Source: a virus. Taken from it: DNA of 54,140 nt. Each line of letters opens with the position of its first letter. Within the stretch, counting starts at the first letter, position 1. The notes under the pieces are model-generated. The model was not told the origin of the DNA. It saw only the letters and a program-made list of their open reading frames with translations, and made no database searches. Shown here one piece after another: positions 1 through 54,140 of the stretch. The translations under genes were made by a program, and so were the position numbers. The stretch lies in the IMG/VR virus record IMGVR_UViG_3300012920_000052, positions 1 through 54,140 of that record, one strand, 5' to 3'.

Positions 1-2098
1 CACTCATAGCAATAATGAAAGTAGTCCACACAGATTTTCTCCATTGTAGAACATAACATCCTTTTGGGTGACCTTCTCTATTTGGGTCCCCTCTCCAAAA
101 TAATGCATTTTGCACTTCCTCTCCATTAGTATCTCTTGGCCCAAACCCTACCATGTAAGGTTCATTATTACAATTATTAACATATTCTGGTGCATCCGCA
201 AGAGTTTCTTGTACTTTTTGTTCATCCGATACAAATATCCCTAGTATTGGGTCTAATTTAAACTCGTAACTACTGCCACAAAAACAAGGTTCACAGTTAG
301 GATAATTAAAAATTCTTCTGACAACATAAAAACTATGTATAATACTGTAAGCTAAGGGAAAATATAAAAATATTAATAACAAAATACACATAATAAGTGT
401 AGGTATCCAGGTAGATAAAGTACCTGCAAATAATGAAGCGGCGATGGATGCATCAAATGGATTTGCTACTACCGCGATAGATGCAATTGCTTGAGTCATT
501 TCTGCTGAAGAATCATTACAGTAGTTTACATACTGATAGACCATCATTAATAAACTTACCCCACCCGCAAAAGCTCCTAATAAAATTGTTATTAATTGAA
601 CTACTCTATTTATTTGTTGGGTAGCAAATGATAAACTCCCTCCTCTAAATGCATCATTAACAGGAAATGGGTTATTTGGGCAAGGACTATCTGGTGAAGG
701 GTTAATAGATTTTATACCTAAAAATCTCCACCTACTATTAGCTGTTGTTAAAGCACTTCCTTTTCGTACATTTAACCTATAGTTGTCAATAAAACTACTT
801 ACAGTATAAACCCTATTAGGTCTAAATTCGTAAAAATAATCGGAAGCTTGATACGCGGGTGAATTTAAGACGGGTGCTGGGTCTGGGTAGTCTTCAAAAT
901 TTTCAGAAAAAGTATATGAAGCGTCAATATTGTCATTATATTCTCTAAGATTAGGTACCAAATACCTACCACTCCTAACTTCACCACCAGAGGCGTCTAA
1001 AGTTACCCTAAATCTGTACCTTGCTCTAGTAGGTATACCTACTTTTGGGTCTGAGGATATAATCTGTTCACCGTATTCATTAGTAACTAAAAAATCTAAA
1101 TTCATGGGTAACTGAGTTACCCAGGCTCCATTTCCATCAATTACTTTACCTCCATTGTCTAATGTAAAATTTTCCAAAGTGGGGCACCCTTCATTATCTT
1201 TAATTATAGTATGTCTGATAGCTTCTATTGTTCCAGTACCTGTACTTAAATCACACATGGAACCTTGTTTTTTAGTAGGCATACCATCTATACTCACATA
1301 ATTATTATCGTTATCTGTAATTACAGAACCCATAAAAGTTGCACTGGGAATAATCTCCACCCCCGAATCCCTTAAATCAAAATCCATTCTAGTGATACCT
1401 ATACCACACAATTCATCATCACCCCAAAAAGGGACAACTTCAACAGCTTTATTTTGTATAACAATTTGTGGTAAAGTGTCCAAGTTTTCAGATGTTTTAA
1501 AATCTAAAGAACTTTCAAACTGACTAGGGCTAAGTCCTTGCCTAATAAACTGGTAGGGCCTCATCGAATAACACCCAATATCACTAACGTCAATACTTGC
1601 GTGAATATTTTGATTACCTAAAGGAACACCCCATAACATGTAATCACCACTTTCATTAGTTTTAGTAGTGTATTTGTAATATTTTTCAAAAACTTCTAAT
1701 ATAATAGGATTGTTTATAGCTTCTTTAGCTGTAAAAAAACTACCAGTAGCTTTGTGATTACAACTTTCTGAATACTTTGGTAAAAGATTATATCTGTAAC
1801 CTTCTTCATTTTTATCTGTTACTGTTTTATAAGGGTATAGTTCGGAAATAACTGGGTCTAGTTCGTCTTCTTCAGTAAGAGGCACAAATATAGAAATTTT
1901 AGCGTTAGGTATTCCGAATCCACCGTTGGCAACAGCTCTACCCACAATTACACCGTAATCCGCACACATTCTAGCGTACACATCCGACTTTACAATTTTA
2001 AGACTTAGTATTTCTAGTTGGTCGAAATCTTGTTCTAAGGTTACTTGTATGTGTTTGTCCGAATTGGTTTCTGCTTTTATCCTATATGATTTTGCCAT
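1..2098 (-). CDS. virion-associated protein with membrane segments (C-terminus cut by window)
   Basis: The frame is open from an ATG at 2098 to the window edge, about 699 codons without a stop, so the C-terminus is missing. The protein starts MAKSYRIKAETNSD. Near residues 45-170 it has a pattern like a carboxypeptidase-regulatory-type beta-sandwich (a G-IPNAKISIF strand, later NESGDYMLWGVPLG). Two strongly hydrophobic stretches at about residues 495-520 and 560-595 look like transmembrane helices and are followed by a Cys-containing region (CEPCFCGSS). It lies just downstream of gp25 and gp6 on the same strand and has its own TATTTATT octamer 16 nt before the ATG, which suggests a late virion protein. 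I do not recognise a family. Membrane helices beside a baseplate gene suggest a role in membrane contact or DNA entry, but that is inference. Confidence 0.8.
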   Translation of the reverse strand, partial: MAKSYRIKAETNSDKHIQVTLEQDFDQLEILSLKIVKSDVYARMCADYGVIVGRAVANGGFGIPNAKISIFVPLTEEDELDPVISELYPYKTVTDKNEEGYRYNLLPKYSESCNHKATGSFFTAKEAINNPIILEVFEKYYKYTTKTNESGDYMLWGVPLGNQNIHASIDVSDIGCYSMRPYQFIRQGLSPSQFESSLDFKTSENLDTLPQIVIQNKAVEVVPFWGDDELCGIGITRMDFDLRDSGVEIIPSATFMGSVITDNDNNYVSIDGMPTKKQGSMCDLSTGTGTIEAIRHTIIKDNEGCPTLENFTLDNGGKVIDGNGAWVTQLPMNLDFLVTNEYGEQIISSDPKVGIPTRARYRFRVTLDASGGEVRSGRYLVPNLREYNDNIDASYTFSENFEDYPDPAPVLNSPAYQASDYFYEFRPNRVYTVSSFIDNYRLNVRKGSALTTANSRWRFLGIKSINPSPDSPCPNNPFPVNDAFRGGSLSFATQQINRVVQLITILLGAFAGGVSLLMMVYQYVNYCNDSSAEMTQAIASIAVVANPFDASIAASLFAGTLSTWIPTLIMCILLLIFLYFPLAYSIIHSFYVVRRIFNYPNCEPCFCGSSYEFKLDPILGIFVSDEQKVQETLADAPEYVNNCNNEPYMVGFGPRDTNGEEVQNALFWRGDPNREGHPKGCYVLQWRKSVWTTFIIAMS

Positions 2099-2114
2099 AC
2101 ACTTTCTTTTATAA

Positions 2115-2122
2115 AATAAATA
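2115..2122 (-). promoter_or_regulatory. late-type promoter octamer
   Basis: Sense TATTTATT, 16 nt before the ATG at 2098 of the truncated membrane-segment protein. Confidence 0.5.
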
Positions 2123-2172
2123 GTTATGTAGTTAAAATCAAATTTAAACTAAAGGGTAAATATGTAAACCTA

Positions 2173-4026
2173 TTATGATACTGTAGCTTGTAATGTAGAT
2201 TTAACTCTCACTACAATATCTTTTGTTGGAAATTTTATTTGAAATGATTGTGTTGGTTGTGAAAATACTACTCCGTCAATTAATTCTATTTGTTTGGTTT
2301 CAGGGTCGGAGTATCTTTGCGAGACTTCGTTACTAGAGTATTGTCCCCCAACTTTATTGTATAATCTTAAGTCAATTAAATTTATTACTCCATCCTGAGA
2401 TGAAATATTTTTCGTTAACTCACCAACAAAAAGGTCTGTGCCCATTTCTCTATTATTTGGTGAAAAGAAAGATTGTGTTGTGTTGATGACGTTACTGATT
2501 ATAACCCCACTATTAAATGATGGGTCTATCAATAAATCCATTTCAATACCTAAATCTATTACCTGTGCTGGTGAAACAACTATGTAATCATTTAACATTC
2601 TAAAGTCGGATAAGTAATTAGCTATATTTTCCATTAAAGTCGTACTTACTCTGGAAGTTAGACTACCGTCTGTATTATAGGAAAGTAAATTAACGATTAT
2701 TTTATTTTCAATTTCCATTATTCCACACTTTGCTGGAGCACCAAACACTGAAGGCATAGTATCAATTAAAGATTTATAATCTTGTATTGTTACCGCTCTT
2801 TTTTGTGCAGCAAAATTAAAACCAACATAATTCCTAACTTCTTCCACACTGGGTTGGTTAGCCCCTCCTACCGCTGCGGTAACATTATTAACTTGTAACG
2901 AATTTTGTACTGATTGATTTATATTGTTATTTGGTCCATTTATAACAAAATCTATGGTCCCTAAATTAGTTATACTGTTTGGTCCAACATTTGTAGTTTT
3001 ACCACCACCGACTCTATATTGAATAAAAATAGTACTATTACTTTTAGGTGTACTACCTAAAGATAAGTTATTCATATACTTACTCAAATCCATAGCAAGT
3101 CCTTGTTGGGTGAAATCATCTAAACTATCTTGTCCACTACTGGTACCACCACCCAATGTAAGATAAAAGAAACCTTCAGGGGTATATTCAGTTATAAATC
3201 TCTGATTAACACTTTCCCATTTTCCAACTTTAACACCAGGTAAGTCGGAAGGTTTAGTAGTATCAACCATAAAAACTTTATCTTGAGCTAAAGCATCTAC
3301 TTCATACCATTTGTTATCGGAAGTTAAAAATTCAGTAGCTTTAGGTATAGCTTGTATATTAGTTCCATCTTTTTGGATGACTCCCGTAACACCTAACACA
3401 TTTTTTTCAGGTAAAAATATTTTTAAAAATGGTGAAACATTAACGTCTGTTATAACTTTTTTGAATACTTTGGTGATTCCATTAACCACCACCTCTCTTT
3501 TAGTTATGGTATAACTTACTATATTACCATTAGCGTCAAAGTTTGGTACTTTGGTTCGGTTAGGGAATCCTGTAGAGTCAAATGGTAAAGAAAAATCTAC
3601 ATCGTGTACATTTTCAAACACTTGTCCAGCACCCACAACTTGTGAACCCCTCCTTAATGTGCCCAAATATCTAAAATCTTCCTTATCTCCCCCACCAGAA
3701 GTTTGTAATATAGGAACGGTAAGTGAAAAATCACAAACAGAAACAGATGGTCTATTACCTGGTAATTTTAAACCATATGTTCTAGCTATATTATATAGGG
3801 AAGACCTTTGATTTGCGTATTGTAATACTGTCTCTTGTAAAGACCTGTCTATATGGTAATGTAAATTGTCTGCAACCGCAGCGTTTAAATCTAAAAATAC
3901 AGAAAAGATGGAAGCGTCATTAGCGTTCTGTATTAAATCGGGATATTGTTGTTGTACATACGTTAATAGTTCATTCCTTATCCCTACAAAATCTCTTTCA
4001 CTGTACGATATTTTATTATTAGCCAT
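2173..4026 (-). CDS. 6: baseplate wedge protein, gp6/J-like
   Basis: The 617-aa product resembles T4 gp6, the wedge protein that forms the inner baseplate ring and belongs to the baseplate J superfamily. The N-terminus (SERDFVGIRNELLTYV, then NDASIFSVFLDLNAAVADN) is the usual gp6 start. The C-terminal half contains the typical RNYVGFNFAAQKRAVTIQDY segment of J-like proteins. It begins 1 nt after the gp25 stop and has no separate promoter, so the two form an operon in the order 25-6, as in many T4-like phages. T4 gp6 is of similar length (about 660 aa). Strong call on family, order and neighbour. Confidence 0.9.
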   Translation of the reverse strand: MANNKISYSERDFVGIRNELLTYVQQQYPDLIQNANDASIFSVFLDLNAAVADNLHYHIDRSLQETVLQYANQRSSLYNIARTYGLKLPGNRPSVSVCDFSLTVPILQTSGGGDKEDFRYLGTLRRGSQVVGAGQVFENVHDVDFSLPFDSTGFPNRTKVPNFDANGNIVSYTITKREVVVNGITKVFKKVITDVNVSPFLKIFLPEKNVLGVTGVIQKDGTNIQAIPKATEFLTSDNKWYEVDALAQDKVFMVDTTKPSDLPGVKVGKWESVNQRFITEYTPEGFFYLTLGGGTSSGQDSLDDFTQQGLAMDLSKYMNNLSLGSTPKSNSTIFIQYRVGGGKTTNVGPNSITNLGTIDFVINGPNNNINQSVQNSLQVNNVTAAVGGANQPSVEEVRNYVGFNFAAQKRAVTIQDYKSLIDTMPSVFGAPAKCGIMEIENKIIVNLLSYNTDGSLTSRVSTTLMENIANYLSDFRMLNDYIVVSPAQVIDLGIEMDLLIDPSFNSGVIISNVINTTQSFFSPNNREMGTDLFVGELTKNISSQDGVINLIDLRLYNKVGGQYSSNEVSQRYSDPETKQIELIDGVVFSQPTQSFQIKFPTKDIVVRVKSTLQATVS

Positions 4027-4027
4027 A

Positions 4028-4486
4028 TTATAAATTTATTATTACAAAATCTTTAGTTTCAAAAGCTTCATTAGTTATTGTAAATTCTAAAGTTACTTTT
4101 GCGGTGTGTTCTTTAGTGCCTTGACCAGCTACTCTATAAACTCTAGGGTCATTATCAGTTACAACAGTACCTGGTAATTCCTCAGCTTCTAATGCTGGTT
4201 CTATTTTAATATTATCTATTTTGAGATTGGGAATGTACTTGATTACTTGTTCCCTAATTTCAGACTGAATAGAGTCAAAGGTAATGTTATCCAAAGGTTC
4301 AAAAATATATTCATATAAGGTAGTTCCAAAATCTGGTAAAAAATATCTACTTCCTTTTCTAGTTAATAACAAATGAATTAAATTTGATTTTATTTCATCT
4401 TCAGTAGTGGGAGTAAGTTGCAAATAGTAACCATCTCTACTGTCCTGAAAAGGAAAATCTATTCCATATGTTGAAGAAGTCGGCAT
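4028..4486 (-). CDS. 25: baseplate wedge subunit gp25-like
   Basis: The 152-aa protein has the gp25/IraD-like fold signature: an early GIDFPF, then DEIKSNLIHLLLTRKGSR, then LPDFGTTLYEYIFEP. The last is the conserved gp25 motif around the sheath-contacting region. In T4, gp25 seeds sheath polymerisation on the wedge. A TATTTATA octamer ends 11 nt before the ATG and no Shine-Dalgarno is visible. It is followed directly by the gp6 gene. Confidence 0.9.
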   Translation of the reverse strand: MPTSSTYGIDFPFQDSRDGYYLQLTPTTEDEIKSNLIHLLLTRKGSRYFLPDFGTTLYEYIFEPLDNITFDSIQSEIREQVIKYIPNLKIDNIKIEPALEAEELPGTVVTDNDPRVYRVAGQGTKEHTAKVTLEFTITNEAFETKDFVIINL

Positions 4487-4497
4487 TGTTTTTTATT

Positions 4498-4505
4498 TAT
4501 AAATA
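4498..4505 (-). promoter_or_regulatory. late-type promoter octamer before gp25
   Basis: Sense sequence TATTTATA, 11 nt upstream of the gp25 ATG. It belongs to a recurrent class of octamers in this window that precede virion genes. Confidence 0.6.
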
Positions 4506-4520
4506 CTTTAAACTTAAAAT

Positions 4521-4739
4521 CTATAGTGTAATTGTTAACACATTTGAATTATATAAGTGTGGTTTACAATTTAGTCCGTAGTTTTCCACCACTTCTTTTA
4601 CAACACCTTTAACAACTTTACTATCACCAGTTACAATTTCTAATTTTTTACTTCCAAATTGTATGTGGTCATATATAAAAGAATCCACAACATTTATAGC
4701 ATTATCTATCTTGTAACCGTGTAAGTCTAGTTTATACAT
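4521..4739 (-). CDS. stand-alone Smr-domain protein
   Basis: This 72-aa protein is essentially only a Smr (small MutS-related) domain: it opens with the LDLHGY motif at residues 4-9 and has the IVTGDSKVVKGVV loop (usual form TGxGxHS) at about 36-48. Smr domains are structure-specific DNA or RNA endonucleases or nucleic-acid binders. The second motif is degenerate (TGDSK in place of TGxGxHS), so activity is uncertain. It lies between NrdA and gp25 with its own octamer, so it may be expressed with late genes. Confidence 0.75.
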   Translation of the reverse strand: MYKLDLHGYKIDNAINVVDSFIYDHIQFGSKKLEIVTGDSKVVKGVVKEVVENYGLNCKPHLYNSNVLTITL

Positions 4740-4750
4740 TTTCTTTTAAA

Positions 4751-4758
4751 TATAAATA
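4751..4758 (-). promoter_or_regulatory. late-type promoter octamer before Smr gene
   Basis: Sense TATTTATA, 11 nt before the Smr ATG and immediately after the NrdA stop codon. It marks a likely switch between the nucleotide-metabolism genes and the late unit. Confidence 0.55.
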
Positions 4759-6531
4759 CTACCCTTCACAACTAACACACTCTTCCATGGCTTTGGCAGC
4801 GATATCTCCCCTTAATACACTTTCAGTTCTAACGTAATATAATGTTTTAACTCCCACCTTCCAAGCTTCTAAATGTACTTGGTTTAACCATTTTGGTGTT
4901 GCTTCTTTAGGGAATGCTAAATTAAGTGATACTGCTTGGTCAACGTATTGCTGTCTTATTCCCGCTTGTCTTACTAATTCTAATTGATTTACTTCTTTAA
5001 ATGTTTTAAAAACTTCTTTTACTGGTACAAAATCTATATGTGAATTTTCTTTTTCATCTAAATGTGTGATTTTACCATTGATATATCCCCAGTTATCCAA
5101 TTCTTTTATATCTTGAACACTACCACCGTCTGCTAATATTTTATCCCAAGTATCTTTATTATTAATACCTATTTTTCTAAATATTTTTTCTAACTCTTTA
5201 TTTTTTCTGATAAATGTACCTTTAGCACTTTGGTCTGTATATACATTTGCAGGTAAAGGTTCTATCCCTGAGCTTACACCACCAGCTAATTTACTATTGG
5301 ATACAGTCGGTGCAACAGCTCGTAAATGAGTGTTTCTAAATCCACTTCCTGCACACCAAAGTGGTTCACCATACTCTGTAGCTAAGTCTCTAGAAGCTTG
5401 TTCGGATTCAGTTTTAATTTGACCAAAAATTCTTCTTGTTTCAAATTGTGCTGGTAGACCTTCAAAAGGTATTCCTCTTTGTTGTAAATATGTATGCCAT
5501 CCTAGTACTCCTAAACCTAAAGCTCTTCCTTTTTCTGCACTTCTTACTGCATTTTCAAAACCTTTTCTATATTTAGCCTTTTGAATAAATTCTTCAAGAA
5601 CACCATCTAAAAACCAAGTAGCTGTATAGATTAAATCGGTATCTTTCCATTCATCATATCTTGCAAGATTAAGAGAACTTAAACAACAAACAAAAGAATG
5701 ATTTTCGTCAGTATGTAAAACAATTTCTGAACATATGTTAGTCATATACACTTTTAAACCATTTTTTTTATAAGATTCTGGATTAGTCTTATTAACATTA
5801 CCTCTATACATAATGTAAGGTTCACCAGTTTGTCTACGTTTCTTAATTAAAGATGCCCATTTTTGACGTGACTCCCTATCTCCAGCTTCCAATTTTCTCA
5901 TAAATTTATCACCTACTACCGCACACTGGTGTAAGTTTAGTGATTGTCTATTTACGTCACCTTTAGGTTCTCTGATTTCTAACCAATCCATAAAATCATT
6001 ATGTTCAATATTAAGATTAACTGAAGCCGCTCCTCTTCTAACCGCACCTTGATTGGTTGCCAAAATTGTAGAATCATATATTTTACAAAAAGGTACAACA
6101 CCATCACTAGTTCCATTATCCGTAATTGTTGAACCGGCCGGTCTGATTTGATTTATGCCAATTCCCACGCCACCACCGTGTTTAGCTAATAACATCATCT
6201 CTAAATTTTTTGCTCCAATGTCCTGGATTGAGTCAGCAACGTCAATTCCAAAACATGAAATAGGTAATCCTCTTTCGGTTCCAGTATTGCTTAATACTGG
6301 ACTTGCAAGGCATAACCAGCCTTTCCAAATATAATCAAAAAATTTAGTAGCTAATTGTGGTTTACCGAGTCTTTTTGCAACTGTAGTACATACCCTCCAG
6401 TATGCGTCTTTTGGTTTTTCTCCTGGTAGTAAATAACCATTAGATATAGTTTGTATATAAACGTGTGTATTTGCCCAACTTGGGAAGTCCACGTCTACTT
6501 CCCAGCCCAAATGTTCTGCGTAATTTTTCAT
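4759..6531 (-). CDS. nrdA: ribonucleotide reductase class I, large subunit
   Basis: The 590-aa catalytic alpha subunit reduces ribonucleotides for phage DNA synthesis. All core residues are visible: the redox Cys in PISCFGIDV, the radical-site motif N-x-C-x-E in TNICSEI, the second redox Cys in SFVCCLSSLN, the radical-transfer Tyr pair in KTLYYVRTE, and a C-terminal CVSCEG tail for reduction by thioredoxin or glutaredoxin. It is much shorter than E. coli NrdA (about 760 aa) or T4 NrdA (about 750 aa), and the barrel starts almost at the N-terminus, so the ATP-cone allosteric domain appears to be absent. NrdB lies 22 nt upstream in the same operon. Confidence 0.95.
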   Translation of the reverse strand: MKNYAEHLGWEVDVDFPSWANTHVYIQTISNGYLLPGEKPKDAYWRVCTTVAKRLGKPQLATKFFDYIWKGWLCLASPVLSNTGTERGLPISCFGIDVADSIQDIGAKNLEMMLLAKHGGGVGIGINQIRPAGSTITDNGTSDGVVPFCKIYDSTILATNQGAVRRGAASVNLNIEHNDFMDWLEIREPKGDVNRQSLNLHQCAVVGDKFMRKLEAGDRESRQKWASLIKKRRQTGEPYIMYRGNVNKTNPESYKKNGLKVYMTNICSEIVLHTDENHSFVCCLSSLNLARYDEWKDTDLIYTATWFLDGVLEEFIQKAKYRKGFENAVRSAEKGRALGLGVLGWHTYLQQRGIPFEGLPAQFETRRIFGQIKTESEQASRDLATEYGEPLWCAGSGFRNTHLRAVAPTVSNSKLAGGVSSGIEPLPANVYTDQSAKGTFIRKNKELEKIFRKIGINNKDTWDKILADGGSVQDIKELDNWGYINGKITHLDEKENSHIDFVPVKEVFKTFKEVNQLELVRQAGIRQQYVDQAVSLNLAFPKEATPKWLNQVHLEAWKVGVKTLYYVRTESVLRGDIAAKAMEECVSCEG

Positions 6532-6553
6532 CTTTCTAATTAAATTTTATTAT

Positions 6554-7564
6554 TTAAAAAAGGGAATCTTCATCCCAATCATCATCTTCTCCCGCTTTAC
6601 TGTAATCAGTAGGTCTAATTGCAAAAAAGTCAGTGTGAGTTACTCCACCTGTAAGGTGATAGAACCAGTCTAATTTACTGGATTTTTCTTGATTAACAAC
6701 AAATATTTCTTCATAACCCAACTCTTTTAATTTGTCATTAGTTCTTTGTTTGATAAACTCTTTTAAGTCACTAGACTTTAAATTTTCTAAGTCACCCATT
6801 TCAAACATTTTATCAATAAATTTTTCTTCCAATTCCACAATTATTTTAGCTGCAGTGTAAATATCTTCTTTACTTTCTTCTCTTAATTCTGGGTATTCTT
6901 CACACATGTGGTTAAATAATCGACATCCCATTCTAGAATGTAATGATTCGTCTCTCACTGACCATTTCATTTGTTGGCCAATACCTTTAAGAAGGTTTCT
7001 AAGTTGGAAACTGTAGAGTACCGCAAATGATGAATACAAGGAAACACCTTCAGCAAATGCAGAAAAAATAGCTAAACTTCTGGCAACCTCTTTTCTAGCT
7101 TCTGGGTCATCGTTTAAATCATGATGAATATAATCTGCTTTAGTATTCATCAATAATTCAAATTTTTCTGAAGTAGCCTCTTCATGTAAAAAGGCTTCGA
7201 AATCTTCAAGACCTAAAGTTTCATTTAGATATGAATATGCTACAGCATGAATAGTCTCTTGGCTACCAAACATCATAGCCATTTGTCTGATTTCGTGTTT
7301 AGGGAACCAAGCTGTTACCATATTTGTCCAATAGTCTGAAACCGCACACTCCGTTTGTGCAAATCCTAAAAGGATATTCCCCACTAAATTTTTTTCTGAC
7401 TCATTTAAATTTTCTTTCCAATCTTTAACATCTCCTTGCATAGATATTTCAGTGTGTAACCAAAAGGCTTGTGCTTGTTTAAGCCAACCTTCAGTATAAT
7501 ACTCAGGGTATTCAAATGGTTTATATGCTATCCTTTCTGTAAATAAATTATTATTATCTTTCAT
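6554..7564 (-). CDS. nrdB: ribonucleotide reductase class I, small subunit
   Basis: This 336-aa ferritin-like beta subunit generates the radical for NrdA. The metal ligands and radical Tyr are in place: a Glu in FAQTECAVSD, E and H in SQETIHAVAYSY (the Tyr four residues after the His matches the E. coli Tyr122 position), a Glu in FAEGVSLYSS, and E and H in RDESLHSRMG. The acidic C-terminal tail (DDDWDEDSLF) is the usual peptide that docks on the large subunit. The gene is 11 nt downstream of the helicase gene and just upstream of nrdA, without a promoter of its own that I can see. Confidence 0.95.
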   Translation of the reverse strand: MKDNNNLFTERIAYKPFEYPEYYTEGWLKQAQAFWLHTEISMQGDVKDWKENLNESEKNLVGNILLGFAQTECAVSDYWTNMVTAWFPKHEIRQMAMMFGSQETIHAVAYSYLNETLGLEDFEAFLHEEATSEKFELLMNTKADYIHHDLNDDPEARKEVARSLAIFSAFAEGVSLYSSFAVLYSFQLRNLLKGIGQQMKWSVRDESLHSRMGCRLFNHMCEEYPELREESKEDIYTAAKIIVELEEKFIDKMFEMGDLENLKSSDLKEFIKQRTNDKLKELGYEEIFVVNQEKSSKLDWFYHLTGGVTHTDFFAIRPTDYSKAGEDDDWDEDSLF

Positions 7565-7575
7565 TTTTTATTTTT

Positions 7576-8958
7576 TTATTGTTGATTTATTTGTTGATTT
7601 CTTCTTGCGAGAGCGTTTCTAACTCTTTCCGCGTTTCTTTGTTCTCTTTCTTGTTCCAAACCTAGTAAAGTTTGTGATTGTTCAGTATCTATTTCTAATG
7701 TAGCGTTATTAAATTTACAATTTTCAAAAACAATACCGTCTTTACCTACCCTGGACTTGGTAATAGCTATAGTAGCTAATCCCATTTCTTTTTGTTGTAG
7801 AGTTTTAGCTACAGTAATAATAACGTGACCTACTTGTGCCTTTTTAATTGACCCACCCATCATATCTGTAGTTACTACTTCGGAACTAATAGATGTTCTA
7901 TTTCCTTGTGCGGCTGTCCAACCAGCAACATCTAACTCTGTACACATACTTTCAAATTGTCTCATAACTAATCCTTCTCCTTGCCAAACTTCACTAAAAT
8001 GTTTGTCTGGTAAAATACAATCTATATAGTCTACAACAATCATATCAAATTTATTTCCATCAGCAATTAATTTTCTAATTCTATTTTTTATAGCTGAAAT
8101 AGTAATTCTATCTGATGGTAATTTTTCCAAAATTAATTTACCTCTACCTTGTCTGTATGGTTTAATTTTTTCTAAAACTTCTTCTTTACGAGTAGATTGT
8201 TCTTGTGCTGGAATCTTTGACCAACAAGTTATATGTTTTCTTTGAATTACTTTTGGGTTGTCTTCAAAAAATATCTGTAATACGTTAAATCCCATGTTAT
8301 AAGCGGTATTAGCTATTTTTGTTAGTACGGTTGTTTTACCGACACCAGTTGGTGCGAGAAACACCCCTATTTCACCTTTAGCTAATCCCCCATCTAATAC
8401 ATTGTCTATACCATTTATACCTAAAGGTATTGGGTCTCTAAAGTCATCAACTAAAGCCTCGTCTAGTTCTTCAAAAACGTCCATAGAAGTGTCGTCACTT
8501 TGACCAACCTGAATTGCGTCTCGTATAAAACCTTCACATCTATCGTAGGATTCAAAGTCTCCTTTTTCTAAAATTTTACTAACTTTAGTTATAGCTTTTT
8601 TTAATTCTTGTTGTTTACAAAACTTTAAAGCTTTTTCTTGTACAAATAAATGGTCTTCTAGGGTACACTCTTTAATGTCACCTAACATATCAAATACTGT
8701 TTTTTTAGCCATTTCAGATGAGACTTCAAGGCGAGTAACTTGGTCCAACACATCAAATGTTGGTATTGTGTTGTACTTTTCAAAATATTCTTTCACCATT
8801 TGTGAAATTAATTTAAAATACTGATTATCGAAATACTTTGGGTCTATTACTTCTAGAATAGAATTAGCAAACTTTTTGTCAGTTATTAACTGATTTAAAA
8901 GTTTTATCTGAAATGTATGCCCTAGGTACCCGAAACTTTTGCTTTCCTTCATAGTCAT
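7576..8958 (-). CDS. 41: replicative DNA helicase, DnaB/gp41-like
   Basis: The 460-aa protein has an N-terminal helical DnaB-type domain (residues about 5-110) and a RecA-fold ATPase domain. Walker A is APTGVGKTT (about residues 205-213) and the Walker B region is MIVVDYIDCI (about 305). Later SSEVVTTDMMGGSIKKAQVG is the DnaB-family H3/H4 region. It should unwind DNA ahead of the phage polymerase. Two in-frame ATGs are possible, at 8958 and 8952. No primase gene is visible in this window. It is followed by nrdB and nrdA. Confidence 0.9.
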   Translation of the reverse strand: MTMKESKSFGYLGHTFQIKLLNQLITDKKFANSILEVIDPKYFDNQYFKLISQMVKEYFEKYNTIPTFDVLDQVTRLEVSSEMAKKTVFDMLGDIKECTLEDHLFVQEKALKFCKQQELKKAITKVSKILEKGDFESYDRCEGFIRDAIQVGQSDDTSMDVFEELDEALVDDFRDPIPLGINGIDNVLDGGLAKGEIGVFLAPTGVGKTTVLTKIANTAYNMGFNVLQIFFEDNPKVIQRKHITCWSKIPAQEQSTRKEEVLEKIKPYRQGRGKLILEKLPSDRITISAIKNRIRKLIADGNKFDMIVVDYIDCILPDKHFSEVWQGEGLVMRQFESMCTELDVAGWTAAQGNRTSISSEVVTTDMMGGSIKKAQVGHVIITVAKTLQQKEMGLATIAITKSRVGKDGIVFENCKFNNATLEIDTEQSQTLLGLEQEREQRNAERVRNALARRNQQINQQ

Positions 8959-8973
8959 AATCTTTGGGTAATT

Positions 8974-8981
8974 TATAAATA
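8974..8981 (-). promoter_or_regulatory. TATTTATA octamer before helicase gene
   Basis: Sense TATTTATA, 15 nt before the helicase ATG at 8958 and inside the short gap after the upstream gene. It matches the late-type octamer, although this gene would be expected to be expressed earlier. Confidence 0.45.
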
Positions 8982-8984
8982 GTA

Positions 8985-9434
8985 TTAAAGTGTCGTTTCT
9001 AGATATTTTTTAGTAACTTTTTCAGCCGACAAAACGTCACTTAAATCTCTTAAAAAAGAAGGGACGAAAGGTCTAATGTCCACAGTATACCTAACCTTTG
9101 CTGGGTATATCCAGGCTGGAAAAATTCTATGCATTATAACATCGTTATTTATTTTTAAGTAGATGTTAAAATTTTCCTTACCTTGTGGATTTCTGTCTTG
9201 TTCTGACAAATTGACAGTGTTTGTGTATCTATTGTAATTATCTGAAAGATAATCTATAGCCTTCATTTTTAAACTATTCTGAACATCTAGTTGTATTTCT
9301 TCGATTAAGTCATATAACTCCAATGACTTAGAATTACCATGTTTAAATCCTTTAACATTAAAAAACCTTTGACATATAATATGGTCTTCTAATGATAATA
9401 GAAATTCTAGTTTAATTATTTTTTTTTCTTCCAT
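8985..9434 (-). CDS. unknown protein in replication operon
   Basis: I chose the ATG at 9434, 1 nt after the FEN gene stop, giving 149 aa (MEEKKIIKLEF). An alternative start at 9452 would overlap the FEN gene by 17 nt. The protein is mixed alpha/beta, without Cys clusters, signal peptide or membrane segment. It has a repeated IYLKINNDVIMHRIF / AWIYPAKVRYTVDI beta-rich section. I do not recognise a family. Its place between FEN nuclease and DnaB-type helicase suggests an accessory replication role, such as a helicase loader or factor, but no motif shows this. Confidence 0.75.
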   Translation of the reverse strand: MEEKKIIKLEFLLSLEDHIICQRFFNVKGFKHGNSKSLELYDLIEEIQLDVQNSLKMKAIDYLSDNYNRYTNTVNLSEQDRNPQGKENFNIYLKINNDVIMHRIFPAWIYPAKVRYTVDIRPFVPSFLRDLSDVLSAEKVTKKYLETTL

Positions 9435-9435
9435 T

Positions 9436-10449
9436 TTAAATTTGTTTTTCATTATAATACTTTATTTCTTTTTTTCTTAGTTTAATTAGTGGTTTGAAAA
9501 AATTAGTCCACTCGTCATTGTATTTAGGTAAGACAGTAAACAGACCATCTTCTTTCATCATTTCTAAAACATTTACGTTTTCTCTCCCTTCAGGGTCTAG
9601 AGGTTCTTCTACCAATGAAAGTATTTCTGTTTTAGCCTCTTCTGTTAAAAATACATTTTTTAAATCGATAAGTCTTCTATTTATATCAAAAAAATTTTCA
9701 CCTTTTCTTCCGTCACCACAAATACCTTCATTTAGGTTTTTTAAACCCCTATCTTTACTACCTTCAATTAAAATTGTTTTAGCTTTTTCACGTATATTTT
9801 CTAATGTTAATTTTTTTTCTTGTATTTCTGGAAAATGGTTTAGGATAGATTTTTCCCCAAAGTATAACACTCCCTTTATATTATCACTACGGTCACCTAG
9901 AAGTATTTTAATTAACAGGATATTAGATATCGGTATGTTAAGTGGTATTTTACCCCACTTTATTTTGTCTTTATATGTTAATAAATTTTCATCCCTTATT
10001 AGGTAAACTCTAGTTTGTTTATTAATAAGTTGTAGTAAGTCTTTATCGTTAGTTACTATTGTGGTTTTTTCTTTTGTGTTTTGGGTGTAATATGCTATAC
10101 AATCGTCGGCTTCACAATTTTTAAATCCAGCTTGTCTAATAAAGAATTCTTCTAAGTACTGTGAAATTCTATTTTTTTGACGAAACATGTCGTCAATCTT
10201 TTCTTTACTTAGTTTCTTTTTTCTATTGGTTTTGTATTCCGAATATAATTCTCTTCTAGATTTATGGTTATTTTTACCATCCCAGAAAACAACTACTTTA
10301 TCATAGTCATACTTTTCTAAATGTTTCTTAATTGTATTAAGAAAATAAAATATAGCTCCAAAATGTTTGTCATTGTGGTAAAAATCTTTTACACCATGAA
10401 ATCCTGTTTGTAGTACGCTATTGCCATCGACAATTAATGTCTTTAACAT
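9436..10449 (-). CDS. rnh: 5'-3' exonuclease / flap endonuclease (T4 RNase H-like)
   Basis: The 337-aa PIN/FEN-family nuclease probably removes RNA primers and flaps from Okazaki fragments, like T4 RNase H. Acidic metal-site motifs are seen in order: LIVDGNS (residues 4-10), VVFWDGKNNHKSRRELYSEYK (about 53-73), CEADDCIAYY (about 112-121), IVTNDKDLLQL (about 131-141), and the helix-hairpin region LLGDRSDNIKGV (about 184-195). It follows the FKBP gene with a gap of about 24 nt and belongs to the gp32-uvsX operon. Confidence 0.88.
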   Translation of the reverse strand: MLKTLIVDGNSVLQTGFHGVKDFYHNDKHFGAIFYFLNTIKKHLEKYDYDKVVVFWDGKNNHKSRRELYSEYKTNRKKKLSKEKIDDMFRQKNRISQYLEEFFIRQAGFKNCEADDCIAYYTQNTKEKTTIVTNDKDLLQLINKQTRVYLIRDENLLTYKDKIKWGKIPLNIPISNILLIKILLGDRSDNIKGVLYFGEKSILNHFPEIQEKKLTLENIREKAKTILIEGSKDRGLKNLNEGICGDGRKGENFFDINRRLIDLKNVFLTEEAKTEILSLVEEPLDPEGRENVNVLEMMKEDGLFTVLPKYNDEWTNFFKPLIKLRKKEIKYYNEKQI

Positions 10450-10473
10450 GTTTTTTTATTAAATGATTAAACA

Positions 10474-10908
10474 CTATTTTTCTATTTCCATTAACTCAAC
10501 TTTAAAGTTAAGTTCTTCCCCAGCTAGTGGGTGATTTAAGTCTAGAATTACTTTTTTTTCTTGTAGTTCTTTAACTTTTGCTAAGATTGGTCTTCCGTCA
10601 ATTGTTTGCCCTTGAACTGTTTCACCAATTTCTGGATTAAAATCAGGTGGAAGAGACTCCTTTGGTACTTCCGTTTGAGCTTCTTCTTTTCTAAGGCCAT
10701 AAGCTTCTTCTGGTTTTAAGTGTAGGTCTTTAGTTTCTCCAACTTCCATACCAATAACACCCTCATCAAATCCTTTTATCATTTGACCAGAACCCACTTC
10801 AAATTCTAATACTTGTCCTCTATCGTAAGAACTGTCAAATTTATTACCGTCATTTAAAGTACCAGTATAATGTACTTTAACTTTACTACCTTTTTCTACT
10901 TTTGCCAT
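10474..10908 (-). CDS. FKBP-type peptidyl-prolyl isomerase, SlyD-like
   Basis: From the ATG at 10908 (just past the UvsX stop) the protein is 144 aa and starts MAKVEKGSKVKVHYTG. A longer frame from 10944 would overlap uvsX. It has the FKBP core (FDSSYDRGQ, VGSGQMIKGFDEGVIGMEVGE) and an inserted flap region (PPDFNPEIGETVQGQT) before returning to HPLAGEELNFKVEL, the arrangement of SlyD-type FKBPs. It lacks the His-rich metal tail of E. coli SlyD. It should catalyse proline isomerisation and act as a chaperone in the cytoplasm. Such a gene is uncommon within a phage recombination/replication operon. Confidence 0.9.
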   Translation of the reverse strand: MAKVEKGSKVKVHYTGTLNDGNKFDSSYDRGQVLEFEVGSGQMIKGFDEGVIGMEVGETKDLHLKPEEAYGLRKEEAQTEVPKESLPPDFNPEIGETVQGQTIDGRPILAKVKELQEKKVILDLNHPLAGEELNFKVELMEIEK

Positions 10909-10918
10909 TTTTTTTAAT

Positions 10919-11914
10919 TTAAAATATTTCACCAGTCTCTTCAACTGCTAAGTTATAATCACCATCAGAACCTATAATATCTTTCCAATATTCAGAATTT
11001 TCAGACTTATATCCTTCTATTGATTTTTTTTCTTCTCCAGCGTCCTTTCCTTTAAGGAAACCATGAGGTGTTACTAATATTTTGCCGTCCTCGTAACCTA
11101 AACCATTAACATGATTTTTCATAATTGAGATTTTAGTACGGGTCGCAAATTTTACTTTTCTTTTATCTTTTGTTGCTGTTATTTTAGAAGTCCCAGCGTT
11201 CTTCTGATTACCAAATAAAAATACAATGGTTGAATTTAACCATAGTGATTCTCCACCTTTAGCCTTAATTTTTGGTTGTGAAAAAGGATTGTCTGGTAAC
11301 TCTACCCAGGGTTGGTTAACTGTCACTAATGTATTTAAATATTTAGAATTGGTATTCCTAGAACCTGTAATTCTTTGGTTAATTCCCATACCAATTTTAT
11401 CCGATAGAACACTAGCGTTGTGTTGTTTACCACCTTTACCATCAAAGGTCATTTTACACGGAACAGAACCTACTGAATCCCATAAAAGAACTAAATCATA
11501 TTCTAGTTCACCTTTTTCTTGAGCATCTAATAATTCATTGATGTAATCTGTAATTTGTTCTATATATTCAAATCCATTGTTAAATAAGAAAAATCCGTCC
11601 CAGTCACCGTCTTTATCTTTTTCACATTCTAAACCCATAAGTTTAGCGTGGTCAAAGTCCCATTTTTGTTCAGTAATAATAAACACAGGTAAAATACCTT
11701 TTTTCTGTGCATCTACAGCTGTTTTAACTAAAGCGGTAGTCTTACCAGTATCACTGTGTCCCAAAAGCATATTAATATGTCCCATGGCTGGTCCTGGTAG
11801 TCCTGTAGCGTCTAGAAACGCTTCCCCCAAATCAAAAAATCTATCTGGTTTGAAGGAAGCTTTTTTAGAGAACTTACTTTTAATGTCTTTAAAACTTTTT
11901 TTCTTTATTGCCAT
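10919..11914 (-). CDS. uvsX: UvsX/RecA-like recombinase
   Basis: The 331-aa recombinase has a RecA-type Walker A (GHSDTGKTT, about residues 52-60) and Walker B (LVLLWDSVGS, about 140-149), followed by a DNA-binding loop region with GGKQHNASVLSDKIGMG and a conserved VTVNQPWVELPDNPF stretch. It catalyses strand exchange for recombination-dependent replication and repair in T4-like phages. It starts 12 nt after the gp32 stop and is followed by the FKBP gene. Confidence 0.9.
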   Translation of the reverse strand: MAIKKKSFKDIKSKFSKKASFKPDRFFDLGEAFLDATGLPGPAMGHINMLLGHSDTGKTTALVKTAVDAQKKGILPVFIITEQKWDFDHAKLMGLECEKDKDGDWDGFFLFNNGFEYIEQITDYINELLDAQEKGELEYDLVLLWDSVGSVPCKMTFDGKGGKQHNASVLSDKIGMGINQRITGSRNTNSKYLNTLVTVNQPWVELPDNPFSQPKIKAKGGESLWLNSTIVFLFGNQKNAGTSKITATKDKRKVKFATRTKISIMKNHVNGLGYEDGKILVTPHGFLKGKDAGEEKKSIEGYKSENSEYWKDIIGSDGDYNLAVEETGEIF

Positions 11915-11926
11915 TATATTATTTTA

Positions 11927-12805
11927 TTAAAATGGTAAATCAGTATCTGTTTCTTGACCAGCTTGTGGGTCAACAGGTTTTTCACTATTAGTGTTAGAAG
12001 AGGTAGTAGTACCCATGTCTATACTAGTTTCACTATCACCGTAAACATATTTTTTAAGGTCCGTGTCCCAAACTGGTGTTTCTCCTCTTGATACAGCTTC
12101 TAAATATTCTACAGGTTTTTGAGAATAAACATCTTTGTATGTTTCAGTATTGCCAACCCATTCTTTCACTTGTGATTCGTCATTAGATAACAAAGAGGGG
12201 TCTTCAGCTAAAACCATAGAAACCACAGTATAGTTTCCTTTACCACTAGGTAGTGGAACTGATTTTAACATTAGGGTTAAATCTCTACCTTCTTTAGGGT
12301 TTGTAATATCCCCTCTCTTTTGAAATATCGGAATGATTTTATCCATAATTCCATCACCTTTATAGTTCCATTTAAATCTCCAAAACTTTACACCGTCATC
12401 TTCCGCGTCACGGTCAATAACTTTTACAATATAAAATTTCTTAGAACGATATTGTCTAGCGATTTCTTTATCTTTTTGATTACCTGTAAGTTTTAAAGCT
12501 TCTTCAACTTCATTTAAAGGGCTTCTTTCACCTGTTGGTGAACCGTCCCCGTTTTTTCCTGGGTCCATTAATTTAACCCATTTACCATCTACTTGTACTT
12601 CATGAAAGTACACTTCTTTAAATGGTGAACTACCGTCACTGGTAGGTAGAATTCTAATATTTGCTTCACCTTCTTTTTCTCCTTGTGGTAAGTAAGTAGC
12701 AAAATATTTTTTAAGTCTGTCTTCTCTACTAATATTATTTTTTGGACTGTTGTTTTGAACTTGTCCTTGTTCGTACTGTTTTAAAACTGCGTCTAAACTA
12801 CTCAT
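11927..12805 (-). CDS. 32: single-stranded DNA-binding protein gp32-like
   Basis: The 292-aa protein has the gp32 layout: a basic N-terminal segment with ISREDRLKKYFATYLP, an OB-fold core with EANIRILPT, FKEVYFHEVQVDGKWVKL and VKFWRFKWNYKG, then an acidic Ser/Thr-rich linker and a C-terminal tip TDTDLPF. That tip resembles bacterial SSB tails used for partner binding. It contains no cysteine, so the zinc site of T4 gp32 is absent. It is the first gene of the operon gp32-uvsX-FKBP-FEN and is read from a host-type promoter at 12846-12876. Confidence 0.88.
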   Translation of the reverse strand: MSSLDAVLKQYEQGQVQNNSPKNNISREDRLKKYFATYLPQGEKEGEANIRILPTSDGSSPFKEVYFHEVQVDGKWVKLMDPGKNGDGSPTGERSPLNEVEEALKLTGNQKDKEIARQYRSKKFYIVKVIDRDAEDDGVKFWRFKWNYKGDGIMDKIIPIFQKRGDITNPKEGRDLTLMLKSVPLPSGKGNYTVVSMVLAEDPSLLSNDESQVKEWVGNTETYKDVYSQKPVEYLEAVSRGETPVWDTDLKKYVYGDSETSIDMGTTTSSNTNSEKPVDPQAGQETDTDLPF

Positions 12806-12845
12806 TTGTTATTATTTTTTTAATTAATTAAAATGTTTATATGTG

Positions 12846-12876
12846 AAAATATAACACATAAAAAAGGGGAAGTCAA
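12846..12876 (-). promoter_or_regulatory. Bacteroidota-type promoter for gp32 operon
   Basis: On the minus strand TTGAC (12876-12872) is followed, 20 bp after its TTG, by TATATTTT (12853-12846), which is 7/8 of the Bacteroidota -7 TAnnTTTG. The start would be near 12840, about 35 nt before the gp32 ATG. The -33 element lies in the loop of the preceding terminator. Confidence 0.65.
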
Positions 12877-12888
12877 TGACCTTCCCCT
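12860..12888 (-). terminator. intrinsic terminator after acidic coiled-coil gene
   Basis: In minus-strand sense, an 8-bp stem AGGGGAAG/CTTCCCCT with an 8-nt loop (12888-12865) is followed by a run of six T residues. It lies 29 nt past the stop of the gene at 12917-13642 and separates that late unit from gp32. Confidence 0.85.
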
Positions 12889-12916
12889 AAATTTATACTA
12901 TTAATTTAAATTAATT

Positions 12917-13642
12917 TTATTCTTCTTCTGGACTGTAAACCCAACTATTTTTTATATCTCCTTCACTATAGTCACTAACCTCTTCACCGTTTAAGACATA
13001 TTCGTGTTTGTCTTTTTGTTGTTTTAATTTTTCACCTTTTTCTTCCCAATAACTTTTAGGTGATTGGTTAAAAGGTCCACTATCTAAGTATCTAAGCTCT
13101 AATTTTTCTACTGGAGTTTGTGGTCTATATTTTTCAAATTTATCCTCTAAATTATCTACAGCTGAAATAATTTTATCCATGTTATTAAGTTTAGCTTCTA
13201 AGTCATCTAATTTATCAATTAATGAATTTAAATTTTCACTTTGTTTACTTATTGTAGTTTCTAGTTCATCAGTTTTTTCACCAGTTTCTTTAGTCATATT
13301 AACTATGTCTGTAACTTCTAATTCTTCTGTATTGTCTGAGGTTTCTGTTTCTAAACTAGAATCTTCAGTATCACCAGTATCTGCAGTGTCGGTAGTATCT
13401 GTAGTGTCGGTAGTATCTTCCCCACCTAAATCGTCAGTAACTTCGTCACCACCAAGGTCTAAATCTGCTAAAGGGTCTTCGTCTCCTCCCCCTTCTTCTT
13501 CATCCTCCGTTGGTTCCTGTTCCATCAATGAAACATTCTGACTACTTAAACCCATAAATTGTTCATTTACATAATCACCAATTTGATTAAATCTCTTTAA
13601 TTCTTCAGATAAAATACTTTCTATTAATTGCTTTTTACTCAT
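12917..13642 (-). CDS. acidic coiled-coil protein, possible structural or scaffold role
   Basis: The 241-aa protein begins with an amphipathic helix (KKQLIESILSEELKRF). A very acidic linker with repeated T-T-D units follows at about residues 45-110, then a heptad coiled coil at about 118-170 (repeated L and I spacing in ETTISKQSENLNSLIDKL). The C-terminus is charged and hydrophilic. No enzyme motif is present. It shares a unit with a 68-aa gene upstream that has a late-type octamer, and it ends at a strong terminator. The N-terminal helix contains L/I-x-E triplets like those at T4 prohead-protease sites, so a head-core or packaged role is possible but unproven. Confidence 0.8.
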   Translation of the reverse strand: MSKKQLIESILSEELKRFNQIGDYVNEQFMGLSSQNVSLMEQEPTEDEEEGGGDEDPLADLDLGGDEVTDDLGGEDTTDTTDTTDTADTGDTEDSSLETETSDNTEELEVTDIVNMTKETGEKTDELETTISKQSENLNSLIDKLDDLEAKLNNMDKIISAVDNLEDKFEKYRPQTPVEKLELRYLDSGPFNQSPKSYWEEKGEKLKQQKDKHEYVLNGEEVSDYSEGDIKNSWVYSPEEE

Positions 13643-13655
13643 CTTATTTGGATTT

Positions 13656-13862
13656 TTATCCCATTAATAAACTTCTTCCGTCCTCTGTGATAACTTTTTT
13701 ATTTACCCTTTCGATAAGTCCGTCTTTAGTTTTAATTGTTTTACACTCTCCAGTTTTTGTATCACAAACTTCTTCAAAACCCTCTTCTTCTATATTAAGA
13801 TTTCTATTATTTGTGTTTTTATTTCCTAAAAAGTTGTCTAAATTTTTTTCTATATTTTTCAT
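13656..13862 (-). CDS. small unknown protein
   Basis: A 68-aa charged protein with a CDTKTGECKTIKTKDG segment resembling a small Cys-paired beta hairpin. I do not recognise a family. It sits between the 2191-aa tail protein and the acidic coiled-coil gene and has a TATTTATA octamer 17 nt before the ATG, so it is probably a real late gene. Confidence 0.65.
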   Translation of the reverse strand: MKNIEKNLDNFLGNKNTNNRNLNIEEEGFEEVCDTKTGECKTIKTKDGLIERVNKKVITEDGRSLLMG

Positions 13863-13879
13863 AATATATTTCTTTTGTA

Positions 13880-13887
13880 TATAAATA
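13880..13887 (-). promoter_or_regulatory. late-type promoter octamer
   Basis: Sense TATTTATA, 17 nt before the ATG at 13862. It drives the 68-aa gene and the acidic coiled-coil gene up to the terminator at 12860-12888. Confidence 0.55.
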
Positions 13888-13924
13888 GTTAGTTTTTAAA
13901 GAAATGACTTAATTAAAAAACTAA

Positions 13925-16900
13925 CTAAGCGTAATCATTCCCAACGGGCCCTGGGTCTCCCACGATATCGTCATTCGGTGGTGTAATTATTTGAGTGTTA
14001 CTAGAAGTGACGGGTGGATTTGATAACCCTGAAGCTAAATCATCAGTACTATAAGGACTAGGAACTACTTTAAATCCTTTATTTCGTAATACATTATTTA
14101 ATATAGCTTGATTCATATTAGAAATACCTTTTATATTACTGTTTTCTATTTCTTCAAAAATTTGAGCTAGTTTTTTTCTTAAGTTATTACCTAAAGTACC
14201 ACTTAAAGCTTCTTGACTTCTAAAACATGGGCATCTTTTATTTGAAAAGTCGTTATGTCCTTTAACAACTTGTTTCCACATACTAACAGTAACACCTTTT
14301 TCTTTGTTATTAGTAACCTTAGGGTCGTTCACCGTCACATCAATTGGGTTTATTCTTAATCTCATATTCTCATGAGCGGGTATGTCGTCATAATTTTGTT
14401 GTGAAAATGTTAGGTTTGGTTCTAATTCAAATATTTGGGTACCAAATAATAAATAAAGTACTGTCCATTCTAATGTATTTTTTTGTGCTGTAGTTGCGTA
14501 CGTTCCACTACTATCATAAGAACCAATTTTTTGACAATCTGCAATCATAGAAACAGATATAGACTCTTGATTATGTCCTTGGACATGTGCACCGTCTTTA
14601 TTTTCAGGTCTAGCTCCATATAGAGTACCATCTGGTTCATTGTCTCCACCGGCAGCTCCTCTAGAAATTAAATAATGATACCCTATTCCTGCCCAACCTC
14701 TATTTAAATGTTGTGAATTTATATTACCGACAGGGTCTGAACCATAATTTATTCCACCAGTAACATGGATAACCACATATTTTCTAGTTTTACTTCTACC
14801 TGGAAAATATATTTTATTATTTTTCACATTTTCATATTCAGCTCTACCTTCTACGTTAAACCCACCTTCTTCAGCTACCTTTACTTCAGTTTCTTGTTTT
14901 TTCTTTACTCTACTTATTAATTTTTTATTAAGTTTAGCGACTACGTTTTGGATATCTGGTAATTTATGGAATGGGACTCTAACTCCAGTAAAAGTTGTTG
15001 TCATTGTATTTGGTTGTATCGTATGTTCAACATCCAAAATTAAATAAGGTCCATTAAACATAGGTACATTTCTTAATGTAAAGTACATTGTAGGTTGTAT
15101 ACATACGTTACCTAAAGAGGTTACTTTACAGGTATATGAACGTGATTTATATATATTAAAAAGACTTAAACCTTGAGTCATAATACTATTATCATTAGCA
15201 GATTGTGCCATCATTTCTGTAACAACAAAAGATTCACTAGTATTTTTAAATTGACTTTGGTCTAAACTTATACCTTTAAACATTCCCTGAGATTGAATTG
15301 CAAAATCTACTGCAAAAGACATAACTTTATTACATCTGGCTGGGTCATTACAATTACTAAATAATGGATTTTCAGAAGTCCTACCCAACATAAATGAGTC
15401 ATTATTAAATCTTGATTGGGGTCCTAGGTCGGACAATTGGGTTGATGGTGGTCCTACATATTGACAAACAAACTTTGGGGAAGAGTCTAGGAAATCAACT
15501 TCTAAATGGGTACCGAATAGTGCATTAGCTTCATCTTGTGTACTAAATTTAGGAATAGGTGTGTTAGTATTAGAAGCTATACCATAAAAATTAATATAAC
15601 TAGGCATTCCATAAAAATTAAAATAATTACCTTGTAATAAAGTACCTATAATAGTTAATAGGGAAGCGTTCGCATTTTGAGGGTTAGTAAAGTTTTTAAT
15701 TGCGTCTGTATCTAATATAGCTAAATCTCCAATATCTCTATTTGCAACGTCTAAAAATAAAAAATCTTTAAATATAAACTTTGAACCAAAATCTTCTCCA
15801 GATATCCATTTATCGTTTAGTGTTTTAAAAACCATGTACTGTTCCAATTTGTTTTCATCCGATTGATAAGCAGACTGATTTTGAAATTCTTCTACTTCAC
15901 CAGAAACAGTAGTGGGTAAATCTTTTTTTAATCTTAGAAAAAGTTGCGTTAGGTACTCACTTTTTAAATTACTATAATTGTCGATAATTTGATTAAATAT
16001 TTTACCTTTAAATTCTGTTACGTCAACTGGTTGGTTGGGTCCTGAAACAATCCTTTCAGTTACATACATTCTTATAACTTTACGTAATAATTTTATGTTA
16101 GAAGAGGTGAAAGCTATATTATTTTCTATGAAGAAATCAGTAACATAATTACCCAAATCTCCATATATTAAATCTGTTGTTTGGCCAGACAAGACTGGTG
16201 AATAAAACCCTACCTCCAATTGTAGTGTTTTCCATTCGTCTGGAAAACTCGTTTGGGAATCTAGAAGGGTAAGATTAGGTGGTAGGTTTCCACTATAGTT
16301 ACCAAAATCATAATAATCAGCACCGTCCAATTGTAAAAATGATTTGAATGATTTAATGTTAACATCTTTAGGGTTATAAAAATTAAAGGACAGTTGTCCA
16401 CCCAAAAAGTTTTTCATTATCTGACTTATATTATTAAGTTGTGCCGTATATAAATCATAATTTAAATACTTTACATTAGACATCATACTTTCATCTAATT
16501 GTGATTTTTTTACTTTCATCATTTCTCTGAATAGACTCTGAAAAGTAGTTTCTACATTTCCTAATATAGTTGAAGTTGTAGCTGTTGTGTTATATATGTC
16601 GTCTTGGGTGTCTTTTTTAGTAAAGTCCAAAAAGTATCTTTCAAACACATCTAAAATATCTGGAGTGAAAACATCAAATAACTCCTCTATACTAGCATAG
16701 TTACTAGAATCTGTTATTGTGAAAACTGTTTGTTCGTCTATATTTGGGTCTATAACCTTTAGATACTGATTTGGGTTAGGTAGTGTGTTTGTGTTGTGTT
16801 CAAAAAATCCATATCCCGCAGCTCCCCACATAAATCTAGTAGACCCGTTTGGTCCAATAGGATTATTAATTAAATTATTGATGTTTTGTTCTTCAAATTC

Positions 16901-19900
16901 TAATTGTTGGTATTCTAATCCTCCACAAGATGGAAACAGTAGGTATTCGGTTTCTGTATATCCCGAACTAAAAGAACTTCTGTTTATATCTAAATAGGAA
17001 TACCAGAAATTACAAGTAGTTTCACCTGAAGGGGAAGAAAAAGATAAACTTTCTAATTGGTTTATAAATAAATCTTTATTATCTATTTTAAGGTTTATCT
17101 CACTAGAAGATATGTCGGCACCTGTTATATTTAAACTATTATATAATAGTTCCTCACCAGTAATAAAATAATAAATATAATTATTTAATTCTGGGTAGAA
17201 CCCTAAATTAATTGTGTTTTGATTTTGTCCATTATTGTATTGTGCAGCAAAATCAATAGGCACTATAGTAGTACCTGAGGTTGTTGCACTTATTCCAATA
17301 TTTAAATTATAAATGTGATTTGTACCATTAGAATTATTAAAATACTCAGCAGAATCAAAATTTTCCCAAACGGATGATAAAAAATCTGTACCGTTCTCTA
17401 TGTTTTCTTTATAACGATGCCATATACTTCCATATTTTAATATCCACGCATATGGTAAACTATGGACCGCAGAAACCTGGTTTAATATTTTACCTAAATA
17501 GTCCCCATAAACGTTAACATAATCTTGTTCTACTTTTAAACTTTTCTCTCTAAGGGTAGGGAGTGGCAACGAATTTAAAAATAAATAAGCTGCTGCTTTA
17601 TAAACATGTTCATCACCAATATTATTAGTGTCTAAGGTTATTTGATTTTTTATTCCTTGTACAAAAGCGTTTGTAAAATAAGGTGTGTTTAATAGTGAAG
17701 TTATTTGTTTATTGTAAGTATTACCACTGTAGTTATCACCATAGTTAATTTCACCTTCGGTTAATAAAAAGTTACTATTTTTAGGGTAGGTATTTGTTAT
17801 ATTTTCAAAATATGTTTTCCAACTAAGCGCTTGATTTTGTAGATTACCTTCTCTCAATAATTTAACGTTAATCAGTTGTGTAAGTGTTCTATAAGACCAG
17901 TTACCATCAGTATAAAATTGTATGTTAGGTATGATTCCTGATAACGTTTGGTTAGGTATGTCTGAAGAATACGTTTGTTGATTTGGTAGATACACTACTC
18001 CGTCAGCAATATGGTTTAAATTTTCATATGACGCGATACTTTGTCCCCCAGCTAAGTTATTAGAAACCCAACTATTGTTAGGATTACCATCAAAATGTGA
18101 AAAAGGATAAGTCTCTATTATATTAGGGATAGCAGGTTGTATTAGAGCTTCTTTTAAAAATCCAACAGAATCATCCACATTAATTTCGTTTAACTGATAA
18201 TTTAAACCGTTAAATTTAACTTTGCTCATTATAGCAAACCTATTATCGTTAATTTTAGTTCTGATATATTCTGTACTGTATTCATCCCTAACTAAAAGTT
18301 GATAATTATTTAATGGAGATATGGCTTGTAAAAATTCTCGAAATGAGGTTGCTGTGTAGTTTTGGTTTTTAAGTTGTTCACTTAGTGAAAAATCACCAAC
18401 TAAAATATCGGTAAGGTTAGCTGATTCTAAATTACCAAAAGATTTATATGTTGTTCTTGCATTTTTAAATTCTAATCTAGTAGCTAACCCAGAAAAGTTA
18501 GTAAAAATAGTACTTCTATCCCACATTTCATATAAAAATGGAACTTTACTTTTATTAGTATATACTGTTTGTTCATCTATGAAAAAAGAAGTTACTGGTA
18601 ACCAGGGTTCTCCCACATTGTCTGTAAAAAAATCAGGTTTACTGTCTCCTTTAATTAAAGCTTGTCCCTTAAAAAATTCTTCAACAAATGAAACCTCTGG
18701 CCATAAAAGTGCATCAAAAGCTTTGGTTTGGGAAAGAGCTCCTATAGCTCCTGGATAAGTACTAACATATGAAGTTGCCCCATTTTCTTCTTTTGTGATG
18801 AAGTAATGTGGCCAAGGATATATAAAATTATCTTCTGGTAATTCTGTATTGGTGCTGGCTTGACCTGGTCCTTTGACCGCGTTTAACCTACGTGGGTCAT
18901 TTCTTACACTAAAAGAATCACGATGTGTTTCATCCATTAAACGTAAAAAAGTGTCGGCGTGTGCTATTAAAATTGCGAATATATTTCTAACACTAGGTTT
19001 AAAACCTAAAATATCAATTACCAATCCATTTACAATATCAGTTAAATTTTTTTCAATAATGTTTCTTTTAGTGTCAAAAGAAGATATTATTTTACCTATT
19101 TTTTCTTCAAACAAATTTGGTCCACCAGAAAAAACAAACCATTTATCTGTATTTTTAGGGTCTACTTTACCTTCGTTTATTAATGAAAGAGGTAATGCTG
19201 GTGATATATTAATATCTTGTACTGTTATATTTACTGGAATTTTTTTAGGTCCAATACTACCAAATGTAGTATTTTGATTTAGTTGTTTATTAAAGTTAGT
19301 AATTATATCTTCTAATCTTTTAACAGCGTCTTTTTCTTTTTGACCTCCGTCTCTATATGTCTCTTTTAATCTGTAATATGTGATTCCTTTAGAGTCCGTT
19401 ACTGGACCTTGTGGTGACGTTATATCTGTATTACAATAAGTTGCTCTCCACCCACCATTAGCCAAAATAGATTTACGGTATCGGTCACTAACTCTATCAT
19501 ATTCTTCTATGTGGTCTAATTGTTGTAAATTGTATGAACTTAAAGCTTTTTGTAATTCGTCCTCTAAGTTGGTTACTTTGGATACCAATTCATCTATTGT
19601 TATGTCTGGTAATGAAGGAGTAACCAGACCTAATGATTTATAGTTTTCGTAAACATTTGTTAAGGTTTCTCTTCCTTTACTTGTTATAAATTTTTGTTCT
19701 TTATTATTATTTTGACGGTCACTTACCGTATACTGTCTAGTAAACATATAAGGAGCTATCCTTAATTCTTGTAATGTTAAATCAGCTAATAAAGCTACTA
19801 CCCTCCCTTTGAATGAACAGGTTACTGTATAATTTCCACTACTCCCATCAAAAGAAGCGTTAAATTTTTCCATCATTAGTTGATACTGAACTGCCTTTCC

Positions 19901-20500
19901 GTAATACCCTTTAAGTGTTAATTTAAATAATGGGTAAGGTAGTTGAAAAAATGCAGCGTATGGAGAATTAGCTCCTTGTTCAAATAAAGTTTGGCCCCTA
20001 ACATCTACAAAAGTTATATTTACTATTGGTGTGAAAGCTTTGTTTATGGTTACTGAAATATTCTCAATACCAAAAGATTCGTTATCTGTTTTATTTGTGA
20101 TTTTTTCTCTTAATAGTGAATTACCGTTAGCGTCTATCGTATTAATAAAACTTTTTTGATTAAGTGGTCCGTTTGGTGTCCTAAATCCTTTCCCTGTTTG
20201 GGTGTCTGTCCAATCAGTAGTAAAATAGTCTTTACCACTTGGTTTAAGAAAATTTATTTCACCTTCAAAAACATCAACAAAAGACTGAGGAGTTTCATTT
20301 TCCACACCGGCACCACTAATTAATTTACTTCTAGGTACCACTCTGGCTTGTAAATTAGCGTATATGGATAAGTTTTCGTGGTTGACTAACCTATCCTGTG
20401 GTCTTCCTTTTTCAAAAACTTTGTTAGGGTCTACAAGTAGTACGTTATTCTCCGCAAATTCGACTAAGACATTATCTCCATTTGTAATTTCGTCGGCCAT
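13925..20500 (-). CDS. giant tail/baseplate hub protein with C-terminal amidase
   Basis: The 2191-aa protein has a long structural N-terminal part. The first 300 residues contain QLPYPLFKLTLKGYYGKAV, typical of tail hub proteins in this gene order. The part at about residues 1890-2100 is a type-2 (T7 lysozyme/PGRP-like) N-acetylmuramoyl-L-alanine amidase: VVIHVTGG gives the first zinc His, GIGYHYLISRG the Tyr region, KGHND the second His and KRCPCF the zinc Cys. It should locally cleave the cell wall during infection, the role of gp5 lysozyme in T4. It lies directly downstream of the gp53-like gene. I infer the hub assignment from size and position; the amidase is clear. Confidence 0.85.
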   Translation of the reverse strand: MADEITNGDNVLVEFAENNVLLVDPNKVFEKGRPQDRLVNHENLSIYANLQARVVPRSKLISGAGVENETPQSFVDVFEGEINFLKPSGKDYFTTDWTDTQTGKGFRTPNGPLNQKSFINTIDANGNSLLREKITNKTDNESFGIENISVTINKAFTPIVNITFVDVRGQTLFEQGANSPYAAFFQLPYPLFKLTLKGYYGKAVQYQLMMEKFNASFDGSSGNYTVTCSFKGRVVALLADLTLQELRIAPYMFTRQYTVSDRQNNNKEQKFITSKGRETLTNVYENYKSLGLVTPSLPDITIDELVSKVTNLEDELQKALSSYNLQQLDHIEEYDRVSDRYRKSILANGGWRATYCNTDITSPQGPVTDSKGITYYRLKETYRDGGQKEKDAVKRLEDIITNFNKQLNQNTTFGSIGPKKIPVNITVQDINISPALPLSLINEGKVDPKNTDKWFVFSGGPNLFEEKIGKIISSFDTKRNIIEKNLTDIVNGLVIDILGFKPSVRNIFAILIAHADTFLRLMDETHRDSFSVRNDPRRLNAVKGPGQASTNTELPEDNFIYPWPHYFITKEENGATSYVSTYPGAIGALSQTKAFDALLWPEVSFVEEFFKGQALIKGDSKPDFFTDNVGEPWLPVTSFFIDEQTVYTNKSKVPFLYEMWDRSTIFTNFSGLATRLEFKNARTTYKSFGNLESANLTDILVGDFSLSEQLKNQNYTATSFREFLQAISPLNNYQLLVRDEYSTEYIRTKINDNRFAIMSKVKFNGLNYQLNEINVDDSVGFLKEALIQPAIPNIIETYPFSHFDGNPNNSWVSNNLAGGQSIASYENLNHIADGVVYLPNQQTYSSDIPNQTLSGIIPNIQFYTDGNWSYRTLTQLINVKLLREGNLQNQALSWKTYFENITNTYPKNSNFLLTEGEINYGDNYSGNTYNKQITSLLNTPYFTNAFVQGIKNQITLDTNNIGDEHVYKAAAYLFLNSLPLPTLREKSLKVEQDYVNVYGDYLGKILNQVSAVHSLPYAWILKYGSIWHRYKENIENGTDFLSSVWENFDSAEYFNNSNGTNHIYNLNIGISATTSGTTIVPIDFAAQYNNGQNQNTINLGFYPELNNYIYYFITGEELLYNSLNITGADISSSEINLKIDNKDLFINQLESLSFSSPSGETTCNFWYSYLDINRSSFSSGYTETEYLLFPSCGGLEYQQLEFEEQNINNLINNPIGPNGSTRFMWGAAGYGFFEHNTNTLPNPNQYLKVIDPNIDEQTVFTITDSSNYASIEELFDVFTPDILDVFERYFLDFTKKDTQDDIYNTTATTSTILGNVETTFQSLFREMMKVKKSQLDESMMSNVKYLNYDLYTAQLNNISQIMKNFLGGQLSFNFYNPKDVNIKSFKSFLQLDGADYYDFGNYSGNLPPNLTLLDSQTSFPDEWKTLQLEVGFYSPVLSGQTTDLIYGDLGNYVTDFFIENNIAFTSSNIKLLRKVIRMYVTERIVSGPNQPVDVTEFKGKIFNQIIDNYSNLKSEYLTQLFLRLKKDLPTTVSGEVEEFQNQSAYQSDENKLEQYMVFKTLNDKWISGEDFGSKFIFKDFLFLDVANRDIGDLAILDTDAIKNFTNPQNANASLLTIIGTLLQGNYFNFYGMPSYINFYGIASNTNTPIPKFSTQDEANALFGTHLEVDFLDSSPKFVCQYVGPPSTQLSDLGPQSRFNNDSFMLGRTSENPLFSNCNDPARCNKVMSFAVDFAIQSQGMFKGISLDQSQFKNTSESFVVTEMMAQSANDNSIMTQGLSLFNIYKSRSYTCKVTSLGNVCIQPTMYFTLRNVPMFNGPYLILDVEHTIQPNTMTTTFTGVRVPFHKLPDIQNVVAKLNKKLISRVKKKQETEVKVAEEGGFNVEGRAEYENVKNNKIYFPGRSKTRKYVVIHVTGGINYGSDPVGNINSQHLNRGWAGIGYHYLISRGAAGGDNEPDGTLYGARPENKDGAHVQGHNQESISVSMIADCQKIGSYDSSGTYATTAQKNTLEWTVLYLLFGTQIFELEPNLTFSQQNYDDIPAHENMRLRINPIDVTVNDPKVTNNKEKGVTVSMWKQVVKGHNDFSNKRCPCFRSQEALSGTLGNNLRKKLAQIFEEIENSNIKGISNMNQAILNNVLRNKGFKVVPSPYSTDDLASGLSNPPVTSSNTQIITPPNDDIVGDPGPVGNDYA

Positions 20501-20512
20501 AATTTTTATTTA

Positions 20513-20968
20513 TTAGTAAGAAGTACCTCCATTAGTGGTACTACTTACATTATTGTTGCCATTAGACGAAGTATTTGTAGATGTGGATGTTACTTGTGTA
20601 ATCGGTGTATTACCTATATTTGGCACACTATAGGTTCTCATAGGAACATCTTTACCATAAAAAAAGAAATATTCGTCAACAGCTTGTTTATAACTTTGTA
20701 AAGAAGCTACTAAAGGATACGGAACAATCAAGATTTGTCCATCGTTAATATTCCATTCTAACCCACCAACATATGGATTTGCTTGTAAAATTAACCATCC
20801 AAAATAAGGTGTACCATAATATTGTTGACTAATTTTATCTAATCTGGATTGATTTACTTTATACATAACCTTTTTGTCCGAAGGTTTAGGTGGTAACTTA
20901 ATATTAGGTACTGTTAGGTTTTCACCGTTAATGTTAAAATCTGTATATCTGTTATAATATTGTGCCAT
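20513..20968 (-). CDS. 53: baseplate wedge protein, gp53/LysM-like
   Basis: The 151-aa protein has one LysM-like module at about residues 33-90 (YKVNQSRLDKISQQYYG, then WLILQAN and INDGQILIVP), the pattern of T4 gp53, which joins neighbouring baseplate wedges. A Ser/Thr/Asn-rich tail follows. It lies between two giant tail genes and nearly abuts both, so all three are probably co-translated. Confidence 0.8.
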   Translation of the reverse strand: MAQYYNRYTDFNINGENLTVPNIKLPPKPSDKKVMYKVNQSRLDKISQQYYGTPYFGWLILQANPYVGGLEWNINDGQILIVPYPLVASLQSYKQAVDEYFFFYGKDVPMRTYSVPNIGNTPITQVTSTSTNTSSNGNNNVSSTTNGGTSY

Positions 20969-20969
20969 C

Positions 20970-23900
20970 TTAATTAAACTTTAAATTAAATGTAGGGTCC
21001 TCTATATTTCTACCACTATGGTACACTTGAAGTCTTTCTTCTATGGTTGGGTCTTCTACTTTTTCGTAATTTACAATTCTTTTTTTCTTATCTTTCAAGT
21101 CAACTCTGTTACTTTTATCAAAAGTACTAGTAAGTTCTAAACCTTCAGATAATGTGCTTTTACCTCTAGGGCAAAATTCTTCAACAATGTATTCTTGTAT
21201 AGTTAATAATTGTCTTAGGTAATAGTTTTCGTTTATTCCCATACCACCATTCATTACATCAATAAACTCGTTACTAAAAAATGCTAGGTTTGTAACATCT
21301 ATAGGTACATTACTATTTAAATCTAAAGCTGTATTCATATCTTCAAAGAATTTTCCCGTACCGTTTTCATAGGGTAAACTTTCTTTTCTTAAATCTCTTA
21401 TAGCGGAGTTATTTGTTTCAGCCTTAACTACTTTTTTATCAAATATTTCTTTTCCAAATAAAATATATTCGTCAAAAGCTCCAATATCTTTAATTTTTGT
21501 AACTTCCGCGGCTGGGTCTTTACATTCAATTTCTGCATTGTTACCAACACGACTATAATTCCCAGAATTAGTTAGCCCTGCTTGACCTGGGTCTATCCTA
21601 TTATTACCTTTAGGTATTAGTATATTACCAAAACCATTCATCAGGTCAGTATAAGCTACATTTAAATTACTAATGAATTCGGTGTCCGACCCTAGTTCAT
21701 CCAACGTATCCGTAGCAGTTAAAGGTTGTTGAGGTGGACTGGATGTCCTATCTACATTAGTATCACCACTTAATTTTAGTGAAGTCCACAAACCGTTTTC
21801 ACCATAACCATCACTACCTCTGTTTATAATATTTAACGGATTTAATGTTCTAATGTATTCTAAGTGTACATTTTTTAATTCACCGTATAAAGTACTTAAC
21901 TCGGTTAATAAATTTATTTCCGCTTCATCTGTTTTATTTTTTAGAAATGTAACTAAATTACTTTTTTGATTACTGTCTAGTGTTGGGTCTAACATTGTTT
22001 GTATGGTAGTAGTTCCGTTATCTATTTTACTTTTATAGTCTACAACCAAATCTGTAACTCTATTTTCCCAATTAAGTGGTATACCTATTAAAGTTCCACC
22101 CAATTCGTTATAATCATTAACACTACCATCCCAAGAATAAACTACACCCGTATCCCACTCTTTTTCATTTAACAATAATGGTACAGAGATATAATTGTTA
22201 GTTTTTGCAAATTCAGTTAAAACAGTATTAGTTTTTTGAATGTATTCGAAAGAAGCTCTACTATAATCTATATATGTTTGTTTATAATTTATAGTTCCAG
22301 TAAACCCTGAAGAACTATTAACTGTGGTCATTCTATCACCAATAGTTAAACCGTCATTTGCTGAAGTATCTTCATTTTCAGTGTCTTCAGCGATTTCTTC
22401 TTGTGGAGCGTCTTTAATTAAATCTGCGTTATTTTGTAACCACAATTGTTCGTCTGGGTCTTTATCTGTTACTGTCATTACAGCTCTTTCATCGTAAAAT
22501 TCAGTATTAGCAAAGAAGTTAAATGATAAAGCATTTTGTAATCTACTTACAGGTTCTTTTATTCCTTGTCCACCTAAATATTTAAATGTAATACTAACTG
22601 AAGCTATCATAGGTTGGACACCTATACCTTCTGGATTAAGGTCTAATAAATTATCGTCATACGTAAAACTAACTTGGTCTATAGCTATTTTTGTGTGGTA
22701 AAAATCACCAACCCTAAGTACACATATTGGTGGTGCTCCAAAAACTGTATTTTTAGCAGCGTTAGAGGTTGTAGAACCTCCACCTTCCACTTTGGTAGGC
22801 ATTGTGGCTCCTGGTCTAACACATTGATTTAGGAAAGTTAATCTACTATTTAAACCTTCTGGTGTTATAGCGTGAAAAGCTGGATGAAAAAATTTAAATT
22901 TTTGTTTAAGTGAATCATAAATAAATTCATTCTCTTCTTTTATCATATCAAAATAATCACATTCAGTAACTAATTTTCTAAGTACTTTGTTAGCTATTTC
23001 TCGTCTAGTATTTTTTTCTTTTTCAATCTTTATTTGAGTTATTTGTTGACTTGGAACTAATCTTCTTTTTGTTATTTCTTCACCAGGGATTACTTTCTCT
23101 ATTGTTTTGTTGTATGGTTTGGGGTCGGGTTTAACTAGATTTACTCTAACATACCTACACCCAGCAGCGTTAGCGGAAAACACAGCGTCTGACCCACCTG
23201 AACCAGTTGCACTTGAACTTCCAACCACACCAGTTTCATTTAAACCTACACCACCAACCCCTTCACCAGTTCCTCCAGTATCTGTATTACATTGTTCTTC
23301 ACCTTTAGGGTCTTGTACTATTTTTAATACACCCTCATCAATATATTTTTTAAAAGCTTTTTCACCACCTAATTCATATTCTTTAAACATATTTATTACC
23401 GAAGAAATTCTTCTTTTAGAAAGGTTTTTATTATAGGCAGAAGTAGCGATAGAACTTGCAGAACCAATTAAGGTTACAGTGACTTCGATATTTCCAGCGT
23501 CTAACATACCTTTAAGTTTTAAAGCAAAAGCTGGCCAAACATCATTATATTGTGGGTATGCTTTTTGTTGGAAAAAATTTTTTAAACTGCTTTTATCTGT
23601 TTCAGTTGGTGCGTTATTTAATTGACTTTGGAAAGAGGTTCCTCCTACTACAAGATATTGACCAAATCTAGAACATTTAGAACAACTTCCCGTCGCGGTA
23701 TCCACAAAACTTAATGTTGTTGTTGTGTCATTAGTATTAGGGTTGGGGTAATCGTTGTCAAAGTAAAATGTAGGCATTTCTTTTTGTGTAAAGTCTTCTA
23801 CTTCGTCTACTGTTTGTATTACATCTTCAGTTATTTGGTCTTCTGTAACTGTAGTATACGATTCCTCATTCCAAGTGGTATTAATTACTTCTTGAATTTC

Positions 23901-26129
23901 TTCTAGTTCTTTAACTGAAAATTGTTTCCATTTCCTTGCTAAATCAAAAATATCATATTTTTTACAACCCGCAAAAAATGAATCAACAATTGCGTCTGTT
24001 TCGGCAGGTCCTAATTTTTCTAATTCTTTTCTAACTATTAAATTTAAAATACTTGGGTGGTCCACCACGATTTTAAAGTTAAGTGAACCAGTTCTGTTAG
24101 TGTTGTTATAAGTGTAGACTGGTTCTGGTCTACCAACAAAACTATTTTCTGTCCAATTAGCACTACTAGCTTCATTAACAGATAAATCATAAGGTGGGAA
24201 CCACATTATTCTACCACCATTTGGTCCTTTTTCACAAGAAGGTAAATCGTCCCAAGTTAATCCTGGTTCATTACTAGTTCTCCAAGCTAAATTTTCTAAA
24301 GAAAACATATATTTTTTAACTTGCCCATTTACTATGTTACTTGAACCTTTACCTGTTTCATCAGTTCTATGTGGTACTATATTTAAATTAAATGGGTTGT
24401 CTAAAACAGAATACGTTTCTTGTCTAATATTACTTCTATGCCTTACTAGTTTATCGTAAGTATAATATGGTATATCTTTAGTCCACACTCTACAATATTC
24501 TCTAGCTTCTTCAACACCATTACCAGATGTGGGGTCTGTGTTAACAAACTTACGTACTCTAGAACCTTTAGTTAATTCTTTGTAACCATCGTTAAATACT
24601 TTACTAACTTGGTTCATAGCGTGAGGTACTGATTTAAGTTTTGCTCCCCCTTTAGGTACTGAATCTATAATTTGTTGAGTCGTATCCATGATACTATCTT
24701 CCCTAAAAGAATAATTTGTAGACTTAGTATCATCATAAGAATTAGGTACCTCATACCGTGTTGTGTTATCGGTGGAACCTTCTGGACCTTGTGAAGCTCC
24801 TGGTTCCTGAGGTCCTTGTCTATTATTGTTAGCGTTATTATTAAAAAGTGAAGGGATGCTGTTTAAAAATCCTCCACCTGGAGTTTTATCGGTAAACCAA
24901 GTAAAACCAGCTGGTACATTGCCTTGGTCTGTATAAGTCCTACCTTTCATTCCAAAATTATAGTCGTTGGAATCAAACTCTTTAGCTACCGCGTCTGGAC
25001 CATATATTGGTACGTAATTTTTACCAGCGTATGTGTTATCTGGTGGACTAGTCATGTCCACTATTCTATTCCTTGGGCCACCAATATATTGTGGTAAGTT
25101 TGGTGGGTTATTACCAAATCCTAAAATTCCACCACCGATAAAGTCAATTGCTTCACCAAATCCAGCTCCAATAGCTGTTTGTGCTTGAGCTCCTTCACCA
25201 TATTGTGGACCGTATTTATTGTATCTAATAGCTTTAAATAATTTAGATTTAGTTCCACCACCAGTAAACTCTAAAAATCTTTGTGAAGGTGATTGTCGTC
25301 TTCTAGGTATACCTATTAAAGAACCTAATATACCTGTTATATCTGAAATTACTTTTCCAGTATTACTTAAACCTCTAGGTGGTTCTAATTCAAAGTAATC
25401 TCCAGGGATATAAGAATAAGGAACATAAACACCTGTTATTCTAGAAACAAAGTCTAATCCTTTACCTACAATTGATTTGGGTTGTGTTATACTATAGTTT
25501 CTTTCAATTAATGGTTGTCTCCCTGTTACAATATCCAAAGCATCAACTGGGTCTTGTAATGCGTCAACAAAACTTAATCTACCTATTGTTTCTTGATATA
25601 GTTCTTGTGCTATTCTTTCTTGAAATTCTGACCTTAGTTGTATCGCTCCCGCTTGTTGTAAAGGACTATCTTGTAATAAAGTTTGTGATAAAAGTCCTTC
25701 CGCTGAAACCCCTAATAATATATCAATAGGAGAATAATACCTACCAACTAAACGAAACGGGTTTTCTCCAAATAACCCAGTCCCTGTTTCTGGTGCGGTA
25801 AAATTAGGGTATGGACCTTCATTAACCTTAGGTACTCCCTGACTAGTAGTATAAATTTTTATAAAATTTCCAAATCCACCTTCTGGACCGTAAGCGTTAG
25901 CTAGATATAACTTATCTACAAAAAATTCTGAGGTTTCTGTAACATCTGGTTGGTCTATCACATCTTTGACCGCTAGAGAAGCTGTCGAGTAAGTAGAATT
26001 AGTGTAATTACCGTATGGTCCTAGTCCTTCTGGGTTAGGTAAGTTTTTAGTTAGGAGTAAATCTCGTAAGGCTTTAGTCCCTGAAAAACTTAATGGATTA
26101 CTATTACTATTTTGTGGTTGTCCAGGCAT
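20970..26129 (-). CDS. giant tail/baseplate protein with OmpA-like peptidoglycan-binding segment
   Basis: The 1719-aa protein is encoded between the tape measure and gp53-like genes, where T4-like tail modules carry hub components. A segment around residues 830-960 resembles an OmpA-C domain: VTVTLIGSASSIATSAYNKN followed by LSKRRISSVINMF, close to the family pattern of a Gly-x-(A/T)-D/S stretch, then N-x-x-L-S-x-x-R-A-x-x-V. Such domains bind peptidoglycan. The N-terminal third is Gly/Pro/Asn-rich. The protein probably sits in the central baseplate and may hold the tail at the cell wall while the amidase of the next large protein cuts it; that cooperation is inference. A TATTTATT octamer precedes it by 14 nt. 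Confidence 0.82.
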   Translation of the reverse strand: MPGQPQNSNSNPLSFSGTKALRDLLLTKNLPNPEGLGPYGNYTNSTYSTASLAVKDVIDQPDVTETSEFFVDKLYLANAYGPEGGFGNFIKIYTTSQGVPKVNEGPYPNFTAPETGTGLFGENPFRLVGRYYSPIDILLGVSAEGLLSQTLLQDSPLQQAGAIQLRSEFQERIAQELYQETIGRLSFVDALQDPVDALDIVTGRQPLIERNYSITQPKSIVGKGLDFVSRITGVYVPYSYIPGDYFELEPPRGLSNTGKVISDITGILGSLIGIPRRRQSPSQRFLEFTGGGTKSKLFKAIRYNKYGPQYGEGAQAQTAIGAGFGEAIDFIGGGILGFGNNPPNLPQYIGGPRNRIVDMTSPPDNTYAGKNYVPIYGPDAVAKEFDSNDYNFGMKGRTYTDQGNVPAGFTWFTDKTPGGGFLNSIPSLFNNNANNNRQGPQEPGASQGPEGSTDNTTRYEVPNSYDDTKSTNYSFREDSIMDTTQQIIDSVPKGGAKLKSVPHAMNQVSKVFNDGYKELTKGSRVRKFVNTDPTSGNGVEEAREYCRVWTKDIPYYTYDKLVRHRSNIRQETYSVLDNPFNLNIVPHRTDETGKGSSNIVNGQVKKYMFSLENLAWRTSNEPGLTWDDLPSCEKGPNGGRIMWFPPYDLSVNEASSANWTENSFVGRPEPVYTYNNTNRTGSLNFKIVVDHPSILNLIVRKELEKLGPAETDAIVDSFFAGCKKYDIFDLARKWKQFSVKELEEIQEVINTTWNEESYTTVTEDQITEDVIQTVDEVEDFTQKEMPTFYFDNDYPNPNTNDTTTTLSFVDTATGSCSKCSRFGQYLVVGGTSFQSQLNNAPTETDKSSLKNFFQQKAYPQYNDVWPAFALKLKGMLDAGNIEVTVTLIGSASSIATSAYNKNLSKRRISSVINMFKEYELGGEKAFKKYIDEGVLKIVQDPKGEEQCNTDTGGTGEGVGGVGLNETGVVGSSSATGSGGSDAVFSANAAGCRYVRVNLVKPDPKPYNKTIEKVIPGEEITKRRLVPSQQITQIKIEKEKNTRREIANKVLRKLVTECDYFDMIKEENEFIYDSLKQKFKFFHPAFHAITPEGLNSRLTFLNQCVRPGATMPTKVEGGGSTTSNAAKNTVFGAPPICVLRVGDFYHTKIAIDQVSFTYDDNLLDLNPEGIGVQPMIASVSITFKYLGGQGIKEPVSRLQNALSFNFFANTEFYDERAVMTVTDKDPDEQLWLQNNADLIKDAPQEEIAEDTENEDTSANDGLTIGDRMTTVNSSSGFTGTINYKQTYIDYSRASFEYIQKTNTVLTEFAKTNNYISVPLLLNEKEWDTGVVYSWDGSVNDYNELGGTLIGIPLNWENRVTDLVVDYKSKIDNGTTTIQTMLDPTLDSNQKSNLVTFLKNKTDEAEINLLTELSTLYGELKNVHLEYIRTLNPLNIINRGSDGYGENGLWTSLKLSGDTNVDRTSSPPQQPLTATDTLDELGSDTEFISNLNVAYTDLMNGFGNILIPKGNNRIDPGQAGLTNSGNYSRVGNNAEIECKDPAAEVTKIKDIGAFDEYILFGKEIFDKKVVKAETNNSAIRDLRKESLPYENGTGKFFEDMNTALDLNSNVPIDVTNLAFFSNEFIDVMNGGMGINENYYLRQLLTIQEYIVEEFCPRGKSTLSEGLELTSTFDKSNRVDLKDKKKRIVNYEKVEDPTIEERLQVYHSGRNIEDPTFNLKFN

Positions 26130-26143
26130 TTAATATCTTTTTT

Positions 26144-26151
26144 AATAAATA
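26144..26151 (-). promoter_or_regulatory. late-type promoter octamer
   Basis: Sense TATTTATT, 14 nt before the ATG of the 1719-aa tail protein gene. One mismatch to TATTTATA. Confidence 0.5.
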
Positions 26152-26167
26152 TCGACTATTATTTTTA

Positions 26168-28270
26168 TTAGGCAAAAGGACTGTTCATTTCATTTATTCC
26201 ACCAGGTGCAGTTTTAGTACTAATTGACGCTATCGCTTCTTTAAGTACAATAGCGTTGGTTTGGTTTGAGAATATAGCGTCAACTATTTCTCTACCACTC
26301 ATTTTACCTAAATTTCTACCGTCTAATTTAAGGTCTATACTTCCTTCTATTTTATTTGTGTTTAAGGTTATTGTTTGATTTGTAGCTGTTGACGTGTTTA
26401 AGGCTCCCATATTTGGAGTAGTAGCACCCGCGGTTAAGTCTACCCCTATCACAGTGTCGTTACGTGAGGGTTTAATTAACGCTCCTTTGGTTGTTATAAC
26501 ACCAGCGGTTTGCCCTTGACCTAACATGAAATCTTCCGCGTCTCTTGAATATTCATCACTGAATTTGTCTTTAAATATATTCTGAAATAACGTATCCACT
26601 GTACCACCTCCACCAAACACCCCCATTAGGGTCATATCTATTCCATCACCAATCATAGTACCAATACTTTTCCAATCAATGGGGTTGGTAGTACTATTAT
26701 TACCCATAAACACACCGTTCATTCCCATAAACATATAGTCTTTAAGAGTACTACCCATCTTATGTATTGCACCGTCATTTATCATTCCTGGAACATCAGC
26801 ACCTGGTTGTTTACCCAGTGCTTGTGTCAATGGTTTCCCAACATATTCTTGTGCACCGGCTGGGTCTAATGTGTCTAGTGCAATATCAAATCCTTTTGTT
26901 GCTATAGCGTGAAGTGACCTATTCATAGACTCTAATACTGTAGTCTGTTCCAACATTATGTCTTTTTCAGTCAATTTATCTTGTTGTTCTTTTAGTCTTG
27001 CGTCTTCTTGTAGTTGTTTCATGTCATCAGGTGTTAACATGTCCACATTTTTCATTTCACCATCTACCTGTACTTGGTATCTTCCACCCTTACCCATCTG
27101 AGCAATACTAGCGATATAATCACCAACACCAGAATCTTCCATTTCTTTAGAAAAAGCTGAAAAGTTCATTTGAGTCATTACCGCGTCAAACTTACCTTGA
27201 AGTTTAATCATTTCAGCAAACTCTTCTTTAGACATTCCTAGAGTTTCCGCCATAGCTCTCATTTGTCTTTGAGCTGTAGGTGGGATACTCATTTCACCAG
27301 TTTCCTTATTAAACACAACAAGGTCTTTTCCTGCGTTAACAAGAGCGTCCTGTAGTCCTGCAACATCGTTCGTTGCCATGTACATTAACTTAAATGGGTC
27401 AGCTAAATCACCAACAGCACCACCAATAACTTGTAAATTTGCTGCTAATTCTACTGCACCTTCTGGGTCCATGACTTTTTCAGCAAGAGCGGCTGTAGTA
27501 GACATACTTAAGCCCAATCTTTGTGCTTGGGCTGCCATTTTAGCAAAACCTTTAACTCCATCTGCAAAGTTATAGGTGTTCATCATATCCATATTGTCGG
27601 CTATGATTTCCATGAATCTATCCATGTTAACACCCATATTTCTGGCTACTTCAGCCATTTCATTTCCTTTGTCTATAGCACCGTCAATTCCGATACCCAT
27701 CATTTCAAATTGTTTGACCATTTGGGTTACGTCATATAAACTAACGTTCATAGCTTCAGAAAATATAGCAATTCTTTCAATGTCATTGTCATCAAAAGAA
27801 ATATTTGTACCCATTGTTTTACTTAACTGAGATACGGTTTCTAATAACTTATCCATCGAAACACCATATAATGCCGCTTCCACACCAGCTTGAGCAATAA
27901 TTTTAACATTTCTACTTTGTAACTCACCGGTTTGACCTAGGTCTTGGACTATTCTTTTCCTAATGACACCCTCCTTATTTATAAAGTCTACAGCGAGTTG
28001 CATTAAAGTGTTTTGTTTAGTTTGAGCATCGACGGTCTCACTTGTGAGTGCGAGAATGGTCTTTTGTATCTTCATTGCTTCGGCGTCTAATATCATCGTA
28101 GAAGCTTCAGAAGGAGTACTAGAACTAGAATTAGAAGTAGATGCATTTTTCAATCTCTTCGCATTGTCGTATTCTCTTTTTCTACCCGCATCATCTAATT
28201 TGTCCCAGTTCGCTTTTGACATGTTACCCCCGGTCTCGGATACGTACTTCCTATATTGGTCTGGTCTCAT
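26168..28270 (-). CDS. tail tape measure protein
   Basis: The 700-aa protein is long, helical and Ala/Met-rich with many MAEVARNMG-like helical segments and a Gly-rich hydrophobic section (MTLMGVFGGGGTVDTLF) near residues 540-560. It is encoded directly downstream of the tail-assembly-chaperone-like genes and upstream of the hub genes, the standard tape-measure position. It should set tail length and occupy the tube lumen. A TATTTATA octamer lies 17 nt before the ATG. Confidence 0.8.
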   Translation of the reverse strand: MRPDQYRKYVSETGGNMSKANWDKLDDAGRKREYDNAKRLKNASTSNSSSSTPSEASTMILDAEAMKIQKTILALTSETVDAQTKQNTLMQLAVDFINKEGVIRKRIVQDLGQTGELQSRNVKIIAQAGVEAALYGVSMDKLLETVSQLSKTMGTNISFDDNDIERIAIFSEAMNVSLYDVTQMVKQFEMMGIGIDGAIDKGNEMAEVARNMGVNMDRFMEIIADNMDMMNTYNFADGVKGFAKMAAQAQRLGLSMSTTAALAEKVMDPEGAVELAANLQVIGGAVGDLADPFKLMYMATNDVAGLQDALVNAGKDLVVFNKETGEMSIPPTAQRQMRAMAETLGMSKEEFAEMIKLQGKFDAVMTQMNFSAFSKEMEDSGVGDYIASIAQMGKGGRYQVQVDGEMKNVDMLTPDDMKQLQEDARLKEQQDKLTEKDIMLEQTTVLESMNRSLHAIATKGFDIALDTLDPAGAQEYVGKPLTQALGKQPGADVPGMINDGAIHKMGSTLKDYMFMGMNGVFMGNNSTTNPIDWKSIGTMIGDGIDMTLMGVFGGGGTVDTLFQNIFKDKFSDEYSRDAEDFMLGQGQTAGVITTKGALIKPSRNDTVIGVDLTAGATTPNMGALNTSTATNQTITLNTNKIEGSIDLKLDGRNLGKMSGREIVDAIFSNQTNAIVLKEAIASISTKTAPGGINEMNSPFA

Positions 28271-28287
28271 AGTTTTAGTCTTTTATC

Positions 28288-28295
28288 TATAAATA
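28288..28295 (-). promoter_or_regulatory. late-type promoter octamer before tape measure
   Basis: Sense TATTTATA followed by GATAAAAGA, 17 nt before the tape measure ATG. The same octamer plus GATAAAA extension precedes the genes at 41643 and 51609. Confidence 0.6.
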
Positions 28296-28310
28296 GATAA
28301 GTATGTATTT

Positions 28311-28529
28311 TTAACGTTGTTGATTGTTTTTGGCTTTGTCTATCTCTTCTTTTTTCTTTTCATATTCTTGAATAAGTTTGCCTAGATAATATCTTCGTTC
28401 GTATATAGGCATACGAATTAGGTTTTCATGAGAAAAATTTGCGAATTTTACAAGATAATAGATTTCGTCGAGCACGCTCTGCCTGTAATCCGAAGAAAGG
28501 ACGAAAAAAGTGAGCACCAAGGACAACAT
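28311..28529 (-). CDS. downstream frame of tail assembly chaperone (frameshift product or separate ORF)
   Basis: The 72-aa frame overlaps the 3' end of the gp26/gp51-like gene by about 100 nt in the +1 frame. Its conserved-looking part (SVLDEIYYLVKFANFSHENL, then MPIYERRYYLGKLI) is like the C-terminal segment that follows the main domain in single-frame T4 baseplate/assembly proteins. Two routes are visible: a +1 slip at TTTTTTC (28509-28503), or initiation at the ATG at 28529, which has an unusually good AGGAGGT (28544-28538) 8 nt upstream in a genome where Shine-Dalgarno sequences are rare. An in-frame stop lies three codons before that ATG. A true or sequencing indel is the third option. 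Confidence 0.7.
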   Translation of the reverse strand: MLSLVLTFFVLSSDYRQSVLDEIYYLVKFANFSHENLIRMPIYERRYYLGKLIQEYEKKKEEIDKAKNNQQR

Positions 28530-29244
28530 AAGTTGTTACCTCCTCTCCTGACGGTGCTATTGTGGTAATTTTTAAATCTAACCCAGGTTCATTAGTTTTT
28601 ACATATTTTCTAAATTCCTGTGAATCTTTTATTGGCATTCCTTGAATCATTTGAGCTAAAGCTCCTTTATCCCTTTCACCTTCTATTTCTTGAACTAATA
28701 ATTCTATCTTTTTAGTTATTTTTGGAGCTACTGTGCCTTTATAAGACTCATCTAAAGTTTCTAACTCTTTTTCTTGTTGTGAATTAAGAAATTTAAACTT
28801 TACCTTTTTTTGTGTTAATGGTAAAACATATTCAAACTCACCCTTTTCATCCGCGACTAGGTTAAACTCTTTCATAGTCACATTACTTAAGTCGTGTACA
28901 TATTCAAACTGTTTGTTTGTTTTTGGGTCTGTTAAATTAAAAGTATAAGTAGGTCCAAATGAAGTGTTTCTAAGGAAAATTAGAACCGCTTGTTTATCAC
29001 ATTCCAACATTTCTTCTATTTTAATGTCACCACCAATTATTTTTCTTCTTAACAGTTCATCAATTAAATTTCCTGATTGAGCAAGGTTAGGTGAACTTAA
29101 TAGGTTTTCGTCTGCAGCTGTTAAATAAGTCACCTTAACTTTATCTATAGGTTTACTATAAAACATACCTTTAGATGGTAAGGATACTAAATCATACGGT
29201 ATGTTTGCCTGTGATGGGTCTGAATATTGTTGAGTTGGGTCCAT
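28426..29244 (-). CDS. tail/baseplate assembly protein, gp26/gp51-like
   Basis: The 272-aa protein has the T4 baseplate-protein family pattern: YDLVSLPSKGMFYSKPID, then VTYLTAADENLLSSPN, then IDELLRRKII, as in T4 gp26 and gp51. By position just upstream of the tape measure it may also act as the tail assembly chaperone. Its last about 30 residues (after HFFRPFFG) become basic and unlike the family. In the +1 frame a more family-like C-terminus continues, so this stop may not be the natural end of the whole product. No clear octamer lies near the start; a weak GATTTATA is 36 nt upstream. Confidence 0.8.
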   Translation of the reverse strand: MDPTQQYSDPSQANIPYDLVSLPSKGMFYSKPIDKVKVTYLTAADENLLSSPNLAQSGNLIDELLRRKIIGGDIKIEEMLECDKQAVLIFLRNTSFGPTYTFNLTDPKTNKQFEYVHDLSNVTMKEFNLVADEKGEFEYVLPLTQKKVKFKFLNSQQEKELETLDESYKGTVAPKITKKIELLVQEIEGERDKGALAQMIQGMPIKDSQEFRKYVKTNEPGLDLKITTIAPSGEEVTTYVVLGAHFFRPFFGLQAERARRNLLSCKIRKFFS

Positions 29245-29248
29245 TTTA

Positions 29249-29278
29249 TTGTTTTCTAAATTTTTTTTTATATATTTT
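29249..29278 (+). promoter_or_regulatory. Bacteroidota-type promoter for Mom-like gene
   Basis: TTG (29249-29251), 19 bp spacer, TATATTTT (29271-29278), 7/8 of TAnnTTTG. The expected start is near 29285, about 20 nt before the ATG at 29305. Confidence 0.55.
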
Positions 29279-29304
29279 ACTATAAATCTTATTATAAGTA
29301 TTCC

Positions 29305-29934
29305 ATGAAGAAAAACTTATCTATACGTAATATAACCAAAGAACAAAGTAAGTATATACTTAAATCTCATCATTATTTATCAAAAGTAAATAAAGGTTTT
29401 AGGTCAGGTTTTAATTTTGGTTTATTTGAAGATGAAAAACTTATTGGTGTTTGTATTTTCCATAGTCCTTCAGTTCCAGAAACAGTAAAAGGTTGTTTTG
29501 GTTTGTTAAGAAATGAACAACAGGGAATATATGAGTTAGGAAGGTTATGTTTAATACCTGAATCTGTACAAAAAAACTTACTGTCTTGGTTTGTATCTAA
29601 AAGTATTAAGTTACTTAAAAAACAAACTACTGTTCGTTCTATTTTATCTTATGCCGATTCTTCTTTACATACTGGATTTATCTATCAAGCTACTAATTTC
29701 AAATATTATGGTTTAACTTCACCTAAAAAAGACTTTTGGTTCGAACTAGAGGATGGTTCTTTCGTTAAACATCAAAGAGGTCCTGTAAAAGGAAAGAAGG
29801 GTGAGTGGAGACCTCGTGAACGTAAGCACAGATACTTATTAGTCTTCGACGAATCTTTAAAGTGTTTGTGGGAGGAAAAACCATATCCTAAAGAAAAAAA
29901 CAAAGCTCCATTAAACAAAAAACCCACAACATAG
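29305..29934 (+). CDS. Mom-like DNA-modification acyltransferase
   Basis: The 209-aa protein resembles the Mu Mom family of GNAT-fold enzymes that modify adenines in phage DNA and protect it from restriction. The family-like features are an early HHYLSK, GFNFGLFEDEKLIGVCIF, a YELGRLCL strand and, most tellingly, SYADSSLHTGFIYQATNFKY (about residues 114-133), close to the conserved Mom segment ending GYIYQATNWKY. The basic C-terminal region includes RERKHRYLLVF. It is a lone plus-strand gene among minus-strand tail genes, with its own host-type promoter, which fits expression before packaging. The exact modification cannot be read from sequence. Confidence 0.75.
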   Translation: MKKNLSIRNITKEQSKYILKSHHYLSKVNKGFRSGFNFGLFEDEKLIGVCIFHSPSVPETVKGCFGLLRNEQQGIYELGRLCLIPESVQKNLLSWFVSKSIKLLKKQTTVRSILSYADSSLHTGFIYQATNFKYYGLTSPKKDFWFELEDGSFVKHQRGPVKGKKGEWRPRERKHRYLLVFDESLKCLWEEKPYPKEKNKAPLNKKPTT

Positions 29935-29941
29935 TGTGGGT
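29916..29941 (-). terminator. terminator for tail tube gene inside the Mom-like 3' end
   Basis: In minus-strand sense, a 7-bp stem ACCCACA/TGTGGGT (29941-29922, 6-nt loop) is followed by TTTTTTG. It lies 25 nt past the tail tube stop and overlaps the last codons and stop of the convergent Mom-like gene. In plus sense the T tract is weak. Confidence 0.75.
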
Positions 29942-29965
29942 CTTAATGTTAATATGTTTATAATA

Positions 29966-30454
29966 TTAGTATACCAAAATACATCTATCTGGTCTTAGTG
30001 TTGCTGATATAGTTGCGATACCGTCATCACTATATCCTAGACTATCAAAGTTAACATCAGTTAAGAATGTTCCTTGTAGTATCCATTTCTCAACAACTAC
30101 ACCTGTAGGGTCTAACATTTCTAAATCAATGTCTTTCTTATATCCTGCAGCGTATCCCATTCTACCTGTTACTGATTCTGCGTGTAATCTAACCCATTCC
30201 ATCAATGCTTGTGAAGCAGAAGGACCGATAGGGTCTCTAAATGTAACACTAATCGTATTCCAAGTAAATCTACCTGCAACATAAGTAGATGTGTTTAAAA
30301 ATGGAATCTCTACAGAATTAATGTTAACTGTTGGTCTAGAAGTACTTTCCACATACCACTCGTTAATTCCTAAAGATGAAGGAAACCTCAAGATAAACCT
30401 ATTCTTCTTTTTAGGTTCATACGGTATGGGCATTTTCATTAATAAATCAGCCAT
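29966..30454 (-). CDS. 19: tail tube protein gp19-like
   Basis: The 162-aa protein matches the T4 gp19/Hcp-like tube fold: FILRFPSSLGINEWYVESTS, then VNINSVEIPFLNTSTYVAGR, FTWNTISVTFRDP, and a final DDGIATISATLRPD strand. It forms the inner tube of the contractile tail. It has a TATTTATT octamer 33 nt upstream, a longer leader than most late genes and similar to that of the sheath gene, and its own terminator. Confidence 0.92.
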   Translation of the reverse strand: MADLLMKMPIPYEPKKKNRFILRFPSSLGINEWYVESTSRPTVNINSVEIPFLNTSTYVAGRFTWNTISVTFRDPIGPSASQALMEWVRLHAESVTGRMGYAAGYKKDIDLEMLDPTGVVVEKWILQGTFLTDVNFDSLGYSDDGIATISATLRPDRCILVY

Positions 30455-30487
30455 GTTAATTTTTTTTGTTTTCTATTGTTATTTCTT

Positions 30488-30495
30488 AATAAATA
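30488..30495 (-). promoter_or_regulatory. late-type promoter octamer for tail tube
   Basis: Sense TATTTATT, 33 nt before the tail tube ATG. The long leader is shared with sheath (40 nt) and one HAD gene (38 nt). Confidence 0.55.
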
Positions 30496-30600
30496 TACGG
30501 GTTTTCAAAAATAGTTCAAAAAGACCCTTTACTTTGTTTATTGACTTTTATACTAATAAAGCATAAAAGCTATTACATAATATAAATATTATAATAAGAA

Positions 30601-31269
30601 TTATTCTTTAGCATGCATTACAAATAATTTCTTAGCAAGTTCTTCTGGTAAATCTCTTTTTAATAATCTCATTGCTTTTACATTCTTCATGTCGTCATCT
30701 ATAAAAACTATTTCGTCATACTTTTGTAATAATTTTTCTACGACTTCAGCCTTTTTTTCGTAGTCTGTTTGAGACTCAAGTGTCTTAACTCTTTCAGTAT
30801 CGTTAATAGCGTAAACGTTTTCCCTAGATAATCTATCTCCTATAGGTACTAAATTACCTTTACTATCTTTATACATTAAAAATTCTTTTAATCCGTCAAA
30901 TACGATATCCTCATTAGACCTTGCGGTTAATATTGCAATTTGGTGACCTAACTTTAAATAATCATCCATAACTGATAGGTTAGCTACAATAGGTTCTGCT
31001 TGTTCTATAGATTGTTGTGTCTTTACGGGGTCCATAAAATCCCTATAATCATAATATTCTTTAGTTTCGGGTGTGACGTGTTCTAAACCATATTCATACG
31101 GTGTTAAAGCTACTTCCTGTCCGTCTGTAGGCAAATTTCTATATATGTATACTCCAGTAGGTTTAAGTAGTGTATCATCCACGTCTAAAAGTATTAGACG
31201 ATTAGTTTTAGCTAATTCATTTAAAGGTTGTTCAGTGTACTCCCTAAGAATTCTTCTAATATAGTTCAT
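30601..31269 (-). CDS. HAD-superfamily phosphatase with capsid-targeting-like N-terminus
   Basis: The 222-aa protein starts with an amphipathic stretch MNYIRRILREYTEQP, followed by a HAD domain: motif I LLDVDDTLL (about residues 28-36), motif II region AILTARS (about 121-127), and the acidic motif IV VFIDDDMKNV (about 196-205). It is probably a phosphatase. The short N-terminal helix with an L-R-E triplet resembles the T4 peptide that sends internal proteins into the prohead and is cut after L/I-x-E. A late-type octamer lies 38 nt upstream. It is divergent to the zeta-like kinase gene. Confidence 0.8.
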   Translation of the reverse strand: MNYIRRILREYTEQPLNELAKTNRLILLDVDDTLLKPTGVYIYRNLPTDGQEVALTPYEYGLEHVTPETKEYYDYRDFMDPVKTQQSIEQAEPIVANLSVMDDYLKLGHQIAILTARSNEDIVFDGLKEFLMYKDSKGNLVPIGDRLSRENVYAINDTERVKTLESQTDYEKKAEVVEKLLQKYDEIVFIDDDMKNVKAMRLLKRDLPEELAKKLFVMHAKE

Positions 31270-31307
31270 TTATGTAAAATTTTTCAACTAATTTTTATTG
31301 TATATAC

Positions 31308-31315
31308 TATAAATA
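31308..31315 (-). promoter_or_regulatory. late-type promoter octamer before HAD gene
   Basis: Sense TATTTATA, 38 nt before the ATG at 31269. Confidence 0.45.
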
Positions 31316-31354
31316 TAGTAAAGAAGTATAATCCAATATTCTTAATCATAAATA

Positions 31355-31362
31355 TATTTATA
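31355..31362 (+). promoter_or_regulatory. possible TATTTATA octamer before zeta-like kinase
   Basis: TATTTATA lies only 3 nt before the ATG at 31366 but 39 nt before the in-frame ATG at 31402. If it is a promoter, translation from 31402 is more likely. It may also be chance in AT-rich DNA. Confidence 0.3.
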
Positions 31363-31365
31363 GGT

Positions 31366-32019
31366 ATGTTACTTAAAGAAATTAGTAAAATTAAAAAGTT
31401 AATGCTTATAGAGTCTAGGGTTGTGGGGTTTGATAACCCACAAGGTAATTTTGTAATTATCGCTGGAGGACCAGGTGCTGGTAAAAGTTTTGTGACTCAA
31501 AATTTTATAGACTTACCAAACTACAAACAATTTAATGTAGACAATTATAGAGTAGCATTAGCTAAAAAAATATGGGGTGACCAGTGGAAAGAAAATATAT
31601 CTACCGATGAGGGTTATCAAAAAATTCTAGATATGTCCTACACAACTTCTGACCCGAGAAATTTAACTATTAGGTTTTTAAAAAACTTTTTGGATACTGA
31701 AAGAAATGAGATGCCTAATATAGTTTATGACGCTGGAGGAGGACAAAGAGAGGTCATGAATGAGGTAATTAACTTAGCTAAAGAAAATGGTTATATCGTA
31801 ACTATAGTTCATGTCGTTACCGACTTAGACAAAGCTTTAGAAAGAAATTTACAAAGAGACCGTAGTTTACCTACTGATATGGTTATAGATTATCATGACA
31901 AAGTTAGAAGGGTGGTTAAAGATTTAATACCTATGGTAGACAATTATTGGATTGTAGATAACACCAAAGACTTACCTTTCGGTGAAAGAGCTACTGGTAG
32001 TATTCACAGAATTAAATAA
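31366..32019 (+). CDS. zeta-toxin-like P-loop kinase
   Basis: From the ATG at 31366 the protein is 217 aa. It carries a Walker A in IAGGPGAGKSFVTQNF (about residues 29-44), a zeta-like QFNVDNYRVAL segment just after it, a VYDAGGG strand and an Arg-rich lid region (DKALERNLQRDRSLP). This is the zeta toxin/polynucleotide-kinase type of P-loop kinase. The N-terminus has a short helix with L-I-E-S, like a prohead-protease site. A start at 31402 is possible and would remove most of that helix. It lies between two HAD phosphatase genes, which suggests a split kinase/phosphatase repair pair. No antitoxin gene is apparent. Confidence 0.75.
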   Translation: MLLKEISKIKKLMLIESRVVGFDNPQGNFVIIAGGPGAGKSFVTQNFIDLPNYKQFNVDNYRVALAKKIWGDQWKENISTDEGYQKILDMSYTTSDPRNLTIRFLKNFLDTERNEMPNIVYDAGGGQREVMNEVINLAKENGYIVTIVHVVTDLDKALERNLQRDRSLPTDMVIDYHDKVRRVVKDLIPMVDNYWIVDNTKDLPFGERATGSIHRIK

Positions 32020-32452
32020 CAACTTTATTTATTTTTAATTCTATTTCTGGAAAAAAGTCCATTGTGTTTTTAACATCATTTATATGTTTATCTTTATCTT
32101 CCCAATACTCTATAGAATCTACACTATTAGTTAGTATTAAATCTTTTACTCGTTTACCTTTAGACCTATCACCATCAACACCAATAATCATCTTGTAGTC
32201 ATCAAACACCAAACCGTGTTCTTCTAATAAAGTTTTTAGTTGTAAGTAAACACCATCAATTCTATTTGTAAGTAAGATAACTTTTGTGTTTTTTTCTTTT
32301 TTACATTCTTTAAACTTTTTTATGGTTTCAAGTATTGGTTCGAATTTCCATTTGTAGATGGAAAGACTTGCTGGTTTATTCATATAGTCGGGGTCTTCAT
32401 CATAAGGGGTTTTGAATAATGTATTATCAAAATCAAAAAGGGCTAATTTCAT
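32012..32452 (-). CDS. HAD-like phosphatase
   Basis: The 146-aa protein opens with HAD motif I (LFDFDNTLF, residues 4-12). It continues with motif II in VILLTNR (about 60-66) and a late acidic YWEDKDKHI motif. It resembles the small HAD domains found in RNA-repair-type proteins. Its 3' end overlaps the convergent kinase gene by 8 nt. It is expressed from a near-perfect Bacteroidota-type promoter, unlike the HAD gene at 30601 that has the late octamer. Confidence 0.75.
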   Translation of the reverse strand: MKLALFDFDNTLFKTPYDEDPDYMNKPASLSIYKWKFEPILETIKKFKECKKEKNTKVILLTNRIDGVYLQLKTLLEEHGLVFDDYKMIIGVDGDRSKGKRVKDLILTNSVDSIEYWEDKDKHINDVKNTMDFFPEIELKINKVVI

Positions 32453-32475
32453 TTATTGTGTTTTAAAGTTCGATA

Positions 32476-32506
32476 CAAATATAATAAAAAATATTTAGTA
32501 AACAAA
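32476..32506 (-). promoter_or_regulatory. Bacteroidota-type promoter for HAD gene
   Basis: Minus strand: TTTG (32506-32503), 19 bp spacer, TATATTTG (32483-32476). This is a full match to -33 TTTG and -7 TAnnTTTG. It lies about 24 nt before the ATG and is divergent to the promoter at 32527-32558. Confidence 0.8.
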
Positions 32507-32526
32507 TAAAAAAAGTTTAAATTTAA

Positions 32527-32558
32527 TTTGGTAGTTTCATATAAAGCTCTTATATTTG
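32527..32558 (+). promoter_or_regulatory. Bacteroidota-type promoter for coiled-coil gene
   Basis: Plus strand: TTTG (32527-32530), 20 bp spacer, TATATTTG (32551-32558). A full match to the Bacteroidota consensus. It decides the start of the next gene, because an upstream non-ATG start at 32556 would lie inside the -7 element. Confidence 0.8.
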
Positions 32559-32585
32559 TGTATAACAAAACCAAAAAAGAAAAAC

Positions 32586-33368
32586 ATGAACATAGAAAAA
32601 ACAGAAAGTTTATTTAATAACGACAAAGAATACTTAACAATTGTAGAAGGAATTACACAAGATGATGTGATAGTAAAAACTTCACATTCAGAAAAAAATG
32701 TGGATAGAGCAGTTGACGCTAAATATTCTTTTGACCGTTCACTTTGGATGAGTGTTTATGTTGTTCTTAAACCAGAAATTGTAGAAACACTTAAATCTAT
32801 CAACCCACAATTATTAAAAGCTGTTAAACTTTCTCAAATCATTAGAGAAAAGGAAGAATGTTATAACATGCACGAAACACATAGAGTAGAATTTAAATTT
32901 ACTGGAATTCGTACAAGAAAAAAGAAAATTGAAAAGTATGATGGTATCTATGACACTTTTATTAATGACATTCCTAGAATAACTGAAATTTTTACAAATA
33001 GGTTGTTGGATACAATTAACGATTACCTTAAAGGTCAAGTTTCTAATATAAACGAAAGATATGTCAATAACCATGTTGAGTTATATGTGTCTGACAAATA
33101 TGAGGAAGCTTGGGAAGAAGACTTTAACAATAACGAAGAATTAGTTAAAATAAAAAAACAAAAAGAAGAGTTGGCAAAACAAATTGCTGAACTAAACTCT
33201 AAAATGTCTTCATTAAACAGTCAAATCACAAATATTAAATGTGATATAACTAAAAAAGATTTAAGTGGTACAGAGTTACCTTTAGAAGTTGTTGAAAAAA
33301 TCAATAAAAAATATGACAATGACGAAGCTTGGAAAATTTACAACAAAAGACGTTTTAGTTTTTCGTAA
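32586..33368 (+). CDS. unknown early coiled-coil protein
   Basis: I chose the ATG at 32586 (MNIEKTESLF) because the promoter -7 box is at 32551-32558; the product is 260 aa. It has a mixed alpha/beta N-terminal part and a coiled coil at about residues 185-225 (KKQKEELAKQIAELNSKMSS). No catalytic motif, signal or membrane segment is seen and I do not recognise a family. The perfect host-type promoter and solitary placement suggest an early gene, perhaps a host-takeover or DNA-handling factor; that is inference. Confidence 0.75.
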   Translation: MNIEKTESLFNNDKEYLTIVEGITQDDVIVKTSHSEKNVDRAVDAKYSFDRSLWMSVYVVLKPEIVETLKSINPQLLKAVKLSQIIREKEECYNMHETHRVEFKFTGIRTRKKKIEKYDGIYDTFINDIPRITEIFTNRLLDTINDYLKGQVSNINERYVNNHVELYVSDKYEEAWEEDFNNNEELVKIKKQKEELAKQIAELNSKMSSLNSQITNIKCDITKKDLSGTELPLEVVEKINKKYDNDEAWKIYNKRRFSFS

Positions 33369-33369
33369 T

Positions 33370-33398
33370 AAAAAAGGGTCCATTAAGGACCCTTTTTT
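33370..33398. terminator. bidirectional intrinsic terminator
   Basis: Stem GGGTCC/GGACCC (33376-33381 with 33387-33392, 5-nt loop), with six A residues on the left and six T residues on the right. It ends both the plus gene at 32586-33368 and the convergent minus gene at 33418-34404. Confidence 0.9.
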
Positions 33399-33417
33399 AA
33401 TATAGATGTATTTTATA

Positions 33418-34404
33418 TTATTTTCTTAAACGTCTATTTAATTCACGTTTAGCTTCACTTAAAAGTCTAGCTTTTTGTCTTTTAGACATTTTTTTAGATT
33501 CGTTTACAAATCCATTACCTTCATGATAAAAGTGTGTTCCTGGTTCTCTACGATATTTGTCGTCATGCCCCACACCTCTTTTATCGTCATATTTCATATC
33601 TTTAATTAAAGCGTTGATGTGGTGTTCTAAACTAGACTTGTGTCCACCATGAGAATGGTCTTTTTCACGTTCTAAATGGTGTAATCTACCCATATCATCT
33701 CCAATCATCGAGTCATAACGGTAAGCTTCTTCACCTTCAGAATCTTCATAAACTTCACCTCTACGGGATTTACCAGTTAAATCATTATCATATGCACCTA
33801 TAACACTATGTTTATAGTGATGACCATCAAATGATTCGTCATCTGCACCGTCACCAGCGTTAAACATACCTTTTTCATAAGACATTCTACTATCTAACTC
33901 ATCTAACTCTGTACCCCCTTTTTTATTTATAATAGCTTTTTGAAGTGAATCTGGTAAATTATTTTTTTGTTTACCCTTTAAAGCCGGATTATTATCAAAC
34001 TTTTTGGTTTTTTCTTCTTCTAATGTGTACTCTTTACCATCCACAGTAAATTTATCACCTGGTTTCTTACCTTCTTCTTTAGCTTTTTTAACTTCATATG
34101 CGAATGCATTACCCTCATCCATATCTTTTTCTTCTTCATCTAAGTCCATAGGATTGTTGAAATTTTCTGGGTTAAAGTTAGCGTCACCATGATAATCTCC
34201 ATCACCGAATTCTTCAGCTAATTCTGCATCTATCTCATTATAAAACGCAGCTGACTCTTCTTCCAGTACAAAGTTTTCCATAAGTCTTGTAAATTGTGAC
34301 TCACTAAGTGAAATATTTTGTGGTTTATTTCCAAAAGTCTTTTTTGAGGAGGATTTTTGACCTAAACTTTTACCTAATTTTCCTTTTTTATAACTTAACT
34401 TCAT
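33418..34404 (-). CDS. hydrophilic putative virion or internal protein
   Basis: The 328-aa protein is highly charged. Its basic N-terminus (KGKLGKSLGQKSSSKK) precedes an amphipathic helix SLSESQFTRLMENFVLEEE at about residues 32-50 with several L/I-x-E triplets. The middle is acidic and His-rich (EREKDHSHGGHKSS), and the C-terminus is a basic helix (SKRQKARLLSEAKRELNRRL). It follows the sheath gene by 26 nt and ends at the bidirectional terminator, so it is probably a late gene. No family is recognised. The helix resembles targeting or maturation peptides of prohead-packaged proteins. Confidence 0.75.
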   Translation of the reverse strand: MKLSYKKGKLGKSLGQKSSSKKTFGNKPQNISLSESQFTRLMENFVLEEESAAFYNEIDAELAEEFGDGDYHGDANFNPENFNNPMDLDEEEKDMDEGNAFAYEVKKAKEEGKKPGDKFTVDGKEYTLEEEKTKKFDNNPALKGKQKNNLPDSLQKAIINKKGGTELDELDSRMSYEKGMFNAGDGADDESFDGHHYKHSVIGAYDNDLTGKSRRGEVYEDSEGEEAYRYDSMIGDDMGRLHHLEREKDHSHGGHKSSLEHHINALIKDMKYDDKRGVGHDDKYRREPGTHFYHEGNGFVNESKKMSKRQKARLLSEAKRELNRRLRK

Positions 34405-34429
34405 TTTTTAAAATTTTATATTTCTATTA

Positions 34430-37400
34430 TTATACATTTTCAAATGATGCTCCAGTAGGTGTAATTAAGAATTCAATATCGATAAATTCTAGAGACCTAG
34501 TTGGTTTTATGTAAATCTTACCTTCTAATGTGTTCTGGTCAATCAATTGTGGGTCGTCAGAAAGAACAACTCTAAAGTCTGTTAAACCTCTTTCTCTTCT
34601 AATAGAGTCTAGGATTGGGTTAACTAAGTCTAAGAATTCGTTTCTTACTTGTTCGTCATTTTGTTCGAATAACAATTTAACTGCGACTGCCGAAATTAAT
34701 TTTCTAGCCTGTAATAACAATCTTCTAACGTTGATTCTATCTAAAGCAGATTGTCTACTTTGTAAAGTCTTGTTACCCCAAATAATAGTACCTACATCTG
34801 AGTAAGTTGCGATTGGGTTAATTCTACCAGCGTATAACGTATCTCTTTCATCAAGAGTAAGTTTCTTTCTAGCTTTAACCGCGTTTACAATACCTCTAGT
34901 GTAACCAGCGGATGCGAACCAAGGGAATGAGATGTTATCTGTTAAAGCGATGTTTCTCATTACATCATAAGTAGGTGGTAACCATACTCTTGTATTGTTT
35001 TCTTGGTCATTGTACTGTACCCATGGATAGTAAGTTGCGGTATAGTTAGAATCTATTCCTGTAAGGTCTAAGTTATCTACTGCTTCTGTAGGTTGGATTA
35101 TGTTTGCTGCTATGGTAGCACCTGGTGCAAATAAGTTGTAATCAGGTGTTGTTGTAACATACAATGAATCCGCTCTTTCAGTTTCTATCATATCAATAGT
35201 TTCCTCTACCAGATTACTATTATCTACATAGTTAATACCTGGTGTAGCAAATACATTCACGTTAACAGCTTCAGGGTTTCTAAATGTTCTTATACCAAAT
35301 AAGTAAGCGTAGTAGTCAGTTGTTGCAAAGAACCCAGATTCACCCCAAGGAGTAGAACCAAGTAATTTAAACGAACCGTCCCCATCAGCGTTTGGATATG
35401 CAGTTGTAGAACAAGCCCCATTTAGGAATCCAGATTTACCTCTAATATATGAGTCTCCATTACTTCTAGATTTTCTGTAGATATCCCAACCATCAAAACC
35501 ACCATAAGGTGCGATTGTGAACTTTCTAGACTGTAAAGTATAGTATGGGTCTTGAGGACTAGTAGGTTCTGTTCTAAACGATGTTGCTCCTACCGCGAAT
35601 TGATTTTCACTTGTAGTTCCAGTACCACAATTTTTACATTGGGTGGTTACACAAAGTTCTCCTAAAGTGTTAGTACATGTAGCTCCTGAATCCATGTGGA
35701 ACCCTTGAGTTAAACAATTCCAATCATCACCATCTGGGTCATCACACTTTTTAATTGGTGCTTGTTTTCCTTTATATTGGAAGAAGTCATCATCATAAGC
35801 GGATGCCGCTGTGTCTGAAATACCTAAGTAAACTCTTCTTATTTTATCACCAACACTAATTGTTTCATTATCTACACCTGCACTTATTGCGAAAGGAGGG
35901 TTCCAAATAACCTCCCCTGGAGTGTTATAATGTGTTTTATAATATAATGTTGGGCTTTGTTGTCCTTGATATTCTCTAGTTATATAACCTTCAAACCCAC
36001 AAGGTACTGCGTCATGTCTGTTAACGTCTGACTCTTGTTCTGGGTCGATATCTACCATTATATATCTACTCTTAAGTTCATACTCACCATTTGCTGTTCC
36101 AACTTTAACACCAACGAAAGAATTTTCGTTAGGATTCATACTACATCTTGTAAATCTTTCTAAGACTACAGGTGAAGCATCTGTATCATAATAGTTTCTA
36201 ACTAGGATGTCAAACTCATTTCTTTCAAAAGAAATATTAACAATCGAAATCTTAATTGATGTGTTTGCAGCGTTTCCGTCAGCGATTGAAACGAATCTAA
36301 ATAATTTATAAACTTTAGTACCTCTTAATTCAGAAACTAAGAAAGGTGTTACTGGTGTTTGCCATTGTTCTTGGTAGAAACCAATAGTTCCAGTATTTGT
36401 AGCTGCTCTAAAAGAAGGTAAATCTAATAGAGTACAATTTAATCCTTTTATGTATCCTTTTTTGTAAGCGTATGATAACATATTTGGGTAAGCTTCCTCA
36501 ACGAAAACAGGTACCGTAGACATGTCTTTATCAAAAGGAGCCGTACCGAACACACGTTTTAAGTAATCTTTAGAAGTTGGTGACATAGAAGTTTCAAATC
36601 TAAAAGTAGAACCTTCTTTATTTGTAACATCTAACCCAAAAGTAGCGAATGGGTTTGTGTTAACATCTCCAAAAGTAGAACCCGTACAAACCATTTGTAC
36701 ATCAGTTAAACCTGTCACTTCATAAACAGGACCACCTGAAGTTTGTGTACTTATACCTCTAGAACGTAAAGTCGCTACAATTAAATCATCATAATTACAG
36801 AAGGTTGAACCCGTAAAGTAAGTTACACTAAATCTACTAACACCCGAATAAGATGTGGTTGCTGCCGATGTACTAATATCTACAATGTCAGTTGGGCTAA
36901 TCCCAACACTTAAAGAGAAACCAGTATATGAATCTGTATTAGGTATAATATTAAAGAAACTATATAACCAAGGGTCATTAATGTCATCACAGAAATTTGG
37001 GCTACAACTACCACCTAATACAGAAGTGGATGTTGCTGCACTCATTTCGTTTTGGTAAGTTGTTACGAAAGCACTACCGTCCCATTCTGGGAAAGCTCCG
37101 TTAACCAAAGTGTTACCTTCTGCTTCATCCCCATCATAAGGACAACCAAAAACACTTTCTGTTGGTGTCCCTGTTAAACTTAAATAACATGGTGTAGCTG
37201 CTGTAGCACAAGTATACGGGTGATAGAAACTAGACGCTGCTGTATTTAACAACGAGTTAATTTCTGTCTCCACAGTAGTTGTACTACCGTCTGTTTTTGT
37301 TATAGTATTATTAAGAACACTTTGAATTGGGTTTGGTAATAATACTGTTGGTGAAGTACTTAATGTACTGTCGCCATAGGATGTTCCTGCTGAGAAAAAG

Positions 37401-37882
37401 ACCTCTACGGTTCCACTTTCTACATTAGCGGTTGACCCAGTTGAAGAGTAGACAGTGTTGATATTACAAGTACTTCCACTCCAGGTAACATTTGAAGAAA
37501 CGTCTAAACATTGTGTTCTTATTGTTTCACAGTCAACATTACCTACTGTGCTTATAGACCAAGATGGTCCCGCGTCATATCCAGAATAACCTAATACTCT
37601 TGTTACGAAGAGTTGATTAGATTGTTGTAGATACGCTTTCGCGATATATGATAATTCGTACTTAGGTATTTGAGTCTCTGTAAATTTTTCAGGACTTAAA
37701 CTACCAAAGTAGGTTTGGAACTCTCCATAAGAGCTAATAAAGATTGGTTCAAAAGCTGGACCCTGTAAGGTCTCTCCAGCCAAACCTAAAGTTGTAACCC
37801 CAACACTCTGAGCTACAAAACTTAAATCTTTTTCCGAAGTATACACTCCTGGTGATACAAAAACTTTTCCGTCTGATGCCAT
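34430..37882 (-). CDS. 18: contractile tail sheath protein gp18-like (oversized)
   Basis: The 1150-aa protein has the diagnostic sheath start VFVSPGVYTSEKDLSFVAQS and a sheath C-terminus with RVWLPPTYDVMRNIALTDNI, then WFASAGYTRGIVNAVKAR and ERDTLYAGRINPIATYS. T4 gp18 is 659 aa, so about 490 extra residues are present. They fall mostly between residues 120 and 800 as Ser/Thr/Cys-rich beta domains (for example CATAATPCYLSLTG). Those inserts probably decorate the sheath surface. The gene has a late octamer 40 nt upstream. Confidence 0.93.
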   Translation of the reverse strand: MASDGKVFVSPGVYTSEKDLSFVAQSVGVTTLGLAGETLQGPAFEPIFISSYGEFQTYFGSLSPEKFTETQIPKYELSYIAKAYLQQSNQLFVTRVLGYSGYDAGPSWSISTVGNVDCETIRTQCLDVSSNVTWSGSTCNINTVYSSTGSTANVESGTVEVFFSAGTSYGDSTLSTSPTVLLPNPIQSVLNNTITKTDGSTTTVETEINSLLNTAASSFYHPYTCATAATPCYLSLTGTPTESVFGCPYDGDEAEGNTLVNGAFPEWDGSAFVTTYQNEMSAATSTSVLGGSCSPNFCDDINDPWLYSFFNIIPNTDSYTGFSLSVGISPTDIVDISTSAATTSYSGVSRFSVTYFTGSTFCNYDDLIVATLRSRGISTQTSGGPVYEVTGLTDVQMVCTGSTFGDVNTNPFATFGLDVTNKEGSTFRFETSMSPTSKDYLKRVFGTAPFDKDMSTVPVFVEEAYPNMLSYAYKKGYIKGLNCTLLDLPSFRAATNTGTIGFYQEQWQTPVTPFLVSELRGTKVYKLFRFVSIADGNAANTSIKISIVNISFERNEFDILVRNYYDTDASPVVLERFTRCSMNPNENSFVGVKVGTANGEYELKSRYIMVDIDPEQESDVNRHDAVPCGFEGYITREYQGQQSPTLYYKTHYNTPGEVIWNPPFAISAGVDNETISVGDKIRRVYLGISDTAASAYDDDFFQYKGKQAPIKKCDDPDGDDWNCLTQGFHMDSGATCTNTLGELCVTTQCKNCGTGTTSENQFAVGATSFRTEPTSPQDPYYTLQSRKFTIAPYGGFDGWDIYRKSRSNGDSYIRGKSGFLNGACSTTAYPNADGDGSFKLLGSTPWGESGFFATTDYYAYLFGIRTFRNPEAVNVNVFATPGINYVDNSNLVEETIDMIETERADSLYVTTTPDYNLFAPGATIAANIIQPTEAVDNLDLTGIDSNYTATYYPWVQYNDQENNTRVWLPPTYDVMRNIALTDNISFPWFASAGYTRGIVNAVKARKKLTLDERDTLYAGRINPIATYSDVGTIIWGNKTLQSRQSALDRINVRRLLLQARKLISAVAVKLLFEQNDEQVRNEFLDLVNPILDSIRRERGLTDFRVVLSDDPQLIDQNTLEGKIYIKPTRSLEFIDIEFLITPTGASFENV

Positions 37883-37922
37883 TTTAAATATTTTTTTCTT
37901 TAATCAGTTATTTTATTCTATT

Positions 37923-37930
37923 AATAAATA
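37923..37930 (-). promoter_or_regulatory. late-type promoter octamer for sheath
   Basis: Sense TATTTATT, 40 nt before the sheath ATG. Confidence 0.55.
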
Positions 37931-37965
37931 TTAAGTTTAAACCCAAAAGATAGGTACTATTTCGA

Positions 37966-38020
37966 GTATGGTTAGGTTGTGTATGAAAAAAATCATACTT
38001 TTTTCATACTTATGGGTATG
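37966..38020. promoter_or_regulatory. putative RHH operator with five GTATG half-sites
   Basis: GTATG or its complement CATAC occurs at 37966, 37981, 37994, 38005 and 38016, the last steps about 11 bp apart. An 11-bp perfect inverted repeat GTATGAAAAAA/TTTTTTCATAC (37981-37991 with 37999-38009) lies just before the ATG at 38012. This looks like an operator for the adjacent RHH protein, close enough to the sheath octamer to influence both genes. Confidence 0.6.
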
Positions 38021-38179
38021 GAAGACGTTAGAAAGATAAAAAACATTAAAATAGATACCAGGGTTCACAAACTATTAAAGGACTATTGTCAGAAAAACGG
38101 ATTAAAAATGTTTCAATTTGTGGAAAAACTAATTAAAGAAAAGTGTTCCCCCAAAAAAGACATTTACGGAGACCTTTAA
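38012..38179 (+). CDS. small ribbon-helix-helix DNA-binding protein
   Basis: From the ATG at 38012 the protein is 55 aa (MGMEDVRKIKNIKIDTRVHK); another ATG follows at 38018. It has one RHH/Arc-type fold: a short strand (KNIKIDT), helix 1 (VHKLLKDYCQKNG), a turn, and helix 2 (KMFQFVEKLIKEKC). Such proteins bind DNA as dimers through the strand and often repress their own gene. It is a lone plus-strand gene between minus-strand sheath and gp15-like genes, and its stop overlaps the gp15-like stop by 4 nt. A longer frame from a GTG at 37979 would start within the operator. Confidence 0.75.
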   Translation: MGMEDVRKIKNIKIDTRVHKLLKDYCQKNGLKMFQFVEKLIKEKCSPKKDIYGDL

Positions 38180-39276
38180 ATAAATTTTGTTTCTAAAGTT
38201 ATTGTTTGTGGTTGAGACACATCTATTGGGGTTAGAGTAAATATTAAACTTTGGCCTTTAGATATATAGTAAGTTGTAAATTCGTCACTAACCAAATCGG
38301 AGACCCCGTCAATTTCAATACTTACTTCGTAGTTATTGTTATTAGTAGTGTCAATAACTTCAATATTAGCGTCAAATTCAAAAGGTACAGTAAGAGTACC
38401 TAACCCAGCATCTACAGTAAATGTTTCTCTAAAAATACTTTCTGGATTTTCTTTTGTTGGCGCCATAGGTTTTTTACGTGCCTTAGTGTCGACTTCAAAC
38501 ATGAGTAATTTCCTAGTCACCGCTGGTGTTACTTCGAATTCTTCTTCATCTATGAGAAAACCTTGTAATTGTAATTGATAATTTTGTGTATAAAATTTTC
38601 TTTTTTCATTATCACTAATTTGACTTTCATCACTTAAAGAATTTAAAATTATAGGGATATAGTGGCCTTTTACAAAAGTATAAGCTTGTCTAGAAGTAAA
38701 AGTCTGCATCATTATTTTATTAAACCTATTTAACTCTCTCATTCTATTACAGACTATTTTTAAATCATATGTGATATCGACAGGGACAGGTTGTGGTATT
38801 TTATATATGTCCATACCTTTTCTTTGGCCATCCCAAGTGGGTACTTTCGCGTAGTGAAAAGTTCTTCTATCTGGAATGGTATATGTTAAAGCGGGATTAC
38901 TACCATACTGTACCGCTGGGTCTCTAACAGCGACTAAAAAAGGAATTTCTGGATTTAAATCTTTATCACTAAAAGACCATGTCTCTGTAAACTCACCCCA
39001 CCTTTGTATTGTTAATATTTGTTCTACAAAGGATATGGGTTTTCCATTGATAGAAAAAACTAATCTGTCCTTAACAAAATCTAATAAACCTAAGTCTAAA
39101 TCAGCATGTAAAACACTTTTAGGTAAAAATGTGCCGTCTTCACTTATAAACTCAGCTAACTGTTTTCTACGTTTAGGAACTGAAATTCCATCATAACCAG
39201 ATGGGTAGTGAGGTTGGTTCCTTACCGCAGGATACATATTTAGTGTTTTTTTAATTTTTTTATTTATTTTTCCCAT
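38176..39276 (-). CDS. 15: tail completion / sheath terminator protein, gp15-like
   Basis: I chose the ATG at 39276, 1 nt after the gp14-like stop, giving 366 aa. An upstream start at 39303 would overlap that gene. The middle part has VPVDITYDLKIVCNRMREL, then KGHYIPIILN and KRKFYTQNYQLQLQGFLIDE, the order seen in T4 gp15 (a YELSIFTR-type strand and helix, then a late strand ending in GW-type residues). Gp15 caps the tail for head joining. The position between sheath and neck genes supports this. Similarity is moderate and the C-terminal 90 residues are extra. Confidence 0.6.
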   Translation of the reverse strand: MGKINKKIKKTLNMYPAVRNQPHYPSGYDGISVPKRRKQLAEFISEDGTFLPKSVLHADLDLGLLDFVKDRLVFSINGKPISFVEQILTIQRWGEFTETWSFSDKDLNPEIPFLVAVRDPAVQYGSNPALTYTIPDRRTFHYAKVPTWDGQRKGMDIYKIPQPVPVDITYDLKIVCNRMRELNRFNKIMMQTFTSRQAYTFVKGHYIPIILNSLSDESQISDNEKRKFYTQNYQLQLQGFLIDEEEFEVTPAVTRKLLMFEVDTKARKKPMAPTKENPESIFRETFTVDAGLGTLTVPFEFDANIEVIDTTNNNNYEVSIEIDGVSDLVSDEFTTYYISKGQSLIFTLTPIDVSQPQTITLETKFI

Positions 39277-39277
39277 A

Positions 39278-39793
39278 TTAAATTCCGTTAAATTCGTTTT
39301 CACTAACTGGTGTACATGTTATTGTCCTATAAAATGACTTGTACCCCAGTATGGTATGTGCATTATCTCCCGCTACCCTACCATCATTGGCTACTGTAAA
39401 GTATCTAGTAAAATCTTCAGTCTCTGGGTAACCTATATAATCACCATATTTTATATCTATTCCCAACTGTTCCAGTTCTTTTTTATAAACACTAATGGTT
39501 AAATTACCACTTTCTAAATAACGCATCAAACCGTTGGCGTAACTATCGTTAGTTGGTCCTGATATATTAACTAAAGCTTTGAATTCTACAGGTGGGAAAA
39601 ACCTAATCTCTTCTGGTGCTGCTTCAGAATACACATTATCTACTTTGGATTTACTCCTATCTACACTATATAAAACAAGTGTAAAATTTAAATTACCATG
39701 AAGATATTCCATCCCCATAGATTCCTGTAAACGAAAATCTTCATCAGCAAAAAACTTATTTACTCTAGTTATCGGTACTCTTTTTTTAGACAT
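39278..39793 (-). CDS. 14: neck protein, gp14-like
   Basis: The 171-aa protein lies upstream of the gp15-like gene. It has a segment IKYGDYIGYPETEDFTRYF that resembles the gp14 pattern of KEGDLIYFP-type strands, and a LESGNLTISVYKKELEQLGI helix-strand. In T4, gp13 and gp14 close the head portal and connect the tail. The family match is weak by eye; the call rests mainly on order (neck, completion, sheath, tube). A TATTTATA octamer is 17 nt before the ATG. Confidence 0.55.
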   Translation of the reverse strand: MSKKRVPITRVNKFFADEDFRLQESMGMEYLHGNLNFTLVLYSVDRSKSKVDNVYSEAAPEEIRFFPPVEFKALVNISGPTNDSYANGLMRYLESGNLTISVYKKELEQLGIDIKYGDYIGYPETEDFTRYFTVANDGRVAGDNAHTILGYKSFYRTITCTPVSENEFNGI

Positions 39794-39806
39794 AGTTAAT
39801 CTTTGT

Positions 39807-39818
39807 TATTTATAAATA
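39807..39818. promoter_or_regulatory. palindromic, possibly bidirectional late-type octamer
   Basis: TATTTATAAATA holds the octamer on both strands: plus 39807-39814 and minus 39811-39818. It lies 17 nt before the gp14-like ATG on the minus strand and about 45 nt before the plus-strand SNF2 gene start. Confidence 0.5.
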
Positions 39819-39859
39819 TCTAGTTTTGCTTTATATTTAGGTACCATAATTATGTTATT

Positions 39860-41605
39860 TTGGAAATAAGAATACCGGAAAAAGAAGCTTTAGATATTCT
39901 CTCTACCTATGGTGGAGCAAATAATTACGTCTTAGAATTAAAAGAAAAGACAAAAAGTAAATATTATAAACTTAGTAGAACCCAAGTAGATTATATCATA
40001 TCTCACAAAGACATTGTACCTAAGGTAGCTCGTAAATTTGTTGAAATCGACCCCTATCTTTCTGAACAATTACAAGAAAATCGTTTATTACCTAAACCCC
40101 CTAAAAAAATATGGGTAGAAAAAATTCTAGTAGAAAGTGAAAAGGCTTATCATATATGGGGTAAAATTATAGACGCGGATAATTTACACGCGTTCTGGGT
40201 ACCTAAGTCACAGATAGTACCCAAACAACAACAAAAAGATTTAAAAATAGACTATAGTCCTTTTTCCCATAGACCACCAATGGAACACCAACGACCAGCA
40301 ATAGAAGCTTTATTAAAAAATGACATGTATATTCTTGCTGATGATATGGGTCTGGGTAAAACCACGTCTGCCGTACTAGCTAGTATAATTGAAAATAGTA
40401 AACGAACATTAGTTGTCTGTCCCGCGTCATTAAAAATAAATTGGAAAAGAGAGATAGAAAATTACACTAATGAAGAGGTAGTAATAGTTGAAGGTAAAAA
40501 GTGGAAAGAAGGTAAATTTATTATAATTAATTACGACATACTTAAAAATTTTCATTCTTTTAAAGACGATAGTGTAAGAATTTTATTAGACTCTGGAATA
40601 GAAAGAATAATAATAGATGAAGCTCATTATATTTCTAATCCTAAAGCACAAAGAACTAAAATAATTAATCAAATATCTAATAAGTTAGGTAAGGTTTGGT
40701 TACTTACTGGGACACCTATGACATCTAGACCTATTAATTACTACAATTTATTAAAACTAGTAAATAGTAGGGTGGCTAGTAACTGGATTACTTATGTCAG
40801 TAGATATTGTGAAGGTAGACAATTTAGAGGCCCTAATGGTAGAAAAATATGGAATGTTAACGGAGCTTCTAATTTAGAAGAACTTAGAGATAGAACACAA
40901 GATAAGATTACACGAAGATTAAAAGAAGATGTATTGGACCTGCCAGATAAAATTATAACTCCCATATACTTAGAACTAATGTCTGCAGAATATGAAAAAG
41001 AAATGGGAGAGTATTTGTCTTGGTCTGACGAAAACCAAAATGAAAGCATTACAATACATTTAGCTAAACTTACAAAAGTTAGACAAATTATAGCTTCAGG
41101 TAAAATTACACACACAATACAATTAATTAATGATATTTTAGAACAAGACAAAAAAGTTATTGTTTTTACTAACTTTACTGCTCCTTTAATGGAACTCCAT
41201 TCACATTATCCTAAAAACTCTGTCGTACTTCATGGGCAAATGTCTAAAGAAGAAAGACAAAAATCTGTAGACAAATTTCAAAACAACCCAAAAATAAAAA
41301 TATTCATATCTAATTTAAAAGCGGGTGGTGTAGGAATTACTTTGACAGCAGCTGAAGCAGTCATTATGAATGATTTAAGTTTTGTTCCATCAGACCACTC
41401 CCAAGCTGAAGATAGAGCTTTCAGAATAGGACAAAAAAAGAACGTGTCTTGTTTTTACCCCATATTTGATAACACTCTTGAAAGAATAATTTATAATATA
41501 TTACAAAAAAAGAAAAATGTAATTGATACTGTTATGGGTGATATTACCATAGAACCAGATACAGATATTATGCAAGAATTATTTAATGAGTTACATAATA
41601 TTTGA
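39860..41605 (+). CDS. SNF2-family DNA helicase/translocase
   Basis: The 581-aa protein has all SNF2 motifs in order: I DDMGLGKTTSAV (about residues 160-171), II IIIDEAHYIS, III WLLTGTPM, and the C-terminal domain with SNLKAGGVGITLTAA and QAEDRAFRIGQKK. It may serve as the branch-migration/annealing helicase that UvsW provides in T4, but this is SNF2/HARP-like rather than UvsW-like. No ATG is in frame near the N-terminus. TTG at 39860 is the best start and ATT at 39857 a possible one; the ATG at 39852 is out of frame. Confidence 0.9.
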   Translation: MEIRIPEKEALDILSTYGGANNYVLELKEKTKSKYYKLSRTQVDYIISHKDIVPKVARKFVEIDPYLSEQLQENRLLPKPPKKIWVEKILVESEKAYHIWGKIIDADNLHAFWVPKSQIVPKQQQKDLKIDYSPFSHRPPMEHQRPAIEALLKNDMYILADDMGLGKTTSAVLASIIENSKRTLVVCPASLKINWKREIENYTNEEVVIVEGKKWKEGKFIIINYDILKNFHSFKDDSVRILLDSGIERIIIDEAHYISNPKAQRTKIINQISNKLGKVWLLTGTPMTSRPINYYNLLKLVNSRVASNWITYVSRYCEGRQFRGPNGRKIWNVNGASNLEELRDRTQDKITRRLKEDVLDLPDKIITPIYLELMSAEYEKEMGEYLSWSDENQNESITIHLAKLTKVRQIIASGKITHTIQLINDILEQDKKVIVFTNFTAPLMELHSHYPKNSVVLHGQMSKEERQKSVDKFQNNPKIKIFISNLKAGGVGITLTAAEAVIMNDLSFVPSDHSQAEDRAFRIGQKKNVSCFYPIFDNTLERIIYNILQKKKNVIDTVMGDITIEPDTDIMQELFNELHNI

Positions 41606-41623
41606 AACTATCATAATTAGTAA

Positions 41624-41631
41624 TATTTATA
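41624..41631 (+). promoter_or_regulatory. late-type promoter octamer before neck gene
   Basis: TATTTATA followed by GATAAAAGA, 11 nt before the ATG at 41643. Confidence 0.6.
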
Positions 41632-41642
41632 GATAAAAGATT

Positions 41643-42764
41643 ATGCCAAGTAACGTTAGTATTTTAGACAAACAGAGACTCTACACTCAACTTAGACACC
41701 AACTAGGTGCACCAATAGTGGGAGTGGAGTTAGAAGACGATATGTTAGACTCTTTATTGGAGATAGCGATACAAGATTATGCTATGTATGTGAATGACTG
41801 GTTAATTGAAAATCAATGGGCATCTTTAGACGGAATTAATGTAGATGAAGCAGACTTAGCTAGAGCATATACTACCAGGAGTTTGGATTGGGAAAGTTCT
41901 TTTACATACGCCTATTCTAAAATTGTAGGTCTTCAAACAATGGGCCCGTGGATTCTTAAAAAAGACTATGTAGAGTTAGTTAAAGACCAACAAATATATC
42001 AAATTCCAGCAGGACGAGAAATAAATGAAATAATGTGGTATAGTCGTCCCGAACTTAATGAAATGTTAGTCGACCCTTTCTTGGGTGGTTTTGGAGGATT
42101 CGGAGGTATCGGTATGGGTGGAGCTGGCGGTTTTGCTCAAATGGGAATTGTGGGTTCTTACTATATGATGCCCGCTTACGACATCCTATTAAGAATGCAA
42201 GATAGGAATATTAAAAATAGACTTATAGGTTCAGATTTAACTTATCGTGTTACCGCGGGACCAGAAGGTACTAGATATTTACATTTATATAATGTACCTG
42301 GCGGTAGGTTTGATTTTGGAAATTCTGAAATAAATGGAGCCAGAGTCTGGTACTGGTATTATGATGTTAATCCGGACAACGTAAACGATTGTTTAGCAGA
42401 AAATAAAGATATTATTAGAGTACCATCTGATGCACCCATAAATGATATAGAGTGGATTGATTTAAACTCACCAGCCAGAGCGTGGGTAAGAAGGTATTTT
42501 ACAGCTTTAGCGAAAGAAACTTTAGGGAGAGTAAGGGGTAAATTTAGTGGAGCCTTAAAAGTACCAGATAGTGAGTTAACAATGGACTATTCTTCTTTAT
42601 TTAGTGAATCACAAGATGAAAAAACTAAACTTACCGAAGAACTTATGGGTAGGTTAGAAAGATTAAGAGAAGATAAATTAATGGAAAGAAAAGCTCTTGT
42701 AGCTGAAAATCTTAATAAAGCTTTAGGGTACAGACCATTTCAAGACCCTTATAATGTAATTTAA
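41643..42764 (+). CDS. 13: neck protein, gp13-like
   Basis: The 373-aa protein begins with KQRLYTQLRHQLGAPIVGVE followed by LEDDMLDSLLEIAIQDYAMY, the typical T4 gp13 N-terminal helical region. A Gly-rich loop (FGGFGGIGMGGAGG) lies at about residues 148-162. The rest contains the INEIMWYSRPE and RYLHLYNVPGG strands seen in gp13-like proteins. It should complete the neck between portal and tail. It is followed 1 nt later by the S74 fibre gene, echoing the wac-13 neighbourhood in T4. Confidence 0.75.
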   Translation: MPSNVSILDKQRLYTQLRHQLGAPIVGVELEDDMLDSLLEIAIQDYAMYVNDWLIENQWASLDGINVDEADLARAYTTRSLDWESSFTYAYSKIVGLQTMGPWILKKDYVELVKDQQIYQIPAGREINEIMWYSRPELNEMLVDPFLGGFGGFGGIGMGGAGGFAQMGIVGSYYMMPAYDILLRMQDRNIKNRLIGSDLTYRVTAGPEGTRYLHLYNVPGGRFDFGNSEINGARVWYWYYDVNPDNVNDCLAENKDIIRVPSDAPINDIEWIDLNSPARAWVRRYFTALAKETLGRVRGKFSGALKVPDSELTMDYSSLFSESQDEKTKLTEELMGRLERLREDKLMERKALVAENLNKALGYRPFQDPYNVI

Positions 42765-42765
42765 T

Positions 42766-43644
42766 ATGGGATACAATTATCCAGGATACGGTTTAAGAAC
42801 CAAAGCCGACTACTCGAGACAACTTTATCAGAACTGTGATACCACAGCTCAATTTTCTGGTAGTACAAAGTTCGACCAAAGTTTGTGTGTCAATCTGTCT
42901 TCAGACACAACTACTTATAATTTTAATTTAACTTCTACCTCTGCTTCTACTGCAGTATTTTCTATTGGTTTGGAGCCAGACCTAACAATAGGTAAATCAG
43001 GAGTTCAGATATTATCAAGTTTATTACCTACAGGTTCTTTTAATGATTTAGAAATAGACACCTCAACTGGAGAAGTTTATAGGGCAGCGTCTTCATTACG
43101 ATATAAAGAAGAAATACAACCCTTATCTCCTAATGAATTAAGTGCTGTTTTAAGTTTAACTCCAGTAAGTTTTAAATGGAAATCTAACAATAAAAAATCA
43201 GTAGGTTTAATCGCAGAACAAGTACACGATGTTGGTTTAACAGATTTTGTAACGTATAACGAAAAGGGAGAGCCTGATGGTGTTAGTTATAAATTACTAA
43301 CAATAGCATTAATTTCGGTTTTACAAAACAACACACAAACCCAACTTAAATTAAATGAAACTAAAGAAACAACAGAAAATATTCCAGTTGTTATTTCTAC
43401 AGACTACACCACATCTCAAACAAGATACATTATAGCTAAGAATGATTTAACTATAACTTTAGATAGTAAAAATTTAAAAAGATTTTATATTAAATCTATG
43501 GCTAATATTAAAATTAAACCTTTAATTGGTAAAATAGATGAGGAATGGGAAGAAATAAATATGGGTCCACAAAGTAGTATAGAACTCCTATGTGAAGGAA
43601 CCGACTGGTATATACTATCTTCTGATGGATTAAAAAATTCCTAG
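42766..43644 (+). CDS. fibre/whisker protein with S74 intramolecular chaperone
   Basis: The 292-aa protein has a short N-terminal fibre part (residues 1-105), then an endosialidase-type chaperone (peptidase S74). It shows the self-cleavage motif S-L-R-Y-K at about 109-113, then LTPVSFKW, VGLIAEQVHD and LLTIALISVLQ. The chaperone helps a trimeric fibre fold and then cuts itself off. About 85 residues of beta-rich sequence follow the chaperone, which is unusual because the domain is normally at the end. It is next to the gp13-like gene, so a neck whisker is a plausible role. It ends 15 nt inside the convergent polymerase gene. Confidence 0.8.
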   Translation: MGYNYPGYGLRTKADYSRQLYQNCDTTAQFSGSTKFDQSLCVNLSSDTTTYNFNLTSTSASTAVFSIGLEPDLTIGKSGVQILSSLLPTGSFNDLEIDTSTGEVYRAASSLRYKEEIQPLSPNELSAVLSLTPVSFKWKSNNKKSVGLIAEQVHDVGLTDFVTYNEKGEPDGVSYKLLTIALISVLQNNTQTQLKLNETKETTENIPVVISTDYTTSQTRYIIAKNDLTITLDSKNLKRFYIKSMANIKIKPLIGKIDEEWEEINMGPQSSIELLCEGTDWYILSSDGLKNS

Positions 43645-46341
43645 AGGTTCTAAAAACTTTTCTGGGTCTTGATTCATTTTACCCCAAAACATGTTCTCTT
43701 CTTTAGATATTGAAAGTACTTCATCTAAGTCATCTTGGTCACCTTCTTTTCTCGCCAAACCGTTTATTAACTCACATTGTTTGTTTGTAAAAAACTGTCT
43801 ATCTTCTGGTTTACTGACAATTAAACTATCTCTAACTTCCTTTTTAAATACAACTAAAAGTGGTTCTACCCTCTTATTAAAAGTGTTCATATATCTTGGT
43901 ACGTTGTAGTCTCCACACATTTCAGGTTTTTCTTCTATGTCTTTTTCAGGAATTCTGTAACACCTTAATATAGTTTCTTTAGTCCCATCTTTTAATTTTT
44001 TATTCTGTACATCTCCATGAGACATAGCGGTCCCGTTATTAACGTAATATATTGTATCACCTAAATTAACTCTAAGATTTTCCTTCAGTACCAATTCCAT
44101 ATGTGCCATTTTAGACATAGGATTTCCTGCTTTAGTAACTTTTTTAGCTCTTTCTTTGTATTCTGCCACAGTTAGTTTGACTCTAGATTTATTTGCTATT
44201 TTAGATAGTGGAATTTGTTTATTATAAATTTTTTCCACATAAGAATAGTAGTGCTCTATAAAAGATTTACCATCACCTTTTAAAAGCATTTGTAGACCCT
44301 CATCTATAAATTCCACCAAAAATCCTTGCAATGTTTTTGATTTAATAGAGTTTCCTGTTAATTTAACTTTTCCTTTATCTGTTAAAAGAGCGTAGTTTTT
44401 TCTAGCTACATTTATACAAGAAGGCCAAGTACCATCTGTGTCTAGACCCATTTCGTCTCTCATATATAAATCATTATATTCAGCCACATCTGCATCCGCA
44501 CCTTTATATTCCTTACCTTCCACTACTAATTCATTATGACCCTTACCTATATATAGACGTTCTTCTACACCTTCTGGTGATGAAAAGTTTACACCGTCGG
44601 TATCCAATACTAAAGGAGAATACCCACGTTCCATAAACCACCTAATCATGTGCCTTAGATATTGTCTTCCTGTACAAGTCACCATTTCACCACTATCCAT
44701 TTCACCCCAAGGAAAAACCTGAGGAGCTGATAAAGAACCAAACATTGAGTTAATGAAAATTTTAATAGGTAATTGTTTTCTACCATAAGATGATGATTTT
44801 TTATTGTCTACACCATAATATTCTGCAGCTAATTTTTTATACTTTATTCTAGTGTCTCTAAAATATTTTAACATAGATTCCATCGCCCCTGTAACATCAC
44901 ATTCTGGAAAAACCTTGTGTACTAATTGTATTGAGGGGTATAGTGAACTAAAGTCCAGTTTAAGTACATTAGTAGAATAACCAGTCTTAAGTAATCTTGA
45001 CAATCCACCAACAAAAGGTCTTTTTTCATCTTTTTTAGGTATAGCTAAACCGTGTTTGTATGACCAAGCCAACATCAACATTTTCCATAGTGTAGCGGTT
45101 CCCATAGTAGACACCCTTTCATAGGTAGTTGGTACCATTGAAGCCAATAAGAATGAAGCTTGATTAAATTCCTCGTCAACAGTTAATGTTTCTTCGATAT
45201 CACCCTCAAGATATTTTTTAATTATAAATTGTCCATTAACTTCTTCGTAAACGTTTGGGTGTCTCTGTAATAAATTTTCTAACCCTTCTGTATTTTTTAA
45301 CTTATATTTTCCAGTTCTTGGATTAAAATAATAGTCTTCATTATCTTCGTATATTGAGGAAATTTTATCACCAGGTACGTATACACGAGTTTCTTTATTT
45401 GCTCCAATAAATTGTGTGATGTATTTAAGTCCCCAAGACTTAATGTCAGAATTAATTGTTTGTGCTCGTCTAACCGCGTGTGCAATATCAATAACATTAT
45501 AACCCCACATATTTGTAGACATATAATCTTCTATCTCTGCACCTAACTTAAGTATAGATTCTTTTCTTCTAATATTAATATTTGGATGTAGTGTGTGTGA
45601 AATTTCATTTATATTTAATCCTAATATTTCTGCTCTTTTAAACATCCATTCCCAGTCGAAAGACGCGGAGTTATAACCACCTATTATGGTAGGTCTAATT
45701 CTGTTAAGAGTTTCAAAAAAATTAATAATTAATTGTCTTTCACTTTCATCATCATGAGCGTAAAATATTTCACTATTCCCTCTGTTATCTAGTATCCCCA
45801 CTAAAAATATCATACCATCAGAAGGTCTAAGTGCCGTAGTTTCAATGTCAAAAACTAATCTATGGATATCATTATAGTCTTCAAAGCCTTTAAACAGTCT
45901 TTTTTCTTTTTGAATTAAATATTGTTCTACAGGACTAAGTATAATAACTGATGACCTAGTGTTTTCCCCCCAAGGATTTACACCACCTTCTCTAAAAAAT
46001 GAAACTAGGTTTTGATATGTTTTAGTAGTTTTAATTATAAAATTTAACCCTTCTACTAATCTTGGTTGATTATGATTGTCTAGTTTTTCTATAAGAATAC
46101 CATGCTTACTCATCGCTTCTTTTTGTCTAGCTTTACTATTAGAATAAAAATTATAAGGTCTTAGGTCCCCAACCCAAGCAAAAGGAACAAAAGTGTCCTT
46201 AAGTACTTGTTTACCATTAATTGGGTCTTCTTTTATTTTAAAAATAGAACTACTACGATAGTCATATTCTACCGCTACTATGTGTTTTTCTGGGTCACTT
46301 CCCTCTAAAAATTGTTGGATTTCTTCTTGTGTAGGTTTCAT
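43630..46341 (-). CDS. 43: family B DNA polymerase gp43-like
   Basis: From the ATG at 46341 the protein is 903 aa (MKPTQEEIQQFLEG). A longer frame from a GTG at 46377 would start inside a leader hairpin. The 3'-5' exonuclease motifs are VFDIETTAL, GYNSASFDWEW and VIDIAHAV. The polymerase motifs are A LDFSSLYPSIQ, B region KIFINSMFGS, and C VLDTDGVNF, with DTDG in place of the usual DTDS. The C-terminal EKFLEPLGIF resembles a sliding-clamp binding tail. It replicates the phage genome. It is transcribed from a host-type promoter at 46408-46438. Confidence 0.95.
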   Translation of the reverse strand: MKPTQEEIQQFLEGSDPEKHIVAVEYDYRSSSIFKIKEDPINGKQVLKDTFVPFAWVGDLRPYNFYSNSKARQKEAMSKHGILIEKLDNHNQPRLVEGLNFIIKTTKTYQNLVSFFREGGVNPWGENTRSSVIILSPVEQYLIQKEKRLFKGFEDYNDIHRLVFDIETTALRPSDGMIFLVGILDNRGNSEIFYAHDDESERQLIINFFETLNRIRPTIIGGYNSASFDWEWMFKRAEILGLNINEISHTLHPNINIRRKESILKLGAEIEDYMSTNMWGYNVIDIAHAVRRAQTINSDIKSWGLKYITQFIGANKETRVYVPGDKISSIYEDNEDYYFNPRTGKYKLKNTEGLENLLQRHPNVYEEVNGQFIIKKYLEGDIEETLTVDEEFNQASFLLASMVPTTYERVSTMGTATLWKMLMLAWSYKHGLAIPKKDEKRPFVGGLSRLLKTGYSTNVLKLDFSSLYPSIQLVHKVFPECDVTGAMESMLKYFRDTRIKYKKLAAEYYGVDNKKSSSYGRKQLPIKIFINSMFGSLSAPQVFPWGEMDSGEMVTCTGRQYLRHMIRWFMERGYSPLVLDTDGVNFSSPEGVEERLYIGKGHNELVVEGKEYKGADADVAEYNDLYMRDEMGLDTDGTWPSCINVARKNYALLTDKGKVKLTGNSIKSKTLQGFLVEFIDEGLQMLLKGDGKSFIEHYYSYVEKIYNKQIPLSKIANKSRVKLTVAEYKERAKKVTKAGNPMSKMAHMELVLKENLRVNLGDTIYYVNNGTAMSHGDVQNKKLKDGTKETILRCYRIPEKDIEEKPEMCGDYNVPRYMNTFNKRVEPLLVVFKKEVRDSLIVSKPEDRQFFTNKQCELINGLARKEGDQDDLDEVLSISKEENMFWGKMNQDPEKFLEPLGIF

Positions 46342-46372
46342 GTATATAATAATTTTCGTTTGTAATATTAGC

Positions 46373-46389
46373 TTCACTCTTTTGGTGAA
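46373..46389 (-). promoter_or_regulatory. leader hairpin before DNA polymerase
   Basis: In minus-strand sense TTCAC-CAAAAGA-GTGAA forms a 5-bp stem with a 7-nt loop, 31 nt before the polymerase ATG and about 10 nt after the predicted transcript start. T4 gp43 represses its own translation through a small leader hairpin, so a similar role is possible but not shown. Confidence 0.35.
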
Positions 46390-46407
46390 TTTTACTTAAC
46401 ATTAATT

Positions 46408-46438
46408 AAAATATAATAAACTATTTGTTGGATGTCAA
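46408..46438 (-). promoter_or_regulatory. Bacteroidota-type promoter for DNA polymerase
   Basis: Minus strand: TTGAC starting at 46438, 20 bp spacer after TTG, TATATTTT (46415-46408). It shares the TTGAC(A/T)TCC -33 region with the gp32 promoter. Confidence 0.65.
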
Positions 46439-46439
46439 T

Positions 46440-46814
46440 TTAAATAATCCCGAAACTTTCTTGAATATTGATAAATAAGTCTTCTCTAACTGGAGCAACT
46501 AACTGTGTCCCAGTACTTAAAAATTCTATTAAGAATTGTCCTTGATATCTACCTACTTCCATAACATCTGATGGTTGCCATCTGTAAAATATATAATACT
46601 CTGGTTCATTAGTGGGGTCCACTTCAGTTTTTTGTACTATACCTGCCGCTTTATTAAGAATAACATACTCACCAGTATCTACTTTTTTCATAGAAAAACT
46701 TAACATAGCATTTTCTAAATCTTTGTAAAACTTTCTAAAATCATTTCTACCATCTTGTATTAACTGCATTTTTAATACTGGTTCTAATGAGTCTTTTCTT
46801 ATAAAAAATTCCAT
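46440..46814 (-). CDS. putative baseplate/fibre adaptor, BppU-like
   Basis: The 124-aa protein has the pattern of the N-terminal domain of upper baseplate proteins: SFSMKKVDTGEYVILNKAAG, then YIFYRWQPSDVMEVGRYQGQ, then FLIEF and a final EDLFINIQESF strand. Such domains attach fibres to the virion. It lies directly downstream of a large fibre gene and has a TATTTATA octamer 14 nt upstream. Confidence 0.6.
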   Translation of the reverse strand: MEFFIRKDSLEPVLKMQLIQDGRNDFRKFYKDLENAMLSFSMKKVDTGEYVILNKAAGIVQKTEVDPTNEPEYYIFYRWQPSDVMEVGRYQGQFLIEFLSTGTQLVAPVREDLFINIQESFGII

Positions 46815-46828
46815 ATGTGTGTTTTAAT

Positions 46829-46836
46829 TATAAATA
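46829..46836 (-). promoter_or_regulatory. late-type promoter octamer
   Basis: Sense TATTTATA, 14 nt before the ATG of the BppU-like gene. Confidence 0.55.
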
Positions 46837-46842
46837 CTGATT

Positions 46843-48738
46843 TTATTGTTTTACCATTAATATTCCCGCCACATTTAAAGGAGCAACTCCCGTTCCAGTT
46901 GTTTGATATAGGTCTCCAGTTGATAACCCCCCAAGTGTAGCATTTGCTTCGTCCTGAAAAGCAGGGATATTTCTAAGATTCATTGTACTTGCGGTAAATG
47001 AACCATCCATTCTAGTGTCTCCCGAAACATGTAATTTATAATTAGTGTCAGGATTAGGTGTTCCCACACCCAGTACACTAATATTATCAAAATAAGATTT
47101 AGTTTCAGCTGCACCGTTTTCAATAACAAATCTTTCTACATCATTTGCACCACCACTCGTACTGTCCTTAGAACTAAATCTAAACCCACAAGTGTCAGTC
47201 ACAGCTGCTGCATCATTAATGTTTAACATAAAATCCATACCATAAGAACGTGCAGTAGATATTGTGGTTCTGGTTCCCGACTTAGAACCAAAAGCATTAC
47301 TTTGTCTATCATTTAAAATCCAACCAAAACTAGAAGCGTTGTAAAATCTCCATTGTGAATTAGTATTTTCATTTACTCTAAATAATAAAAAATCTCTAGT
47401 ACCGTCATTATCACCACCTATACCAATTCCTGTAGATGTAAATGCTAACGAACCTCTGTCATTTGGGGTTTTTCCCGCACCAATAAGTAGTGTTGGGTTT
47501 GTGGGCAAAGCACTATTAACTAAATCACCTAGGTGAACTTTTCCTGTGTCGGAACAATCTAGGATATGATTACCGACACTATCTTTTACTAAAAATACCA
47601 TATCTGAAGTATTCGAACCAGAACTAGTAATCGTTAAACCACTAGTCACATTAAGTTCACCTGAAACTTTTGCTCCACCGTATGTGACTCTAAAACTTTC
47701 TTCTATAGATGCTCCGTCGTATATTTGAAATGCAAGTTCATTTGCATTACCTGATGTACCATCAAAATCAATACTTGCTCCAATGACACCACCACTACCT
47801 TTAAAACGTACTGTTGGGACATTTGCGTTGTCCGTTCTTTGAAGTGTTAGATGAGGAGTTGCACCTTCTATGCGTGCTTCATCAACTATGTCAACACCAT
47901 CTGTTGTAGTTTCCAACTTTTTAATATTGTTGTGATAAAGTTCAACTGCTCCATCGGCAATACCCTTTACCATAGGTTCTGTACTACTATCCTTAGAAAG
48001 TATAACATTATTATCACTTTGTAGGTATAAGTTTCCAGTTCCTGTTTCTCTTATTATTGAGTGGGCTCCGTTGTGAAATATTTTTAGGTCATCATTACTA
48101 CCAAATCCAGCATAGTTATTACTAACATCACCATCCCCTAATAGTATTTTTCCACCAAAAGACGTATTCCCATCTTGATTTAATGATAATATTTTATTGA
48201 ATGTAGTTAAATCTTGTGAACCACCTGTAGTACCATGTTTTTTTACATAAAACTCTAAACCACCATGACCACCACTAGGCATTTTAACAACTGTCATACC
48301 AGCATTAATATCACCCGCATAGGTTGGGGTATATGTGTTGGTTGCGACACCCCCATCATGGTTAGCATTAAACGTTAATTGTCCTGTATTAGCAAAACCA
48401 GTACTAATCTCTGTATAATAACCGTTACTAAAAGTTGAAGTCTCACCAGTTTGGCTTATATTACCAGTCACTGCCATATCAGTTCCTATAGTTACTGGAC
48501 TACATCCAAAAATATTAGACACCCATAACTCATTAATACAGGTAGCTGAAGTATTTCCTGTAAAAGTTCCTCCGCCCCCTGTTGAACCTGATGAGGTGGT
48601 AGTGGAAAAAATATCTAATAAATTTGTACCTCCACTTAATATATTACCCACACAATCCACATTTTGAAGAAATGTGGTATTTAATGGAATGGTCCCTCCT
48701 TGAAAGTTTTCTATGATATTTTTACATTTACACGACAT
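46843..48738 (-). CDS. tail fibre protein
   Basis: The 631-aa protein is a repetitive beta-rich fibre. It has a Cys-bearing N-terminus (MSCKCKNIIENF), Gly/Ser/Thr linkers, and fibre modules such as DLKIFHNGAHSIIRETGTGN and SLNQDGNTSFGGKI, typical of marine phage fibres that carry glycan- or surface-binding beta structures. The C-terminus (ATLGGLSTGDLYQTTGTGVA) resembles fibre trimerisation tips. It probably binds the host surface. A late octamer is 12 nt upstream. Confidence 0.75.
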   Translation of the reverse strand: MSCKCKNIIENFQGGTIPLNTTFLQNVDCVGNILSGGTNLLDIFSTTTSSGSTGGGGTFTGNTSATCINELWVSNIFGCSPVTIGTDMAVTGNISQTGETSTFSNGYYTEISTGFANTGQLTFNANHDGGVATNTYTPTYAGDINAGMTVVKMPSGGHGGLEFYVKKHGTTGGSQDLTTFNKILSLNQDGNTSFGGKILLGDGDVSNNYAGFGSNDDLKIFHNGAHSIIRETGTGNLYLQSDNNVILSKDSSTEPMVKGIADGAVELYHNNIKKLETTTDGVDIVDEARIEGATPHLTLQRTDNANVPTVRFKGSGGVIGASIDFDGTSGNANELAFQIYDGASIEESFRVTYGGAKVSGELNVTSGLTITSSGSNTSDMVFLVKDSVGNHILDCSDTGKVHLGDLVNSALPTNPTLLIGAGKTPNDRGSLAFTSTGIGIGGDNDGTRDFLLFRVNENTNSQWRFYNASSFGWILNDRQSNAFGSKSGTRTTISTARSYGMDFMLNINDAAAVTDTCGFRFSSKDSTSGGANDVERFVIENGAAETKSYFDNISVLGVGTPNPDTNYKLHVSGDTRMDGSFTASTMNLRNIPAFQDEANATLGGLSTGDLYQTTGTGVAPLNVAGILMVKQ

Positions 48739-48750
48739 AATTTTTTATTT

Positions 48751-48758
48751 TATAAATA
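48751..48758 (-). promoter_or_regulatory. late-type promoter octamer before fibre
   Basis: Sense TATTTATA, 12 nt before the fibre ATG, followed by AAATAAAAAAT as at 52913. Confidence 0.55.
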
Positions 48759-48763
48759 GTTTT

Positions 48764-51556
48764 TTACTTAGTTAAGTTGCCTATAATAGTAACTTTTGAT
48801 TCTTTAGTAGGGTCAAATTTTAAAATATCTACTTTTATTATATCGGTAGGTGTTGTTAAAAACGGTGTACTTACTACTGTACTAGGCCCCGTCCCCATGT
48901 TTTCTATTACCGTTATAGTGTAACTAATAACATTATCTACCAACACACCTGTAAATCTTGCCGACACATATTCTGGTGGTACTATAAATTGTGAAAGACT
49001 ATCTACCGAAGTAGAATCTTGTCCTACAGCAAAATCTAGAATAATATCTAATGAGTCACAATCTCTTATGATTATAGCGGGACACGGACCACAACCATTT
49101 GTACAACCACCAGCACAATCTACTAAGTCATAACGGTCTTTATTTACTAAGAAATTATGAAATATTTCATCCACACCTAATGGTCGAATGTAATATCTAA
49201 GCTGGGAGATACCACCTATGTAGGTTCCCGCAAAATTCTTTTCTATTAACAATTCCAAATCTGCTGGGTCTTGAACATATGGTGGGCAAGTTATAGTGTT
49301 TCCACTAGTATCCGCGGAAAACGTTTGATTATCTATTAATCCCTGAGTTCCACCACCCCAAGAAATGTTAAAAGGAACAGCAACTTGTTTTTCCTTTTCA
49401 GTGTTCAATCTTCTAGGTATAATTTCTTCAAAGTCAGGGTCAGTAAATACGGGTCTACCATTAACAAAAATTGTCAATGTTCCTTTTCTTAAAAATCTTT
49501 CATCTGACCATTTTTTTGAAAATTTAATTTTTTCTGTGAGTTTAGTGTAGTTTGTGGTACACCCACTACCAGGACCACAAATTGAACAACTAGACTGAGT
49601 ACAGCCTGTACAACATTCGGTGGTCGTACAACCTGTGACCACCTCACCAGACCCTAAATATTCACCTGTAACTACAACTTTATTTCCCTGGTCTTCCCAA
49701 CCAGGCATTAAAGGAGCTTCTCTTACTAGACTAACGGACGTACTATTTAAACCAGAATCTATATATCCTGGTGTATCTATAATTGGAATGTCAATTAAAT
49801 CATTAACGCCCCCCATATTTTCTAAATCACAACCCTCATAACAATAGTCCCTTTTAAATCTAGCACTTACCAGTAACCAAGGACAAGTATCTACAAAAGT
49901 ACTTCCAGTCAAACCACACACCACATCACTATATTTTTCTATGACCGTAAATCCTGAGGTGTAGGTTAGCCCAGTTGTACAATTTTCCATAACATATGAT
50001 TCACCAGTATTACAATCTACTACTTTTTTATCACTGTAAGTAGTTATACAACTTCCAGTATAATAAAGAGCACGATAACCTACCCTACCGTCATCAGTTA
50101 ATCTTAAGGCAAAAGCATTACTTAATGAATCAATTTTATCGTCGTAGGTTGAAGTTACTACTTGAACTTCAGTACCACAATGACCAGTATAACCTGTGGT
50201 TACTATAGGTATGGGCACCCCCTCACAACTGTACTCATTTTGTTGACAAGTGACCAAGTTAGTTTCTGCGGAATAGTAATTATGGAATTTATTTTCTGCT
50301 CTGGTTCCCATGTAAAAATATATTCCTTTATTGTTAGGGTACACATCATTAAGTGTTTGAGTTCCTGGAGTTATACATTCGGTTACACATTTGACATCAT
50401 ATTTTAATAGACTTTCTACGGTCCACCCACACTCTACTCTTTCAGGTAGTACTTGGTAAGGATAACCATATAATTCGTAAAATCCTTGGTAGAACCCACC
50501 TCTTAAATTATTATAATAACCTTCAGTTTCTCCTGACACTGATTCTATACCGTAACTATAGTGTTCTGATAGTCCAGTAACCTGTTTCATTTTAAATCTC
50601 CTATCATAATGTAAGTGGTCCCACTTATATTGTTCTGGCATTTCAGTCCATATTTTTAAAGACTCTACTTGACAAGGTGCTTGCCAATAACCCTTTTCAG
50701 TAATTAAGTCAACCGTAAAAGTCTCCCCACTAAGAGTAGCTTGGAAATTAGTAAAATTTAAATTATATCCGTCTCCTTGTCCATCATCTTGACCAGCAGT
50801 TAAAAAACAACATCCAGATAAAGCCATATCGGGTTCTAGTGCAGGTATACCTACTGCTGAATCATAGAAATTATTCCAATTTATTGTGACTCCACTAGTA
50901 ACCGATGTAGTACTTCCAGTACATGGATATTTTAAAGGGATACTACCACCCACTATAGAACTTAACACAGTAACTGGTATAAAACCACTTATAAGACTAC
51001 GAATTGTACCCACACAGTTTGTTCCTGTTTCCGCACTTATAGTTACTGTAAATGCTGTGGTTTTAATAAATTCCACCTTACACTTATCATATTCGGTAGT
51101 ATTACCACTCATATATTGTACCAAACCATTATCCACACCAGTTAGACCCACATCACATATAGATTCTATAAATGAAGTATTTCCTGTAAAATTTTGGTTT
51201 TCACATTTAGGACATTTACATTGTTCGTCATTAGAGTTTGGTCTTGAAGAACACCAGTAAGGTAAACTTAATAAAGTATTATTTTCATCATAATCTGTAC
51301 ATAAATAAGGGTAAAGTTGTCTGCTAGATTGTGGATTATTTAAATCTATCCATAAAGGTAAACAATCCGAACACCAAGTTTTACCACTTAAATATTCGTT
51401 TAGGTGGTCACCAACACAAATAAGGTAAGGTGAAAATACAACTTCCCTATTAAAATCCCATTCGTCTGAGGTTAAAAAGATGTCATAATAGCTGCTATAA
51501 TCTAGTCTAGCGTCTAATTTATTGAAATAATAGTTATTTAAATTTTGTGGTCCCAT
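48764..51556 (-). CDS. large Cys-rich adsorption/structural protein with lectin-like module
   Basis: From the ATG at 51556 the protein is 930 aa; a start at 51583 would give 939 aa but lies upstream of the octamer. It contains many CxxC-like pairs (CKCPKCENQ, CTNGCGPCP, CTGCTQSSC), which suggests metal sites or disulfides in an exposed particle protein. Around residues 690-810 (TLTIFVNGRPVF, then AVPFNISWGGGTQGL and ISQLRYYIRPL) it resembles a concanavalin/LamG-type sandwich. Its position before the fibre gene suggests a fibre or baseplate-periphery role. The family is not firmly recognised. Confidence 0.72.
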   Translation of the reverse strand: MGPQNLNNYYFNKLDARLDYSSYYDIFLTSDEWDFNREVVFSPYLICVGDHLNEYLSGKTWCSDCLPLWIDLNNPQSSRQLYPYLCTDYDENNTLLSLPYWCSSRPNSNDEQCKCPKCENQNFTGNTSFIESICDVGLTGVDNGLVQYMSGNTTEYDKCKVEFIKTTAFTVTISAETGTNCVGTIRSLISGFIPVTVLSSIVGGSIPLKYPCTGSTTSVTSGVTINWNNFYDSAVGIPALEPDMALSGCCFLTAGQDDGQGDGYNLNFTNFQATLSGETFTVDLITEKGYWQAPCQVESLKIWTEMPEQYKWDHLHYDRRFKMKQVTGLSEHYSYGIESVSGETEGYYNNLRGGFYQGFYELYGYPYQVLPERVECGWTVESLLKYDVKCVTECITPGTQTLNDVYPNNKGIYFYMGTRAENKFHNYYSAETNLVTCQQNEYSCEGVPIPIVTTGYTGHCGTEVQVVTSTYDDKIDSLSNAFALRLTDDGRVGYRALYYTGSCITTYSDKKVVDCNTGESYVMENCTTGLTYTSGFTVIEKYSDVVCGLTGSTFVDTCPWLLVSARFKRDYCYEGCDLENMGGVNDLIDIPIIDTPGYIDSGLNSTSVSLVREAPLMPGWEDQGNKVVVTGEYLGSGEVVTGCTTTECCTGCTQSSCSICGPGSGCTTNYTKLTEKIKFSKKWSDERFLRKGTLTIFVNGRPVFTDPDFEEIIPRRLNTEKEKQVAVPFNISWGGGTQGLIDNQTFSADTSGNTITCPPYVQDPADLELLIEKNFAGTYIGGISQLRYYIRPLGVDEIFHNFLVNKDRYDLVDCAGGCTNGCGPCPAIIIRDCDSLDIILDFAVGQDSTSVDSLSQFIVPPEYVSARFTGVLVDNVISYTITVIENMGTGPSTVVSTPFLTTPTDIIKVDILKFDPTKESKVTIIGNLTK

Positions 51557-51561
51557 ACATA

Positions 51562-51569
51562 AATAAATA
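51562..51569 (-). promoter_or_regulatory. possible late-type octamer
   Basis: Sense TATTTATT, only 5 nt before the ATG at 51556. The spacing is shorter than at other sites, so this is weak. Confidence 0.3.
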
Positions 51570-51586
51570 TTTAACGAATGCATTAA

Positions 51587-51594
51587 TATTTATA
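51587..51594 (+). promoter_or_regulatory. late-type promoter octamer
   Basis: TATTTATA followed by GATAAAAAG, 14 nt before the ATG at 51609. Confidence 0.6.
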
Positions 51595-51608
51595 GATAAA
51601 AAGAAAGT

Positions 51609-52271
51609 ATGGATAGATTAGAACATAAAGGTAAAAGTTGTGAAGAAATGCATCCCGGTGAAGAACATGAAATGTGGGAAAACAGTCAATTAGAGGGTAA
51701 AACAGAAGAAGAATTGTCTGAATTAGTTGATTTTGACGGCTCAATGCTTAATTCAAAAATTCCTTTAGGTATTAATAAAACTAATAAGGTTAGTAGGAGT
51801 ACAAGTGATGATATGGTTAAAACCGCACATCAAAAAGGTAACGGATTTGGTTATTATTATAAAAGGTATTGGGGTGAGGCCTACCAAGGAGCCGCTTTAG
51901 GGGATAATGAAGAAATAGATTTAATGACTGGTCAAGAGACTTTGGATTATTTTGAGGATGAACATGGTTTAAGTCCACATAAGGCTGTTGAAAAAGCAAG
52001 TGGTGAATACGGTAAAAGGGTAAAGGGGTCTGAAGACGCTTTACACGGAACTAAACAAAGAATAGTGGAATTGTCCAATAAGAAAATGAGGGATATGATA
52101 GAAATGTTGGTGACTAAGCCAGATAATGATAAAATGAATATAGATTCTAAAGAAATGGAACTACATGACATGCAAAAATCTAATCCTATTTTGGACAAAA
52201 TGGCTTCTAGATTTAAAAGAGCTTGTGACGCTCAAGGTGTTTCACCCCAACAAGTATTAAATAATATATAA
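51609..52271 (+). CDS. unknown hydrophilic late protein
   Basis: The 220-aa protein is charged and mostly helical, with MHPGEEHEMWENSQLEGK near the N-terminus and a YGYYYKRYW-like aromatic segment near residue 80. It has no signal peptide, membrane helix or enzyme motif. A late octamer precedes it and four small genes follow on the same strand, which suggests a head or internal-protein cluster. A SGEYGKRV stretch echoes GGDYGKKV in the next protein, so the two may be related. Confidence 0.7.
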   Translation: MDRLEHKGKSCEEMHPGEEHEMWENSQLEGKTEEELSELVDFDGSMLNSKIPLGINKTNKVSRSTSDDMVKTAHQKGNGFGYYYKRYWGEAYQGAALGDNEEIDLMTGQETLDYFEDEHGLSPHKAVEKASGEYGKRVKGSEDALHGTKQRIVELSNKKMRDMIEMLVTKPDNDKMNIDSKEMELHDMQKSNPILDKMASRFKRACDAQGVSPQQVLNNI

Positions 52272-52272
52272 A

Positions 52273-52722
52273 ATGCCCGATAAACACTTAAAAGGACATC
52301 AAATTAAAGTACCACAGAAATGTGTTAAACATATTGCAAGTGCGGTGCAAGATTTTAATGGTCCTAAAAATACTGAAGGTTATGAAAGGGCTATTAATAT
52401 TATTAAAAGTCCTGTTATTAGTATGGAGTTATTAAAAAAGATTAATAACTTTTTTAGAAATGAGGAAAAAGGTACTCCATCATATAACTTAACTGGAGGT
52501 GATTACGGAAAAAAAGTGTTTTATGAGTTGGAGAAGCAACTTAGGGATACCGCTTCGACAGGAAGAAAAACTAAAATGGATGGTGGTATGATGAATACCC
52601 ATTATGATGAACATGAAAAAGATGGTAACGCGAACCCAACACAAGTTAGTGTACCTAAAGTAGATAAAGCAAATACTTTAAGAGAATCTATAAATAAAAT
52701 AAATCGACTTATAAATTATTAA
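52273..52722 (+). CDS. unknown small late protein
   Basis: The 149-aa protein starts 1 nt after the previous stop and is probably translationally linked to it. It has a helical N-terminal part with GGDYGKKVFYELEKQLRD near residues 76-93, a polar linker, and a C-terminal amphipathic helix (NTLRESINKINRLINY) with an L-R-E triplet. No family is recognised. Confidence 0.7.
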   Translation: MPDKHLKGHQIKVPQKCVKHIASAVQDFNGPKNTEGYERAINIIKSPVISMELLKKINNFFRNEEKGTPSYNLTGGDYGKKVFYELEKQLRDTASTGRKTKMDGGMMNTHYDEHEKDGNANPTQVSVPKVDKANTLRESINKINRLINY

Positions 52723-52724
52723 AA

Positions 52725-52895
52725 ATGAAAATTAATTGGATTAACTCATGGAAAAGTGGGAACAAAAAAAACAAATATAGTTTAACTTTAAGATTAGGAA
52801 AATTAACTGTTTTTGAATTTAAGGTTTGTCCTTGTTCCACAGAAAATTGTTCTAAATTTAGATTTATGATATTAAATCTTGGTTTTGAACTATAA
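52725..52895 (+). CDS. tiny unknown Cys-containing protein
   Basis: A 56-aa frame starts with ATG 2 nt after the previous stop: MKINWINSWKSGNKK, with a CPCSTENC segment at about residues 35-42, and ends FMILNLGFEL. The overlap-free spacing, coding-like composition and position before a late octamer support a real gene. A small zinc- or disulfide-bound fold is possible; no family is recognised. Confidence 0.55.
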   Translation: MKINWINSWKSGNKKNKYSLTLRLGKLTVFEFKVCPCSTENCSKFRFMILNLGFEL

Positions 52896-52912
52896 AATAA
52901 ACTTAAATAAAA

Positions 52913-52920
52913 TATTTATA
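52913..52920 (+). promoter_or_regulatory. late-type promoter octamer
   Basis: TATTTATA followed by AAATAAAAAAT, 12 nt before the ATG at 52933. Confidence 0.6.
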
Positions 52921-52932
52921 AAATAAAAAATC

Positions 52933-53256
52933 ATGGCAGGAGAACAACAACAACAACCAGGAGCAAAATTAAGTGAATTTGCTCAAGCAGAAAGAGATAA
53001 ATTATTTCCCAAAAATTTATACAGCCCTAAATCGGATAAATACGGTCCACAACATCCAAACGCATTAAGTGATGGTGATGAAAAGGGACGAGGTACCGCT
53101 GTCTTTTTAGGTATACGAGACCAAGAAACTGGGACTAAAACTGATATCTTGACTAGAAAAGATAATATAAAAACTAACGCTTATAACTCAGGTAACGGTT
53201 ACAGTGTACCTGATGATAACGCTGTGGGACCTAATACAATTAATTTAACTTCTTAA
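52933..53256 (+). CDS. unknown small virion-type protein
   Basis: The 107-aa protein has a Gln-rich start (MAGEQQQQPGAKL) and a polar, Gly/Asn/Asp-rich body without hydrophobic core motifs (TAYN-like loops and GNGYSVPDDNA). It looks like an extended structural or decoration peptide. No family is recognised. It is preceded by a late octamer and followed by the WYL-like gene. Confidence 0.65.
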   Translation: MAGEQQQQPGAKLSEFAQAERDKLFPKNLYSPKSDKYGPQHPNALSDGDEKGRGTAVFLGIRDQETGTKTDILTRKDNIKTNAYNSGNGYSVPDDNAVGPNTINLTS

Positions 53257-53267
53257 GTTTTTTAATT

Positions 53268-53630
53268 ATGAAACTTTACAACTCCCTTCGTGCGGTTATA
53301 TTGGAAGTAGCAAACAGAGATGAAGTTCTGAACGCTATAAAAAATAAAAAAATTACGACCATATATTACGAAGGTGATACCGTTAATAATCCTGGGTGGA
53401 GAACAATAGAACCTGTATGTGCAGGGACCACTAAAAGGAATAACCCAGTTTTAAGAGCTTGGCAAACTGAGGGTGTTACTGATACCGAAGTACCTGGATG
53501 GAAATTTTTTAGATTAGACCGAATAAGAAACTGGCAACCAACAATGGACGGTTTTAATGAGGTTAGACCAAATTATAACCCTAACGGAGATAAAAGTATG
53601 AATCAAGTATGGGCGAACGCAAAATTTTAA
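53268..53630 (+). CDS. single-domain WYL-like protein
   Basis: The 120-aa protein resembles a WYL-type SH3/Sm-like barrel: ITTIYYEGD, then GWRTIEPVCAG, NPVLRAWQTEG and KFFRLDRIRNW. These correspond to WYL features (an R-x-I/V-E-P strand, a W-x-L/Y strand and a final F-R-L-D-R-I). Bacterial WYL domains bind ligands in regulators, but phages carry single-domain copies in structural regions. The N-terminus MKLYNSLRAVILEV is an amphipathic helix ending I-L-E, like a prohead targeting and cleavage peptide. The function is unknown. Confidence 0.65.
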   Translation: MKLYNSLRAVILEVANRDEVLNAIKNKKITTIYYEGDTVNNPGWRTIEPVCAGTTKRNNPVLRAWQTEGVTDTEVPGWKFFRLDRIRNWQPTMDGFNEVRPNYNPNGDKSMNQVWANAKF

Positions 53631-53634
53631 TTAA

Positions 53635-54140
53635 ATGAAAGATTTAGAACAAAGTCTATTGAACGCAAAAAAATTTATGGACCATAGTGCTATGAATACA
53701 AGTGGGGATAAACGAAAAATGTCAATACCTCAAACCACAACAAATAATTTACAAGAAGCTCAACTTCCAAATATTGGGACATCAACCCCTAGACAACCAA
53801 ACATGAACCCTAAAGCTAATATGAGTAAAGAAGCTATTATGAAGTCTGGTTTACCTGACGCAATAAAAAAAGCTATGATACAAAACCCCATACCAGACCC
53901 AGTACCAGCACCTAACCTATCTGAGTCTTTTATGGATAAAGTTAGTGAAAAAATGAATTCTCCAGAGTATAGTGTAAGTAACATGAGAAATAAAGCGAAT
54001 AGTAATGTATCTAATAATACAAATGAATTACCACTCTTTACAACACCAAGTGAAAAATCTTCAGACCCAATCCCTACATTAGGTGGTTCTGACTTAGATA
54101 AAAATTATTTAAAAGAAACAATAAAAGAATGTATTAAAGA
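53635..54140 (+). CDS. unknown hydrophilic protein, C-terminus cut by window
   Basis: The frame is open from ATG at 53635 to the window edge (168 codons). It starts MKDLEQSLLNAKKFMDH and is polar and Pro/Asn/Met-rich, with repeated helical pieces (MSKEAIMKSGLPDAIKKAMI) and a PNPIPDPVPAP-like proline stretch. The last visible part (NYLKETIKECIK) resembles the short L/I-x-E helices of other proteins here. It may be a head-core or internal protein; no family is recognised. Confidence 0.65.
   Translation, partial: MKDLEQSLLNAKKFMDHSAMNTSGDKRKMSIPQTTTNNLQEAQLPNIGTSTPRQPNMNPKANMSKEAIMKSGLPDAIKKAMIQNPIPDPVPAPNLSESFMDKVSEKMNSPEYSVSNMRNKANSNVSNNTNELPLFTTPSEKSSDPIPTLGGSDLDKNYLKETIKECIK

Follow-up and report, generated by a model that had tools for sequence, protein, structure and literature searches.

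Late transcription in bacteriophage T4 is the textbook example of a phage sigma factor coupled to replication via the sliding clamp. As set out in passages of two papers (PMC2988020, PMC7892883), the T4 late promoter (gp55/gp33/gp45) is an AT box of eight bases, placed like a -10 element and followed by AT-rich DNA, with no conservation at -35, and occurs on both strands before many virion genes; part of the former, a review, holds gp55 plus the clamp to be probably general for T4-related phages (PMC2988020). The octamer TATTTATW described here, from a window of 54,140 nt (the whole stretch of viral DNA analyzed, IMG/VR record IMGVR_UViG_3300012920_000052), resembles the T4 element in these promoter traits, its -10-like position being presumed, and a gp55-like sigma likewise exists in relatives of the window phage. 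It differs in its box, TATTTATA instead of TATAAATA, and in sites that imply leaderless mRNA, while the phages carrying it differ in that the gp45 family was undetected and in a sigma of which about 90 C-terminal residues are predicted to fold as a domain. The late promoter of the cyanophage P-SSM7 is also comparable, serving virion genes of T4-related phages, but there ATAAATA preceded 8 of 53 genes and TATTTAT none of the 53. With the Bacteroidota sigma-A promoter (-33 TTTG and -7 TAnnTTTG), as portrayed in part of PMC6847099, the octamer would share an AT-rich -7 element 4–5 nt before the start and a dispensable Shine-Dalgarno sequence, whereas it lacks the -33 box and the TTTG ending and coexists with clear -33/-7 promoters; the same passages describe the -33 motif of F. 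johnsoniae as weak (PMC6847099). Finally, a survey of T4-related jumbo phages reports sigma factors in all of its group 2 phages, some Bacteroidetes phages among them, but its relevant passages name neither a TATTTATA box nor a sigma tied to a promoter sequence (PMC7824862).

A sequence check of the window confirmed that the 16 octamers listed in an earlier note all conform to TATTTATW and lie, on both strands, in sense orientation relative to the gene downstream, with gaps to the ATG of 11–17 nt apart from the three longer ones stated there. In the following, the fraction given for a site is the share of orthologues in whose upstream regions TATTTAT is present. On the minus strand, TATTTATT at 2115–2122 lies 16 nt before an ORF cut by the window end (2–2098, 699 aa, no family; 19/20), and TATTTATA at 4498–4505 lies 11 nt before the gene 4028–4486, which we take to encode a gp25-like baseplate wedge protein (22/22). 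Further minus-strand copies of TATTTATA are found at 4751–4758, 11 nt before ORF 4521–4739 (72 aa), at 8974–8981, 15 nt before a DnaB-like helicase gene (7576–8958; 12/16), at 13880–13887, 17 nt before ORF 13656–13862 (68 aa; 5/5), at 46829–46836, 14 nt before ORF 46440–46814, and at 48751–48758, 12 nt before ORF 46843–48738 (1/2); those at 4751 (1/10) and 46829 (4/9) are weakly kept. Between them on the same strand lie TATTTATT at 26144–26151, 14 nt before ORF 20970–26129 (1719 aa, no family; 6/7), TATTTATA with GATAAAA at 28288–28295, 17 nt before ORF 26168–28270 (5/5), TATTTATT at 30488–30495, 33 nt before the tail tube gene (29966–30454; 16/16), TATTTATA at 31308–31315, 38 nt before a polynucleotide-kinase-like gene that had been called HAD (30601–31269; 9/14), and TATTTATT at 37923–37930, 40 nt before the tail sheath gene (34430–37882; 16/16). 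The tail tube gene also has an extra TATTTATA 126 nt upstream, at 30581. The minus-strand TATTTATA at 39811–39818, 17 nt before ORF 39278–39793 (13/13), sits inside a palindrome, TATTTATAAATA (39807–39818), which recurs around the baseplate wedge site (4494–4505) and contains TATAAATA in sense as well; its other strand (39807–39814, plus) faces a divergent helicase ORF (39860–41605, listed start TTG). On the plus strand, TATTTATA with GATAAAA occurs at 41624–41631, 11 nt before the gene of the head-tail adaptor Ad2 (gp13-like, 41643–42764; 12/12), and at 51587–51594, 14 nt before ORF 51609–52271 (3/3), and TATTTATA alone occurs at 52913–52920, 12 nt before ORF 52933–53256 (3/3). The extension noted earlier is thus present, as TATTTATAGATAAAA, at three window sites. 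The description of the octamer as an element before virion genes holds for many such genes and is too narrow, since the helicase and polynucleotide-kinase-like genes have it too; several other window octamers precede genes without an assigned family.

TATTTATW was detected within 45 nt upstream of 14 of 36 window genes (our selection, excluding long ORFs with a listed GTG or TTG start and small overlapping ORFs), whereas 2000 dinucleotide shuffles gave 1.4 genes on average and never more than 6, so that the octamer is commoner than expected in the search against a shuffled background that had been proposed. In the same set, TATAAATA in sense preceded 3 of the 36 genes, which is at chance (shuffle mean 1.0, maximum 5), and the 20 genes without an octamer lie closer to their preceding neighbor (median 12.5 versus 68 nt). 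Altogether, both strands of the window hold 37 copies of TATTTATW. A same-strand start follows within 60 nt for 16 of them; by location, 22 lie mostly in intergenic DNA and 15 mostly in coding DNA, which makes up about 88% of the window. Because separate gene calling in the window gave TATTTATA 13 times and its reverse complement 5 times (p 0.10), it is the relatives, not the window, that settle the orientation.

Among 1149 distinct 40-nt upstream regions from five relatives, TATTTAT was the top 7-mer by z-score (233 occurrences versus 17.8 expected). It was kept in 147 of 173 orthologue upstream regions versus 10 of 177 for genes without the octamer, and, for orthologues below 75% identity, in 70 of 89 versus 7 of 118 (sums made by us); as orthologues and contigs are mutually related, these counts and p-values are not independent. 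Of 750 distinct upstream regions around the sigma gene at 80 loci, 73 had TATTTATA and 8 had its reverse complement. A scan for ATG downstream of 377 TATTTATA sites in the five relatives, in which no gene calls were used, yielded counts of 12, 25 and 9 at offsets 3–5 (6, 5 and 2 for the reverse complement) and of 22, 21, 13, 15, 15 and 18 at offsets 12–17 (4, 8, 12, 8, 1 and 5). At 130 sites located 12–20 nt from an ATG, a run of A covers positions 11–14 from the motif start (frequencies 0.78, 0.88, 0.87 and 0.65). This A-rich DNA past the octamer likely marks the transcription start, and the second ATG peak, 3–5 nt past the octamer, implies leaderless mRNAs, which the spacing suggests may be frequent in these phages; both patterns are compatible with a box at -10 of the transcript start. 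RNA polymerase would start about 4–6 nt downstream of the octamer, either within the A-rich stretch, giving at most sites a leader of about 6–13 nt and an AUG without a Shine-Dalgarno sequence, or on the AUG itself, giving a leaderless mRNA.

The form used by Flavobacterium phage immuto and Microcystis phage Mel-JY01 is TATTTATA, that of T4 and P-SSM7 (T)ATAAATA. In immuto, TATTTAT preceded 22 of 83 plus-strand genes in the baseplate/virion part (taken by us to begin at 79,212) versus 11 of 149 before that boundary. In Mel-JY01, where 38% of called genes have a Shine-Dalgarno-like sequence, TATTTATA preceded 7 of 47 genes and TATAAATA none of the 47; five of the seven sites lie 33–42 nt from the start, and thus the element is not tied to the start codon. 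T4 itself, in the same kind of scan, exhibited TATAAATA in sense before 8 of 31 genes, which, along with the P-SSM7 counts, bears out the claim that the octamer is distinct from T4 and cyanophage late promoters. Two phages do not fit neatly. LR756508 has the sigma, but in one 50-kb stretch with uncertain starts TATTTAT preceded none of its called genes, whether these were called with the standard code (58 genes) or with TAG as sense (61 genes). The Rhodothermus phage RM378 has the element TATTTAAA (TATTTAA before 13 of 62 genes, six of these 6 nt from the start) and no detected sigma of profile A1; its element has the sense-strand TATTTA core in common with the octamer, but ends in AA where the octamer ends in TA.

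The gp55-like sigma suggested by the earlier note was found by profile search in relatives, its gene being absent from the window, which is a fragment. Profile A1 detected this divergent protein in 7 of 10 larger IMG/VR relatives as well as in immuto (9e-19), Mel-JY01 (1.9e-15) and LR756508 (1.6e-18), and 503 of 512 candidate stretches of viral contigs encode a relative; 80 were kept. It was not found with this profile in relatives G006, G007 and G010, of which G007 nonetheless carries the octamer, and the gp55 proteins of T4 and P-SSM7 were not detected by the profile. Alignment with hhalign to a two-sequence gp55 alignment revealed modest similarity (probability 66, E 6e-5, 70 columns). The late-sigma family PHROG 234 matched all six members compared at E 0.0011 to 0.5, being the best match in three, and none had a late-sigma match in PHROGs at E 0.001; Pfam Sigma70_r2 matched four of the six, all below the curated cut-off (E 1.7e-4, 2.7e-4, 0.048 and 0.087), and the other two not at all, and the top Pfam match of one member was an unrelated family, Dna2 (E 0.0091). 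Among the sigma region 2 structures matched by the predicted model is that of T4 gp55 from the open complex 7d7c (model residues 10–136, 113 aligned, rmsd 4.9, Z 8.4); the structure tool itself places this Z within reach of helical models without kinship. The short hydrophobic-acidic C-terminal tail that binds the clamp was not apparent by eye in the sigma alignments, where an extra C-terminal domain of about 90 residues is predicted to be folded instead (pLDDT 87). P-SSM7 gp55 likewise has no tail alignable to that of T4 gp55. The gp45 clamp family PHROG 223, present in T4 and P-SSM7, was detected in 0 of 10 group records, several of which are fragments where a divergent clamp could be missed, and none of 7 group records had the bacterial beta clamp (PF00712), in a search that also took in T4. 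The co-occurrence of sigma and octamer suggests that the former may read the latter.

It is also conceivable, if rather improbable, that the octamer is a promoter element read by a host sigma, the primary one or another, perhaps aided by a phage activator. The TATTTA core is common to the octamer and to host-type -7 elements, such as the TATATTTAG that precedes small immuto genes, presumably early ones; the register of the octamer to the start is that given for TAnnTTTG in part of PMC6847099; and passages of PMC5780444 describe a precedent, the T4-like Microcystis phage Ma-LMM01, without gp55 and with late genes behind host-sigma-like sequences. However, octamer sites fail the Bacteroidota sigma-A pattern (-7 TAnnTTTG with -33 TTTG), as a TTG 18–21 nt upstream was found at 10 of 155 late-type sites (12 at the control offset), and hence no conserved -35/-33 element, versus 60 of 88 TAHHTTTG sites (control 9). 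The phages with these sites also have host-type promoters (TTTG...TAnnTTTG), a distinct class that does carry a -33 box. Two such promoters in the window lie on the minus strand at 32476–32505 (-33 TTG 32503–32505, -7 TATATTTG 32476–32483), before a polynucleotide-kinase-like gene (32012–32452), and on the plus strand at 32528–32558 (-33 TTG 32528–32530, -7 TATATTTG 32551–32558), before a plus-strand ORF with an ATG start at 32586. Reading by a host sigma is also at odds with the scarcity of TATTTATA in four other Bacteroidota phages without a detected profile A1 sigma (before 2 of 265 genes), and with the presence of both octamer and sigma in Mel-JY01, for which a cyanobacterium is the recorded host. 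Some T-richness was additionally observed 13–17 nt upstream of the octamer motif.

We consider it quite unlikely that the octamer acts in the mRNA, as an AU-rich translation element, instead of as a promoter. Its usual place 11–17 nt before the ATG, in a phage with a Shine-Dalgarno-like sequence at 0 of 42 called genes, would suit such a role, and part of PMC6847099 reports that adenines ahead of the start codon promote translation in F. johnsoniae; but the window genes without an octamer, which adjoin their neighbors more closely, need translation too, the gap varies (3–5, 11–17 and 33–40 nt, beside the long Mel-JY01 gaps), and at offsets 3–5 the octamer almost abuts the start codon. It is very improbable that the sites are T4-type TATAAATA late promoters directing transcription on the other strand and so leading away from the gene: TATTTATA is the exact reverse complement of TATAAATA and one of the two palindromic sites lies between divergent genes, but the downstream-ATG offsets peak for the TATTTATA orientation only, the A-run is on the gene side of the octamer (the side examined), and T4 and P-SSM7 have (T)ATAAATA in sense. 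The remark that the sense strand reads the other way round stands as a sequence relation and is no evidence of a flipped T4 promoter, because the octamer occupies the position expected for a -7/-10 element given a start at or just upstream of the ATG. Chance, which the 67% A+T composition and the mostly coding octamers might favor, is refuted by the shuffle, orientation and orthologue tests and can be set aside.

Enrichment, orientation, conservation, spacing, the missing -33 box, the separate host-type class and the gp55-like protein in relatives, all read from sequence, make it likely that TATTTATA is the -10/-7 element of a late-type promoter with no -33 box, whose likeliest reader would be a very divergent phage-encoded gp55-like sigma on the host core enzyme; from this we infer where transcription starts, when in infection it occurs and which sigma recognizes the octamer. 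In this clade of T4-related phages, whose hosts are probably mainly Bacteroidota, many genes, virion genes included, appear to be switched on from TATTTATA in place of the TATAAATA of T4. More tentatively, and less probably than not in our view, late transcription might proceed clade-wide without a gp45-type clamp, the two-domain sigma reading TATTTATA directly to produce leaderless or nearly leaderless late mRNAs, and its C-terminal domain may replace gp33/sigma region 4. A group common in viral contigs and kin to a cultured Flavobacterium phage appears to have a box other than that of T4 and a divergent sigma, with gp45 undetected. If this holds, it would supply a late-gene predictor for many unannotated contigs, constitute a natural swap of sigma specificity, and test whether replication coupling is dispensable.

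The window, an IMG/VR virus record in itself and a fragment, encodes a T4-related contractile-tail phage. Its structural genes comprise sheath, tube, baseplate wedge subunits and a head–tail adaptor (Ad2, gp13-like), its replication and metabolism genes a UvsX-like recombinase, a ssDNA-binding protein, a DnaB-like helicase and both ribonucleotide reductase subunits, and several large proteins have no family assignment. Megablast of positions 20–44 kb against 50,697 phage records gave no match. The sheath protein produced weak matches in 2579 records, the best including Microcystis phage Mel-JY01, the uncultured 484-kb phage LR756508 and Flavobacterium phages (immuto), and close relatives are frequent in viral contigs (the baseplate wedge protein at 75 loci, the sheath at 34). 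Shine-Dalgarno-like sequence was found before 0/42 called window genes and host-type −33/−7 promoters are present, which together point to a Bacteroidota host. We also observed that the sheath gene (34430–37882) encodes 1150 aa, of which the best PHROG matches span only about the last 290 residues; that the 2191-aa product of 13925–20500 has an amidase/endolysin domain at about residues 1885–2017; and that a Mom-like DNA modification gene lies on the plus strand (29305–29934) among minus-strand tail genes.

The sense-strand octamer TATTTAT(A/T) was recovered at all 16 sites listed in the earlier note (2115, 4498, 4751, 8974, 13880, 26144, 28288, 30488, 31308, 37923, 39811, 41624, 46829, 48751, 51587 and 52913), with identical gaps to the ATG (11–17 nt, except tube 33, HAD 38 and sheath 40). 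Chance was set aside because TATTTATW occurs in the 45 nt upstream of 14 of 36 window genes of our selection, whereas shuffling gives a mean of 1.4 (maximum 6 in 2000 shuffles). Orientation matters as well: the T4-type late box TATAAATA occurs in sense before window genes at chance level, and with our own gene caller TATTTATA preceded 13/42 genes versus 5/42 for its reverse complement (p 0.10), a contrast that reached 144 versus 46 of 1149 upstream regions in five relatives (p 6e-13). Genes with the element lie at a median of 68 nt from their neighbor (n = 16) versus 12.5 nt for those without (n = 20; p 0.0016), although these distances take in only the 36 chosen genes and omitted ORFs inflate some of them. 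A translation signal was likewise rejected, since element-free genes follow their neighbor more closely and the Mel-JY01 sites are mostly 33–42 nt from the start.

Orthologous upstream regions came from loci L004–L112 of viral contigs and five IMG/VR relatives (G002–G005 and G007), searched by tblastn at E 1e-8 with the N-terminal 250 residues. We dropped six loci within those records, collapsed identical upstreams and left out matches that started past residue 25 or lacked an ATG at most 8 codons from the aligned start. TATTTAT was present in 147/173 upstreams summed over the 16 element genes versus 10/177 over the 20 others (Fisher p 3e-57, a value that treats related contigs as independent), and in 70/89 versus 7/118 when only orthologs below 75% protein identity were counted. 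The motif was fully kept before the sheath (16/16), tube (16/16), the wedge gene at 4028–4486 (22/22) and the adaptor (12/12), and was weakly conserved before the genes at 4521–4739 (1/10) and 46440–46814 (4/9). The element is real, conserved, strand-specific and promoter-like.

Across the 1149 distinct upstream regions of the five relatives, TATTTAT was the 7-mer with the highest z (233 observed, 17.8 expected), its reverse complement occurring 99 times. With window and relatives pooled, the motif is flanked by A before (0.72–0.74) and after (0.57–0.69); among 130 sites 12–20 nt from an ATG, an A-run occupies positions 11–14, counted from the start of the motif, and T is mildly favored 13–17 nt ahead of the motif. 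Independently of gene calls, the ATG following 377 TATTTATA sites forms two peaks, at 3–5 nt and 12–17 nt, neither of which is seen for the reverse complement. In many Flavobacterium johnsoniae promoters the start site is separated from the −7 element (−12 to −5) by 4 or 5 nt (PMC6847099); by this spacing, transcription from sites in the nearer peak should begin at the start codon and yield leaderless mRNAs. The same phages also have some host-type promoters in which the ATG lies 4 nt after TAnnTTTG. The late-type sites lack the −33 box, TTG lying 18–21 nt upstream in 10/155 (control 12), and TAHHTTTG sites possess it (60/88, control 9). T4 late promoters likewise show no conservation at −35 (PMC2988020).

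In the isolate immuto, TATTTAT precedes 22/83 annotated plus-strand genes from 79,212 onward, the baseplate/virion part as we delimited it from the annotation, versus 11/149 in the remainder (Fisher p 1.3e-4). In this phage TAnnTTTG shows no enrichment relative to its reverse complement, because the presumed early promoters carry TATATTTAG or TATCTTTAG: one or the other follows a GTTG in 16 of the 22 inspected upstreams of small genes at 66.8–76.9 kb. The block shared there (67.5–76.3 kb; 17,500–26,300 of the immuto stretch L173) is long, with GTTG...TAT(A/C)TTTAG and, after it, AT-rich sequence that hardly varies. In Mel-JY01 (1–50 kb), where SD-like sequence accompanies 38% of called genes, TATTTATA precedes 7/47 annotated genes and TATAAATA 0/47; five of the seven lie at 33–42 nt, so the position of the element does not depend on the start codon.

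The claim that the octamer differs from the late box of T4 and cyanophages was borne out, and it also differs from the host box. T4 (74–115 kb) has TATAAATA before 8/31 genes and TATTTATA before 3/31 at gaps 11–13, two of these three being the divergent pair 53/4, in which each box is the other's reverse complement; P-SSM7 (85–130 kb) has ATAAATA before 8/53 and TATTTAT before 0/53. A T4 promoter read in antisense was discarded, given that the ATG peaks are absent for the reverse complement and that the sense box of T4 and P-SSM7 is TATAAATA or ATAAATA. TATTTATA preceded 2/265 called genes in four phages of Bacteroidota that do not belong to the T4 group (FCL-2 and P12002L, both covered nearly whole, and parts of phi18:3 and crAss001). 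In Polaribacter phage P12002L (L273), ATAAATA precedes 12/70 called genes and TATTTAT only 1.

The gp55-like factor suggested in the earlier note has candidates elsewhere, in weak matches to PHROG 234 (late sigma) in 6/11 records including immuto; in the window, a fragment, no sigma gene was recognized. PHROG 12791, a second late-sigma family, was found in 0/11 records by a search without positive control. Starting from one PHROG 234-matching protein, relatives were found encoded in 503 stretches of viral contigs; we retained 80 loci and aligned 30 proteins from them (188–259 aa as called, some starts being too short). The aligned family matched the relatives G003 and G009, immuto, Mel-JY01 and LR756508, and gave no match in the relatives G006, G007 and G010, in RM378, T4 or P-SSM7, or in FCL-2, P12002L, phi18:3 and crAss001, the same profile being positive in five other records. 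Both profile searches together place the candidate in 7/10 IMG/VR relatives. In the surroundings of the sigma gene at these 80 loci, 750 distinct upstream regions contain TATTTATA in 73 cases and TATAAATA in 8. In immuto the candidate, immuto35A_152 (L173, 28,130 onward), lies ~3.8 kb before annotated baseplate genes, and in relatives (L179/L180) the frame preceding it resembles a glycosyltransferase by eye.

PHROG 234 was detected in 6/6 family members (E 0.0011–0.5), in three of which families without known function ranked higher, and Pfam region 2 in 4/6 under the curated cut-off; a PDB sequence search with the profile returned 6 matches, no sigma factor among them (best E 0.044). The AlphaFold2 model (mean pLDDT 73, pTM 0.42) matched sigma region 2 structures, best sigma-E (Z 9.1), among them T4 gp55 in its open complex (Z 8.4, 113 aligned, rmsd 4.9, 17% identity); the best 50 Foldseek matches listed were mostly sigma factors (best E 0.011). 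The C-terminal 90 residues are predicted to fold confidently alone (pLDDT 87); a search with this fold gave no clear match (best Z 5.5), region 4 of SigA/SigR (Z 4.4/4.3) falling in the same band as unrelated proteins.

Two phages fit this pattern poorly. LR756508 carries the sigma gene (100303–100974), and the single TAG within its frame suggests that TAG is a sense codon in this phage. In 50 kb, TATTTAT precedes 0/58 of its called genes; with TAG as sense, TATTTAT, TATTTATA, TATAAATA and ATAAATA each precede 0/61, TATTTAA 5/61 and ATATTTAA 4/61 (13-fold over background). In RM378 (L264, 1–50 kb), TATTTAA precedes 13/62 genes (~19-fold enriched), six exactly 6 nt from the start codon, and by our gene caller TATTTAAA precedes 8/66 versus 3/66 for its reverse complement, possibly a sister late box. 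The two may carry variants of the same scheme, or box and sigma may not be strictly tied. A phage sigma is no necessity, as Ma-LMM01, T4-like without gp55, is reported to have host-sigma-like sequences before late genes (PMC5780444).

To our knowledge, the TATTTATA box has not been reported before. We found no report of it as a phage late promoter in the open-access literature, incompletely covered, nor such a box in the accessible part of a survey of sigma factors of T4-related jumbo phages (PMC7824862). These sequence comparisons give good support for reading the element as the core of a late-type promoter, presumably active late, and the best inference is that the gp55-like sigma would read the octamer. 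The clamp family PHROG 223, present in T4 and P-SSM7, was found in 0/10 records of this phage group and not in RM378, and the bacterial clamp PF00712 in 0/7 group records; late transcription in this group may possibly be clamp-free.
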